Positions 1 through 43,968 of a stretch of DNA of 43,968 bases are shown in pieces; within the stretch, counting starts at the first letter, position 1, and each line of letters opens with the position of its first letter. This DNA comes from a virus. The position numbers and the translations under genes are program-made. The notes under the pieces are model-generated. The model saw only the letters and a list, made by a program, of their open reading frames with translations. It was not told where the DNA came from and searched no databases. Location: the IMG/VR virus record IMGVR_UViG_3300020442_002930, positions 1 to 43,968 of that record. One strand, written 5' to 3'.

Positions 1-474
1 CTCAATCACAGAATTAAAGTCTGTAAAGAAATGCTTTCTGATTTAGATAGAATTAAATCTGCAAGTAAAGCATCTCGTAACGTTAAAATTAAAGGTTCTG
101 TTGCGATCGATAAACAGGTATCAAAAGTACAATATAAGAAAGAAGATGCTAATTTTAAAATTGTATCTATCAATCCAATACAGATACCAAATAAAAACAG
201 GTTGTACACTTTTAATTGTAAATACAAAGTTGTTACTGAGTACGTTACAGACAGTCCAAGTGGATTTGTAATATCAGGTTCGACTATTAAGAATTTTAAC
301 AAGGCTACAAGTAGAGCAGTAACTTTACGTAAGCCTGATGATTACTTACCAGTGTTCTTATCAAAGACACCAAAACAAATTGATGAGGCATGGAAAGGTA
401 TAACTACAAAAACATTTGCACCGAACGGTCGTATCAATAAAGATACTATATTATTAAGAGTGTTAGACAAATGA
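1..474 (+). CDS. Conserved hypothetical protein, 5' end cut by window edge
   Basis: The reading frame is open from base 1, and the first Met codon in the window is at 31, so this is probably the C-terminal part of a longer protein whose true start lies outside. The visible 157 codons are lysine-rich and end in a stop overlapping the ATG of the gp33 gene (ATGA). It therefore belongs to the same transcription unit as gp33 and gp32. The C-terminal part (LRKPDDYLP and GRINKDT motifs) resembles, from memory, a conserved uncharacterised protein of marine T4-like phages. No catalytic motif, membrane segment or signal peptide is visible. I do not assign a function. It is real coding sequence: the gene overlap and the uninterrupted frame support this. 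Confidence 0.7.
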   Translation, partial: LNHRIKVCKEMLSDLDRIKSASKASRNVKIKGSVAIDKQVSKVQYKKEDANFKIVSINPIQIPNKNRLYTFNCKYKVVTEYVTDSPSGFVISGSTIKNFNKATSRAVTLRKPDDYLPVFLSKTPKQIDEAWKGITTKTFAPNGRINKDTILLRVLDK

Positions 475-716
475 GTAAAGTTGAAGAACAATTTCTAACA
501 AGAACGAGATTCACCAAACTTATCGAAGGTACAGTAGCTGAAAAAAAGATACCTTATATGGATGCTGTGATTCATGTATGTGAAAAAAATCAGATTGAAG
601 TAGAAGATATCAAAAGATTTATTTCGCCTGTTATCAAAGATAAGATTGAAGCAGAGGCAATGAATTTAAATTTCTTACCGAAAAAAAATTCTATTGATGA
701 TGCATTTTTTGAGTAA
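471..716 (+). CDS. gp33: gp33-like late transcription co-activator
   Basis: Small protein (81 aa; T4 gp33 is 112 aa) that in T4 bridges the host RNA polymerase beta-flap and the sliding clamp, so that late promoters are transcribed with the late sigma gp55. The body (RFTKLIEG, PYMDAVIHVCE, LNFLPKK) matches the short gp33 form of marine T4-like phages. The C-terminus IDDAFFE is an acidic-hydrophobic tail of the type used by gp33 and gp55 to bind the clamp. It overlaps the preceding gene by 4 bp and lies directly upstream of gp32, a neighbourhood also found in cyanophages. Its presence agrees with the many TATAAATA late promoters in this window. The identification rests on recognised motifs and context, not on an alignment. 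Confidence 0.85.
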   Translation: MSKVEEQFLTRTRFTKLIEGTVAEKKIPYMDAVIHVCEKNQIEVEDIKRFISPVIKDKIEAEAMNLNFLPKKNSIDDAFFE

Positions 717-730
717 AGTTGTATATATAT

Positions 731-774
731 TATAGGTACCTTGCAAGCTAGTGAATGGTTGGGAGGGTACTATA
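731..774 (+). promoter_or_regulatory. Hairpin in the gp32 leader, candidate translational operator
   Basis: TATAGGTACC (731-740) pairs with GGTACTATA (766-774), giving a 9-bp stem with one bulged G around a 25-nt loop. It lies in the 106-bp gp33-gp32 gap, about 48 nt upstream of the gp32 ATG, and is followed by A/U-rich repeats and a strong Shine-Dalgarno sequence. In T4, gp32 represses its own mRNA by binding a folded element upstream and then the unstructured A/U-rich leader. The similar order here suggests the same role. No T-run follows the stem, so an intrinsic terminator is less likely. Confidence 0.5.
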
Positions 775-780
775 TACAAG

Positions 781-808
781 TAATATTTCAGTTAATATTT
801 CAGTTAAT
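781..808 (+). repeat. 12-bp tandem repeat in the gp32 leader
   Basis: Two perfect copies of TAATATTTCAGT (781-792, 793-804) and a partial third (TAAT) lie between the leader hairpin and the Shine-Dalgarno AAGGAG (809-814), which stands 8 nt before the gp32 ATG at 823. The A/U-rich repeats would be unstructured in RNA and could be cooperative binding sites for gp32, as in the T4 leader. Confidence 0.75.
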
Positions 809-822
809 AAGGAGACAATACG

Positions 823-1710
823 ATGTCATTTGAAACATTAAAACGCAATCGCGGAAGTAATATCAGCAAAATCATTAAAGCAGCAGAAGCCACATCTAGT
901 GGTGAAACAAAATCCTACGTCGATGACAGGATTTGGAAACCAACTGTTGATAAAGCTGGTAACGGTTATGCCGTAATCAGGTTCTTGCCAGGTAAAGATG
1001 GCGAGATTCCATTTGTAAGATATTGGGATCACGGGTTCAAAGGCCCTACCGGTTTATGGTATATCGAAAACTCTCTAACTTCTATAGGTCAACCAGATCC
1101 AGTTGGTGAGTTAAACTCTAGACTTTGGAATTCAGGTATAGAATCTGATAAAGAAAAAGCTAGAAGTCAAAAAAGAAGACTGCATTACGTAACCAATATT
1201 ATGGTTGTAAGCGATCCTTCAGCTCCTCAAAACGAAGGTAAGGTATTCCTATATAAGTTTGGTAAAAAAATCTTCGATAAGATTTATGATCTTATGAATC
1301 CATCTTTTGCAGACGAGCAACCAATAGATCCATTTGATTTCTGGGAAGGCGCAGATTTTAAACTTAAGATTAGAAACGTAGAAGGTTATAGAAACTACGA
1401 TAAATCTGAGTTCGCACCTGCTGCAGTATTTCAAGATGGTGATGAGGCTAAGTTAGAAAGTGCATATAATCAATTGCATGATCTTACCGAGTTCACTAAT
1501 CCTAAGAACTATAAGACATATGATGAGTTAAAAGCGAAATTAATGAGAGTTCTTGGAGAGGAAATGAACCAAGGTACTTATCAAGTTAAGGAAGAGAATA
1601 AGATTAACGAGCCAGTTGAGTCTGTAGCTCCAGTGACTGCTGAAGAAGTTGATACTTCTGAAGAGGACACAATGTCTTACTTCGCTAAACTTGCAAAAGA
1701 AGACGCTTAA
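823..1710 (+). CDS. gp32: gp32 single-stranded DNA-binding protein, zinc-free form
   Basis: Binds ssDNA cooperatively during replication, recombination and repair. The N-terminal LKRNRGSN segment resembles the basic LAST motif used for cooperativity. The OB-fold core carries DHGFKGPTGLWYIENS and RRLHYVTNIMVVSDP. The C-terminus is strongly acidic (EVDTSEEDTMSYF), as expected for the partner-binding tail. At 295 aa it is close to T4 gp32 (301 aa). The His of the T4 zinc site region (DHGF) remains, but there is no cysteine anywhere in the protein, so the T4 His-Cys3 zinc site is absent, as I recall for cyanophage gp32. The start is fixed by AAGGAG 8 nt upstream. Its stop overlaps the convergent stop of the minus-strand gene that follows. 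It is likely translationally autoregulated through the leader. Confidence 0.95.
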   Translation: MSFETLKRNRGSNISKIIKAAEATSSGETKSYVDDRIWKPTVDKAGNGYAVIRFLPGKDGEIPFVRYWDHGFKGPTGLWYIENSLTSIGQPDPVGELNSRLWNSGIESDKEKARSQKRRLHYVTNIMVVSDPSAPQNEGKVFLYKFGKKIFDKIYDLMNPSFADEQPIDPFDFWEGADFKLKIRNVEGYRNYDKSEFAPAAVFQDGDEAKLESAYNQLHDLTEFTNPKNYKTYDELKAKLMRVLGEEMNQGTYQVKEENKINEPVESVAPVTAEEVDTSEEDTMSYFAKLAKEDA

Positions 1711-3497
1711 GTCCCGCTCAATCCAACATTCAATCTTTGATTTAGTGCGTTCGATCCATCACGCGTGTTAGGGTGGCCCACTATCAAAGATTGATTTTGT
1801 GTTGAGTAATTGTTTTGTGAAGTGATTAACGTATTAGGATTTGAAGCTGGTGCTCCTCCACCTGTCATTGCATTCGGAAGATTACTGCCAAGAGTGGTAG
1901 CAGATGAAGGTGGTAACCTACTCACAAGCCCTTCAGTGCTTGATATATCTTGAAATAGATTCATTCCACCGCCTTGAGCTCTTTTTCTAATATGATTTAA
2001 ACTTGTAATCTGATTTAATTGACTTTCAGACATCGGTCTTCCTAAGAACCAACTTGCTAAATAATCACCTGCCACATTAGGAGCCAAAGCTCCAAGAGAA
2101 CCAAGAAGTATACTTCCGACTGTAGCGCCTTTAGGTCCGAATGTAATTCCACCAAGAGCTCCACCTAGCGCACCAAAGGCAAACATATTCAGTGAAGAAC
2201 CAAGTTCTTCACCTATTCTTTTTCTTTTTTCATCTTCAGATAAATTGTCATCTGCTAATGTTTGCTGTACGCTACTGGCTGTTAAAATACCTGCAAGTAA
2301 ACCTAATGGCCACACACCACCAAGAAAACGAGCAATACCTTTAGGTCCAAATATTCTACCATATCTGTTTTCTAGTGCTTTATCGAGTTGCGCATTTGTA
2401 GCAAACCTACCTGAACCTTTTTGTTGTACGCCGCCACCTTTAGCTTTTTCTAAACCTGCTTTACTTAAAGCCGATGGTGAAAGTTTGTTTGCTGCTTTTA
2501 TTTTTTCGTTGTACCCTGGGTCTAATTTTCTTGGGTCACCAGCTCCACGATTTTTAAAAGCATCATAACCTTTCTTTGCTAAGTACGTAGTACCTACAAC
2601 GCCTGCACCAATCTCAAGATTCGATGGTCCTTCACTACCATCTTCAGATACAGTATAACCAAGTAAGTTTGCTAAAGCGATTATTGAAGCAACAACTGGT
2701 AATTTTTTTAATGTCTTTACGCTTAATAACATTTTTCTAAACTTAGGTGAAACAAAAAAACCAAAGGCACCTAAGACACCAGCCGCACCAAGAATGTCTT
2801 TACCAAGTTCTCTTATATTTTCTGTGCTAAAGTTCTTACCTTCAACAAGATTATTTAAACGTGTAAGGCCGTCACCTGCAAGATTAGCAATACTATTAGC
2901 CATTGCAGCAAATCCACCTTTGTAATCAGGACCAAAAATTACTGTAGCTAACTTTTCTAAATTATCTGTTAGTCTACCTAGTTCTTTATCTACTTTCTCA
3001 TTTTTAGTTAAAGCACCGAGTATTCCACCAAGTATTCCACCTTTTTTACCAAATAAGATATAACCTAAACCAAATCCTTCTAAAGCACCTGTTAAATATT
3101 TTCTTAAATCTTTTGTTAATTGTTTCTCTCCTGGTTCTCCAGGTAAAAAGAAGTTAGCAATTTCATCAGCAAATCCTGTTAGTAAACCACCAATAAGGCC
3201 TCTTTTAAAAAGTCGAGTTGTAAATAGAGTTGCAGCGGTTGCAAGTGCTCCTAGACTAGGTAAACTAAAACTTGGCAATTTGAAACCACTAAATCTACCA
3301 CCTCCACCTGATGATTGTTGTGTGTCTCGAGTATTTACTTTTCTTGCTTCGCGAGAAGCTTCAAGTTCTTTTCTATCTTCTTTAGCGTCTCTTCTTTTAA
3401 GATAAGTTAAGAAGCCGTTTATACCTTTACTTGTTTTCTGAGTATTCTCATCTACACTTATTAAGGTCTTATTGATATCTGCTAATGTTGCTGCCAC
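1707..3497 (-). CDS. Tail tape-measure / length-determination protein candidate (gp29-like)
   Basis: A 596-aa protein with a charged N-terminal region (about residues 1-65: ISVDENTQKTSKGINGFLTY, then many Lys/Glu/Arg) of coiled-coil character. After this come Gly-rich and hydrophobic stretches (about 80-125, 140-165, 235-260, 395-480) alternating with helical linkers. This pattern is common in tape-measure proteins, and the length is almost that of T4 gp29 (590 aa). It sits at the end of a minus-strand unit after gp26 and the gp51-like gene, in the tail-hub neighbourhood. The start is GTG at 3497, preceded by a weak AGAGAG; the frame overlaps the end of the gp51-like gene by 29 bp. The gene ends tail to tail with gp32, overlapping by 4 bp. 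No sequence motif proves the role; a membrane-active virion protein is the alternative. Confidence 0.5.
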   Translation of the reverse strand: MAATLADINKTLISVDENTQKTSKGINGFLTYLKRRDAKEDRKELEASREARKVNTRDTQQSSGGGGRFSGFKLPSFSLPSLGALATAATLFTTRLFKRGLIGGLLTGFADEIANFFLPGEPGEKQLTKDLRKYLTGALEGFGLGYILFGKKGGILGGILGALTKNEKVDKELGRLTDNLEKLATVIFGPDYKGGFAAMANSIANLAGDGLTRLNNLVEGKNFSTENIRELGKDILGAAGVLGAFGFFVSPKFRKMLLSVKTLKKLPVVASIIALANLLGYTVSEDGSEGPSNLEIGAGVVGTTYLAKKGYDAFKNRGAGDPRKLDPGYNEKIKAANKLSPSALSKAGLEKAKGGGVQQKGSGRFATNAQLDKALENRYGRIFGPKGIARFLGGVWPLGLLAGILTASSVQQTLADDNLSEDEKRKRIGEELGSSLNMFAFGALGGALGGITFGPKGATVGSILLGSLGALAPNVAGDYLASWFLGRPMSESQLNQITSLNHIRKRAQGGGMNLFQDISSTEGLVSRLPPSSATTLGSNLPNAMTGGGAPASNPNTLITSQNNYSTQNQSLIVGHPNTRDGSNALNQRLNVGLSGT

Positions 3498-3663
3498 TTT
3501 GCTCTCTTTGTTTTTCCTCTAAGTGCTCATTTAATAATATTATATAAACCTCTCTCTCCCACGGTAACATTCCTTCTAAGTCTGATAATGAATAGTTGAA
3601 ATGCTGCATCATTAAAAAATTCGTCTTGAAATAGTTCTCCAACGTTTCATGAGAGAGGTTAAT
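3469..3663 (-). CDS. gp51: Small gp51-like baseplate hub assembly protein, ATT start proposed
   Basis: The space between gp26 and the tape-measure candidate is filled by an open frame of 64 codons containing NYFKTNFLMMQHFNYSLSDL and GMLPWEREVYIILLNEHLEE. These resemble the small gp51-like hub-assembly protein that follows gp26 in marine T4-like phages. The conserved part extends upstream of the first ATG (3612), so an ATG start would remove it. The codon at 3663-3661 is ATT and forms TAATT with the gp26 stop, which mimics the TAATG stop-start couplings used by at least seven other gene pairs here. I therefore propose an ATT start (or an ATG lost by mutation or assembly error). Alternatives are TTG at 3642 or ATG at 3612 (47 aa). 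The end overlaps the next gene by 29 bp. Confidence 0.65.
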   Translation of the reverse strand: MNLSHETLENYFKTNFLMMQHFNYSLSDLEGMLPWEREVYIILLNEHLEEKQREQSGSNISRYQ

Positions 3664-4379
3664 TAAAAAAAATCATTGAGCCCCTGTAATTTAACTACGT
3701 TTTCTTTCTTGCATTTTTTGCATTCAAAAGTATCTTCATAAACTAAATTTGGTAATCCTTCAACAAAATCCATAATCTTTTGCATTTGAACATTATTTAA
3801 ACTATTAACAAAAGTTTCAATCTCTTCCTCAGTCTCATCTTTTATTAAAACGTTTTCTTCTTCTGTTTGTACAGAATGCATACACATTTTAATATTTTCA
3901 AATATAACTGAAGCTTCTTTTGCATCTTCTTTAAATATGTTTTGATGCCTAAGCATATCAACGTATGTAGGATATTTCATAGTTACTGCGATATCGTCAT
4001 TTAATTTAATCACGTTATCTTTAATTTCAGTTTCTGTCAACTTAACGCCATCTAAGTTAACAGTAACTTCATTTTCTTCATTACATTCACTGCAAGCCAT
4101 TAATATTCTTGAAGTCTCACCTACTGATTTTGATCTTACTTTTGTGAATATGTAATCAACATCAAACGTAGAAAGTTTATTTACGTCGATGTCTTGTACA
4201 CAATTTTCAATACATTGTAATATTGAATTTAATATCTGTTTAGTATCTTTTGATTCGAAAGCTACTAACATTGATTTTTGTTCTTTTACCAAAAATGGTC
4301 TGTACTTAACTAATTTATTAGTAGACGGTACAGTTAGTTCATAAATTGGTTTATCATTTGATAATTTAGGTAAACCCAT
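3663..4379 (-). CDS. gp26: gp26-like baseplate hub subunit with zinc-ribbon cysteines
   Basis: Baseplate hub protein (238 aa; T4 gp26 is 208 aa). The N-terminal LSNDKPIYELTVPSTNK, the KYRPFLVKEQKSML segment and the KSVGETSRI stretch are characteristic of the gp26 family in cyanophages. Two CxxC pairs, ACSECNEEN near residue 102 and ECKKCKKEN near residue 223, suggest a zinc ribbon linking the two halves of the protein. The start is ATG at 4379 with GGAG upstream; a TTG one codon earlier (4382) is less likely. Its stop TAA overlaps the proposed start of the gp51-like gene. It is co-transcribed with the tail-tube-like gene just upstream. Confidence 0.8.
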   Translation of the reverse strand: MGLPKLSNDKPIYELTVPSTNKLVKYRPFLVKEQKSMLVAFESKDTKQILNSILQCIENCVQDIDVNKLSTFDVDYIFTKVRSKSVGETSRILMACSECNEENEVTVNLDGVKLTETEIKDNVIKLNDDIAVTMKYPTYVDMLRHQNIFKEDAKEASVIFENIKMCMHSVQTEEENVLIKDETEEEIETFVNSLNNVQMQKIMDFVEGLPNLVYEDTFECKKCKKENVVKLQGLNDFF

Positions 4380-4388
4380 CAATCACTC

Positions 4389-5081
4389 CTATAATATATC
4401 AATACCACCAAGTGGTGTATCAATATCCATGTTAATAAAACCTTGTACGTTTTTAGATCTTCTCCAGTTTGTAAACGCAAAGGTTACTGTCAATTGAACT
4501 AGACCATCTAGTTCGTTCGTTAATTCTATAGCACTTGTTGCTATTGGAAATGCATCAATTAAGTCAACTGAATAAACACTTCCTCCGCCAATACCAGCAT
4601 TAAATCTTATAGGTCCTATTTGTTTGCTAAACCCTTTAAGTGGCTGTCTGAGTTGATGTATAGTTACATCTCTGGCATACTCATCTTTATATTTAGATGT
4701 AAACGCACTAAAACCTTCTTCAGGTATTATTGTGTTTCTCCAAGCATCAAAATATTCTTTTACACCATAATCATTCATTAAATAAAAAGTCATACTTACG
4801 TCATCAACAGCGTAACCATAAGCAACTTTTTGAAACTCCATACCTATTCTTCTATCATTAGTTAATATGGCTTTTGCAGGTAAAGTTGCATTACTACATA
4901 ATATGTTTAATTCTCTGCCAGATGCTCCGCCGCCGCCAAGATTTAACAGACCTAATACTCCACCTATCAATCCGCCTCCTCCGCCGAAATTAGTAGGTAG
5001 CGTTACTAAAAATCTATTTGATCTTGCAAATCCTAGTTTGGTATTCGCTAATGCTTTAATTTCATCTATACTATTAGCCAT
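4389..5081 (-). CDS. Tail-tube family protein, probable gp54-like tube initiator or gp19 paralogue
   Basis: A 230-aa protein with the layout of the T4 gp19/gp54 tube family. An N-terminal FARSNRFLVTLPTNF strand leads into a Gly-rich loop (residues about 32-55). Then come VSMTFYLMNDYGVKEYFDAW and, near the C-terminus, a DAFPIATSAIELTNEL strand with VTFAFTNWRR, the usual closing strands of tail-tube domains. Its place between gp26 and the gp2/gp4 genes, away from the usual gp18-gp19-gp20 cluster, favours the baseplate tube initiator gp54 over the main tube protein. The start has AAGGA upstream and overlaps the preceding gene by 8 bp. The poly-Gly loop is longer than I would expect in gp19. Confidence 0.65.
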   Translation of the reverse strand: MANSIDEIKALANTKLGFARSNRFLVTLPTNFGGGGGLIGGVLGLLNLGGGGASGRELNILCSNATLPAKAILTNDRRIGMEFQKVAYGYAVDDVSMTFYLMNDYGVKEYFDAWRNTIIPEEGFSAFTSKYKDEYARDVTIHQLRQPLKGFSKQIGPIRFNAGIGGGSVYSVDLIDAFPIATSAIELTNELDGLVQLTVTFAFTNWRRSKNVQGFINMDIDTPLGGIDIL

Positions 5082-5661
5082 TTGCTATCCTTCTTGAATC
5101 AGAATATACTCTATTAGCGCTTTCTTTTTGCCATCTAGCAATAGGTAGAAACGTCGCTATCTCCCATTCTGGTGACGCAACTTCTGCAAATCTTGATCTT
5201 ACGTGCTGTAGTAGATAATGTTTTAAACATGGTTTAAAATATCTAAATTTTGCTGCGCCTTTGAGTAAGTTATAAGTTAATCTGAACCTTGTGCTTTCAT
5301 CATACTTTTTATTAGTTGTTTCTAGTAAACTATCTAAAAACTTTGCTCGAAGAACCGGAGGAACATAATGTAAGTTAAGTCCTCTAAAACCACCCGGTGC
5401 AGGTTCAATCGGTATCACCAAAGGGAAGGTATCATAGTAAGGTAATTTTTCTTTATGCTTTGGATCGTAAGTGAACATTATCATAGTACCATATGTGTGA
5501 CTTGATTTTTGTTTTACTTCTGGGTTTCTAATAAGTTGTTGTCTATTAACTCTTGTAAGTTGTTGCACCTTTTTACGAAACCATTCTCTTGATTCTTTAG
5601 TTCTAGGTGTAATGCCTTTTCTAAAAGCTTCAAGTTCTAATTTTTGAAATAAATTACTCAT
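5074..5661 (-). CDS. Conserved virion protein, gp2-like DNA end protector candidate
   Basis: A 195-aa basic protein with a conserved-looking centre, FTYDPKHKEKLPYYDTFPLV followed by GGFRGLNLHYVPPVLRAKFL. I associate this pattern with the protein next to the gp4 head-completion gene in T4-like phages, often called gp2 (DNA end protector, which caps packaged DNA ends against RecBCD). T4 gp2 is longer (274 aa), so the name is tentative. The gene directly follows gp4 as in the T4 order gp2-gp4-gp53. The ATG at 5661 has no Shine-Dalgarno sequence. A perfect late octamer ends 5 nt before the ATG, so the late mRNA should be leaderless. Confidence 0.55.
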   Translation of the reverse strand: MSNLFQKLELEAFRKGITPRTKESREWFRKKVQQLTRVNRQQLIRNPEVKQKSSHTYGTMIMFTYDPKHKEKLPYYDTFPLVIPIEPAPGGFRGLNLHYVPPVLRAKFLDSLLETTNKKYDESTRFRLTYNLLKGAAKFRYFKPCLKHYLLQHVRSRFAEVASPEWEIATFLPIARWQKESANRVYSDSRRIANG

Positions 5662-5666
5662 GTTTC

Positions 5667-5674
5667 TATTTATA
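5667..5674 (-). promoter_or_regulatory. T4-type late promoter, leaderless configuration
   Basis: On the minus strand the bases read TATAAATAGAAACATG: a perfect late octamer, 5 nt, then the start codon of the gp2-like gene at 5661. In T4 the octamer spans about -13 to -6, so +1 would fall on the A of ATG. It overlaps the last codons of gp4. Confidence 0.75.
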
Positions 5675-6176
5675 ACTTTTTCTTACGTTTTCTTTTACGA
5701 AATGGCTTTAATGGCGTATACTTTTTTAATTTACCTGGTACAGGCTTTGGTAACAGTTTCATTTCTTGCAGAGTTTTTTCTGTCCATATATGAAACTCCC
5801 AACCTCTATCTTTTGCGTAGTTATCAGCAGCTTCCCATTTATTCATATTTTTTACGTAATTTAAACCTTCTGCAATATACCTCTTAGTTCTTTTTTCGCC
5901 TGTTGGTGGTACAGTTTCTCTTTCAGGTTTTATCTCAACTAATAATGTTTTATCTTCGTACATTATTTTAACATCAACAAAATACTTATGGTACTTTTTA
6001 TCTACTTCATAGAAATATGGAATTACAACTTCTTCTGAACTCCAATATTTAATCTTTGGATTATTATCACACCAACCAAACACAGCTCGTTCCCAAAGTG
6101 ATCTATAAATAACGTTATTAAAATCACCTTTATATTTTGTTTTATTTTTAACTATGTAACGACCTGAATAAACCAT
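5670..6176 (-). CDS. gp4: gp4 head completion protein (TnsA-like nuclease fold)
   Basis: A 168-aa protein matching T4 gp4 (gp50/65), which acts after DNA packaging to finish the head and allow tail joining. The N-terminus VYSGRYIVKN, then YRSLWERAVFGWCDNN, WSSEEVVIPY and KYHKYFVDVKI, followed by TLLVEIKPE, is the typical gp4 pattern. The E..., D(V)KI and EIKP residues resemble the active-site arrangement of TnsA-like endonucleases. The C-terminus is strongly basic (KPFRKRKRKKKL). I start it at ATG 6176 because the in-frame codon at 6188 is TTG and the family begins close to the GRY motif. It diverges from gp48; the gp48 late octamer touches its start codon. Confidence 0.88.
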   Translation of the reverse strand: MVYSGRYIVKNKTKYKGDFNNVIYRSLWERAVFGWCDNNPKIKYWSSEEVVIPYFYEVDKKYHKYFVDVKIMYEDKTLLVEIKPERETVPPTGEKRTKRYIAEGLNYVKNMNKWEAADNYAKDRGWEFHIWTEKTLQEMKLLPKPVPGKLKKYTPLKPFRKRKRKKKL

Positions 6177-6183
6177 ATAAATA
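6176..6183 (+). promoter_or_regulatory. T4-type late promoter for gp48
   Basis: Perfect TATAAATA on the plus strand, 35 nt upstream of the gp48 ATG (6219). It overlaps the first base of the divergent gp4 start codon, so late transcription to the right and gp4 expression to the left share this site. Confidence 0.75.
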
Positions 6184-6218
6184 AACAAATAATACTTTAA
6201 TATATCTATAGGTTTAAT

Positions 6219-7490
6219 ATGAGTATACTAAATAAAGTCGGCCCGTTAGGAGAAAAAGTTGGAAGATCTCTTTTTGGAAACGTAGGTGAGGCAGTTCGAT
6301 CATTTACAAATAAATCTGGATTAGGCGAAACTCTTACTGCAGCACAATCTTTAACTGAAACTGGATCAACTGATGCTTTAATGTATCCGTTAGACGTGGT
6401 TGGAAATCCTGCATATCCTGCTACAATAAGATTTAAAGTTATGAGATATGGTTCACCAACTGATCAATCACAAAAACAAATGGATAAGACAATTGAAGAT
6501 AATCTAAAAAAACAAGGTGCAACTCCATTTTTTGCAGACGACACTACATTCGATGGCTCAAATGCTGATTTTTCAAGTAACGAAGAAGATTTTAATGATA
6601 CTACTGATTTAGCTTCTACAGGTGGCGTATCATTCAATAATGTGGGAAAAGGATTTAGAGCAAAAGTAAGTGCTGGCGCTCAACAACTATTCGGTTCAGT
6701 GGCTCAAACACAACTAGGAAAAAGTGTTTCCACCTCATTACAAGCAGGAATGAGATTTCTTGAAGAAAGAAATGAACCTATAGTAATGATGCATTATCCA
6801 GTCTCTACTCAATTTAATGATAATGCTTTATATGATAACGTTAATCTTGGAGCTTCAGGTGCTATTGCAGAGGCAGCTTTAAATTCAGGCCTCGGCGTCA
6901 CAGGAGCAGTAGTAGAAAACTTACAGGCTGGTGTAAATTCTTTAAGTGATGTTCTAAGTGCAAATCCTCAAATCGGAAAAGATGCCATGGCTTTTAGTGT
7001 TGAAAGAATAAATCGATTTTTTGGAGGTTTATTAGGAGGAGGAATACAAAACACTGTTTCTCTTCAAGCGAGAATAATAGTTAATCCAAATGTTAGATCA
7101 ATATTTAGAGGAGTTAATTTAAGAGAATTTAGTTTTCAATTTAAATTTATTGCTACATCAGCTCAAGAAGCTGAAATAGTTCAGAAGATTGTTGCACACT
7201 TTAGAAAAGAATTGTATCCAGACGTTTTTGGCGTTACTGTTGGCGATCAAGAAGCAGCAGTAGGATTTAAGTTTCCAAATGCATTTAAAATTTCATTTCA
7301 ATTTAAAGGTGTAGATTCTACTAAGATACCACAAATCAAGCCAGCTTATCTTAGAGCTGTTTCACACACAATAAATCCAACTGGTGGTGGTTTTAGAACA
7401 GACGGCCAACCTAATGAAATTGATCTTACATTACAGTTTGTTGAACACGAAACAATAACGAAAAAAGATGTTGTAGAAGGTGGATTCTAA
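6219..7490 (+). CDS. gp48: gp48-like baseplate tail-tube cap protein
   Basis: Caps the hub and nucleates the tail tube. At 423 aa it is longer than T4 gp48 (364 aa). The C-terminal half carries the family pattern: NPNVRSIFRGVNLREFSF, a strand with FKFIATSAQEAEIVQKIVAH, then FRKELYPD, FPNAFKISFQFKG and AYLRAVSHTINPTGGG, ending in LTLQFVEHETITKKDV. The N-terminal half is less conserved and includes an acidic Asn/Asp-rich linker (about residues 105-135) and Ala/Gly-rich helices. It has only a weak AGG upstream. It heads the central baseplate operon and overlaps gp53 by a TAATG. Confidence 0.85.
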   Translation: MSILNKVGPLGEKVGRSLFGNVGEAVRSFTNKSGLGETLTAAQSLTETGSTDALMYPLDVVGNPAYPATIRFKVMRYGSPTDQSQKQMDKTIEDNLKKQGATPFFADDTTFDGSNADFSSNEEDFNDTTDLASTGGVSFNNVGKGFRAKVSAGAQQLFGSVAQTQLGKSVSTSLQAGMRFLEERNEPIVMMHYPVSTQFNDNALYDNVNLGASGAIAEAALNSGLGVTGAVVENLQAGVNSLSDVLSANPQIGKDAMAFSVERINRFFGGLLGGGIQNTVSLQARIIVNPNVRSIFRGVNLREFSFQFKFIATSAQEAEIVQKIVAHFRKELYPDVFGVTVGDQEAAVGFKFPNAFKISFQFKGVDSTKIPQIKPAYLRAVSHTINPTGGGFRTDGQPNEIDLTLQFVEHETITKKDVVEGGF

Positions 7491-8251
7491 TGCAGTACTT
7501 TAATGATTTTAATAAAATATTTTATAAATTTGGAGATGAAGTAGACACGGTTGTTTATCAAGATTTGTCGCAATACACGGACATTGTCGATCAAGTTAAA
7601 GATGGTATTTCCTTTTTAAACTTTCATACAATACAAGAAGGATTTAGACCGGACCAAGTCTCATTACAATTATATGGCACACCTTTAAATTACTGGACTT
7701 TTTATTTATTAAATGATGATATAAGAGAACAAGGTTGGCCTTTAACAAACGTCGAACTTAATGCATATATAAGAAAAATATTTCCGAATACTGTTTTGAA
7801 CACGAGACAACCTTTTGCTACTAAATTAAAAGTAGGTCAAACTATTACTGGTGCTGTTTCAGGTGCAACAGGTGTTATCTTAAAAAGAAATTTAGATTTA
7901 GGACAAATCGTTATAGATGGTATATCAACTTTCAAATCAGATGGAGAGTTAATCAACTCAACAAATGCTGATGGAGTAATTGAAACAGTGCAAACAATAT
8001 CTGCTGTAAATGAATATCAGTCTGCAAGTCATTATGTAAATGGTAGCGGTGAAATTGTTGATCTTGGTGTTGACAGTGACACTACATCACCAAATTTCGG
8101 TGGTCTTTTGCCACCCGGATCACAAATAACAGAAAAAACTCATGAAGACGTATACTTTACCACAAATGAAAATCTAAGACAAATTAAAGTAATCAAACCA
8201 AATATAATCAATAATGTAATTTCAAGTTTCAAAAAATCAATCAGGTCATAG
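7490..8251 (+). CDS. gp53: gp53-like baseplate wedge protein
   Basis: A 253-aa wedge protein (T4 gp53 is 196 aa). The N-terminal part, with FLNFHTIQEGFRPDQVSLQL and GTPLNYWTFYLLNDDIREQG, is the conserved gp53 core that links wedges to the hub. Between about residues 110 and 185 there is an inserted small beta module (VGQTITGAVSGATGVI, then a GELI turn) that explains the extra length. A very similar module occurs in gp8 of this window. It is translationally coupled to gp48 through TAATG, and gp27 follows after one base. In T4, gp53 works with gp25 and gp6, both encoded downstream here. Confidence 0.9.
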   Translation: MQYFNDFNKIFYKFGDEVDTVVYQDLSQYTDIVDQVKDGISFLNFHTIQEGFRPDQVSLQLYGTPLNYWTFYLLNDDIREQGWPLTNVELNAYIRKIFPNTVLNTRQPFATKLKVGQTITGAVSGATGVILKRNLDLGQIVIDGISTFKSDGELINSTNADGVIETVQTISAVNEYQSASHYVNGSGEIVDLGVDSDTTSPNFGGLLPPGSQITEKTHEDVYFTTNENLRQIKVIKPNIINNVISSFKKSIRS

Positions 8252-8252
8252 C

Positions 8253-9605
8253 ATGTCAGAACTTTCTATTGAAAGCCAAGTTGAACTAAAAATAACACAA
8301 GCACTAATTTCTAGTGATAGAACTCCAACAACAGTTGATATAAAAAACGTAATATCAGATTTTGAAATCTACGAAAATATTATGTTTCCATATTTGACAG
8401 CAAATATAATCTTCGTAGATCAAGAAAATATAGTACAAGATATGGATTTTCAAGGTGGTGAAAAATTAGTTTTAAGTTTTTATCACGTTGAAGAAATGAA
8501 TAAAGGCGCAGAAATAACTAAAGAATTTTTTATTGACTCAATAAAAGATATTACTAAAGCTGGTGAAAGAGATGAAGTAGTAAGAATACATTGTACTGAA
8601 TTAATAGGGTTAACTTCATCTTTACAAAATGTAAATAGAGCTTATACTGGCGCACCTTCTGAAATGATACAAAAAATAATGAGTGAGTTCCTTGATAAAA
8701 CAGTGTTGACTATAGGAAACGATAGCATAAGAGATATGAAAGTTATAGTACCAAACTTACATCCAATAGAGGCGTGTCTTTGGTTGAGAAAAAGAACACT
8801 TACAAAAGATGGTTTTCCATTTTTTCTTTATTCAACTATTGGAGTAGAAAATCTAGTTTTAAAAGATTTAGGTACTATGTTGACACAACAGCCGATAAAT
8901 AAAAAGATTCCATATTTTTATGCACCAAGTTTAACTACATCTACAAGTATACAAAGTTATTATGCGATTCAAAATTATGAATATGCAGATACCGAAAATC
9001 TTATCGGTTTAATTAGAGAAGGACTTGTCGGTGCAAAGTATAATTTTTATAGTACTTTTACTGGACTTGAAGATCCAATAAAATTTAATGTTGATAATAA
9101 TGTGTTTAAAAGATTAGCAAGACAAAATAGCATTGGTGCTTCTAACACAAGATATAATTATGCACCGGGTTATAAATTTAACGACATAAGTTTTCAAGAT
9201 TATGAATCAAAAAATATATCTCAAATACATTCAAGCGGTTCTTATACGACCAATGATACAACATTTAAAAGTTATCATGAAGAAACAACTAAAGGGTCTA
9301 ACGTAAAGAAAGTAATTGAAAAATCTCTTAGAGGATTTTTAAGCAAAACACCTCTCAAAATTACTGTTAAAGGTAGAGATTTTGTAACTGCAGATAACAA
9401 TTACTCTATTGGAAAATCTATTCGAATAAATTTTTTAGACACTGATTCTAAGATAGATGCTAATGCAGCAAAGATTGACGAAAAAAAATCAGGCGATTAT
9501 ATAATTTTAGAAGCAAGACATAATTATAGAGTTGAAAAATTTGATACAACTTTATTGTGTGCGAAGATTGGAAGTATTGGAGAACAACAGGAGCTATTTA
9601 CCTAA
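8253..9605 (+). CDS. gp27: gp27-like baseplate hub protein
   Basis: Trimeric hub protein that joins the tail tube to the cell-puncturing spike (450 aa; T4 gp27 is 391 aa). The N-terminal half shows VISDFEIYENIMFPYLTANI, DFQGGEKLVLSFY and DSIKDITKAGERDEVVRIHC, the paired-barrel region shared with VgrG-type hubs. The centre has PNLHPIEACLWLRKRT with FPFFLYSTIG. The last 100 residues form a barrel with VKGRDFVTADNNYSIGKSIR. It is directly followed by gp5 in an overlapping TAATG, as expected for proteins forming one complex. Identification is by motif order and by adjacency to gp5. Confidence 0.82.
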   Translation: MSELSIESQVELKITQALISSDRTPTTVDIKNVISDFEIYENIMFPYLTANIIFVDQENIVQDMDFQGGEKLVLSFYHVEEMNKGAEITKEFFIDSIKDITKAGERDEVVRIHCTELIGLTSSLQNVNRAYTGAPSEMIQKIMSEFLDKTVLTIGNDSIRDMKVIVPNLHPIEACLWLRKRTLTKDGFPFFLYSTIGVENLVLKDLGTMLTQQPINKKIPYFYAPSLTTSTSIQSYYAIQNYEYADTENLIGLIREGLVGAKYNFYSTFTGLEDPIKFNVDNNVFKRLARQNSIGASNTRYNYAPGYKFNDISFQDYESKNISQIHSSGSYTTNDTTFKSYHEETTKGSNVKKVIEKSLRGFLSKTPLKITVKGRDFVTADNNYSIGKSIRINFLDTDSKIDANAAKIDEKKSGDYIILEARHNYRVEKFDTTLLCAKIGSIGEQQELFT

Positions 9606-10471
9606 TGCAAGATTTTTATGGCGATAACGTTAGATGGTTTGTTGGTGTAGTAGTTGATACTAACGATCCATTGAAACTTGACCGTGTTAAAGTAAGAATT
9701 CATGGTATTCATACCGGTAATGAATTACTTGGATCGAAGGCTGAAAAAGTTAAAATAACAAATAACGATTTACCGTGGGCACAAGTAGTTATTCCAAATA
9801 CAGAGCCTGGTGTAACTGGACTTGGTGCAAATTCACAGTTAAAAACAAGAGCTCAAGTTTTTGGTGTTTTTTTAGACGGTAAAGACAGTCAGCATCCTCT
9901 TGTTCTAGGTTCGATTCCAAAAATAGAAACAGAAAAAAACTTAACAACTGAAGAAGTAGATGAAAAGGCTAACGTCGATATTACTTTATCCGGTAATACT
10001 AATATAGAAAGAACTTTTTATTTCTTTACTTCACAAGCTGGTGGTAACTTTACACCCGAGCAAGCTTGTGGTATGATTGGCAACTTTTGTGTAGAATCTG
10101 GTGCTTCTCAAAATAAAGGTGACATTAATCCTACAGCAAGATCTGGCTTTCAAAACGAAAATTCATTTGGAATAGCACAATGGAATCCAGCAAAAGCAGC
10201 TGGTAACAGGTTTGGTCAACTACAAAATTTTGCATCAAAGATTGGTAAGAGTTACAGATCATTAGATGCACAGCTGAGGTTTGTTAAGTTTGAACTAGAA
10301 ACACAATCATTCTTAGGTTTAGGTCAATTAAGAAAAGCAAAAACATTCAAAGAAGCTACTATTGTTTTTCAAGATAAATATGAAAGACCAAACATATTAT
10401 TGTCGCATACAGATCAAAGATTAGCTTATGCACAAGAAGCTTTTAGAAAATTAGGACCAGGAGCTAACTAA
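9605..10471 (+). CDS. gp5: gp5-like hub protein: OB fold plus lysozyme-like domain
   Basis: Cell-puncturing hub lysozyme (288 aa from ATG 9605, which overlaps the gp27 stop as TAATG; an earlier ATG at 9557 in gp27 is unlikely). Residues 1-125 form the gp5 OB fold: VRWFVGVVVDTNDPLKLDRV, LPWAQVVIPNTEPG and a FLDGKDSQHPLVLGSIP ending. Residues about 136-285 are a peptidoglycan hydrolase of the phage tail-lysozyme type: EQACGMIGNFCVESG gives the candidate catalytic Glu (near residue 165) and FGIAQWNPAKAAGNR follows. It differs from T4 gp5 by lacking the C-terminal beta-helical needle. A needle-like region is encoded separately two genes downstream. Confidence 0.88.
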   Translation: MQDFYGDNVRWFVGVVVDTNDPLKLDRVKVRIHGIHTGNELLGSKAEKVKITNNDLPWAQVVIPNTEPGVTGLGANSQLKTRAQVFGVFLDGKDSQHPLVLGSIPKIETEKNLTTEEVDEKANVDITLSGNTNIERTFYFFTSQAGGNFTPEQACGMIGNFCVESGASQNKGDINPTARSGFQNENSFGIAQWNPAKAAGNRFGQLQNFASKIGKSYRSLDAQLRFVKFELETQSFLGLGQLRKAKTFKEATIVFQDKYERPNILLSHTDQRLAYAQEAFRKLGPGAN

Positions 10472-12711
10472 TGCCAGAAGTGATTTCAGATGCAGATCCT
10501 AGAAACAGCCCGGACGCCAATGGTAGAAGATTTAACGGTTATATTTTTACATTTGGCGATGGTGATATTGTAAAAGGTGTAAATCGAGTACAAGCAAAAT
10601 ATAATGAAAGTGAATTAAATAGAACAACATTGACAAATGGTATTGATTATGTTTTTAGTGGCAAAAAAATTGAACTTCAAAGTAATTTTGTTTTTAGAAT
10701 ATTTGTAGATTTTGATTTAGAAATTACACAACAACAATTTGAATCTAAAGCACCAAAAGAGTTTGTCGACTTACAACAGCAGCTTGCTGGCACTATTGGA
10801 AAGGATATGAAAGCTTCTGCTGCAAATTTTAAAGCAGAAGATTTTGCTTTAAACGGTTCTCCTTTTAACAATCCAGGTGAAATAAAAAATGGTTTAAAAG
10901 GTTTGTTTGGTGGTTCAAAACCAATAAAAGATGGAATAAAAAAACTAAGACCTGCAGTAATGCAATTAGGAGCAGGTGATGGATCTGCAGATAAAACGTC
11001 AACTCAACTTTCTAATATACAAACACTTACTGGTAAGCTTGGTATGTCTACAACAAATTTAAATAAAATTGTTATATCTCAAGGTTCACCGGCTGGATCG
11101 TTAAAAATATTTAAAAAACATCTAACAGCAAATGCCACAAAGGTTAGGGAATTTGCATCAAGTACTCGATCAAGCGCGCTATCAACTAAAGTAGTATCAA
11201 GACTTCAAAATGCTGTTGATAATGAAGATGTAGGTATAAGTCCATCAAATAACGCTGTTAAGAAAGTAATAACAGAAGTAAAAAGTAAATTGCCTAAAAT
11301 AAATAATGCTGGTTTGAGTCTAGGTGGATTAATTAATAAAGTTATGCCATCAGGTGGAAGAAGTGGAATGAATGTTTTGCCAAATTTACTAAGTAAATCT
11401 AGAGGAGGTCTTACAAATTTACTTGGTGATATAAAAAAGACTGTCGCAGGAGTTGCGCCAGATTTACAAATACCTGAAGGATTTGACGTACCAAATTTAA
11501 TAGAAGGTATTGATACTGAAACTGGAGAACTATCTTTAAATTCAAATTTTTCAAAGCTCGTAGATAAAGGAGATTTAATAAGTAAAGAAATAGTTCCAAT
11601 AGAAATACAAAACTTGCAAACATCACAAAGTGGTTTTAGCGGATTTAGCACATCACCGAATTATAAGTTTGAAATTGTAGATAGTATGGAAGAGTTACAA
11701 CAAGAATTAGAAAATAGTGAAAGAGCTAAAGCAGATAATCCTAATTCAATAACTACACTTGTTATAGGTTGGACAGCAAAATATGCTGGACCGCCGCCAC
11801 CAACTGGAAATTTTGATGCTGCATTTATTCATGAGAAAAGTAAAAAGGCAGATCAAGCGTTTTTAGTAGCAGAAAAATCATCAGCAGGAAGCGATCCATC
11901 TGATGTAGCAAAAAGCGTCAATTCAGAATTATCCAGAAACGCAGCGTTGTTTGGTATACAAAGTCATTATATTATAAGAACAGATGGAACTATTCAAAGA
12001 GGTCGACCGATTGATGAAATAAGAAATACTAAGTATGCTACTTTTACAAAAAGTGGAGTGCAACTTACTCTTGTTGCCACAAAAGAAAAGCCTGCTACTC
12101 AATTTCAGATTGCATCATTAGAAGAATTTATGAAAGTATTTTATGAAGTTTTTCCAGGTGCAAACGTATATGGTGATTATGAAATAAATAGAAGATACGA
12201 AGGTCCTGGTTTTGATATTGACATCTATCGTAAAAAGTTTGAAAAGACTACAAATATTGATGATCCAACTGCAGTAACTGAAGGACCATCTAAAAAAGCA
12301 TCAGCTTTTATCAGACCTAAGAATATTGCAAAATCAACCACTACAGCATTTAATTCTAAAAGAAAGTTTAGTTTTGATGCAGTATTAAAAGATTTTGAAA
12401 AAATAAACGAATTAGATGGAGAAAAAATAACAAAAGATATTGATACTGCAACTAGTGAAATTAACACTGCTTTAAGCGATAGTAAAAGTATCGAAAAAGG
12501 TATACAAAATGGCTTTAACGCTGCAAAGAATGAAGCAGCAGGTTCATTTGCAAAACTAAGAGGCGATTTACAAATTAAAGATTTAACAGTTAGAAAAGAT
12601 GCACTAAATGGTCAAATAGATAGTGTGATACAAGAAGCTGCACCATCAACTAGCACAGCAGCTCAAAAATTAACAGATGGAATAACTGCATTTACAAAAT
12701 TATTTAAGTAG
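10471..12711 (+). CDS. Baseplate protein with a degenerate peptidoglycan amidase domain
   Basis: A 746-aa protein. Residues 1-90 look like a small beta domain (RRFNGYIFTFGDGDIVKGVN). The middle (90-400) is helical and low in complexity. Residues about 425-595 resemble T7-lysozyme/PGRP amidases: LVIGWTAKYAG, then SHYIIRTDGTIQRGRPIDEI, then VYGDYEINRRYEGPGFDIDI. Compared with T7 lysozyme, all three zinc ligands appear replaced (His17 by Gly, His122 by Asp/Tyr, Cys130 by Gly) and Tyr46 by Ser. The fold is therefore probably kept for binding glycan or peptide rather than cutting. The C-terminal 120 residues are predicted coiled coil. It sits between gp5 and the spike gene, coupled to gp5 by TAATG, and is likely part of the hub or spike. 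Cyanophages carry proteins here loosely named VrlC; I cannot confirm homology. Confidence 0.7.
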   Translation: MPEVISDADPRNSPDANGRRFNGYIFTFGDGDIVKGVNRVQAKYNESELNRTTLTNGIDYVFSGKKIELQSNFVFRIFVDFDLEITQQQFESKAPKEFVDLQQQLAGTIGKDMKASAANFKAEDFALNGSPFNNPGEIKNGLKGLFGGSKPIKDGIKKLRPAVMQLGAGDGSADKTSTQLSNIQTLTGKLGMSTTNLNKIVISQGSPAGSLKIFKKHLTANATKVREFASSTRSSALSTKVVSRLQNAVDNEDVGISPSNNAVKKVITEVKSKLPKINNAGLSLGGLINKVMPSGGRSGMNVLPNLLSKSRGGLTNLLGDIKKTVAGVAPDLQIPEGFDVPNLIEGIDTETGELSLNSNFSKLVDKGDLISKEIVPIEIQNLQTSQSGFSGFSTSPNYKFEIVDSMEELQQELENSERAKADNPNSITTLVIGWTAKYAGPPPPTGNFDAAFIHEKSKKADQAFLVAEKSSAGSDPSDVAKSVNSELSRNAALFGIQSHYIIRTDGTIQRGRPIDEIRNTKYATFTKSGVQLTLVATKEKPATQFQIASLEEFMKVFYEVFPGANVYGDYEINRRYEGPGFDIDIYRKKFEKTTNIDDPTAVTEGPSKKASAFIRPKNIAKSTTTAFNSKRKFSFDAVLKDFEKINELDGEKITKDIDTATSEINTALSDSKSIEKGIQNGFNAAKNEAAGSFAKLRGDLQIKDLTVRKDALNGQIDSVIQEAAPSTSTAAQKLTDGITAFTKLFK

Positions 12712-12717
12712 GTACAA

Positions 12718-14718
12718 ATGAGTAGAATATATGAAAATTTAGATCAAGTATTAAGTGAAGAAGAACTTAGATCAAACGAAGACCCTAAAGACGCAAGAAC
12801 TGATCCTACAGGTCAACATCCTAAAGTAGATTATTTTGATGTTTCAGGAGTAAACAAATATGCAAGAGGTACTGAAAGAAAGAACGTTTACACTGGTGGT
12901 AGTGTACCAGAAATAGATTTGGATTTAGAAGCTGAGCCAGTTGCAACATATACTAACACTCAAGTAAAAGAAACACCATCAGGTCACATTATAGAATATG
13001 ACGATACGCCTGGTGCAGAAAAGATAATGCTTAGACACAGATCAGGCAGTGGCGTAGAAATGAAAGCTAATGGCACTGTAATTTATAGTTCAGTAAATAA
13101 TACCGTAAGAATAACTGCACACGATGAAAAAGTAATTGTAGATGGAGATGGAGAAATTCAATACAATGGAAATTTAAAACTCAAAGTGGCTGGTGATTTT
13201 GATTTGGAAGTAGGCGGAGATTTCAACGTAACGGTTGATGGCGATATTGAAGAAAAAGTTAAAAGAGGTGTTAATAGACAAATTTCTGGAAGTGTTGAAA
13301 CTGAAATAACTGGAAATAATTCTACAACTGTAGTAGGTGCAAACAACAGTCTCGTGTTTGGTGACAACACTAGTATCGTAAAATCTAGTAATAGTTTATT
13401 TGTAGGTGCTGATGATGCTCTTAACGTAGGTGGAACGCTATTTATGACTGCTGAAAATGAAGTTAGTTTATCAACTAAAAGTGCAAACATTGCAGCATCT
13501 TCTCTTTCTGTGTTTGGTGACAGTGGAACAATTGGAGGCGACGAGATTGTAATGTATGGCAAAGCTGCGCACATACCAAGAATCAATTCTACTTCAATGC
13601 ATGCAACAACATTTCATGGCACGTTAAATGGTAAAGCATCTTTCGCAGCAAAAGCAGATGAAGCCGGTTCTGCGCCATCAGGACCTGGTTCAGGAGGTGG
13701 AACACAAACTATTAGTACAGCAACAGATAAAGATACTGTAAGACCCACTACCAGTATATTAAATGATTTATTAGAAAATTCACCATTGTCGATAAGAAGA
13801 GTAGATATTGATGAGGGCGACTTGATGAAAAATTCTGTAGATAAAACTGCAAAATATGGAGGAGTATCGAACAGCGATTTAAATACAAGACAAGTACGTT
13901 CAAAATTAAGAGATCCAAATAATATTAATAATGAAACTTTTGTTGGTGCTTGTATAACAGACGGTGTACTTTCTGCTGATTTTGCTTCAATGGTTCCAAA
14001 ATTAACTAATAGAACTGCTAGTAATGAAAAAATATCTTCGATTGGTACAAAGCTTATAGGAAAATCAAGAAATACAAGCAAAAGATTTACTACTAAAGTT
14101 ACAGAAAGAGTTCAAACAGATTTTTTCGTAGATCCAAAATATAATCCTGTATTTCAAGATATAATAACTAGTAGAACAAAACTTGCACCTGGAATTCCAT
14201 TAGCAAAATTTTTAGGTGGCTTTGGTGATCCAGTAACTCTGACTCACATTCTTGAAGATAGTGAAAAATTAAGATTAGCAAAACAATACGTTCTTCATGC
14301 ACATGCAATGAAATTAATTAATTCTAGTACTGGTGCTCCAAGATTTAATGAATATAGATTACAAGTTGCAGAAGGTTTATATAGAGCAGAACCAGGTGAA
14401 GATCTAGATGTTAGTGATGGTATTAATTATTTAATGTCAAGAGGACAAGCTGTTGTTTATGAATTAATTGATGAGGCTGGTGAAATAGCGACAGAAAAAA
14501 CGTATGAACTTGCCACTTATTGGAAAAATAATTTACAATTTGAAAAATTAATATTAGATTATGATATTTACAATCCAGATAATAGTATAAATTCTCAGAT
14601 TATACTAGTAATGCCAGAGATTCTACCTCCATGGACTGTTGTTTATAAAAATGATGTTGAAACGAGATACAATAATAATGTACAAACAACTAATGAATTG
14701 ATTGAAATATTAGCATAA
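12718..14718 (+). CDS. Spike/needle protein with gp5/VgrG-type beta-helix
   Basis: A 666-aa protein. Residues about 80-310 carry the signature of the triple-stranded beta-helix at the end of gp5 and VgrG: GHIIEYDDTPGAEKIMLRH followed by SGSGVEMKANG. Then come short strands such as DFDLEVGGDFNVTVDGDIEE and many NNSTTVVG-like repeats. This should form the membrane-piercing needle that T4 carries on gp5 itself. After a Gly/Ser linker (near residue 320), the C-terminal half (350-666) is globular; KQYVLHAHAMKL and ELATYWKNN recall cell-wall peptidase folds but show no zinc motif, so I leave it unassigned. It lies 6 bp after the amidase-fold gene and before gp25. Confidence 0.78.
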   Translation: MSRIYENLDQVLSEEELRSNEDPKDARTDPTGQHPKVDYFDVSGVNKYARGTERKNVYTGGSVPEIDLDLEAEPVATYTNTQVKETPSGHIIEYDDTPGAEKIMLRHRSGSGVEMKANGTVIYSSVNNTVRITAHDEKVIVDGDGEIQYNGNLKLKVAGDFDLEVGGDFNVTVDGDIEEKVKRGVNRQISGSVETEITGNNSTTVVGANNSLVFGDNTSIVKSSNSLFVGADDALNVGGTLFMTAENEVSLSTKSANIAASSLSVFGDSGTIGGDEIVMYGKAAHIPRINSTSMHATTFHGTLNGKASFAAKADEAGSAPSGPGSGGGTQTISTATDKDTVRPTTSILNDLLENSPLSIRRVDIDEGDLMKNSVDKTAKYGGVSNSDLNTRQVRSKLRDPNNINNETFVGACITDGVLSADFASMVPKLTNRTASNEKISSIGTKLIGKSRNTSKRFTTKVTERVQTDFFVDPKYNPVFQDIITSRTKLAPGIPLAKFLGGFGDPVTLTHILEDSEKLRLAKQYVLHAHAMKLINSSTGAPRFNEYRLQVAEGLYRAEPGEDLDVSDGINYLMSRGQAVVYELIDEAGEIATEKTYELATYWKNNLQFEKLILDYDIYNPDNSINSQIILVMPEILPPWTVVYKNDVETRYNNNVQTTNELIEILA

Positions 14719-14723
14719 AACCT

Positions 14724-14731
14724 TATAAATA
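14724..14731 (+). promoter_or_regulatory. T4-type late promoter for gp25
   Basis: Perfect TATAAATA in the 31-bp gap before gp25, 18 nt upstream of its ATG (14750). A Shine-Dalgarno AAAAAGGA lies between. The expected transcript start leaves a leader of about 13 nt. Confidence 0.8.
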
Positions 14732-14749
14732 GGTAAAAAGGAATTTTAA

Positions 14750-15193
14750 ATGCCACAAAAAGTTTTTTCAGTTGAAGACGGAAATTTAAATTCAACTACT
14801 ATTGTAACTGCTAGAAGAAAAAGTTACTCTGATATTGATTTAACTTTTGCTAAAAGAGCATCTGGCGATGTTTTTAAAAAGACTGATGCTGGTGCTGTGG
14901 TGCAAGCTGTAAGAAATTTATTATTAACTAATTTTAGTGAAAAACCGTTTTTGCCTCGTTATGGCGGTGATCTTAATTCTTTGCTTTTTTCGTTAAATAC
15001 AACCATAGATGAGATTGGTTTAGAAGAAAGAATATTAGAAACAATTGAAGTATTCGAACCAAGAGCAAAAATACTTGCAATTAAAATATTAAGAAATGAC
15101 GATAGAAATGAAATTGATGTAACAGTTAAATTTAAAATAATAAGTACTAACGAGACACTAACTACACAAATATCATTAACAAGGTTAAGGTAA
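14750..15193 (+). CDS. gp25: gp25 baseplate wedge protein (GPW/gp25 family)
   Basis: A 147-aa sheath-platform component of the baseplate core (T4 gp25 is 132 aa). The family core is clear: DIDLTFAKRASGDVFKKTDA, VVQAVRNLLLTNFSEKPFLP, YGGDLNSLLF, and ERILETIEVFEPRAKIL followed by the closing strands. In T4 it joins gp6 and gp53 to form the inner wedge. It is followed by gp6 with a TAATG overlap. The N-terminal 20 residues are variable, as usual. It has its own late promoter 18 nt upstream. Confidence 0.92.
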   Translation: MPQKVFSVEDGNLNSTTIVTARRKSYSDIDLTFAKRASGDVFKKTDAGAVVQAVRNLLLTNFSEKPFLPRYGGDLNSLLFSLNTTIDEIGLEERILETIEVFEPRAKILAIKILRNDDRNEIDVTVKFKIISTNETLTTQISLTRLR

Positions 15194-17022
15194 TGGCTAC
15201 AACTATTAAAAGTACAGAATTAGATTTTGATACTATAAAAGCACAACTAAAAGATTTTTTCAAAAGACAAAGTGAATTTAGTGACTATGATTTTGAAGCA
15301 TCTGGTTTAAGTAACATACTTGATGTTTTGGCTTATAACACTCATTTTAGTGGTTTGAATACAAACTTTGGTCTTAATGAATCATTTATTAATAGCGCTC
15401 AACTTCGAAGTTCTGTAGTTTCGCTTGCAGAAGGTCTAGGTTATGTTCCAAGATCTTATTCTTCATCACAAGCAAGTTTAAATTTATCAGTATTAGTAAC
15501 TGCTACTAACAGACCTACAACTATAACTTTACCAAGAAATTCAGAGTTTACTACTAGCGTAGATGGCACTAGTTACACATTTCAGACAAGAGAAGTTTTT
15601 ACTGCTACTGATGATGGCGCAGGCAACTATCAATTTGTAACTAGTGATAATTCTACAGGCATTCCAGTTTTTGAAGGCACAGAAAAAACAAAAACATTTT
15701 TTGTTGGCGAATTATCTGATAATCAAGTATATGTAATTCCAGACGTGACAATGGACACTTCGACAATTAGAGTCAGAGTTTTTGATACAGCAAATAGTTC
15801 AACATTCGATACTTACACAAATATATTGAAAGCCGTAAGGGTAGAAAGTGATTCTACTTATTATCAAATTAAAGAAGTACCAAACGGTTATTATGAAATA
15901 ATATTTGGTGACGGCACTTCAACTGGTAAAGCACCAGTTTCTGGTAATAAAATTGTAATAGATTATCTATCTACGCAGGGTACAGTTGCTAACGGCGGAA
16001 CTAGTTTTAGTGCAGTAGGTACTTTAAGAGTAAATAACGTAGATTATAATATCACTACTGTTACAGAAGCAGGTTCAGCTGGTGGTGCTTATAAAGAAAG
16101 TATTGAATCAATCAGAAACAATGCACCTATCGCTTTTACATCTCAAAGAAGATTAGTAACTGCTGAAGATTATAAAGCACAAATCCTTGCTAACTTTAAT
16201 AATTTTTTAGATGATGTTACATCATTTGGCGGCGAAGATAATGTTCCTAGACAATATGGAAAAGTTTTTGTAGGATTAAAATTTAAAGATGATATAAGTA
16301 CGGCTGTTCAACAAAGTGTTAAGGATCAAATTTTAACTGACTTATCCAATAATTTATCAATAATGTCAATCGATACAGTGTTCGTAGATCCTGAAACAAT
16401 AAACTTAGAAATTTTAACTACGTTTAACCTTGATCCTGATTTAACATCATCTACACCACAATCGATACAAGTAAGAGTTCAGAATTTAATAAACAACTTT
16501 TTTAACACAAACTTAAAAAGGTTTAATAAAGTTTTTAGAAGATCTAATTTATTAACACTTATTGATTCTTTAGATTCATCAATATTAAATTCGAAAATGT
16601 CTGTTAAAATTCAAAATAGTTTTTTACCTACACTTAATCAAAGTTTAGAATATATAATAAATTATCCTGTTAAACTCGCAGATCCTGATGATGTTAATTT
16701 TATTGTTACCAGCAGTAAGTTTACTTTTCAGGATACAAGTTGCTTTATTAGAAATTTATTAAAGACTAATCAACTACAAGTAGTATCTGTTGATGGCACG
16801 GTAATTGCAAATAATATAGGTGATTACGATACAAATGCAGGTAAAGTAACTTTAAGAGGTTTTAAAGTAAGTGCTTTTGATGGAGACAAAATTAAAATTT
16901 CTGTCACTCCAGCAAATCAAAGCACAATTAGACCACTAAGAAATTTTGTTATTGATATTGATACTGATGTTTCAGTATCATCAGCAATATTAGATTTCCA
17001 AAATACACAAACAACACTATAA
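15193..17022 (+). CDS. gp6: gp6 baseplate wedge protein (baseplate-J-like)
   Basis: A 609-aa protein (T4 gp6 is 660 aa) that dimerises to form the continuous ring of the baseplate wedge. The N-terminal DFDTIKAQLKDFFKRQSEFS, DYDFEASGLSNILDVLAYNT and NESFINSAQLRSSVVSLAE are hallmark gp6 motifs. The middle holds the J-like beta domain (YEIIFGDGTSTGKAPVSGN). ESIRNNAPIAFTSQRRLVTA is followed by EDYKA, the usual signature before the C-terminal dimerisation part. It overlaps gp25 and the following gene by TAATG at both ends, so all three should be made from one mRNA. Confidence 0.93.
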   Translation: MATTIKSTELDFDTIKAQLKDFFKRQSEFSDYDFEASGLSNILDVLAYNTHFSGLNTNFGLNESFINSAQLRSSVVSLAEGLGYVPRSYSSSQASLNLSVLVTATNRPTTITLPRNSEFTTSVDGTSYTFQTREVFTATDDGAGNYQFVTSDNSTGIPVFEGTEKTKTFFVGELSDNQVYVIPDVTMDTSTIRVRVFDTANSSTFDTYTNILKAVRVESDSTYYQIKEVPNGYYEIIFGDGTSTGKAPVSGNKIVIDYLSTQGTVANGGTSFSAVGTLRVNNVDYNITTVTEAGSAGGAYKESIESIRNNAPIAFTSQRRLVTAEDYKAQILANFNNFLDDVTSFGGEDNVPRQYGKVFVGLKFKDDISTAVQQSVKDQILTDLSNNLSIMSIDTVFVDPETINLEILTTFNLDPDLTSSTPQSIQVRVQNLINNFFNTNLKRFNKVFRRSNLLTLIDSLDSSILNSKMSVKIQNSFLPTLNQSLEYIINYPVKLADPDDVNFIVTSSKFTFQDTSCFIRNLLKTNQLQVVSVDGTVIANNIGDYDTNAGKVTLRGFKVSAFDGDKIKISVTPANQSTIRPLRNFVIDIDTDVSVSSAILDFQNTQTTL

Positions 17023-17975
17023 TGGCAATAAACTATAAAAGTAATAGAAGACTAAAAAACTTTCAAGTAAGGAAAGTAAGAGAATCTTTACCAGAAATTT
17101 TCACGCAAGACTTTTCTAAACTTGTAACTTTTCTTGAAAAATACTATGACTTTTTAGATTCAGCTGGTGGTAGTCACGCCTTTGGTGATCAAACTAAGCA
17201 AATATTTTCTAAAAAAGATATTCATGAGATGCCTGCTGATTTACTAAATAATCTGGTGGCTGAGTTAGCTGGTGGTTTGAGCACTGGAGAAAATTTTACT
17301 GATAAAAGATTTGCGCTTACTAGACTGGCAGAATTACATAAAAATAGTGGAAGTAAATTTAGTGCACAAGAATTTTTTAGATTGTTCTTTCAAGAAAACG
17401 TTGAAATAGAATATCCTAAAAACGATATATTTAAAGTAGGTGAACCTACGAGTACGATTGGTGTAGATTCAATAAAATTTATTCAAAACTACGCAAGGTA
17501 CCAAATTTTTTCTATATTAATAAAATCATCAATAAGTATTAATACATGGAAAGAATTATATACAAAATTTATTCATCCATCTGGTTTTTATATCGAAGGC
17601 GAGGTAAGCGCAGTTGGCCAAACAGGAGGCTTACCTACACAAACTTTATCAATAGAAGATACCAATGTTGCATTTTTGGTACAATCACAAGCTGCTTTAG
17701 GAATGGCTCGTGGCTTTACACAACTTACTACGTTAGTTGATTCTGCTGGCACCGGTGGCACAAGTCCATTACGTGTATCTGACATAAATAAACTAGTATC
17801 TGATTATCAGAATGTTTCTCTTAGCTTCTTAGATAATAACTATGGAAGCATAAGACAAATTTTATCACCAAACTCATTTACTTTTGATGATACAACACAG
17901 GCTGATATATCAAATACTTTTGAAACAATGGATAACGAATTTTTCACAAGGGTAACAAGTGATTCATCTTTCTAG
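17022..17975 (+). CDS. gp7-like baseplate wedge protein, short form
   Basis: A 317-aa protein. Residues 20-145 have the shape seen in wedge proteins of the gp7/tail-protein-I kind: FTQDFSKLVTFLEKYYDFLD, DKRFALTRLAELHKNSGSKF, then SAQEFFRLFFQENVEIEYPK. T4 gp7 is much larger (1032 aa), so this may supply only the part that binds gp6 and gp53. The gene follows gp6 with a TAATG overlap, in the position of gp7 in T4. The C-terminal 120 residues are Ser/Thr/Gln-rich. It contains two Asp-Ser-Ala tripeptides, the first in gene order here. Assignment is by pattern and position. Confidence 0.6.
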   Translation: MAINYKSNRRLKNFQVRKVRESLPEIFTQDFSKLVTFLEKYYDFLDSAGGSHAFGDQTKQIFSKKDIHEMPADLLNNLVAELAGGLSTGENFTDKRFALTRLAELHKNSGSKFSAQEFFRLFFQENVEIEYPKNDIFKVGEPTSTIGVDSIKFIQNYARYQIFSILIKSSISINTWKELYTKFIHPSGFYIEGEVSAVGQTGGLPTQTLSIEDTNVAFLVQSQAALGMARGFTQLTTLVDSAGTGGTSPLRVSDINKLVSDYQNVSLSFLDNNYGSIRQILSPNSFTFDDTTQADISNTFETMDNEFFTRVTSDSSF

Positions 17976-17983
17976 TATAAATA
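17976..17983 (+). promoter_or_regulatory. T4-type late promoter before the 18005 fibre gene
   Basis: Perfect TATAAATA immediately after the stop codon of the gp7-like gene, 21 nt before the ATG at 18005. A Shine-Dalgarno AAGGA lies between (about 17993-17997). Confidence 0.8.
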
Positions 17984-18004
17984 GAACTATCATAAGGATT
18001 TAGA

Positions 18005-18958
18005 ATGGCAAAAGCAACAATAAGTACAGGCTCATCAGCAAACGACGGTACCGGAGATACCTTACGTAATGCAGCTACTAAAATTAATGCAAACTTTACT
18101 GAATTATATAATCAGTTAGGTGCAGACGGTAGTAACTTAAGCCAAAAGATAAAACTGACCGATTCTGGTGGTACTGGAGTTGTAATGTTTCAAGGTGCAA
18201 CTTCTGGTGATGACACACAAACAAAGTTAATTGCCACTGATCCTAGTCAAGATAATATAATTAATTTACCTGATGCAACTGATACGTTGGTTGGTAGAAA
18301 CACTACAGACACTCTAACAAATAAAACTTTAACTACACCAACAATATCATCAATTACAAACGGTGGTACAGTTACAATACCTTCTGGAGCTGATACATTA
18401 GTAGCCAGAACTTCAACTGACACGTTAACAAATAAGACACTAACAACACCTATTATAAATTCACCAAGAATTGGAACTTTAATTAATGATGCTAATGGAG
18501 CAGAAATAATTAAACTAACTGCAACGACTAGTGCACAGAATGAGATTACTATAGCAAATGCTGCAGGATCAAATGCTCCTTCAATAACTACTACAGGAGC
18601 CGTTACTAATATTAATTTAGATCTTAGTGCAAAAGGTACGGGTTCAGTTAATTTAAGTAAAGCAGCTTTTAGCTCTGTAACTGTCGATACTAATGCTGCA
18701 TCTATTGTTAGTGGTACGTTAGTAATAGGTAATAAAAATTCTGGTGGTACATTAACGCTTAGTTTAGCAAATGGAACTACTGTAGGCGAATACAAAATTT
18801 TTACAAACAAAGGTTCGGAAGACATGGAAGTTACACCAGTCACTTTTAGAGGTTCAGATACTAAATTTACATTAACACAATTTGATGGCTGCACTTGCAT
18901 ATGGGATGGAAGCAGCTGGTTTTTAGTAGGAAACCAAGGTGAAGTAGCGGTAGCATAA
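18005..18958 (+). CDS. Tail fibre-like structural protein
   Basis: A 317-aa protein starting with SSANDGTGDTLRNAATKINA and NFTELY, an N-terminal module common to phage fibre and baseplate-decoration proteins. The middle holds two copies of DTLTNKTLTTP (residues about 98 and 138), a repeat typical of trimeric fibres, followed by Thr/Ala/Asn-rich strands. The C-terminal FDGCTCIWDGSSWFLVGNQG looks like a small tip domain. Between gp7-like and gp8, with its own late promoter, it may be a short fibre or a wedge-attached decoration analogous in place, not in sequence, to T4 gp9-gp12. No receptor can be inferred. Confidence 0.7.
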   Translation: MAKATISTGSSANDGTGDTLRNAATKINANFTELYNQLGADGSNLSQKIKLTDSGGTGVVMFQGATSGDDTQTKLIATDPSQDNIINLPDATDTLVGRNTTDTLTNKTLTTPTISSITNGGTVTIPSGADTLVARTSTDTLTNKTLTTPIINSPRIGTLINDANGAEIIKLTATTSAQNEITIANAAGSNAPSITTTGAVTNINLDLSAKGTGSVNLSKAAFSSVTVDTNAASIVSGTLVIGNKNSGGTLTLSLANGTTVGEYKIFTNKGSEDMEVTPVTFRGSDTKFTLTQFDGCTCIWDGSSWFLVGNQGEVAVA

Positions 18959-18972
18959 AATAAGGATATAAC

Positions 18973-20385
18973 ATGCCAGCAATAATAACTAAAAAATTAA
19001 AAAGAAAATTTGCTCAACTTGTATTTGATGAGGTTAGACTTGATTCATCAAGATATTATATTGGTATAGGAAAAGCAGAACCTTATGATTCATCCGAAAC
19101 TGTAACCACACCTCTTGATAGTAGAAGAGAAGATAGAAACATGAGAGCAGGGTTACAGTCAATGAAATCAGCTCAAGATTGTAGTTTTGTGATACCTAGA
19201 TACAATTGGACATCCGGTAACAAGTATCAAGGATTTGATGATACTTTTGCAACTCAACCAGCATCAAACAGTTATTATGTATTGACTGAAGATAATCAGG
19301 TATATGTTTGCCTTAAGCCTTCAAAAGATGCAAATGGTGAAATACAAGTATCAACTGTAAAACCAACTGGTACCGATACAAAAGCATTTAAACTTTCAGA
19401 TGGTTATGTATGGAAATATCTTTATTCTATGACTGCTGCAAATGCAAACAAATTTTTATCTGCAAATTTTCTACCTACTCAGCTTCAACTTGACTCTATT
19501 GGCTTAGGAAGATCGCTTGAACCACTTGAAGTTTTACAAGAAAACGTACAAAACGCAGCTGTTCCTGGTCAAATATTAGGTATAGTGATGACAAATACGG
19601 GTTCGGGCTATGTTGATGCTTCTCCACCTACAGTTACTATTCAAGGTGATGGTGACAGTGCTCCCGCAATCACTGCGACAGTGAGTGGTGGATCTATCAC
19701 AAAAATTGAACTTGATTCAAGTGCAGATAGTGCCATGCAGATGGGAAGAGGATTTGATTTTGCTAGTGTTTTAATACCAGCGCCTGATAGTGCAGGTGGT
19801 GTACAGGCAACAGCAAGAGTAATCATAGGCCCGGATAGCGGTATTGGTGCAGACGCTCGAACAGATTTACTTTCAACTTCGTTAATGTTTAACACTAAAC
19901 CAAGCGGAAATGAAAATAATGATTTTATAGTTGGAAACGATTTTAGACAAGTAGGATTGTTTAGAAATCCAAGAGTATTTAAAGGAATCGCTGGTGCAGA
20001 CTCTGCACTAGATGTGGCATCTGGAAGAGCAATTAGATTTTTATTAGTAACAAGTAGTGTTGATGCTGCAACCTTTAATGCTGATGGGACAATAACAGGC
20101 GGAACATCAGGAGCCAAAGGAATTGTTGATGAAGTCGTAGGTGCTAAAATATATTTTCACCAAACAGAAACAACAGGATTTCATACATTCTCAGAAAATG
20201 AAACAATAACCAGTGGTGCTAGTAGTGCAACCACAGTTGCAGCCGGTCTTGACGCAAACAGTAGAGGTGATTCGGCAGATGATATAAAACTTTTATCTGG
20301 AGAATTACTATACATAGAAAATAGAGCACCAGTTACTAGGAGCACTGATCAAACTGAAGACATCAAGGTCGTAATAACACTTTAG
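18973..20385 (+). CDS. gp8: gp8-like baseplate wedge protein
   Basis: A 470-aa wedge protein (T4 gp8 is 334 aa). The N-terminal VFDEVRLDSSRYYIGIGKAE, SRREDRNMRAGLQSMKSAQD, FVIPRYNW and the YVLTEDNQVYVCLKPS strand followed by DGYVWKYLYSMT are typical of marine gp8. The extra length comes from beta modules. One at about residues 365-430 (GTITGGTSGAKGIV, then SENETITSGASSATTV) matches the insert in gp53. Five Asp-Ser-Ala tripeptides occur. AAGGA lies just upstream. It is followed 8 bp later by the large DUF4815-like gene, as in cyanophages. Confidence 0.88.
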   Translation: MPAIITKKLKRKFAQLVFDEVRLDSSRYYIGIGKAEPYDSSETVTTPLDSRREDRNMRAGLQSMKSAQDCSFVIPRYNWTSGNKYQGFDDTFATQPASNSYYVLTEDNQVYVCLKPSKDANGEIQVSTVKPTGTDTKAFKLSDGYVWKYLYSMTAANANKFLSANFLPTQLQLDSIGLGRSLEPLEVLQENVQNAAVPGQILGIVMTNTGSGYVDASPPTVTIQGDGDSAPAITATVSGGSITKIELDSSADSAMQMGRGFDFASVLIPAPDSAGGVQATARVIIGPDSGIGADARTDLLSTSLMFNTKPSGNENNDFIVGNDFRQVGLFRNPRVFKGIAGADSALDVASGRAIRFLLVTSSVDAATFNADGTITGGTSGAKGIVDEVVGAKIYFHQTETTGFHTFSENETITSGASSATTVAAGLDANSRGDSADDIKLLSGELLYIENRAPVTRSTDQTEDIKVVITL

Positions 20386-20393
20386 GAATTAAA

Positions 20394-23300
20394 ATGGTAA
20401 GTACATTAACAAATCAAACTTTTAGTACAACGTATAAAGACGATTTTTCGGATAGTGCAGGATTTCATAGAATACTTTTCAACTCCGGCAAAGCGTTACA
20501 GGCAAGAGAGCTTAATCAACTACAAACTATTTTGCAAGAGCAAATTTCGAGATTTGGTAATAATATCTTTAAAGAAGGTGGAGTCGTAAAACCTGGTGGA
20601 GTTAACTTAAATAACAGATACGAGTTTGTAAAATTAGCCGCTAATACGTTACCTACTGACACAAGCACTATTATAAATCAAGACATGACAGGCACTACTA
20701 GTACTGTCGTAGCAAAAATTATTGAAGTATTACCAGCTTCACAAAGTGATATTGGAGTTGATACACTTTATGTTCAATACGTTAACACGGGTAGTTCGGG
20801 TGGTAGTACAACTAAAAGATTTGTGGCCGATGAAGACCTTACTGTAGGTTCTGAAACAATGAGAGTTCAAGGTACAAATACAACAGAAAATCCCGCTGTT
20901 GGCGCTGGTATACAAGCGACAATACTTTCTGGAATTTATTATGTGGCCGGACACTTTGTTTTTACTCAGAACTTATCAAAAATAATATCACAGTATAGTG
21001 ATAATGCTAATACAGAAATTGGCTTTAAAACTTTAGAACAGGTTGTTACCGCGGCAGATGATGTAAGTTTATATGATAATCAAGGTACTAATCCAAACTT
21101 AACAGCACCTGGTGCAGATAGATACAGAATAACTTTAACATTCGCAGAAAGAAACGACGTAAATTCTGACGAAAATTTTGTGCATGTTGCTACAATAAAA
21201 AATGGTGTTATTTACAATGCTGTTAGTGATACTAACTCATACAATATACCTAATAAAGTTATTGCAGAAAGAATAAAAGAAAACTCTGGTGACTATTTTG
21301 TAAAACCTTTTATTGTTAATTTTTCAAAAGATTCTCAAAATACGCACCTCTTATTAAATGTAAGTCCTGGTGTTGCGGTAGTTGAAGGTTATAGAGCAGC
21401 AAGAGATTTTCCTACTACTTTAAGAATTCCAAAGCCAACAGAAACAATAACATTTACAAATGAACCTACACAAATAGAATTTGGTAATTACGTCGTCGTT
21501 GATCCAAGTGTAAACACTTCAAATAAAAAGCTACCTAACATTGCAACATTTGAAAAGCTTAATTTAAGAGATACTGCTGACTATGGTGGTTCGACTATAG
21601 GTACTGCTAGAGTCAAGGCCGTAAATGAAGATGGAACGCTTTTAAGATATTACTTATTTGATATACAGATGAATTCAGGTAACTCATTTCGTCAGGTAAA
21701 GAGTATAGGAACTTCTGGTACTCAATATTTTGAGCCAGTTTTAGAAAATAGTTCTGCCGTAATTAAAGAACCGCTTATTAATCAAAACTTATTTGGACTA
21801 TCTCACCCAAGACCAAAGAATATAACACCTGTATCTTTTGCCGTACAAAGAAGGTTTACTGGGCTTACTACTGATGGCGGCGGTTCTGTATCATTGAGTG
21901 GTTTAGGATCAAATGAAGTATTTACTAATGAAGGCGATTGGGTTATAGGTACTGATAGTGACATATTTCAACCAAGCAGTTTGACTGGAGATGCTAGTAC
22001 AACTATAACAGGCGCTGGAGCTGGTGCAACAATTACAGGTTTACCACCAAATCAATCAGTACAAGTTTTAGCATATGTTAATAAATCAAATCCAACTGCT
22101 AGACAAAAAGTCTTGACAACTACTACTAAGAGTTTTTCAGTCGTAGACAAACAAATAAATCTTGCAAAAGCTGATATATTCAGTGTAGATGAAATTGTAA
22201 AAGCTACTGATAGTAGTTTGTCATACGCTGGTGACTTTATTGTCGACAATGGTCAACGAGATAATCACTATGGCTTAGGAAAGTTAATACTTAGATCTGG
22301 TAGAACTGCTCCAACCGGAGATGTTTCAGTAACATTCAGACATTTTACTCATCAAGGTGGTGATTTTTTTAGTGCTAATTCATATGATGGTCAGGTAGAT
22401 TATAGTCAAATACCTAGTCACAGATTCTCAAACGGAAGAAGAATATTTTTAAGAAACTTTTTAGACTTTAGATCTGTAATGGATTCTGCTGGTGAATTTA
22501 CTGATGCGTCAAAAGGTGCTATTGTTAATGAAATACCACAGCCCGGAACTTTAGTTTTATCAACCAATGAATACTATCTTGCTAAAACAGGTAAATTAGT
22601 AATAGATAGAGAGGGTTCAATAAGATACTTCAACGGAACAGCTGGCTTTAATCCAGGGTTTCCAGACAAACCAGAAAATACTTTAGGTTTATACGATATA
22701 AGATTAAATGCTAATACTGATAATGACTCTGATGTTGAAATAAGAGCAATAAGACATAAGCGTCATACTATGAAAGATATTACAAACATAGAAAAAAGAA
22801 TTGATAAGCTTGAAGAAATTACGTCTTTGAATTTGTTAGAGCTTGACACAAAACATTTTGAGGTTCTTGATTCTGCTGGTAACGATAGAACTAAGTCTGG
22901 ATTTTTTGTAGACAATTTTAATAATCATAGAGGCTCTGAAATAGATAGATTAGAATATAGAGCTGCTATTGATCCTGTCAATCATTTATTAAGACCTGCG
23001 TTTCAAGAAGATAACGTAAAACTTGTCTTTGATTCTGATGCTTCTTTAGCGTTAGGAACTGTTAGAAAAGGTGATAACATATACATGTCTTTTACTGAAG
23101 ATTTGTATATTGATCAAAAAGACGCAACTACTGCTATTCGAATTAATCCTTTTAACATCGCAATATATGAGGGTACTATAACACTATCTCCAGCATCAGA
23201 TGAGTGGAGAGATGTGGAAAGACTACCTGATGTTTCAATACCAGGCGAAACGGTATTAAATCTAGAAAATGCTTATAACTGGAATAACTGGTCATGGAGC

Positions 23301-24425
23301 TGGGGCGGTATACCTACTGATGAGTTACAAGTTGGTAGTGAAACTGCAGAAATAAGTAGTGCTGTAAACAGAGTTGTATCTGATAAAATAGTTTTAGATT
23401 TAATAGAAGATAGAGTAATACAAACAGCTTTCATACCTTTTTGTAGAGCAAGGCAAATATCATTTAAAGCGACAGGACTAAGACCAAATACTAAACACTT
23501 TGCTTTTATTGATGGATTTAATTTAGGTAATCTAGTTAGAGAAGAAAATACTTTTATTAACTATTCAACTGTAGGTACAGACCCTGGTAATACATTAAAA
23601 GAAGTATATACTCATCCATCAGGCGCCCCTTTAGATAATCTTGTTTCTGATCCTAATGGAGAAATAATAGGTTCATTTATAGTACCAAGTAATAACGATA
23701 AAAAAGTAAGGACTGGTACTGTTAAATTTAAGTTAATGGACATAAATGTAGATAAAGAAGAAGACGCTGGAAGTTTTGCTAGTGCAGCATATACTGCGAC
23801 AGGATATCTAGATACAAAAGAAGCTTCATACACAGCAACTCGTGTCTTAGGTGTTCAAGGTTATTATTTTGGAGGAGGCAGTGATAATCAAGGATCAAGC
23901 GGTGGTGACGACGGCGGTGATCCAGGACCAGGTACTTCCATCGATGCATCAAATGCAAATGATACAGCAGGTGATGCACCAGGAAATGAATTTGGTGGTA
24001 ATGAAAATTCAGGAATGGGTGATCCTGGCGCTAGTGGTGCAGATAATGGACCGGGCGGTTCAAGCGCAGGCATGGGCGACCCAGGAGCTAGCGGTGCAGG
24101 AGCCGGAGATTCTACTGGAGCAGGACCTGGTTGTGTAATTGCCACACACGGAGTATCAACCGGTGGTTTCACTTTAATGGAGAAAACAAAGGCTGAAATT
24201 TGGTGTGCAAAAACATATCATGGAAAATGGTATGGTGAAGCTTTTAGAAGAGGTTATAAAGCTTGGGGAATGAGCCATATAAATGCAGGAACGGCGCCTA
24301 ATGTCTATCAAGAATTTAAAGACTTTGTTGCTTACGGTCGTGGATTGAAAAAAGATTTTAAGACAGCAATAAATTACTATCGCAGAACTTTACAATTGTT
24401 TGTCTGGGGATTATTTATTAAATAG
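20394..24425 (+). CDS. Large outer-baseplate protein (DUF4815-like) with C-terminal CVIATH domain
   Basis: A 1343-aa virion protein. The N-terminal DDFSDSAGFHRILFNSGKAL, QARELNQLQTILQEQISRFG and NIFKEGGVV are typical of the DUF4815-type protein that follows gp8 in marine T4-like phages, probably a gp10-like part of the outer baseplate. The centre (about 900-1150) has long beta segments. Residues about 1160-1245 are a Gly/Asp/Ser-rich flexible linker holding GMGDPGASGA twice. The last 98 residues form a separate domain starting CVIATHGVSTGGF and rich in Trp/Tyr/Lys (AEIWCAKTYHGKWYGEAFRR). This CxIAT start recalls the CFIAT-type domain of unknown function found at protein C-termini in many bacteria. 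The start lacks a strong Shine-Dalgarno (TAGGAATTAAAATG). Confidence 0.75.
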   Translation: MVSTLTNQTFSTTYKDDFSDSAGFHRILFNSGKALQARELNQLQTILQEQISRFGNNIFKEGGVVKPGGVNLNNRYEFVKLAANTLPTDTSTIINQDMTGTTSTVVAKIIEVLPASQSDIGVDTLYVQYVNTGSSGGSTTKRFVADEDLTVGSETMRVQGTNTTENPAVGAGIQATILSGIYYVAGHFVFTQNLSKIISQYSDNANTEIGFKTLEQVVTAADDVSLYDNQGTNPNLTAPGADRYRITLTFAERNDVNSDENFVHVATIKNGVIYNAVSDTNSYNIPNKVIAERIKENSGDYFVKPFIVNFSKDSQNTHLLLNVSPGVAVVEGYRAARDFPTTLRIPKPTETITFTNEPTQIEFGNYVVVDPSVNTSNKKLPNIATFEKLNLRDTADYGGSTIGTARVKAVNEDGTLLRYYLFDIQMNSGNSFRQVKSIGTSGTQYFEPVLENSSAVIKEPLINQNLFGLSHPRPKNITPVSFAVQRRFTGLTTDGGGSVSLSGLGSNEVFTNEGDWVIGTDSDIFQPSSLTGDASTTITGAGAGATITGLPPNQSVQVLAYVNKSNPTARQKVLTTTTKSFSVVDKQINLAKADIFSVDEIVKATDSSLSYAGDFIVDNGQRDNHYGLGKLILRSGRTAPTGDVSVTFRHFTHQGGDFFSANSYDGQVDYSQIPSHRFSNGRRIFLRNFLDFRSVMDSAGEFTDASKGAIVNEIPQPGTLVLSTNEYYLAKTGKLVIDREGSIRYFNGTAGFNPGFPDKPENTLGLYDIRLNANTDNDSDVEIRAIRHKRHTMKDITNIEKRIDKLEEITSLNLLELDTKHFEVLDSAGNDRTKSGFFVDNFNNHRGSEIDRLEYRAAIDPVNHLLRPAFQEDNVKLVFDSDASLALGTVRKGDNIYMSFTEDLYIDQKDATTAIRINPFNIAIYEGTITLSPASDEWRDVERLPDVSIPGETVLNLENAYNWNNWSWSWGGIPTDELQVGSETAEISSAVNRVVSDKIVLDLIEDRVIQTAFIPFCRARQISFKATGLRPNTKHFAFIDGFNLGNLVREENTFINYSTVGTDPGNTLKEVYTHPSGAPLDNLVSDPNGEIIGSFIVPSNNDKKVRTGTVKFKLMDINVDKEEDAGSFASAAYTATGYLDTKEASYTATRVLGVQGYYFGGGSDNQGSSGGDDGGDPGPGTSIDASNANDTAGDAPGNEFGGNENSGMGDPGASGADNGPGGSSAGMGDPGASGAGAGDSTGAGPGCVIATHGVSTGGFTLMEKTKAEIWCAKTYHGKWYGEAFRRGYKAWGMSHINAGTAPNVYQEFKDFVAYGRGLKKDFKTAINYYRRTLQLFVWGLFIK

Positions 24426-24434
24426 GAGAACATA

Positions 24435-26033
24435 ATGCCAGTAACTTCAACCGGTTACAGATTAAATAAGCAGCCAATAGCTCAATCGTTTTTTGTAGAT
24501 GAGAGAAACGGAGTATATTGCACAAAAATAGACTTGTACTTTCAAGCAAAACCTACCACAGGATCTGCTTTACCAGTACAAGTGCAACTAAGACCGATGC
24601 AAAATGGTTACCCTTCATCTTCACAGATTATACCAGGAAGTATAGTTACAAAGGCTGCTTCATCCGTTAATGCCGATACTTCTGGTCCTGAACTAACACC
24701 TACAACTTTTGAATTTGATGAACCAGTTTTTTTAAAAGGTAAAGAGGACTTTGCGATTGTTGTGATTGCTGATTCATTAGATTATCTAATTTACATAGCC
24801 GAAATGGATAAATTTACTTTTGGCGCTACATCAAAACGAATTAATAAACAACCTACTCTCGGAAGTTTATTTTATTCTCAAAACGGAGCAACTTTTACTG
24901 CTTCTCAAAATCAAGATTTAACATTTAGATTACATCAAGCAAAATTTACGAACACGAGAGGAACCGCAATATTTCATAATGCTTCACTGGCACAAAGAAG
25001 ACTTTTCAGAGATCCAATAGTAACAACAAGTGGTGATGCAACAGTTAGAGTTAAACATCGTAGTAGTGGATTAGTCGTTAATAACAAAGTAAGTATTAGA
25101 GGAATACCAACTGGAGGTGTTGGAGGTATTTCAAAAGCTAATCTAGAAGGAAGTAGAACAATAACTGCTGTTGATTACACCGGATATACGTTTGAAGCTG
25201 GAGCAGCTGCGTCATCTGATGCAGTCGGTGGTGGCGATAGTTGCTTTGCAACTAATCACGTTCCGTTTAACCTTGCATATCCTCACGCTCAAATCTTACA
25301 ACCTAAAGACACATTCGTTGCAACAGCATTTAAACCAGTAACTACAAGATCTTATGTTGAAGATACTTCAATACCAATTAATAAGTTATCCGATTTTCAG
25401 GCTCTTCAAAGAAATAAAAATAATATATCAGATAGAAGATTCGTAGTTATGTCAGATAGTAATGAAAATATATTATTTAGTGATACAACAACTAAATCTT
25501 TAGATTTTAGAGTGAACCTATCTACTATTGATTCAAACGTATCTCCTATGATTGATACACAAAGAATGTCAATGACTCTTTGCGATAATATTATAGATAA
25601 ACAAGATTCAGCAATAAACAGCGCAGCTTTCAATACTCCACTGGTATTTGGTAGTGAAGATTCTGCTGCAGGTGGTTCATCAGCGGCAAGGCACTTTACT
25701 CGTGTTGTTGAGTTGGAAGAAGATGCAGTAGGATTAAAAATATTATTAAGTGCAAATAGACCAAATGAAGCTGACTTTCAAATATATTTTAGAACTGCAA
25801 CATCAGACGAAGATATTAGAACAAAGAATTTTACTTTAGCGCCTGCTGAAAATGTAATTCCAAGTTCTGAATCTAAAGAAGTTTTTAGACAATATACCTA
25901 TCTTATAGGTGGAACAGGCGGTAACTTGATTTCTGCTTTTACAAAATATCAAATTAAAATTGTTATGAGAAGTACTAATCAAGCTAAAGTGCCGTTAATA
26001 AGAGATTTAAGAATAATTGCATTGGCTGTTTAA
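24435..26033 (+). CDS. Outer-baseplate virion protein paired with the DUF4815-like protein
   Basis: A 532-aa protein with the N-terminal pattern PIAQSFFVDERNGVYCTKID, LYFQAK and LPVQVQLRPMQNGYPSSSQI. I know this from the structural protein that regularly follows the DUF4815-type gene in cyanophages. The pattern (a galactose-binding-like beta sandwich) is repeated weakly near residues 90-110 (FAIVVIADSLDYLIYI). The C-terminal half is also beta-rich and includes DEDIRTKNFTLAP and IKIVMRSTNQAKVPLIRDLR. It has TAGGAG upstream and is coupled to the next gene by TAATG. Role: probably part of the outer baseplate that carries fibres. I know no enzymatic function. Confidence 0.65.
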   Translation: MPVTSTGYRLNKQPIAQSFFVDERNGVYCTKIDLYFQAKPTTGSALPVQVQLRPMQNGYPSSSQIIPGSIVTKAASSVNADTSGPELTPTTFEFDEPVFLKGKEDFAIVVIADSLDYLIYIAEMDKFTFGATSKRINKQPTLGSLFYSQNGATFTASQNQDLTFRLHQAKFTNTRGTAIFHNASLAQRRLFRDPIVTTSGDATVRVKHRSSGLVVNNKVSIRGIPTGGVGGISKANLEGSRTITAVDYTGYTFEAGAAASSDAVGGGDSCFATNHVPFNLAYPHAQILQPKDTFVATAFKPVTTRSYVEDTSIPINKLSDFQALQRNKNNISDRRFVVMSDSNENILFSDTTTKSLDFRVNLSTIDSNVSPMIDTQRMSMTLCDNIIDKQDSAINSAAFNTPLVFGSEDSAAGGSSAARHFTRVVELEEDAVGLKILLSANRPNEADFQIYFRTATSDEDIRTKNFTLAPAENVIPSSESKEVFRQYTYLIGGTGGNLISAFTKYQIKIVMRSTNQAKVPLIRDLRIIALAV

Positions 26034-26248
26034 TGAAACAAAATTTAGTAAAAATAAAAGGTCATTCTGGTTATGCTAGAGTTAAAGATACAGGAATAAT
26101 ACTAAATATAAATAAGAATGAAATACAAGCAGCAAGAGAGAGAAAACAAAAGCGTTTAGAAAACGAAAAAGAAATTGAAAATTTAAAAAATGAAGTTAGT
26201 GATATCAAATCTATGCTTAAAACTATAGTGGAGAAATTAGATGGTTAG
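26033..26248 (+). CDS. Small coiled-coil virion-associated protein
   Basis: A 71-aa protein. Residues 1-30 carry LVKIKGHSGYARVKDTGIIL with NINKNEI, a motif I recall from equally small proteins at this place in cyanophage baseplate clusters. Residues 31-70 are a Lys/Glu-rich heptad-like helix (NLKNEVSDIKSMLKTIVEKL), so it probably forms a coiled-coil oligomer. It starts in the stop codon of the previous gene (TAATG) and its end overlaps the next gene by 8 bp, placing it firmly in the operon. It may be a connector or chaperone for the next fibre protein; that is inference. Confidence 0.7.
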   Translation: MKQNLVKIKGHSGYARVKDTGIILNINKNEIQAARERKQKRLENEKEIENLKNEVSDIKSMLKTIVEKLDG

Positions 26249-27002
26249 ACCAATAATAGCGTTAGCAGATCCAGTAACTACGCTTGTAAATCAAACGAAT
26301 CAAATTTCAGTTAACGTTGGTGATCCTGCTAACTTGGCTAACATACCGGGCAGTGCTGACTCTGACTTAGTGCAAGCGATAAATGCTGTCAACTCACTTG
26401 TACTTAAAACAGATTCAGATAATATATTATCACTGGTAGCTGTACAAAATTTACTTGACAGTGCACGAGCACCAGCAGTTATAAGAGCAAATTCATATGA
26501 CAGCGCCGAAACACAAGCCCTAATTAATACAAATATTAGCGCAAACAACTCTATTATTTCTTCATTGTTCCAAAAAGACAGTGCAAACGGTATTGGTTTT
26601 GATTCATCTGAAAAAAGATTCTTTATTCCAACCGGTACAGTAAATAGTAGCATGCTTGAAAATAGCGCCGTTATTCACGACAGAATAGCAGCAGATGCAG
26701 TTGATAGTGACAACATAGCAGATAATGCTATAAATTCTGAGCATTACACTGATCTTTCAATTGATACAGCGCATATTGGAAACTTACAAGTTACCGCTGC
26801 TAAGTTAGCAGCAGATGCTGTAGAAACAGCAAAGATTGATGATCTAGCGGTTACTAATGCAAAGATCGCAAATACAACTATTGAGAATGGTAAGATAGCA
26901 GACAATCAAATCACAAGTGCAAAATTTTCAAGTGCCGTAACTATACAGATAAAAGACGTAGCAGGTAACGTATTAAAAACTATTCGTTCACCAGGAAGTT
27001 AA
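26241..27002 (+). CDS. Fibre-like structural protein with AKI repeats
   Basis: A 253-aa protein. The N-terminal 110 residues are polar and include three Asp-Ser-Ala tripeptides. Residues about 125-235 are a short-period repeat built on patterns such as AAKLAADAVETAKIDDLAV and TNAKIANTTIENGKIADNQI, typical of trimeric beta-helical fibre stems. The C-terminal VTIQIKDVAGNVLKTIRSPG is a single beta hairpin. It overlaps the coiled-coil gene by 8 bp and precedes the Phe-rich repeat protein by 3 bp. It probably forms part of a baseplate-bound stem rather than a full fibre. Confidence 0.65.
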   Translation: MVRPIIALADPVTTLVNQTNQISVNVGDPANLANIPGSADSDLVQAINAVNSLVLKTDSDNILSLVAVQNLLDSARAPAVIRANSYDSAETQALINTNISANNSIISSLFQKDSANGIGFDSSEKRFFIPTGTVNSSMLENSAVIHDRIAADAVDSDNIADNAINSEHYTDLSIDTAHIGNLQVTAAKLAADAVETAKIDDLAVTNAKIANTTIENGKIADNQITSAKFSSAVTIQIKDVAGNVLKTIRSPGS

Positions 27003-27005
27003 ATA

Positions 27006-28031
27006 ATGGTTAATGTTGTTTTAAAACAGACTTCTAGCGGTACTGTTATTCAAGAGATGAATGATTCCGCTGATAAAGATTATTTAGCGCATGTCTTACT
27101 TACAGATTTTAACTCTTCAGATTCAGGTGTTGGTACATTAGCAATCAATCCTTCAGGTAGACTTGATAGCTCTGATTTAGTTTTAATTGGAACATTTACC
27201 GATACAAACAGAACAACTGCACCTGGAGGTGAACCATCTGATTCAAGTTTTAATTCTAGTTTCTTTAATTTTTATCAAAATTTAGGTACTGCAAGTGAAA
27301 GTATATCAAATGCTACTAGGCCTTTGGCTCTTGATAGTTCAGGTGATAATATTCAAAGAATGAATGATACAAAAGTCAATGTTGACTTCATATCTGACAC
27401 TCAACAAAAATTAGTTAATAGCGGTGTTGGTATGTATAAGTTACAACCAACTGCACCTACAGATGGTACATGGGTTCAAAAAGCAACAATAACAGACAGC
27501 TTGCAAAATACATCTAATACAACTAAACTTTGGAGAAAATCAGCACCTGCGAGTACACCAGCAACTGTACGACCTTTGAAGTACGTGGCTGCAAGTTCAT
27601 CACTAAGAGAAATGACTGACACAGAAATTAAACAATACACTGCAAGATTAAGAAACCAAATAAAAGATGGTGTAGGACAATATAAGTTACAGACTTCAGC
27701 ACCTACTAGTGGAGGAACGTGGGTGGTGGCCGGCGTGGCTCTTAATGACACAAGATATGAAATAACAACTAGTCAATTTACTAGTGCACAATTTTCTAAT
27801 ACATTCCAAGGTTTTTTTACTGGTAATTTTACTGGCTTCTTTACAAGAAACTATACGCTATTTTTTAATGGAAACGTTGGTGGTTTCTTCACTGGAACCG
27901 TTGCTAAAAATTTTAGTAATAATTTTAGTAATTTCTTTACCGGTTTTTTTACAAGTAACTTTACCGGAATCAGAGTTCAAAACACTACAGAAACTGTTAA
28001 TACTGTGAGGTTGTGGGTTAGAATCGCTTAA
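27006..28031 (+). CDS. Structural protein with Phe/Thr/Gly-rich repeat near the C-terminus
   Basis: A 341-aa protein. Residues 1-250 are beta-rich, with a repeated MYKLQPTAPTDGTWV / QYKLQTSAPTSGGTWV unit (near residues 145 and 225) and two preceding EMTDTE / RMNDTK units, indicating an internal duplication. Residues about 262-325 are an unusual tandem of FTGNFTGFFT-like hexapeptides (FFTGNFTGFFTRNY, GGFFTGTV, NFFTGFFTSNFTG), with Phe at nearly every third position. Similar FTGYFTGYY repeats exist in marine phage fibres, as I recall, but their structure is not known to me. It ends with a short strand (VNTVRLWVRIA). It lies in the outer-baseplate operon. Confidence 0.7.
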   Translation: MVNVVLKQTSSGTVIQEMNDSADKDYLAHVLLTDFNSSDSGVGTLAINPSGRLDSSDLVLIGTFTDTNRTTAPGGEPSDSSFNSSFFNFYQNLGTASESISNATRPLALDSSGDNIQRMNDTKVNVDFISDTQQKLVNSGVGMYKLQPTAPTDGTWVQKATITDSLQNTSNTTKLWRKSAPASTPATVRPLKYVAASSSLREMTDTEIKQYTARLRNQIKDGVGQYKLQTSAPTSGGTWVVAGVALNDTRYEITTSQFTSAQFSNTFQGFFTGNFTGFFTRNYTLFFNGNVGGFFTGTVAKNFSNNFSNFFTGFFTSNFTGIRVQNTTETVNTVRLWVRIA

Positions 28032-28046
28032 TTATTGGAGTATATT

Positions 28047-28460
28047 ATGGAAAGAAAGTTCTCAGACCCTTATTGGGGTAATCAACAAAAGACACAAATA
28101 ATATGTCAATTTCATCATAAAGATGGAAAGACACAAACTGCTTCTATTATGGACACAGAAGATGGTAATCCAGATTGGAAACATTTGTTTGAAAAATTTA
28201 CTATTGAAGAAATTGACGCAAACACTGCTAAAAAATTAGAAGAAGATAATCTTAACAGAGAACAGAAAAAAGCATCTGAAAAAGAACAATATGAAAGAAT
28301 GAAAAGCGATGCTCTTTTCGCTGCAAAACTTGAAGCTTTTGAAATTGAAGAAGTTAAAAATTCAAAAAATAGAGAGCTGAAATCTAAAATAAGAAAAGCA
28401 AAAACAATACTAGAAGTAACTGCTTTTACGGCAGCTGTTATACTAAAAGAAAATGAATAA
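28047..28460 (+). CDS. Conserved small phage protein, last gene of the baseplate operon
   Basis: A 137-aa protein starting at ATG 28047 with GGAG 6 nt upstream; an in-frame TTG at 28035 would lie before that Shine-Dalgarno and is not used. The N-terminal YWGNQQKTQIICQFHHKDGK leads to QTASIMDTEDGNPDWKHLFE and FTIEEIDANT, a pattern I recall from small proteins near tail-fibre genes in cyanophages. The second half is a highly charged helix (EDNLNREQKKASEKEQYERM). Function is unknown; a fibre or baseplate connector or chaperone is possible. It overlaps the first glycosyltransferase gene by 8 bp, so the enzyme cassette is fed by the baseplate transcript. Confidence 0.7.
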   Translation: MERKFSDPYWGNQQKTQIICQFHHKDGKTQTASIMDTEDGNPDWKHLFEKFTIEEIDANTAKKLEEDNLNREQKKASEKEQYERMKSDALFAAKLEAFEIEEVKNSKNRELKSKIRKAKTILEVTAFTAAVILKENE

Positions 28461-29160
28461 TGGTTTTGTTTACGTCGCATCCGTCGAAAAGTCGTTTATA
28501 GTTGCTGCACGATACTCTGCTCAGAGTTTAAAAGAATATTGGCCTGAAAGTAAAGTAACTTTATTTACGATAGATGGTTGGCCAGAAAAGAATGATTACA
28601 ACATATTTGATAATATTGTAACTAAACAAGTTCCAAATCATATTAGAACAAAACTTTGGGCACTCGATAAAACTCCATATAATTTAACATGTTACATAGA
28701 TTGCGATACATACGTAAATCATAAAGACATAAGATTAATATTTGATCAGCACGACGATGATTACGATTTAACTATAACAAGAGCACGAAGGTACGCTGCA
28801 TCCATTGAATCAAAATTTAAAGGTGGAGAGTTAGAAGACCATTGTGGTTTATTCATATATAATAATAAGAAGCATACGCTCGAGTTTATGAAACAATGGT
28901 GGTTACTTTATAAAAAACAAAAAGAAGGAACATGGAATTGGAACACCGATTTATATCCCGAATACTTAAGACACTGGGATATGTGGACTTATTGGTGGTT
29001 ACAAAATAAAACAAATTATAAAATAAAAAGAAAATATTTTCCAGATCCAGACGCAAGATGGAATTTTGTTAACGTTTATAAAAAAGAAGAATTAAAAAAT
29101 AAACCTGTTGTAATTACTCATCAACCTATACCAAAAAGTATAAGAAATGCAAAATATTAA
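28453..29160 (+). CDS. Glycosyltransferase-like protein (GT-A fold, DxD)
   Basis: A 235-aa protein. The N-terminal VYVASVEKSFIVAARYSAQS is the opening strand-helix of GT8-like enzymes. Residues 81-90, YIDCDTYVNH, contain the DxD motif (Asp83, Asp85) that binds the metal and nucleotide sugar. EDHCGLFIYNNK (128-139) is a plausible acceptor-site strand, and ITHQPIP near the C-terminus provides a metal-binding His. The protein is rich in Trp and Tyr, as glycan-handling enzymes often are. It overlaps the preceding gene by 8 bp and the following 2OG-like gene by 14 bp. Donor and acceptor are unknown: it may decorate virion fibres or host surface polysaccharide. Its A+T content is visibly above that of the fibre genes. 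Confidence 0.75.
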   Translation: MNNGFVYVASVEKSFIVAARYSAQSLKEYWPESKVTLFTIDGWPEKNDYNIFDNIVTKQVPNHIRTKLWALDKTPYNLTCYIDCDTYVNHKDIRLIFDQHDDDYDLTITRARRYAASIESKFKGGELEDHCGLFIYNNKKHTLEFMKQWWLLYKKQKEGTWNWNTDLYPEYLRHWDMWTYWWLQNKTNYKIKRKYFPDPDARWNFVNVYKKEELKNKPVVITHQPIPKSIRNAKY

Positions 29161-29761
29161 AATAAGAAATAAAGAACTTTTAAATTTACTTAATAATTTT
29201 TCTGACTGGTTCAATACGATAGATAAAAAACAAATCAATCTTAAAGGAAAAAAAGATTTTAATGAGTATTATACTAGTGAAGAGTATTATCAAACAATCA
29301 ATAAAAAAGATCACGAAGGTTATCCAGAAGAGACATATGGTATTGATTTAAACATGACACAAGCAACACCACTGTCTTTTAGAGAAAAAATAAGAAATGT
29401 AGACAAAGATTTTAATTCTATACTAGGTTCACGAAACTGTGCAGTTAAGATGTACTATCCTAAGAATGGTTACATGGGTTGGCACAATAATAACAACGCT
29501 TATGGTTACAATATTTTATTTTCATACTCAAAAGACGGAAACGGTTTTTTTAGATACAAAGAACCAAAACATTTAAAAACAATAACAATGCTTGATTCTG
29601 CTGGATGGACTGCAAAAGTCGGGTATTATGGAAATAACGATGAGCCTGATAAATTATTTTGGCATTGTGCTCGTGCTTATGAGGACAGATTAACTCTTGG
29701 ATTTGTAATACCTGATAAAAACTTTTGGGAAATGATGATAGAAGATATTGAATCAATATAA
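29147..29761 (+). CDS. 2OG-Fe(II) oxygenase-like protein, HxN variant
   Basis: A 204-aa protein whose C-terminal half (residues 98-190) resembles small 2-oxoglutarate/Fe(II) dioxygenases: KMYYPKNGYMGWHNNNNAYG, then ILFSYSKDGNGFFRYKEP, and DKLFWHCARAYEDRLTLGFV. In the canonical HxD...H...R set, His113, His173 and Arg181 are present, but Asn115 stands where Asp/Glu is expected. Iron binding may therefore be altered, halogenase-like, or lost. Related marine phage proteins carry a WHxN pattern as I recall, so it may be a conserved subfamily. It overlaps the glycosyltransferase gene by 14 bp and is convergent with the methyltransferase-like gene, overlapping by 9 bp. Confidence 0.65.
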   Translation: MQNIKIRNKELLNLLNNFSDWFNTIDKKQINLKGKKDFNEYYTSEEYYQTINKKDHEGYPEETYGIDLNMTQATPLSFREKIRNVDKDFNSILGSRNCAVKMYYPKNGYMGWHNNNNAYGYNILFSYSKDGNGFFRYKEPKHLKTITMLDSAGWTAKVGYYGNNDEPDKLFWHCARAYEDRLTLGFVIPDKNFWEMMIEDIESI

Positions 29762-30352
29762 GCCAATAAGCATATATCTTTCGTAATTGTCAAATTTTTT
29801 CACACCCTCATATATAATTTTATTAAACTTTGTTTTTAACTTAAATTCTTCTAAAGAACTACTACAGTTTATATGATCTTCAATATGATACATATTATTG
29901 CTTTGTACAGCAAATACACATTTTTTATTAAAGTTTCTATTATTCATTATCAATGGTAAATCATTCATATGTTCAGAAGAGGTGTTAATAATTAGGTCTG
30001 CGTCGGTAAAGTTTTCAGTATGATCATAAATTGACTTTGATACTGTTTTTATAAAATTGTAATCAAAAATTTTAGTAAAGTTAACACATACACTAGTTGC
30101 TACTTTATCTTTATCAATATTAACTAACTTTTTAATTTTATGATCTTTCGCTAAAAAGTTTATAAGTGGATAACCAAACCAACCTCCAATCAAATATACA
30201 TTATCAAAGGTCATAGGTACATTATTTAATTCTTCTACTAACCATTGTTTGCATTTTATTTGTTTAGGAGATACACTTTGAATGTAATCATTTATTTTAT
30301 CTGGGTATTTTCTGTAAAACCAGCTTAAACATTTACTATAATTTATTTCCAA
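29753..30352 (-). CDS. SAM methyltransferase-like protein
   Basis: A 199-aa protein with a class I methyltransferase core: DNVYLIGGWFGYPLINFLAK (residues 50-69) has the Gly-rich loop and LVNIDKDKVA gives an acidic residue (Asp80) suited to the SAM ribose. DADLIINTSSEHM (117-129) corresponds to the motif IV region. The substrate is unknown. Similar proteins appear in marine phage and bacterial surface-glycan clusters, as I recall. It is the last gene of the minus-strand half of the cassette, overlapping the upstream glycosyltransferase by 10 bp. A+T content is extreme: a sampled 60-base line (30121-30180) has 15 G+C. Confidence 0.65.
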   Translation of the reverse strand: MEINYSKCLSWFYRKYPDKINDYIQSVSPKQIKCKQWLVEELNNVPMTFDNVYLIGGWFGYPLINFLAKDHKIKKLVNIDKDKVATSVCVNFTKIFDYNFIKTVSKSIYDHTENFTDADLIINTSSEHMNDLPLIMNNRNFNKKCVFAVQSNNMYHIEDHINCSSSLEEFKLKTKFNKIIYEGVKKFDNYERYMLIGLY

Positions 30353-31059
30353 AACTTTTCAAACCCTTCATAAGCATTCTCTGGTAGGCCGTGCCCGCCA
30401 TATTGTTTATCCATTTTCCATTTATTAAAAATACAAATGTTATATGTTTCATCAAAAAATAAAGGAACTCTTTTTCCATGACTCCACATATTATATTCAT
30501 CAAATCCATGTTGCCTTGAATATATCTCTTTCCTAGGAAAAAATCTAAGTTTATCAAAATGATGAAAATATAGATAAGAATCAATACCTTGATACTTATT
30601 CATATAATATTCTGGATTATTATTAAAATGATCCCAAATATCATAAAAGTTTTCTTTCCATATTATTACTGAAGAGTTTAAATCCATATTAAATCCTGGT
30701 GGAACTGGTTTTGCATTTCTAGCATGCGGTTTCCACCAAGCCTTTATTGTGTAAATTTTATTCTTTTCATAATATTTTTTATAATGAGTAATATCATTTT
30801 GAATTACCACATCCAGATCTAAAAACATTGTTATATCACTAACTTTGTTCTCAAATAAAGTTAGTTTCCACCACCATCTTTCTAAATCATAATCAAGTTT
30901 TAGTGGTAATATTTCTATATCTTTATTAATTTGATTTGAATTTTCTGTATAACAAGTAAAAGTAAAATCATCTTTGAAATATTTGAGACACATTTTATAA
31001 AGTCTGTTTACTTCAATATGACTATACTTATCACCCCACTTCAGACATATTATATTCAT
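30343..31059 (-). CDS. Glycosyltransferase-like protein (GT-A fold, DxD)
   Basis: A 238-aa protein beginning MNIICLKWGDKYSHIEVNRL, a start typical of GT8-like enzymes that read a KWGxKY motif. ITMFLDLDVVIQND (residues 76-89) holds the DxD (Asp81, Asp83). A Trp-rich acceptor region follows (DLERWWWKLTLFE, IKAWWKPHARN), and FNMDLNSSVIIWK (123-135) is the usual strand after the catalytic loop. It is only distantly similar to the plus-strand glycosyltransferase at 28453, so the pair may add two different sugars. Its start lies inside the end of the radical SAM gene (29 bp overlap), so it is translated from the same mRNA. Confidence 0.72.
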   Translation of the reverse strand: MNIICLKWGDKYSHIEVNRLYKMCLKYFKDDFTFTCYTENSNQINKDIEILPLKLDYDLERWWWKLTLFENKVSDITMFLDLDVVIQNDITHYKKYYEKNKIYTIKAWWKPHARNAKPVPPGFNMDLNSSVIIWKENFYDIWDHFNNNPEYYMNKYQGIDSYLYFHHFDKLRFFPRKEIYSRQHGFDEYNMWSHGKRVPLFFDETYNICIFNKWKMDKQYGGHGLPENAYEGFEKFWK

Positions 31060-32008
31060 TGCTTCTCCACTTTGGCATTTTTAAATCAGCGCCACAATGA
31101 CAATTAAGATTTGTAATGCATTTTTTTACTTCATTAAAAATTTTAAATCCAGTTTTAATATTTCCTAAAACTTCTTTTCTGCACATAGTACCTCTTGTTA
31201 CAGTGCCGTCGTTATTAATAGTTATTGATTGATAACCAGCAGTACAACGCCAACCTAAAAAATTTAAATTAGATCCTGCAATAAGTTGTTCTGCAGAGCT
31301 GTAATAATATTCATTTTCATCGTCGTCAATAGTCAACATAACTTTTGGATTTTTATGTTTTATTTGTTTTTGCACAAATTCTAACTCTTTATTAGTATAT
31401 CCTTCTATTACTTTATTATTAGAACGACAGGCCTTAACCATAACTGGTATTTCACAATCATTAAAAAAATCTATAAGCTTTTTCATTTCTTCTAATTCAC
31501 CTGGTAACATAACACAATTGACAACTGTATTAATATTACTATGTTTTAAAAATACAAGCTTTTCTTTAAAAAGTAATCTTTTATTTTCTTCTCTTAAATA
31601 TTCTTTATGCCAAGAAGCATTAACTCTTGCTCTTACAAATTTACTTGTATTTTTTACAAACACTTCCCACCATTTTAAAGACTGTGAAAGATTAGTAACA
31701 AGATTAGTTGACATTTTAGCATCATATGATTGTATTTCTTCTAATATACTTAAAAAATGTGGATTAAATGTAACTTCTCCACCTGCCCATCCCCAACTTA
31801 TGGTCTTAAATCCATTTTCTTTAAATTGATTTATGATATGGTCAATGGCTAACAAGTAAGTATTTTCATCAAGAAAATCTTTTTTATTAGAATGCGCATG
31901 TGGCCAACAGTAAGAACATGAATAGTTACAGTATCTATTGATTCTCCAAAAAACGTTAGCGACTTTTCGATGGGGGCTTTCCCAGCCTACATAATTAAAA
32001 TTTTTCAT
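31031..32008 (-). CDS. Radical SAM enzyme with SPASM-like C-terminal cysteines
   Basis: A 325-aa protein. CNYSCSYC (Cys27, Cys31, Cys34) is the CxxxCxxC motif for the [4Fe-4S] cluster that cleaves SAM, and WAGGEVTF (Gly76-Glu78) is the GGE motif. The C-terminal third has five Cys: Cys255 and Cys276 (WRCTAGYQSI, TMCRKE), then Cys297, Cys303 and Cys305 (ITNLNCHCGADLK). This is a SPASM/twitch-like arrangement for auxiliary clusters, seen in enzymes acting on peptides or sugars. It is first in the minus-strand unit. The ATG has no Shine-Dalgarno, and a late octamer ends 5 nt before it, so a leaderless late mRNA is predicted. The substrate is unknown. Confidence 0.82.
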   Translation of the reverse strand: MKNFNYVGWESPHRKVANVFWRINRYCNYSCSYCWPHAHSNKKDFLDENTYLLAIDHIINQFKENGFKTISWGWAGGEVTFNPHFLSILEEIQSYDAKMSTNLVTNLSQSLKWWEVFVKNTSKFVRARVNASWHKEYLREENKRLLFKEKLVFLKHSNINTVVNCVMLPGELEEMKKLIDFFNDCEIPVMVKACRSNNKVIEGYTNKELEFVQKQIKHKNPKVMLTIDDDENEYYYSSAEQLIAGSNLNFLGWRCTAGYQSITINNDGTVTRGTMCRKEVLGNIKTGFKIFNEVKKCITNLNCHCGADLKMPKWRSNEYNMSEVG

Positions 32009-32013
32009 AATTG

Positions 32014-32021
32014 TATTTATA
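32014..32021 (-). promoter_or_regulatory. T4-type late promoter, leaderless configuration, for the radical SAM unit
   Basis: The minus strand reads TATAAATACAATTATG: perfect octamer, 5 nt, then the start codon (32008). By T4 geometry, +1 is the A of ATG. It faces away from the plus-strand octamer at 32034, 12 bp distant. Confidence 0.8.
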
Positions 32022-32033
32022 AACTTGTTTTTG

Positions 32034-32041
32034 TATAAATA
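32034..32041 (+). promoter_or_regulatory. T4-type late promoter for the fibre locus
   Basis: Perfect TATAAATA, 53 nt upstream of the ATG at 32095. It should start the long fibre transcript (32095 onward). The leader holds a G+C-rich hairpin and a GGAG Shine-Dalgarno. Confidence 0.82.
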
Positions 32042-32054
32042 GATTAAATGGCAG

Positions 32055-32068
32055 GGGCGCTCGCGTCC
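32055..32068 (+). promoter_or_regulatory. G+C-rich hairpin near the 5' end of the fibre mRNA
   Basis: GGGCG-CTCG-CGTCC forms a 5-bp stem (one G-U pair) with a 4-nt loop, starting about 8 nt after the predicted transcript start. The run GGCAGGGGCGCTCGCGTCCG stands out strongly in this low-G+C sequence. It may protect the 5' end of the mRNA or affect translation; it is too close to the promoter to be a normal terminator. Confidence 0.45.
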
Positions 32069-32094
32069 GACAAAGAAATCAACTGGAGTATTTC

Positions 32095-32442
32095 ATGGCC
32101 CAATTTCAAGAATTCACCTTTGATCAAGGTGCTGATACCTCAATAGAACTACACTTAGTGGACAAAAATGGTGCAGCAAAAAATCTATCTGGTCATACTG
32201 TAACAGCAAAAATTAAAAAGAATTATGCGGATAGTGCCGGAGAAGCAACTGCATTTACTGTAGTGAATACAAATGCTGCGCAAGGGATAACCACTTTATC
32301 ACTAACTAATGCACAAACTGCTGCTTTACGAACTGGTAGACATGTTTATGACATTGAATTATCTTTTAATGATAGTTCTGGAAATACTATCGTTGAGAGA
32401 ATACTTGAAGGTCGTATACAAGTAACTCCACAAGTTACCTAG
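32095..32442 (+). CDS. Small Ig-like/BppU-type fibre-base protein
   Basis: A 115-aa all-beta protein. FTFDQGADTSIELHLVDKNG, SGHTVTAKIKKNYADSAGEA, then LTNAQTAALRTGRHVYDIEL and a closing ILEGRIQVTP match the N-terminal domain of BppU-type baseplate proteins, used by many phages to seat fibres. It has GGAG 6 nt before the ATG and is first in the fibre transcript, 8 bp before the giant fibre. It probably attaches that fibre to the virion, or helps it to. The start is secure. Function is inferred from the domain look and position. Confidence 0.72.
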   Translation: MAQFQEFTFDQGADTSIELHLVDKNGAAKNLSGHTVTAKIKKNYADSAGEATAFTVVNTNAAQGITTLSLTNAQTAALRTGRHVYDIELSFNDSSGNTIVERILEGRIQVTPQVT

Positions 32443-32450
32443 AGGGATAG

Positions 32451-35400
32451 ATGGCAATTAAAGTAACCGTAGGTCAAACCACTTTTGTAAAAAAGATTGT
32501 AGTTGGCACACCGATAGCTACCGCACAAACTGGTATATCGATTGACGACTTTTCTGATTTTAGTGTTGCAACTAAATCTGACGGCCAGATTCTTGTATAT
32601 GACTCTGCAGAAACTGCATTTAAGAATTTTACCTTTGATATTGGTAATGGTCTAGCGAAAGAATTCACACCTGGTAACGATAGATTACTCATTCAAATTG
32701 ATTCTGATAAAACTCCAGTCGTTACAGGATTGTCTACAAAGGGTCACATAGTACCAACAACTGACAGTACATTTGATTTAGGCGATAGTGCTAAGAAGTT
32801 TAGAGATTTATATTTAAGTGGCGGAACTATACATCTTGGCAATATTGACTTAAAAGACTCAAATGGAGGATTTGCTGCTACAGACAGTGCTGGCGATCCA
32901 GTAAACTTAAATTTACAAGGTTCAATACAACAAATTAGGAACATGTTTGCCAGTGGTGGTGATCTCTCGTATAACGCAAGTACAGGTATATTTGAATTTG
33001 ATGTAGAACAAGTATATACAAAAGAAAACTTTGATTCTGATTTTAATGTAACTCTTGATAGTGCAGTACTTGAAGGCGTAGGTTTAAATTATAGCAATGC
33101 AACGAACACATTAAATATTGATTCTTCAGAATTATCAGATTTTTTTAGGCAAGACATAAGAGGTTATATATCAGGTACTGATGCCGGAGGTGATGGTTCT
33201 TTTAGTTATAACGCTACTACTGGGGTAATAACTTACACAGGCCCAAGTCCTGCAGAAGTAAGAGCACATTTTTCTGCAGTCGACTCAGGTGGAGATGGAG
33301 CCTTTTCTTATGAATCAGCCACCGGTAAATTTATATACAGAGGACCGAGTGCTACTGAAGTAAGAGCACACATGGCGGCAGTCGATGCTGGTGGTGACGG
33401 TTCTTTCTCATACGATTCATCAACTGGTGCGTATACTTATACGGGACCAAGCGCGGCCGAAGTACGCGCTCACTTTAGTGGTGGTGACGGTATTGGATAT
33501 AATAGTGGAACTGGTGACATACGTCTTGATTCAGCTGAACTAACAAACTTATATCGACAAACAATAAGAGGTTACATATCTGGAACTGATGCTGGTGGTG
33601 ACGGATCATTTGCATATAATGCTACTACCGGCACTTTTACATATACTGGTCCAAGTGCGAGTGAAGTAAGGGCACATTTCAGTGGCGGTTCAGGTATTGC
33701 AATTAACTCTGGTGATATCAAAATTGACTCATCAGAACTTACAGACTTTTTCAGACAACATATTAGAGGATTCATAAATGCAGTTGATGCAGGTGGCGAT
33801 GGATCTTTTGCTTATGATTCTGCACTTGGCAAGTTAACTTATACTGGGCCATCAGCTTCTGAAGTAAGAGCACATTTTTCTGCAGGCGAAGGTATTGATA
33901 TATCATCAGGTGAAATATCTGGTGAAGATGCTACCACATCTAACAAAGGTATAGCATCATTTAATACTGAACACTTTACTGTAACTTCAGGTGCTGTAAG
34001 TATAAAGGCAGACGGTATTGATGATACTCACATCGACTTTGGTACAGGTACTAATCAAGTTAACACTGATGATGTTCCGGAAGGCACAACAAATTTATAT
34101 TATACAGATGCGAGAGCTGACAGTGCAGCAAAGGCATCACTACTTGCCGGAACAGGTGTAACTTATGATTCATCAACTGGTGTCATAGCGATAGGACAAC
34201 CGGTTGCAACTACTGACAATGTTACATTTAATCAGGTAAGAGGTCCTGCAGAATTTATAATTGATCCTGCAACTGTAGGCGATAATACTGGTACAGTTAA
34301 GATACTTGGTAACTTACAAGTTGAAGGTACACAAACAGTAATTAATTCTACCACAGTAAGTATAAATGATAAGAACATAGTACTTGCAGATTCTGCTGCA
34401 GATGCTGCAGCTGCCGACGGTGCAGGTATAACAATAAATGGTGCGTCAGCCACACTTAATTATTCAGCATCCGGCGATAAGTTTGTATTTAATAAACCTT
34501 TCGAAGGTCAGTACCTAGGATTTGATTCTGACTTTGATTCAGCACTTACAACTAAAACAACAAGTAATCTAGCTGAAGGCACTAACTTATATTACACCAC
34601 TGCACGCGCTGACTCTGACGCAAAGGCCTCTTTACTTGCAATTGATGCAGGCGGAGACGGTTCATTTACATATGATTCTGGCACAGGAGTAATGACATAC
34701 ACTGGGCCAAGTGCATCAGAAGTACGTGCACATTTTACCGGCGGTTCTGGTATAGGACTATCTTCTGGTGATATTAAGATTGATTCATCAGAATTATATT
34801 CTCTTTATAAGCATGATGACTTCGGTGACTTTGTAGCAGATGAACACGTTGCTCATACAGGAGTTTCAATAATTGCGGGTAATGGATTAACTGGTGGCGG
34901 TAACATTGCATCATCAAGAACTATTAATATTGATTCTGCTAACGTTCGTGGAATGTTTTCGGCAAGTGGAGATTTATCATATAACTCTGGAACAGGTCAA
35001 TTTAGTATTGACGTTGAAGATGTATACACTAAAGAAAACTTTGATAGTGATTATGTCTTAGCAAAAGATTCAGCTAATACCGCTGTTGAGAGAAATCAAC
35101 ACATTGATTCTGCAGATTTTACAGTAACGGTTAATTCAAAAACTGCAAATCATGTTTACAGCGGTGGTAGTGGTAATGCTTACTATATCGATGGAACAGA
35201 ATCACCAATACTTAATTTAAAAATTGGAAGAACATATCAATTTAATCTTAGTTCAAGTGATATGTCAAGCCACCCATTTAGATTTTATTATGATGCTGCA
35301 AAGACTACACAGTATACAACCAACGTTACAACTGGATCAACATTTGCAAGAATATTAATAACAGAATCCACCCCTTCCGTATTACATTATCAATGTTCAG

Positions 35401-38354
35401 CTCATGGTTACATGGGCCATGCACTTCAAATTGGTACTCGTAACTTTACAGGATTTACAACTACTAATTTAAGTGAAGGCACAAACCTATATTACACAGA
35501 TACAAGATTTGATAATCGATTAGCTGCGAAAACTACAGATAATTTAAGTGAAGGTTCAAGCAACTTATACTATACAAACGCAAGAGTTCAAACATTTGTA
35601 GATTCCGCGTATGTACAAGCACGTCAGTTACCATCAACTGATTCTGCCGCTACACAGGCAATGATTGATTCAAACTTTATTAATATGGCAATAGACATCC
35701 ATATTCCTGATGGAGGTTCTAATCATGATAGCGCTAAAATATCTTTTGGTAATGACAGTGACTTAAAGATATTTCACAATGGAAGTCATAGCGTAATACA
35801 AGACGCAGGAACCGGTTCTTTATTAGTTCAATCAAATAATTTTACAGTACAAAATGCTGCTGGCACCGAAAATCAAATTCAAGCTCTTTCTGGCGGCGTA
35901 GTAACACTATATCATAATAATCTTTCTAAATTAAAAACTGACTCTGATGGTATAAGAGTTCCTGGAATTGTTAATCAGGCGTCCGGTATTATACTTGAAG
36001 ATCCATCAAATACTGCTTATGGCGGCCACGTTACTTTTTATGATGGTTCAGCAACAGAACATTTTGGAAATGGCGACATAGTAATTGGTGGTAGATCCAA
36101 TGGTACTCGACTTAAAAATATTGTTTTAGATAGAGACATTGAGAGAGTTAGATTCCCAGGTGACGTACAATTTGATTCTTCTTCTGGTATTATATTTGAT
36201 GTATCAGATAAAAGGCTTAAAGTTAATTCAAGTTTATATAAAATTCAATTAATTGATAATGCTACAATAAAGTTTGGCACTGGCGAAGATGGAGAAATAA
36301 AACACACTGGTTCTAATTTCCAATTTCAAAACACTACTGGAGATTTACAATTTTCAAATTTTGCTAATGATAAAGATGTAGATATTAGAACAGATGATGG
36401 AAGTGGCAGTACAGCACTTTATTTTAAAGCTGATGGTTCTACCGGTAAAGCAATATTATATTACTATGGGTCACAAAAATTAGAAACATCTGATTCCGGT
36501 GTAAGTGTAACCGGTGAACTTACTGCAGACTCAGCAACAATCGGTGGATTAAGATTTCCAAAGTCTGATGGCCTAAACAATCAGGTTATAAGAACCGATG
36601 GAGCTGGTAACTTATCTTTCGTATCAGTAGCAGCTATAAGTGGAGCAATTGATTCCGCTGCAGTCATTACTTTAATTGACTCAGCGTACGTAGCGGCGAG
36701 ATCATCAGGTGGTACTGATTCAGCAGCCACACAGGCGATGATTGACTCAAACTTAGCTAATGATATTACGTTTGGCGGTAAACTTGCTTTATCATCCACA
36801 TCTGGCCCTCTTATAAAAACAACTGCTAATTATTCAACTTCAGACATTTCTATTTTGCAAGTAAGTGGTGATGGCACAGGAGGTCCAGGAACATTTGGTT
36901 TTGATGTTAAATACATGGGTTCGAGAACTGGCAATAATAATTCTTATTCATTATTCATGCACAACCAGACTGGAACTGATGTAGAAGCAATGACAGTTTT
37001 TCAAGATGGTAAGGTTGGTATAAATCAGGTTACTCCAACTTCAGCACTTCATGTTGGTGGAGCTGCATTATTTGATGATGATGTAACATTTGATTCTGCC
37101 GGCGCTGTATTCTTTGATAAGTCACATCAATCTCTTAATTTTGGTGATCATTTTAGAGCTAAGTTTGGTGATAGTGGTGATGCTAGTATTCGATGGAATG
37201 CCAACAATTTAGTCTTACAAACCAATACTGCTGGTATTAGTTTACAACCTGATACTGAAGCTAATGTATGGAATGGCAGCGCTTATATATTTAGAGCAAG
37301 CAAAACAAATAACAAAGTAGAACTGTATGCAAACAACACAAAAAGACTTGAAACTACAGATTCTGGCGTTAATATTACTGGTAATATAAGAGTTGATAAC
37401 GCACCATTTACGAGTGGTATTACGGTACAAGAAGAAGGATCATCATTATCTACGGCAGGTACTACATTAAACTTTGTTGGAGATAATGTAACTGCAACGG
37501 GATCAGGTGCTACTAAAACTATTACGATAACTGGTGGTAGTGGCGTAACCGGTTTTATTAATAATGTGAAAGCAGATACTTTTACCGGTGATGCAAGTAC
37601 AACTGCATTTACTTTATCAAATGCCCCGGCCGATTCTGATGATCTTATGGTATTTGTGAATGGTGTGCTTCAACATACAAATACTTATAGTGTATCAGGA
37701 ACTACATTAACACTTGATTCTGCACCAGACTCTGCAAGTGATATCGAGACAAGGACACACTTATTACAATCAGCCAGCTTAGTACTTAGAGATCATAAGT
37801 CATATGTTTATACTTTAGATACAACTACTGATTCAGTGAGTGGAGCTGATTCTGCCGGTGTAACACTAGCGTATGACGTAGGCAAAGTTGACGTATTTGC
37901 TAACGGTTCAAGATTAGTAACAGGAAAAGACTTTACTGCTACCGATGGAACATCGATCGTATTTGATTCGTCTTTCTCATCTGGTAACGTGATTGAAGTT
38001 GTAAGTCATGCTAAAGCGACTACTGCAGATCTTAATGGTATACTTTCAATTGATAGTGACTTAACAACTACGGGTGCTAATCAAATCATACATACTTATG
38101 CAGCAGCGAATCATAGAACATTAAAATTTACTGCACAGATAGAACATGATTCAAGTTCAAGCTATCATGCCGAAGAAGTTTTACTAACACACAACGGAAC
38201 ATCTGTGGCAATGACTACATACGCACAAGTTTTACTTGACTCAAACTTAGGAACGTTTGATGCGGATATAAATAGTGGTAATGTTAGAATAAAATTTTCA
38301 CCGACGAAAACAAATACTAGCATTAAATTAAGAGCAATAAGGACTCCAGCGTAA
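32451..38354 (+). CDS. Giant tail fibre (1967 aa) with repeats and a cupredoxin-like domain
   Basis: The largest gene of the window. Residues 1-240 are a beta-rich anchoring region. Residues 244-770 hold six copies of a unit of about 34 aa (DAGGDGSFSY, YTGPSASEVRAHF). NLYYTDARADSAAKASLLA-type motifs, common in phage fibres, occur several times. Residues about 885-1000 form a cupredoxin-like domain with candidate copper ligands His941, Cys982, His985 and Met988. The second half alternates TDSAATQAMIDSN units, LYHNNLSKLKT / LYANNTKRLETTDSG modules and a TFTGDASTTAFTL...VFVNGVLQ domain near residue 1710. Asp-Ser-Ala occurs 23 times. It should be the long receptor-binding fibre, made late, and is coupled to the next fibre gene by TAATG. 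Confidence 0.88.
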   Translation: MAIKVTVGQTTFVKKIVVGTPIATAQTGISIDDFSDFSVATKSDGQILVYDSAETAFKNFTFDIGNGLAKEFTPGNDRLLIQIDSDKTPVVTGLSTKGHIVPTTDSTFDLGDSAKKFRDLYLSGGTIHLGNIDLKDSNGGFAATDSAGDPVNLNLQGSIQQIRNMFASGGDLSYNASTGIFEFDVEQVYTKENFDSDFNVTLDSAVLEGVGLNYSNATNTLNIDSSELSDFFRQDIRGYISGTDAGGDGSFSYNATTGVITYTGPSPAEVRAHFSAVDSGGDGAFSYESATGKFIYRGPSATEVRAHMAAVDAGGDGSFSYDSSTGAYTYTGPSAAEVRAHFSGGDGIGYNSGTGDIRLDSAELTNLYRQTIRGYISGTDAGGDGSFAYNATTGTFTYTGPSASEVRAHFSGGSGIAINSGDIKIDSSELTDFFRQHIRGFINAVDAGGDGSFAYDSALGKLTYTGPSASEVRAHFSAGEGIDISSGEISGEDATTSNKGIASFNTEHFTVTSGAVSIKADGIDDTHIDFGTGTNQVNTDDVPEGTTNLYYTDARADSAAKASLLAGTGVTYDSSTGVIAIGQPVATTDNVTFNQVRGPAEFIIDPATVGDNTGTVKILGNLQVEGTQTVINSTTVSINDKNIVLADSAADAAAADGAGITINGASATLNYSASGDKFVFNKPFEGQYLGFDSDFDSALTTKTTSNLAEGTNLYYTTARADSDAKASLLAIDAGGDGSFTYDSGTGVMTYTGPSASEVRAHFTGGSGIGLSSGDIKIDSSELYSLYKHDDFGDFVADEHVAHTGVSIIAGNGLTGGGNIASSRTINIDSANVRGMFSASGDLSYNSGTGQFSIDVEDVYTKENFDSDYVLAKDSANTAVERNQHIDSADFTVTVNSKTANHVYSGGSGNAYYIDGTESPILNLKIGRTYQFNLSSSDMSSHPFRFYYDAAKTTQYTTNVTTGSTFARILITESTPSVLHYQCSAHGYMGHALQIGTRNFTGFTTTNLSEGTNLYYTDTRFDNRLAAKTTDNLSEGSSNLYYTNARVQTFVDSAYVQARQLPSTDSAATQAMIDSNFINMAIDIHIPDGGSNHDSAKISFGNDSDLKIFHNGSHSVIQDAGTGSLLVQSNNFTVQNAAGTENQIQALSGGVVTLYHNNLSKLKTDSDGIRVPGIVNQASGIILEDPSNTAYGGHVTFYDGSATEHFGNGDIVIGGRSNGTRLKNIVLDRDIERVRFPGDVQFDSSSGIIFDVSDKRLKVNSSLYKIQLIDNATIKFGTGEDGEIKHTGSNFQFQNTTGDLQFSNFANDKDVDIRTDDGSGSTALYFKADGSTGKAILYYYGSQKLETSDSGVSVTGELTADSATIGGLRFPKSDGLNNQVIRTDGAGNLSFVSVAAISGAIDSAAVITLIDSAYVAARSSGGTDSAATQAMIDSNLANDITFGGKLALSSTSGPLIKTTANYSTSDISILQVSGDGTGGPGTFGFDVKYMGSRTGNNNSYSLFMHNQTGTDVEAMTVFQDGKVGINQVTPTSALHVGGAALFDDDVTFDSAGAVFFDKSHQSLNFGDHFRAKFGDSGDASIRWNANNLVLQTNTAGISLQPDTEANVWNGSAYIFRASKTNNKVELYANNTKRLETTDSGVNITGNIRVDNAPFTSGITVQEEGSSLSTAGTTLNFVGDNVTATGSGATKTITITGGSGVTGFINNVKADTFTGDASTTAFTLSNAPADSDDLMVFVNGVLQHTNTYSVSGTTLTLDSAPDSASDIETRTHLLQSASLVLRDHKSYVYTLDTTTDSVSGADSAGVTLAYDVGKVDVFANGSRLVTGKDFTATDGTSIVFDSSFSSGNVIEVVSHAKATTADLNGILSIDSDLTTTGANQIIHTYAAANHRTLKFTAQIEHDSSSSYHAEEVLLTHNGTSVAMTTYAQVLLDSNLGTFDADINSGNVRIKFSPTKTNTSIKLRAIRTPA
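33180..34739 (+). repeat. Six copies of a ~34-aa (102-bp) coding repeat in the giant fibre
   Basis: The unit begins DAGGDGSF.Y, continues with .TG...YTGPS and ends EVRAHFS. Copies 1-3 are perfect tandems of 102 bp starting at 33180, 33282 and 33384. Copies 4, 5 and 6 start at 33588, 33786 and 34644, separated by other fibre modules. Copies 1, 4 and 5 are each preceded by a RQxIRGxI segment. DNA identity is moderate because codons differ. Confidence 0.9.
38277..38284 (+). promoter_or_regulatory. Possible internal late promoter for the 538-aa fibre gene
   Basis: Perfect TATAAATA inside the end of the giant fibre gene, 69 nt before the ATG at 38354. It is in coding sequence, where such octamers also arise by chance in this A+T-rich DNA, so support is modest. 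Confidence 0.4.
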
Positions 38355-39970
38355 TGGGAACAAAAATAAGACCAATAAATCTACACACATCAGTAGACAC
38401 GCACATACAAGGTCTAATTGATTCGTCTTTTGTTCAGGCAAGATCATCAGGCGGCACTGATTCTGCTTCAACGCAGGCGATGATCGATTCTAACTTTGAA
38501 AATACAGCAACTTTTGGAAATGATGTAATTTTTGATTCTTCTGGTGTAATGGCTTTTGATAAATCAGAAAAATTACTTAAACTTGGAGATGCTTCAAATT
38601 TAATACTTGGTGATGACAATGATCTTAGAGTATTTCATTCGGCAGGTTCAGGTGTAATAAGAAATCAAACAGCTGGTCGAATTTATTTACAATCAAATAA
38701 TACAACTGACGGTGTTATAATAACTAAAGAATTAGCCGCTGAAACAATGGCTAAATTTAGAGCAGATGGTCCAGTAGAACTATATCATAATAACGTTAAA
38801 AAGTTAGAAACTACAGCTTATGGTGCCACAGTTACTGGAACTATAAACGCTGATTCTGCAACAATTAATAATGACATAAGAGTTAGCGGATCGGTGTTTA
38901 TTGCTGGAGCTGGCGGTACTGGTGCAACACTGAATAATACAACCATTACAGGAGTTAACTATTTAGAGTTTAATGATCCAGGAAATCAAGAAGGAATAAG
39001 ATGGAACGGTGGTAATACACAATTATTTGAAGCGCCTAACGATCTGTCTAATGCTGCTGGTAATTTACAAATGACGCATGGTGGCACAAGAAGGCTTTCA
39101 GTATCAGACTCAGGCGCAGAGGTTGTTGGAAATTTAACTGTAAATGATAAAATGCAGATAAGGCCTAATGCTACTAGTAGCGAAATTTATGAAATTGCTA
39201 TTGATTCTGCTAATACTGGAAGCTTTACCGGATTAAATTTTAAAATGGATAATAACCTTATCCAGAGTTTCTCTACAGGAGGAAGTGGACAACTCGTACA
39301 GTTTCATAAAGACGTTTATCTGGAAAATGGCACTAAATTATACTTCGATGGTTCTACAGATGACGCAAATCACACACAATTAACAGTTCAAAATCCTACA
39401 GCAGACAGAACAATCACACTACCTAATATGACTGGAGGAATTAAAGAATTGCTTATATCAGAAGGCTCCATGAATGCTTCTTCATTAGTTTTTAACAGTG
39501 GAACTATAACTACAGAATACAGTGAGCTACGTTTGGTATTGTCAAATTGCAAACCTAGCACACAAACAGGCGTATATATGAGAGTAGGAAGCAGCAACTC
39601 TGGTGATGGAGGCACTAATTATGGACAAGCTATATATTATTCCGGTTACTATGGAAGCGCTTCAGCATACAGCATAAATTATGTTGATCATGATGCTACT
39701 TACTTTATCATAGCTGAAGGTTACGCTCAATTAGGTACTGGTACTGGGCAAAACGGACATTTTGAAATTACGTTTCTAAATCCAAATACCTCATCGCATT
39801 ATAAACTTTTTAAGATAAATTCACAAATATACAGTTATTATCCAATGTTAATGGGTCGTTATATTGATGCCGCAGTGTGGAGATCTACTGCTGCGATAAA
39901 TTATATTCAAGTATATCCGGGTAGTGGAAATTTGGCACTTGAGTACAAATTATATGGAGTTAAATCATAA
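38354..39970 (+). CDS. Second tail fibre protein, related to the giant fibre
   Basis: A 538-aa fibre protein. The first 60 residues (QARSSGGTDSASTQAMIDSN, then FENTATFGNDVIFDSSG) are nearly the same module as two segments of the giant fibre (near nt 35618 and 36691). LYHNNVKKLETTAYGATVTG (about residues 138-157) is another shared module. After the stem (to about 350), the C-terminal 180 residues are distinct: LTVQNPTADRTITLPNMTGG, then a Tyr/Ser-rich beta domain (GQAIYYSGYYGSASAYSI) likely to be the receptor-binding tip. It starts in the stop codon of the giant fibre (TAATG), suggesting co-translation and possibly co-assembly. Confidence 0.82.
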   Translation: MGTKIRPINLHTSVDTHIQGLIDSSFVQARSSGGTDSASTQAMIDSNFENTATFGNDVIFDSSGVMAFDKSEKLLKLGDASNLILGDDNDLRVFHSAGSGVIRNQTAGRIYLQSNNTTDGVIITKELAAETMAKFRADGPVELYHNNVKKLETTAYGATVTGTINADSATINNDIRVSGSVFIAGAGGTGATLNNTTITGVNYLEFNDPGNQEGIRWNGGNTQLFEAPNDLSNAAGNLQMTHGGTRRLSVSDSGAEVVGNLTVNDKMQIRPNATSSEIYEIAIDSANTGSFTGLNFKMDNNLIQSFSTGGSGQLVQFHKDVYLENGTKLYFDGSTDDANHTQLTVQNPTADRTITLPNMTGGIKELLISEGSMNASSLVFNSGTITTEYSELRLVLSNCKPSTQTGVYMRVGSSNSGDGGTNYGQAIYYSGYYGSASAYSINYVDHDATYFIIAEGYAQLGTGTGQNGHFEITFLNPNTSSHYKLFKINSQIYSYYPMLMGRYIDAAVWRSTAAINYIQVYPGSGNLALEYKLYGVKS

Positions 39971-39972
39971 GG

Positions 39973-39980
39973 TATAAATA
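39973..39980 (+). promoter_or_regulatory. T4-type late promoter, leaderless configuration, before the C1q-like gene
   Basis: The plus strand reads TATAAATAGAAGTATG: perfect octamer, 5 nt, start codon (39986). By T4 geometry, +1 is the A of ATG. The only purine-rich run (AAGG, 39969-39972) is too far upstream to act as a Shine-Dalgarno and would not be in the transcript. Confidence 0.78.
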
Positions 39981-39985
39981 GAAGT

Positions 39986-40513
39986 ATGGGCGATATAAAA
40001 GTAAATGAAATAAAGACGGATACGATTAAAAATGCAGCTGGTACAACTTCGGCCACTATCGATGCTAGTGGTAGGCTTTTAAAAAGTGCAAGTACTCAAG
40101 TTGCTTTTTCTGTGTGGCCATCAGGTGGTGGAAATATTTCAAGTGGTACTATTTTACCATGGAACAACGCAGATTTAAATTTAGGTAGTGGTTTTAATAC
40201 TTCTACATATAAGTTTACTGCGCCTGTTGCTGGAGTATATTTTTTCTCTGCATATTTTCTAGTTGGCCCGGGTAACCTTGTAATACAGATGTTACACACT
40301 CCTAGTGGCGGAAGCGAAGCTGTTGTTGCAATAGTGCACGTTAATAATGATGACGCGAGCATTAACTGGCGTAACCCAAATATTATAAATCTTATACAAT
40401 TAGGAGCCGGAGATACTATACATCTAAAACATAACAGTGGTACTTCAACGATATATTTTAACGGATCCGGTACTGATGATTACAATAGGTTTATTGGATA
40501 TTTAATAGGATAG
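39986..40513 (+). CDS. Fibre tip protein with C1q/TNF-like domain
   Basis: A 175-aa protein. The N-terminal GDIKVNEIKTDTIKNAAGTT, then SATIDASGRLL, is a short attachment peptide common to small marine phage fibre proteins. Residues about 35-175 resemble C1q jelly-roll domains: VAFSVWPSGG, a GFNTSTYKFTAPVAGVYFFS strand pair, LVIQMLHTPSGG and a closing NRFIGYLIG. Such domains trimerise and bind ligands at their tips, so this is probably a receptor-binding or adhesive tip. It has its own late promoter and no Shine-Dalgarno, so leaderless translation is predicted. The genes after it are small relatives or accessories of the fibre system. Confidence 0.8.
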   Translation: MGDIKVNEIKTDTIKNAAGTTSATIDASGRLLKSASTQVAFSVWPSGGGNISSGTILPWNNADLNLGSGFNTSTYKFTAPVAGVYFFSAYFLVGPGNLVIQMLHTPSGGSEAVVAIVHVNNDDASINWRNPNIINLIQLGAGDTIHLKHNSGTSTIYFNGSGTDDYNRFIGYLIG

Positions 40514-40516
40514 TAA

Positions 40517-40714
40517 ATGACAAAAGCAAGAGAATTAGCAGAACTAGGAAACGCGGTAAGCGTTCATGATAATCGTATTGACTTTGATAGGCAAATGCAG
40601 GTACGAGGGCTAACAGATTCGGCACAAATAATTTCTTTATCACTCGACTCGTCTGAAGCTACAACCATAGCGAGTAATGAAGGTCTGTTAAACGCATTAA
40701 TTTTTGGAGGATAA
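40517..40714 (+). CDS. Small fibre-associated protein
   Basis: A 65-aa protein beginning TKARELAELGNAVSVHDNRI, a start seen in many small phage fibre or attachment proteins (KARELAxL). The rest is a single polar beta stretch with one Asp-Ser-Ala (GLTDSAQIISLSLDSSEA). AGGA lies 6 nt upstream. It is too short to be an independent fibre, and may be a connector, or a remnant of a longer fibre that lost its tip. The next gene follows after 3 bp. Coding potential is supported by packing and by the recognisable N-terminus. Confidence 0.65.
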   Translation: MTKARELAELGNAVSVHDNRIDFDRQMQVRGLTDSAQIISLSLDSSEATTIASNEGLLNALIFGG

Positions 40715-40717
40715 GAG

Positions 40718-41056
40718 ATGCCTAACACACTTAAAAATATTTTAACTACACAGTTAAGTACTGATTCGGCAACCTTATATACGTGCCCAAGTTCGACTAA
40801 GACAATTATTATCGGAATGTCAGCAGCAAACGTACTACCAAACAAGAATGTTAATTTTAGTGCAGCAATTATGGATTCTGCTGCAGATTCTACTCCAACT
40901 CATATTGTTAAGAATGTTACAATTGCACCAGGCGGCACAGAAGTTATCGTAGGTGGAGATCATAAGATTATAATGCAAACAGCAGATAGGTTGAAAGCAG
41001 TTGCATCAGACTCAGATTCATTAGACGTTATAGTATCATACGTGGAGCAAACATAA
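40718..41056 (+). CDS. Small beta-sandwich virion protein
   Basis: A 112-aa protein with SATLYTCPSSTKTIIIGMSA, PTHIVKNVTIAPGGTEVIVG, then GDHKIIMQTADRLKAVASDS and SLDVIVSYVEQ at the end. The order (response strand, PxG-turn, GGDHKIxMxxxDxLxxxAS) is the pattern of a small structural protein common in cyanophage fibre regions, function unknown. Two Asp-Ser-Ala tripeptides occur. It probably decorates or links fibres. It is placed tightly between two fibre genes (3 bp before, 1 bp after) and has GGAG upstream (TTTTGGAGGATAAGAG). Confidence 0.65.
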   Translation: MPNTLKNILTTQLSTDSATLYTCPSSTKTIIIGMSAANVLPNKNVNFSAAIMDSAADSTPTHIVKNVTIAPGGTEVIVGGDHKIIMQTADRLKAVASDSDSLDVIVSYVEQT

Positions 41057-41057
41057 T

Positions 41058-41891
41058 ATGTCAACACTTGGTCAAAAGCCAGCCACACAACACGTAAGCT
41101 TACAAAAGCAAACTATTACTGGTAATGGTGGAACTTCATACACATTACAACAAAGTGTAGGTAGTGCTTTAGACATTGCAGTGTTTGTCAATAATACCAG
41201 ACAAGAACCTGCAATAGCATATTCTGCAAGCGGAACAACTTTAACTATGACTGGTGCAGTAAACTCGTCAGATCACTTTTACGTTATATTTTTAGGAAAA
41301 GCAATTACTACAACCGGATTACCGGTTGATGCAGTCGGTACTGCAAATATAAACGCAGGTGCAGTCACTGATGCTAAGATCGCAAATGGCACTATAGATT
41401 TAACTAGTAAAGTGACTGGTATTTTACCAACAGCTAATGGTGGCACTGGTGGAACAAATGGTGGTAAAACATTAGCTATTACTAAGTTTACTAATAACAC
41501 CAGAACAGCTATGACCGAGACAGATGTAATTGATTTTTTTGATACTAGTATTACACAGGTGAAAGCAAACAGCAAGTTTTTAGTTCATGTTCATTTACAT
41601 GGTTGGGCAGATTATTCGGGTGCTGTTAACTATGATTTAATTTACGACGGAACAACGCATTCTGGTATTGCAGGTTTTACATACACTGCTCAAGATTATT
41701 GGCATCACTTAAGAGGTACCTACTATATTGATGGTGCTAGCACAGCAGGTTCAAAAAACTTTAAATTTAGACAAGATTCCGTCAGTGGAGGAGCTCAAAA
41801 ATTTGCTTACATTTGGAACCCAAATGCTAGTGACGATGCAAGATTGGCACAAACAATAAGTAGTGTTATTTTTATAGAATATGATTTATAA
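41058..41891 (+). CDS. Fibre/tip protein with VNG-type and receptor-binding domains
   Basis: A 277-aa protein. Residues 1-85 are the module ITGNGGTSYTLQQ..., AVFVNNTRQEPAIAYSASGT, TLTM, which also occurs in the giant fibre C-terminus and in the gene at 42760. Residues 95-140 carry the fibre linker GAVTDAKIANGTIDLTSKVT followed by ILPTANGGTGGTN, a widely used phage fibre motif. Residues 145-277 form a beta-rich tip with many aromatic residues (HVHLHGWADYSGAVNYDLIY, YWHHLRGTYYIDGAS). The tip probably binds a receptor, in the manner of C1q-like or jelly-roll tips. It begins 1 bp after the stop of the previous gene. Confidence 0.75.
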   Translation: MSTLGQKPATQHVSLQKQTITGNGGTSYTLQQSVGSALDIAVFVNNTRQEPAIAYSASGTTLTMTGAVNSSDHFYVIFLGKAITTTGLPVDAVGTANINAGAVTDAKIANGTIDLTSKVTGILPTANGGTGGTNGGKTLAITKFTNNTRTAMTETDVIDFFDTSITQVKANSKFLVHVHLHGWADYSGAVNYDLIYDGTTHSGIAGFTYTAQDYWHHLRGTYYIDGASTAGSKNFKFRQDSVSGGAQKFAYIWNPNASDDARLAQTISSVIFIEYDL

Positions 41892-41902
41892 GGAAATTAA
41901 AT

Positions 41903-42154
41903 ATGGCATTATTTGATACAATAGTTCAAAAAAACGAAAACTTTAAAGGCTATACTGGTAATCCTCCTAGTAATGAAAGTGAATATAATGCAATGAAAGA
42001 TAATATGTTTGAAGGCACGCCTCCTACATGGACATCAATAAAATCATCTATGGATAGTTATGTTGATCCAAAGGTTAGTGGCAATAAAAAATTATTAGAC
42101 TTAGGATTAACTCAAGATGAAGTAACTGCTTTAACTGGCTATAGACCATCATAA
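41903..42154 (+). CDS. Hypothetical small protein in the fibre operon
   Basis: An 83-aa protein that I do not recognise. It is not fibre-like: it has a helical, charged composition (DTIVQKNENFKGYTGNPPSN, ESEYNAMKDNMFEGTPPTWT) and ends LGLTQDEVTALTGYRPS. AAGGAAA stands about 10 nt upstream of the ATG, and the next gene follows after 9 bp. Being cytoplasmic in look and lying between two fibre-tip genes, it might be a folding chaperone for one of them, as small genes next to tips often are in other phages; this is inference only. Confidence 0.6.
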   Translation: MALFDTIVQKNENFKGYTGNPPSNESEYNAMKDNMFEGTPPTWTSIKSSMDSYVDPKVSGNKKLLDLGLTQDEVTALTGYRPS

Positions 42155-42163
42155 GGAATATAA

Positions 42164-42763
42164 ATGAGTACATTAACAGTTCAAAATATACAAGGTTCAT
42201 CAAGTGGTGGTAATACTATAAATGTTGCGAGTGGTCATGTTTTACAAGCGACTGGTCATATTTTACAAGTAAAACAAGCAATATTTCGTGGTAATTATAC
42301 TTTCAATGATGCTTCTTATCAAGATATTATTGATCTTACTGTATCAATAACACCAAGTTCAACATCAAATAAAATACTCGCTAAATGCGTATTAAATGCT
42401 TCTGCTAATGCAAATCAAAGATTCGGAATTCGTATTGTAAGAGATGGAAGTATGATATTACCACCTATAGATTATAATGGTCAAGGTGGCAGTAGTAGCA
42501 GTGGGGCATCAGATGGTGTTGCTTTAGGTAGTAGAACACCTGCTCATGTATTTGGAAATGGTGTTGGTTCTAATGCACCTACACAACCGTCAACTATAGA
42601 ACTACTAGATACACCAAGTTCAACATCTTCGTTGACATATAAAGTTCAAGCGTTCTGTGAAGCATCATCATATTTGTACATAAACAATTGTCAAACATGG
42701 AGTGATGATGCAACAAAGTTTGGTGCAGTTTCTACTTTAACTTTAATGGAGCTCGCAGGATGA
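42164..42763 (+). CDS. Fibre tip protein (SITPSSTSNKI family)
   Basis: A 199-aa protein. An N-terminal attachment peptide, TLTVQNIQGSSSGGNTINVA, is followed by SGHVLQATGHILQVKQAIFR. The tip domain has DIIDLTVSITPSSTSNKILA, a signature of small phage fibre-tip proteins, then RFGIRIVRDGSMILPPID and a C-terminal LYINNCQTWSDDATKFGAVS strand pair. A Ser/Gly loop (SSSSGASDG, near 112) may be a variable ligand-binding loop. AAGGA lies before the ATG, and the stop overlaps the next ATG (ATGA). Probable receptor-binding tip. Confidence 0.75.
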   Translation: MSTLTVQNIQGSSSGGNTINVASGHVLQATGHILQVKQAIFRGNYTFNDASYQDIIDLTVSITPSSTSNKILAKCVLNASANANQRFGIRIVRDGSMILPPIDYNGQGGSSSSGASDGVALGSRTPAHVFGNGVGSNAPTQPSTIELLDTPSSTSSLTYKVQAFCEASSYLYINNCQTWSDDATKFGAVSTLTLMELAG

Positions 42764-43233
42764 GTACTCTCGGTAAGTCACCACAGTTTGGAATATATCA
42801 AAGAATGGATGCGATCACCGGTACGGGCGATTCATCGTATACGCTTAAAATCGACACTGTACCGCAACCAAACTTTATTGCGGAACAATTAATTGTATCA
42901 GTTAACGGTGTAATACAAGCTCCTAACTCTGCATATACGGTAAGTGGAAGTACTATAACCTTTAGTGAAGCTCTTGACTCTGCGACTCATACTATAGATT
43001 TTATCACTGCGATGGGACACGCCCACAGTACTAATACTGTTTCAGATAATAGTGTCACAGCCGCAAAATTAAATGATGCGTTAGCGATTACAAATACGCC
43101 AGTAAGAAAGAATACGAATAGAATACAAACAGGATTTACTTTAGACTCAAATGATAATGCGGTAGTTGGTGGACCAATAACAATTGACTCAGGAGTTTCA
43201 GTAGTCATTAACGGATCATTGTCGATAGTGTAG
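42760..43233 (+). CDS. Short fibre protein, paralogue of the N-terminus of the 41058 gene
   Basis: A 157-aa protein. Its first 90 residues (STLGKSPQFGIYQRMDAITG, SSYTLKID, LIVSVNGVIQAPNSAYTVSG) repeat the plan of the 41058 protein (STLGQKPATQHVSLQKQTIT and following). After the shared HAHSTNTVSDNSVTAAKLND linker, however, it ends in a short generic strand region (VVGGPITIDSGVSVVINGSL), with no bulky tip. It may therefore be a stem or connector without a receptor domain, or one allele form of a modular fibre. It overlaps the previous gene by 4 bp. One Asp-Ser-Ala occurs (LDSATHT). Confidence 0.72.
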   Translation: MSTLGKSPQFGIYQRMDAITGTGDSSYTLKIDTVPQPNFIAEQLIVSVNGVIQAPNSAYTVSGSTITFSEALDSATHTIDFITAMGHAHSTNTVSDNSVTAAKLNDALAITNTPVRKNTNRIQTGFTLDSNDNAVVGGPITIDSGVSVVINGSLSIV

Positions 43234-43241
43234 AGGAGAAA

Positions 43242-43877
43242 ATGGCATTAACGAGAGTAAAAGCAGCAGGAGTAACTAACAACGCGATCGGTTCATCGCA
43301 ACTTGATTTAACTGCAAACTACACATTTACTGGTACTATTTCTGGTGCAAGTGGTTGGAGGCAAGAAACAAAGTCTGCTGATAACAGCGCAGTCGAGTTA
43401 CAATTTGATATTGGCGCCGGTGCTGAAATAATATTTGTTACACTTGAAAATTTCTATAAAAGTGGTACTGGCACAAATACAATGTTACAACTTGGAACTT
43501 CTAGCGCGTTTCTCGGTACAGGCTATCAAGAAAGAAATTCTTACATATCACAAGGTGCAGTGAATGGTGGTGGTAACTATGGAAGTAGCGGAAACAGAAA
43601 TGGTTTTGTGATGTCTGGTGAAGCGGCGGCAGGTTCTACTTATCGTTTGAATGGTACTTATAAATTATTTAGAAGAGATTCCGCTACTGGAAATGCGGCA
43701 TCTGATAATGTTTGGTTATGTGACTGGACAGCACAATCTCAAACAAACTCTTATGTCACGATAGGTGGCGGTTCGAAAAATGTAGGGGCGCTTTTAACAA
43801 GGCTCAGAATAATAAGTGCAAACGGTTCTTCAAATTTACAAGCAGGTTCCGTTACTGTTCGTTATTTAGTTAGGTAA
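43242..43877 (+). CDS. Fibre tip protein
   Basis: A 211-aa protein beginning ALTRVKAAGVTNNAIGSSQL, an N-terminal pattern common to small fibre proteins of marine T4-like phages, then a short GTISGA stem. Residues about 40-211 form a beta-rich, Gly/Asn/Ser-rich tip (FLGTGYQERNSYISQGAVNG, GGNYGSSGNRNGFVMSGEAA) ending in strand LQAGSVTVRYLVR. AGGAG lies upstream (TAGAGGAGAAAATG). The tip has no similarity that I can see to the other tips here, consistent with a set of alternative or complementary adhesins. One Asp-Ser-Ala occurs (RDSATGN). Confidence 0.7.
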   Translation: MALTRVKAAGVTNNAIGSSQLDLTANYTFTGTISGASGWRQETKSADNSAVELQFDIGAGAEIIFVTLENFYKSGTGTNTMLQLGTSSAFLGTGYQERNSYISQGAVNGGGNYGSSGNRNGFVMSGEAAAGSTYRLNGTYKLFRRDSATGNAASDNVWLCDWTAQSQTNSYVTIGGGSKNVGALLTRLRIISANGSSNLQAGSVTVRYLVR

Positions 43878-43893
43878 TTAAAGAATAAATTTA

Positions 43894-43901
43894 TATAAAT
43901 A
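43894..43901 (+). promoter_or_regulatory. T4-type late promoter for the gene at the right edge
   Basis: Perfect TATAAATA in the 51-bp gap after the 43242 gene, 27 nt before the ATG at 43929. A strong GGGGAG Shine-Dalgarno lies between. Confidence 0.8.
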
Positions 43902-43928
43902 TAATAAAACATTGGGGAGAGTGAACCG

Positions 43929-43968
43929 ATGGCTACACAAAAAGATTTTGTCGTAAAGAACGGCATAA
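43929..43968 (+). CDS. Start of another tail fibre gene, cut by window edge
   Basis: Thirteen codons are visible, starting ATQKDFVVKNGI after the Met. This is the characteristic opening of fibre proteins in marine T4-like phages (KDFVVKNGL). It has its own late promoter and a strong Shine-Dalgarno (GGGGAGAGTG). The frame is open to the last base, so the adhesin locus continues to the right. Confidence 0.7.
   Translation, partial: MATQKDFVVKNGI

Follow-up and report, generated by a model that had tools for sequence, protein, structure and literature searches.

Gene content of the late region

The window, by which we mean the whole stretch of DNA analysed (43,968 nucleotides), carries a row of tail genes on the plus strand. 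The gene for gp6, the baseplate wedge core protein (15193..17022), is followed by genes encoding an outer baseplate or neck-like protein (17022..17975; PHROG head closure Hc2 / baseplate wedge), the baseplate wedge protein gp8 (18973..20385), a large DUF4815-like virion protein (20394..24425; phrog_358), a virion protein corresponding to the C-terminal part of phrog_358 (24435..26033), a tail-fibre-like protein (26241..27002), and a fibre-like protein (27006..28031). The gp8 gene product was recognized as T4 gp8 by sequence, and a Foldseek comparison with 1n7z yielded an E-value of 1.1e-11 and a TM-score on the target of 0.60. An embedded cassette (28453..32008) has genes 28453 and 29147 on the plus strand and genes 29753, 30343, and 31031 on the minus strand; gene 30343 is glycosyltransferase-like, and 31031 is a radical SAM gene. 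Downstream of it, again on the plus strand, are genes for an L-shaped tail fibre assembly-like protein (32095..32442), a giant tail fibre of 1967 amino acids (32451..38354), another tail-fibre-like protein (38354..39970), and small virion-region proteins (40718..41056, 42760..43233, and 43242..43877).

Excess of Asp-Ser-Ala in late virion proteins

The tripeptide Asp-Ser-Ala (DSA) is strongly overrepresented in the late virion proteins. With expectations computed from the composition of each protein, the giant fibre has 23 DSA compared to 1.7 expected (P about 2e-18), the remaining late virion proteins have 24 compared to 2.7 (P about 2e-15), and the pooled set has 47 compared to 4.4. Among all tripeptides tested against this null, DSA is the most enriched one both in the fibre and in the remaining set. 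Recounting confirmed five DSA in gp8 and three in the DUF4815-like protein. The tail-fibre-like proteins encoded at 26241..27002 and 38354..39970 contain three each; the outer baseplate or neck-like protein, the virion protein at 24435..26033, and the small protein at 40718..41056, two each; the fibre-like protein, the fibre assembly-like protein, and the small proteins at 42760..43233 and 43242..43877, one each. The preliminary description had assigned about 25 DSA found downstream of 17022 outside the fibre to virion proteins. The number 25 is correct, while the assignment holds for 24, as the cassette gene 29147-29761 contains one of the 48 DSA. The reported absence of DSA upstream of 17022 was also reproduced, with none in 16 proteins comprising 5,553 amino acids.

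Because the fibre contains internal repeats (DAGGDGSF, EVRAHF) and much D, S, and A, chance, composition, or repeat expansion should be considered. These explanations are practically ruled out, as the excess exceeds both the composition null and a local null, in which 1,000 shuffles within 30-residue blocks produced at most 7 DSA in the fibre and 10 in the rest; moreover, it is seen in unrelated proteins and is replicated across the clade of related phages. As noted previously, the serine codons vary: the 48 DSA use 34 TCN and 14 AGY codons, about as elsewhere, and are encoded by 19 different nine-base spellings. Hence, the excess is not a DNA repeat. A motif at the DNA level, such as GANTC arising from GAT-TCN, is ruled out by AGY codons occurring at about the background rate.

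Residue requirements of the motif

The actual motif is broader than DSA, but strict, and can be written as D-S-[A>>D>S>N,G,C], or D-S-small. In the fibre, 49 of the 51 DS dipeptides are DS-[ADSNGC], and two are other DS, while DT-small is absent compared to about eight expected. There are nine DS-[ADSNGC] in gp8; seven D-S-small in the DUF4815-like protein (2.1 expected); seven, six, and four in the fibre-like proteins at 26241..27002, 38354..39970, and 27006..28031, respectively; five in the protein at 24435..26033; and three each in the outer baseplate or neck-like protein and the small proteins at 40718..41056 and 42760..43233.

We measured residue preferences as observed and expected counts in 55 non-redundant proteins. 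DSA (229 observed, 21.7 expected), DSD (114, 19.2), DSS (77, 25.5), and DSN (40, 16.4) are enriched, while DTA (9, 22.8; ratio 0.39), NSA (7, 18.7; ratio 0.37), and ESA (6, 10.5) are not, and DT overall is at 0.66 of the expectation. DS is avoided before bulky residues, with 7 DS-[ILFM] compared to 48.8 expected (DSI 3 and 17.0, DSL 3 and 17.3, DSM 0 and 2.6; DSV 11 and 17.1). Positions flanking the tripeptide are nearly unconstrained. Calcium-binding loops were rejected by reasoning, as DSA, the commonest form, misses the second acid.

The plain alternative in the preliminary description was a turn motif; more generally, D-S-small could be a local structural element of outer baseplate and fibre folds, such as an Asx/ST turn, a helix N-cap, or a beta-helix corner. 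The sites indeed lean to loops, and in the fibre some of them are followed by helix-like segments (DSAATQAM, DSAETQAL). However, Asn, Thr, and Ser form the same turns, and neither Asn nor Thr substitutes here. In addition, the motif occurs in folds that are unrelated to each other, which speaks against a turn or helix cap. In sister phages, gp8 and sheath have the same folds but lack D-S-small, and interior proteins avoid it, all of which makes a structural role very doubtful.

DSA also falls within the sequon of general O-glycosylation in Bacteroidetes, and a host system of this type could modify the virion. Virion proteins of tailed phages, however, are assembled in the cytoplasm and are not exported. 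In Bacteroidetes, the sequon is D(S/T)(A/I/L/V/M/T/S/C/G/F), and the substrate must be exported to the periplasm (PMC8550257). The systems are alike in having Asp, a hydroxy residue, and a small residue, in this order, and many substrates. They differ in that the phage motif uses Ser only, with DT not enriched; at the third position I, L, V, M, and F are avoided, while Asp and Asn are allowed and enriched; and the putative substrates are not exported. Thus, the fit suggested earlier does not hold, and we consider host-encoded glycosylation highly improbable.

Distribution of the motif within the virion

We divided protein families of the clade into exterior and interior ones based on the T4 architecture, the classes being drawn with the data in view. 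Exterior virion families have 285 D-S-small compared to 68.1 expected (4.2-fold enrichment); in the family of the outer baseplate or neck-like protein, there are 36 compared to 6.4 expected in 10 clade contigs. By contrast, interior and non-virion families have 12 compared to 65.0 expected (about 5.6-fold depletion). In outgroups, the same classes show neither trend, with 31 and 32.1 (0.96) for the exterior, and 27 and 29.4 (0.92) for interior and non-virion families. The contrast is clear for gp6, where the clade has one D-S-small compared to 12.0 expected, and outgroups 10 compared to 9.0. The capsid protein gp23 is high in outgroups as well (2.4). Upstream of 17022 in the window, three D-S-small are observed compared to 8-9 expected; the lack of DSA there is mild avoidance in the window and strong avoidance across the clade. 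The sites show a modest preference for loops (75-81%, compared to 57-67% for other D and S).

Enrichment outside together with avoidance inside fits a cytoplasmic enzyme that modifies every accessible site. The same partition, with free positional turnover, would be predicted if D-S-small were a non-covalent docking motif for another virion protein or an exterior chaperone. However, about 50 sites in a single fibre and a three-residue code without further context would be unusual for docking, and no candidate partner is known; we regard this possibility as doubtful.

Related phages and turnover of sites

The motif excess is common to about 75 related uncultured loci (observed-to-expected ratio 3.6-8.2), while outgroups, comprising isolate relatives and C48C1, do not have it (0.4-1.4). 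The clade consists of uncultured marine T4-like phages, and G002 is a relative of the window (91% in gp6). C48C1 clusters with these phages in the gp6 phylogeny, yet lacks the excess and the GT25 ortholog described below. T4 shares with these phages the gp8 fold and the tail gene order, but has no excess of D-S-small or DSA in the corresponding region.

In 46 homologs of gp8, 267 sites are spread across 49 alignment columns, and each protein keeps about 3-9 sites while the sites themselves turn over. In shared columns D-S is constant, the next residue varies among A, D, S, G, and N, and the serine codon class switches. Such strict acceptor residues with positional turnover are expected of a protein-modification sequon. 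The suggestion that DSA marks modification sites is thus supported indirectly, by the strict preferences and turnover at a steady density, and also by enrichment outside, avoidance inside, and absence from relatives without the candidate enzyme.

Candidate modifying enzymes

The cassette at 28453..32008, proposed earlier as the modifier, is unlikely in this role. It is not required for the motif, because its place is empty in the strongly motif-rich L024, L026, and L027, and its gene content varies; we conclude that it is a variable hot spot. The radical SAM gene was matched in one relative only, and C48C1 has distant relatives of genes 28035, 28453, and 29147, yet no motif excess. As a common enzyme, gene 30343 was rejected: its matches in several relatives are weak and paralog-like, with none in G005 and one in C48C1.

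A better candidate is a tandem pair of GT25 glycosyltransferases, often accompanied by a GT8-like one, encoded elsewhere in the genome. We read this module in clade genomes including G002, where the pair lies at 73882-75218, as the window is too short to contain it. The matches to PF01755 score 51.2, 45.5, and 37.0 bits (cut-off 24), and procollagen galactosyltransferase 1 and mimivirus R655 are matched weakly at the profile level. E95-H-D97 is invariant in four orthologs, its equivalence to the acidic motif of the family being assumed. All six clade contigs that span its place have the ortholog (G001, G002, G003, G006, G007, G008), and every near-complete clade genome examined has the pair; G004, G005, and G009 lack it, but all three are fragments. 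None of eight complete outgroup genomes has an ortholog, and no match was found among 50,697 phage records. C48C1 encodes a GT25-like protein that is distant (about 25-30% identity across about 110 residues), and the one bacterial homolog in the genome collection is on a contig that was binned as Rhodobacteraceae and whose individual genes are related to those of these phages. When near-complete clade genomes were compared with C48C1 and HTVC008M, GT25 stood out among the remaining modification-capable families. The motif excess is also seen in each of ten additional contigs that carry both GT25 and gp8. As in phage virion glycosylation, a phage-encoded glycosyltransferase is present in the same genome.

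Both the motif and GT25 are confined to one clade, and their co-occurrence may reflect mere descent. G016, G019, G025, and G027 were considered as a second lineage with both, and rejected: they have many genes in common with clade genomes, and all four are fragments, three of which lack most of the fibre region, so descent is inseparable from the enzyme.

The evidence for a modification sequon does not name the chemistry, and D and S are both strictly required. A modification other than a sugar, made by an enzyme of the phage or the host (Ser could be phosphorylated or nucleotidylated, or Asp hydroxylated), has therefore some, albeit low, probability. In related phages such as HTVC008M, fibre genes often have 2OG-Fe(II) oxygenases as neighbours, and Mosig encodes proteins with the Asp_Arg_Hydrox domain; yet these oxygenase-bearing phages show no motif excess. 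No kinase or oxygenase is prominent among families restricted to motif-rich genomes, a filter blind to modifiers with homologs in outgroups.

Discussion

The motif looks like an address tag of a probably sugar-adding enzyme, new for these phages. We think that D-S-small is probably an acceptor sequon, most likely for an O-linked sugar on Ser added by cytoplasmic phage enzymes, with the GT25 pair as the best candidate. The exterior proteins (fibres, outer baseplate, sheath, sheath terminator, and neck) would be modified before or during assembly. Since the enzyme would act on accessible D-S-small generally, selection would favour sites where surface modification helps, and would act against them in the tube, the hub, the wedge core, and the portal, as well as in a number of non-virion proteins.

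A reservation is that lipooligosaccharide is a frequent acceptor of GT25 enzymes, and that glycosyltransferases of phages often modify DNA. The GT25 family, to which the phage pair belongs by PF01755, comprises bacterial LPS glycosyltransferases, but also protein-modifying enzymes, some of them viral, namely procollagen galactosyltransferase and collagen-modifying glycosyltransferases of mimivirus (PMC9546862). In eukaryotes, the target of the collagen enzymes is hydroxylysine within collagen repeats, whereas the protein acceptor of the phage pair is putative.

To our knowledge, there are few described cases of glycosylated phage virions, none with such a code, and our literature search for a phage tail sequon found no paper. 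Phage glycosyltransferases of mycobacteriophages Che8 and Rita are reported to be associated with virion glycans on capsid and tail tube subunits (Freeman et al., 2023, as described in PMC11256854 and PMC12619734). Phage-encoded glycosyltransferases are common to both systems, the glycan on clade virion proteins being a candidate. The mycobacteriophage glycans are reported at the C-terminal ends of these two subunits, while the tripeptide occurs in many exterior tail proteins and is avoided in the tail tube; the phages and hosts also differ.

On balance, we lean towards a previously unknown phage-encoded modification system with a strict Ser-only sequon, which operates in the cytoplasm and targets the entire outside of a contractile-tailed virion, with counter-selection in the interior, and possibly with a new GT25 acceptor specificity or non-sugar chemistry. 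If so, a large uncultured marine T4-like lineage would coat its tail exterior covalently at a readable three-letter code, making the sequence a map of modified, exposed sites. This would provide a function for phage glycosyltransferases that are usually classed among auxiliary metabolic genes, and counter-selection in the interior would be a sequence-only readout of surface exposure.

Excess of Asp-Ser-Ala in the Late Virion Proteins

The 43,968-base virus record is a piece of a T4-like phage genome, with gp6 and gp8 recognised by homology and gp8 also by fold. The closest of 50,697 phage records was Phage C48C1 (annotated as Kyanoviridae), with gp6 identity of 44%, while near kin are uncultured IMG/VR contigs, the best at ∼91%. 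In the gp6 tree, motif-rich contigs (the clade) and C48C1 group together (100/100), with C48C1 as sister or nested, and the other outgroups are placed apart.

The Asp-Ser-Ala (DSA) counts of the preliminary description were exact on recount; the excess is real and had been understated. In 17 late virion-region proteins, we found 47 DSA vs. 4.4 expected from per-protein composition (P ∼8e-32), the strongest enrichment among all tripeptides. Since DS and SA are over-represented in their own right, the expectation rises to 19.7 when based on dipeptides, still far below 47, and shuffles inside 30-residue blocks never approached the observed number. The 48 DSA are spelled in 19 ways, with serine codon use about the same as elsewhere.

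Related contigs supplied a non-redundant set of 55 proteins (36,175 aa) for the residue preferences; each was selected for at least two DSA, which inflates the DSA level and leaves contrasts with other third residues unaffected. The motif is D-S-small: the observed and expected numbers were, respectively, 229 and 21.7 for DSA, 114 and 19.2 for DSD, 77 and 25.5 for DSS, 40 and 16.4 for DSN, 33 and 22.3 for DSG, and 3 and 0.3 for DSC. In the same set, DTA, NSA, and ESA occurred at 0.4–0.6 of expectation, and DS followed by I, L, F, or M was nearly absent (7 vs. 48.8 expected). Counts of DS-[ADSNC] in homologs of the window late genes, irrespective of DSA content, gave the same pattern. The Bacteroidetes O-glycosylation sequon, earlier suggested to fit DSA, is unsupported, as DT is not enriched, DS before I, L, M, or F is avoided, and DSD and DSN are enriched.

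Distribution and Turnover of Sites

The excess is clade-wide with a sharp limit. At ∼75 loci (gp6 identity at least 45% wherever gp6 was present), the observed-to-expected ratio was 3.6–8.2, compared with 0.4–1.4 in HTVC008M, Melnitz, Mosig, P-TIM68, Bellamy, S-PM2, S-TIM5, and C48C1.

Annotated virion genes of C48C1 were mapped to 14 clade contigs, and D-S-small was counted per family (observed/expected). Exterior families yielded 24/3.1 (gp15), 64/10.3 (gp8), 36/6.4 (17022 family), 22/5.6 (gp14), 90/27.3 (DUF4815/24435), 36/11.0 (sheath), and 13/4.4 (capsid); among interior and non-virion ones, the values were 1/12.0 (gp6), 1/5.5 (portal), 0/6.7 (gp27-like), 0/4.0 (scaffold), 0/4.9 (terminase), 0/4.0 (ssb), and 0/1.6 (tube). 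The clade totals were 285/68.1 (4.18) and 12/65.0 (0.18) vs. outgroup ratios of 0.96 and 0.92, with limits that follow T4 architecture and were set with the data in view, and with orthologs that are not independent. For 42 other conserved families, mostly non-structural, the clade ratio was 0.54 and that of C48C1 was 0.69, and the remainder of the near-complete clade genome G001 had ∼0.9. Therefore, enzymes in general avoid the sequon less than interior virion proteins do.

The sites are more than inherited blocks. In gp8, 49 columns hold 267 sequons (46 homologs, outgroups included). At shared columns D-S is constant and the third residue varies (D9 A8 G8 S8 N4 in the 17022 family), and the serine codon class switches (35 TCN/12 AGY; 25/9). 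Modification sequons would be expected to evolve by such turnover, while folded turns need not. In the gp8 AlphaFold model (mean pLDDT 85), which matches T4 gp8, 75% of sequon serines are in loops, compared with 67% of other D and 60% of other S; in the predicted 24435 protein, the respective values are 81, 57, and 64%. These models suggest a modest loop preference of sequon serines.

C48C1, which has no DSA motif, shows a different repeat solution, a 3347-aa protein region full of GNY/YSR/YTR/FAG repeats (87 GNY vs. 4.5 expected). The window 27006 protein carries a C-terminal degenerate version of these repeats (FTGFFTRNYT).

Candidate Modifying Enzymes

The embedded cassette (28453–32008), previously proposed as a possible modifier, finds no support in this role, as its position is a hot spot with gene content differing between relatives and is empty in three of them (L024, L026, L027). 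The hot spot, compared in the window and eight related contigs (L019, L023, L025, L050, L054, L055, L058, L067), lies between a fibre-accessory gene and an L-shaped-fibre assembly gene, and variably contains radical-SAM, glycosyltransferase-like, methyltransferase-like, and other genes. In the giant fibre (32451–38354), residues ∼889–1048 form a cupredoxin-like stretch (HPFRFYY...LHYQCSAHGYMGH; phrog_30742) with a blue-copper-like ligand pattern by eye, common to the Melnitz, P-TIM68, Bellamy, and Mosig tail fibres (52–56% identity). Tail fibres would be an unusual place for a metal site.

We compared near-complete clade genomes (G001, G014, G033, G017) with the complete C48C1 and HTVC008M. 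About 15 families were shared by three or all four of the clade genomes and missing from C48C1 and HTVC008M alike. A pair of neighbouring GT25 glycosyltransferases is conspicuous among them; a third family is a weaker GT25 relative, and the remaining ones are structural, unknown, or unrelated, one being ThyX thymidylate synthase-like by eye. The first GT25 was found in six genomes (G001, G002, G003, G006, G007, G008), and all eight complete outgroup genomes lack it; its GT8-like neighbour is present in five of these six, with a distant version in HTVC008M. GT25 was not found in the fragments G004, G005, and G009, of which G005 ends before the syntenic place. All ten further GT25-positive contigs with gp8 showed the excess. 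The module is not within the window; in the 91% relative (G002), it is at 72.6–75.2 kb. The association of GT25 with the sequon may reflect shared descent, and DNA or host sugars are other possible targets of phage glycosyltransferases (PMC12619734).

A conserved ∼205-aa protein (VIGNGDxA...LTCNIPPxPV...VDFKMM), matching nothing in Pfam or PHROG, is encoded in or beside the module in seven genomes (G001, G002, G003, G006, G014, G017, G033) and occurs in C48C1 too. The only GT25 match among bacterial species genomes was L316 (FZLS01000043.1), a Rhodobacteraceae-binned contig of 21 kb that corresponds to clade phages gene by gene; it gives a slight clue to the host, or is a phage placed in the wrong bin.

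Overall, D-S-small is likely a sequon for covalent modification. The modification is probably a sugar, and the GT25 pair is a plausible, still tentative, candidate for the modifying enzyme.
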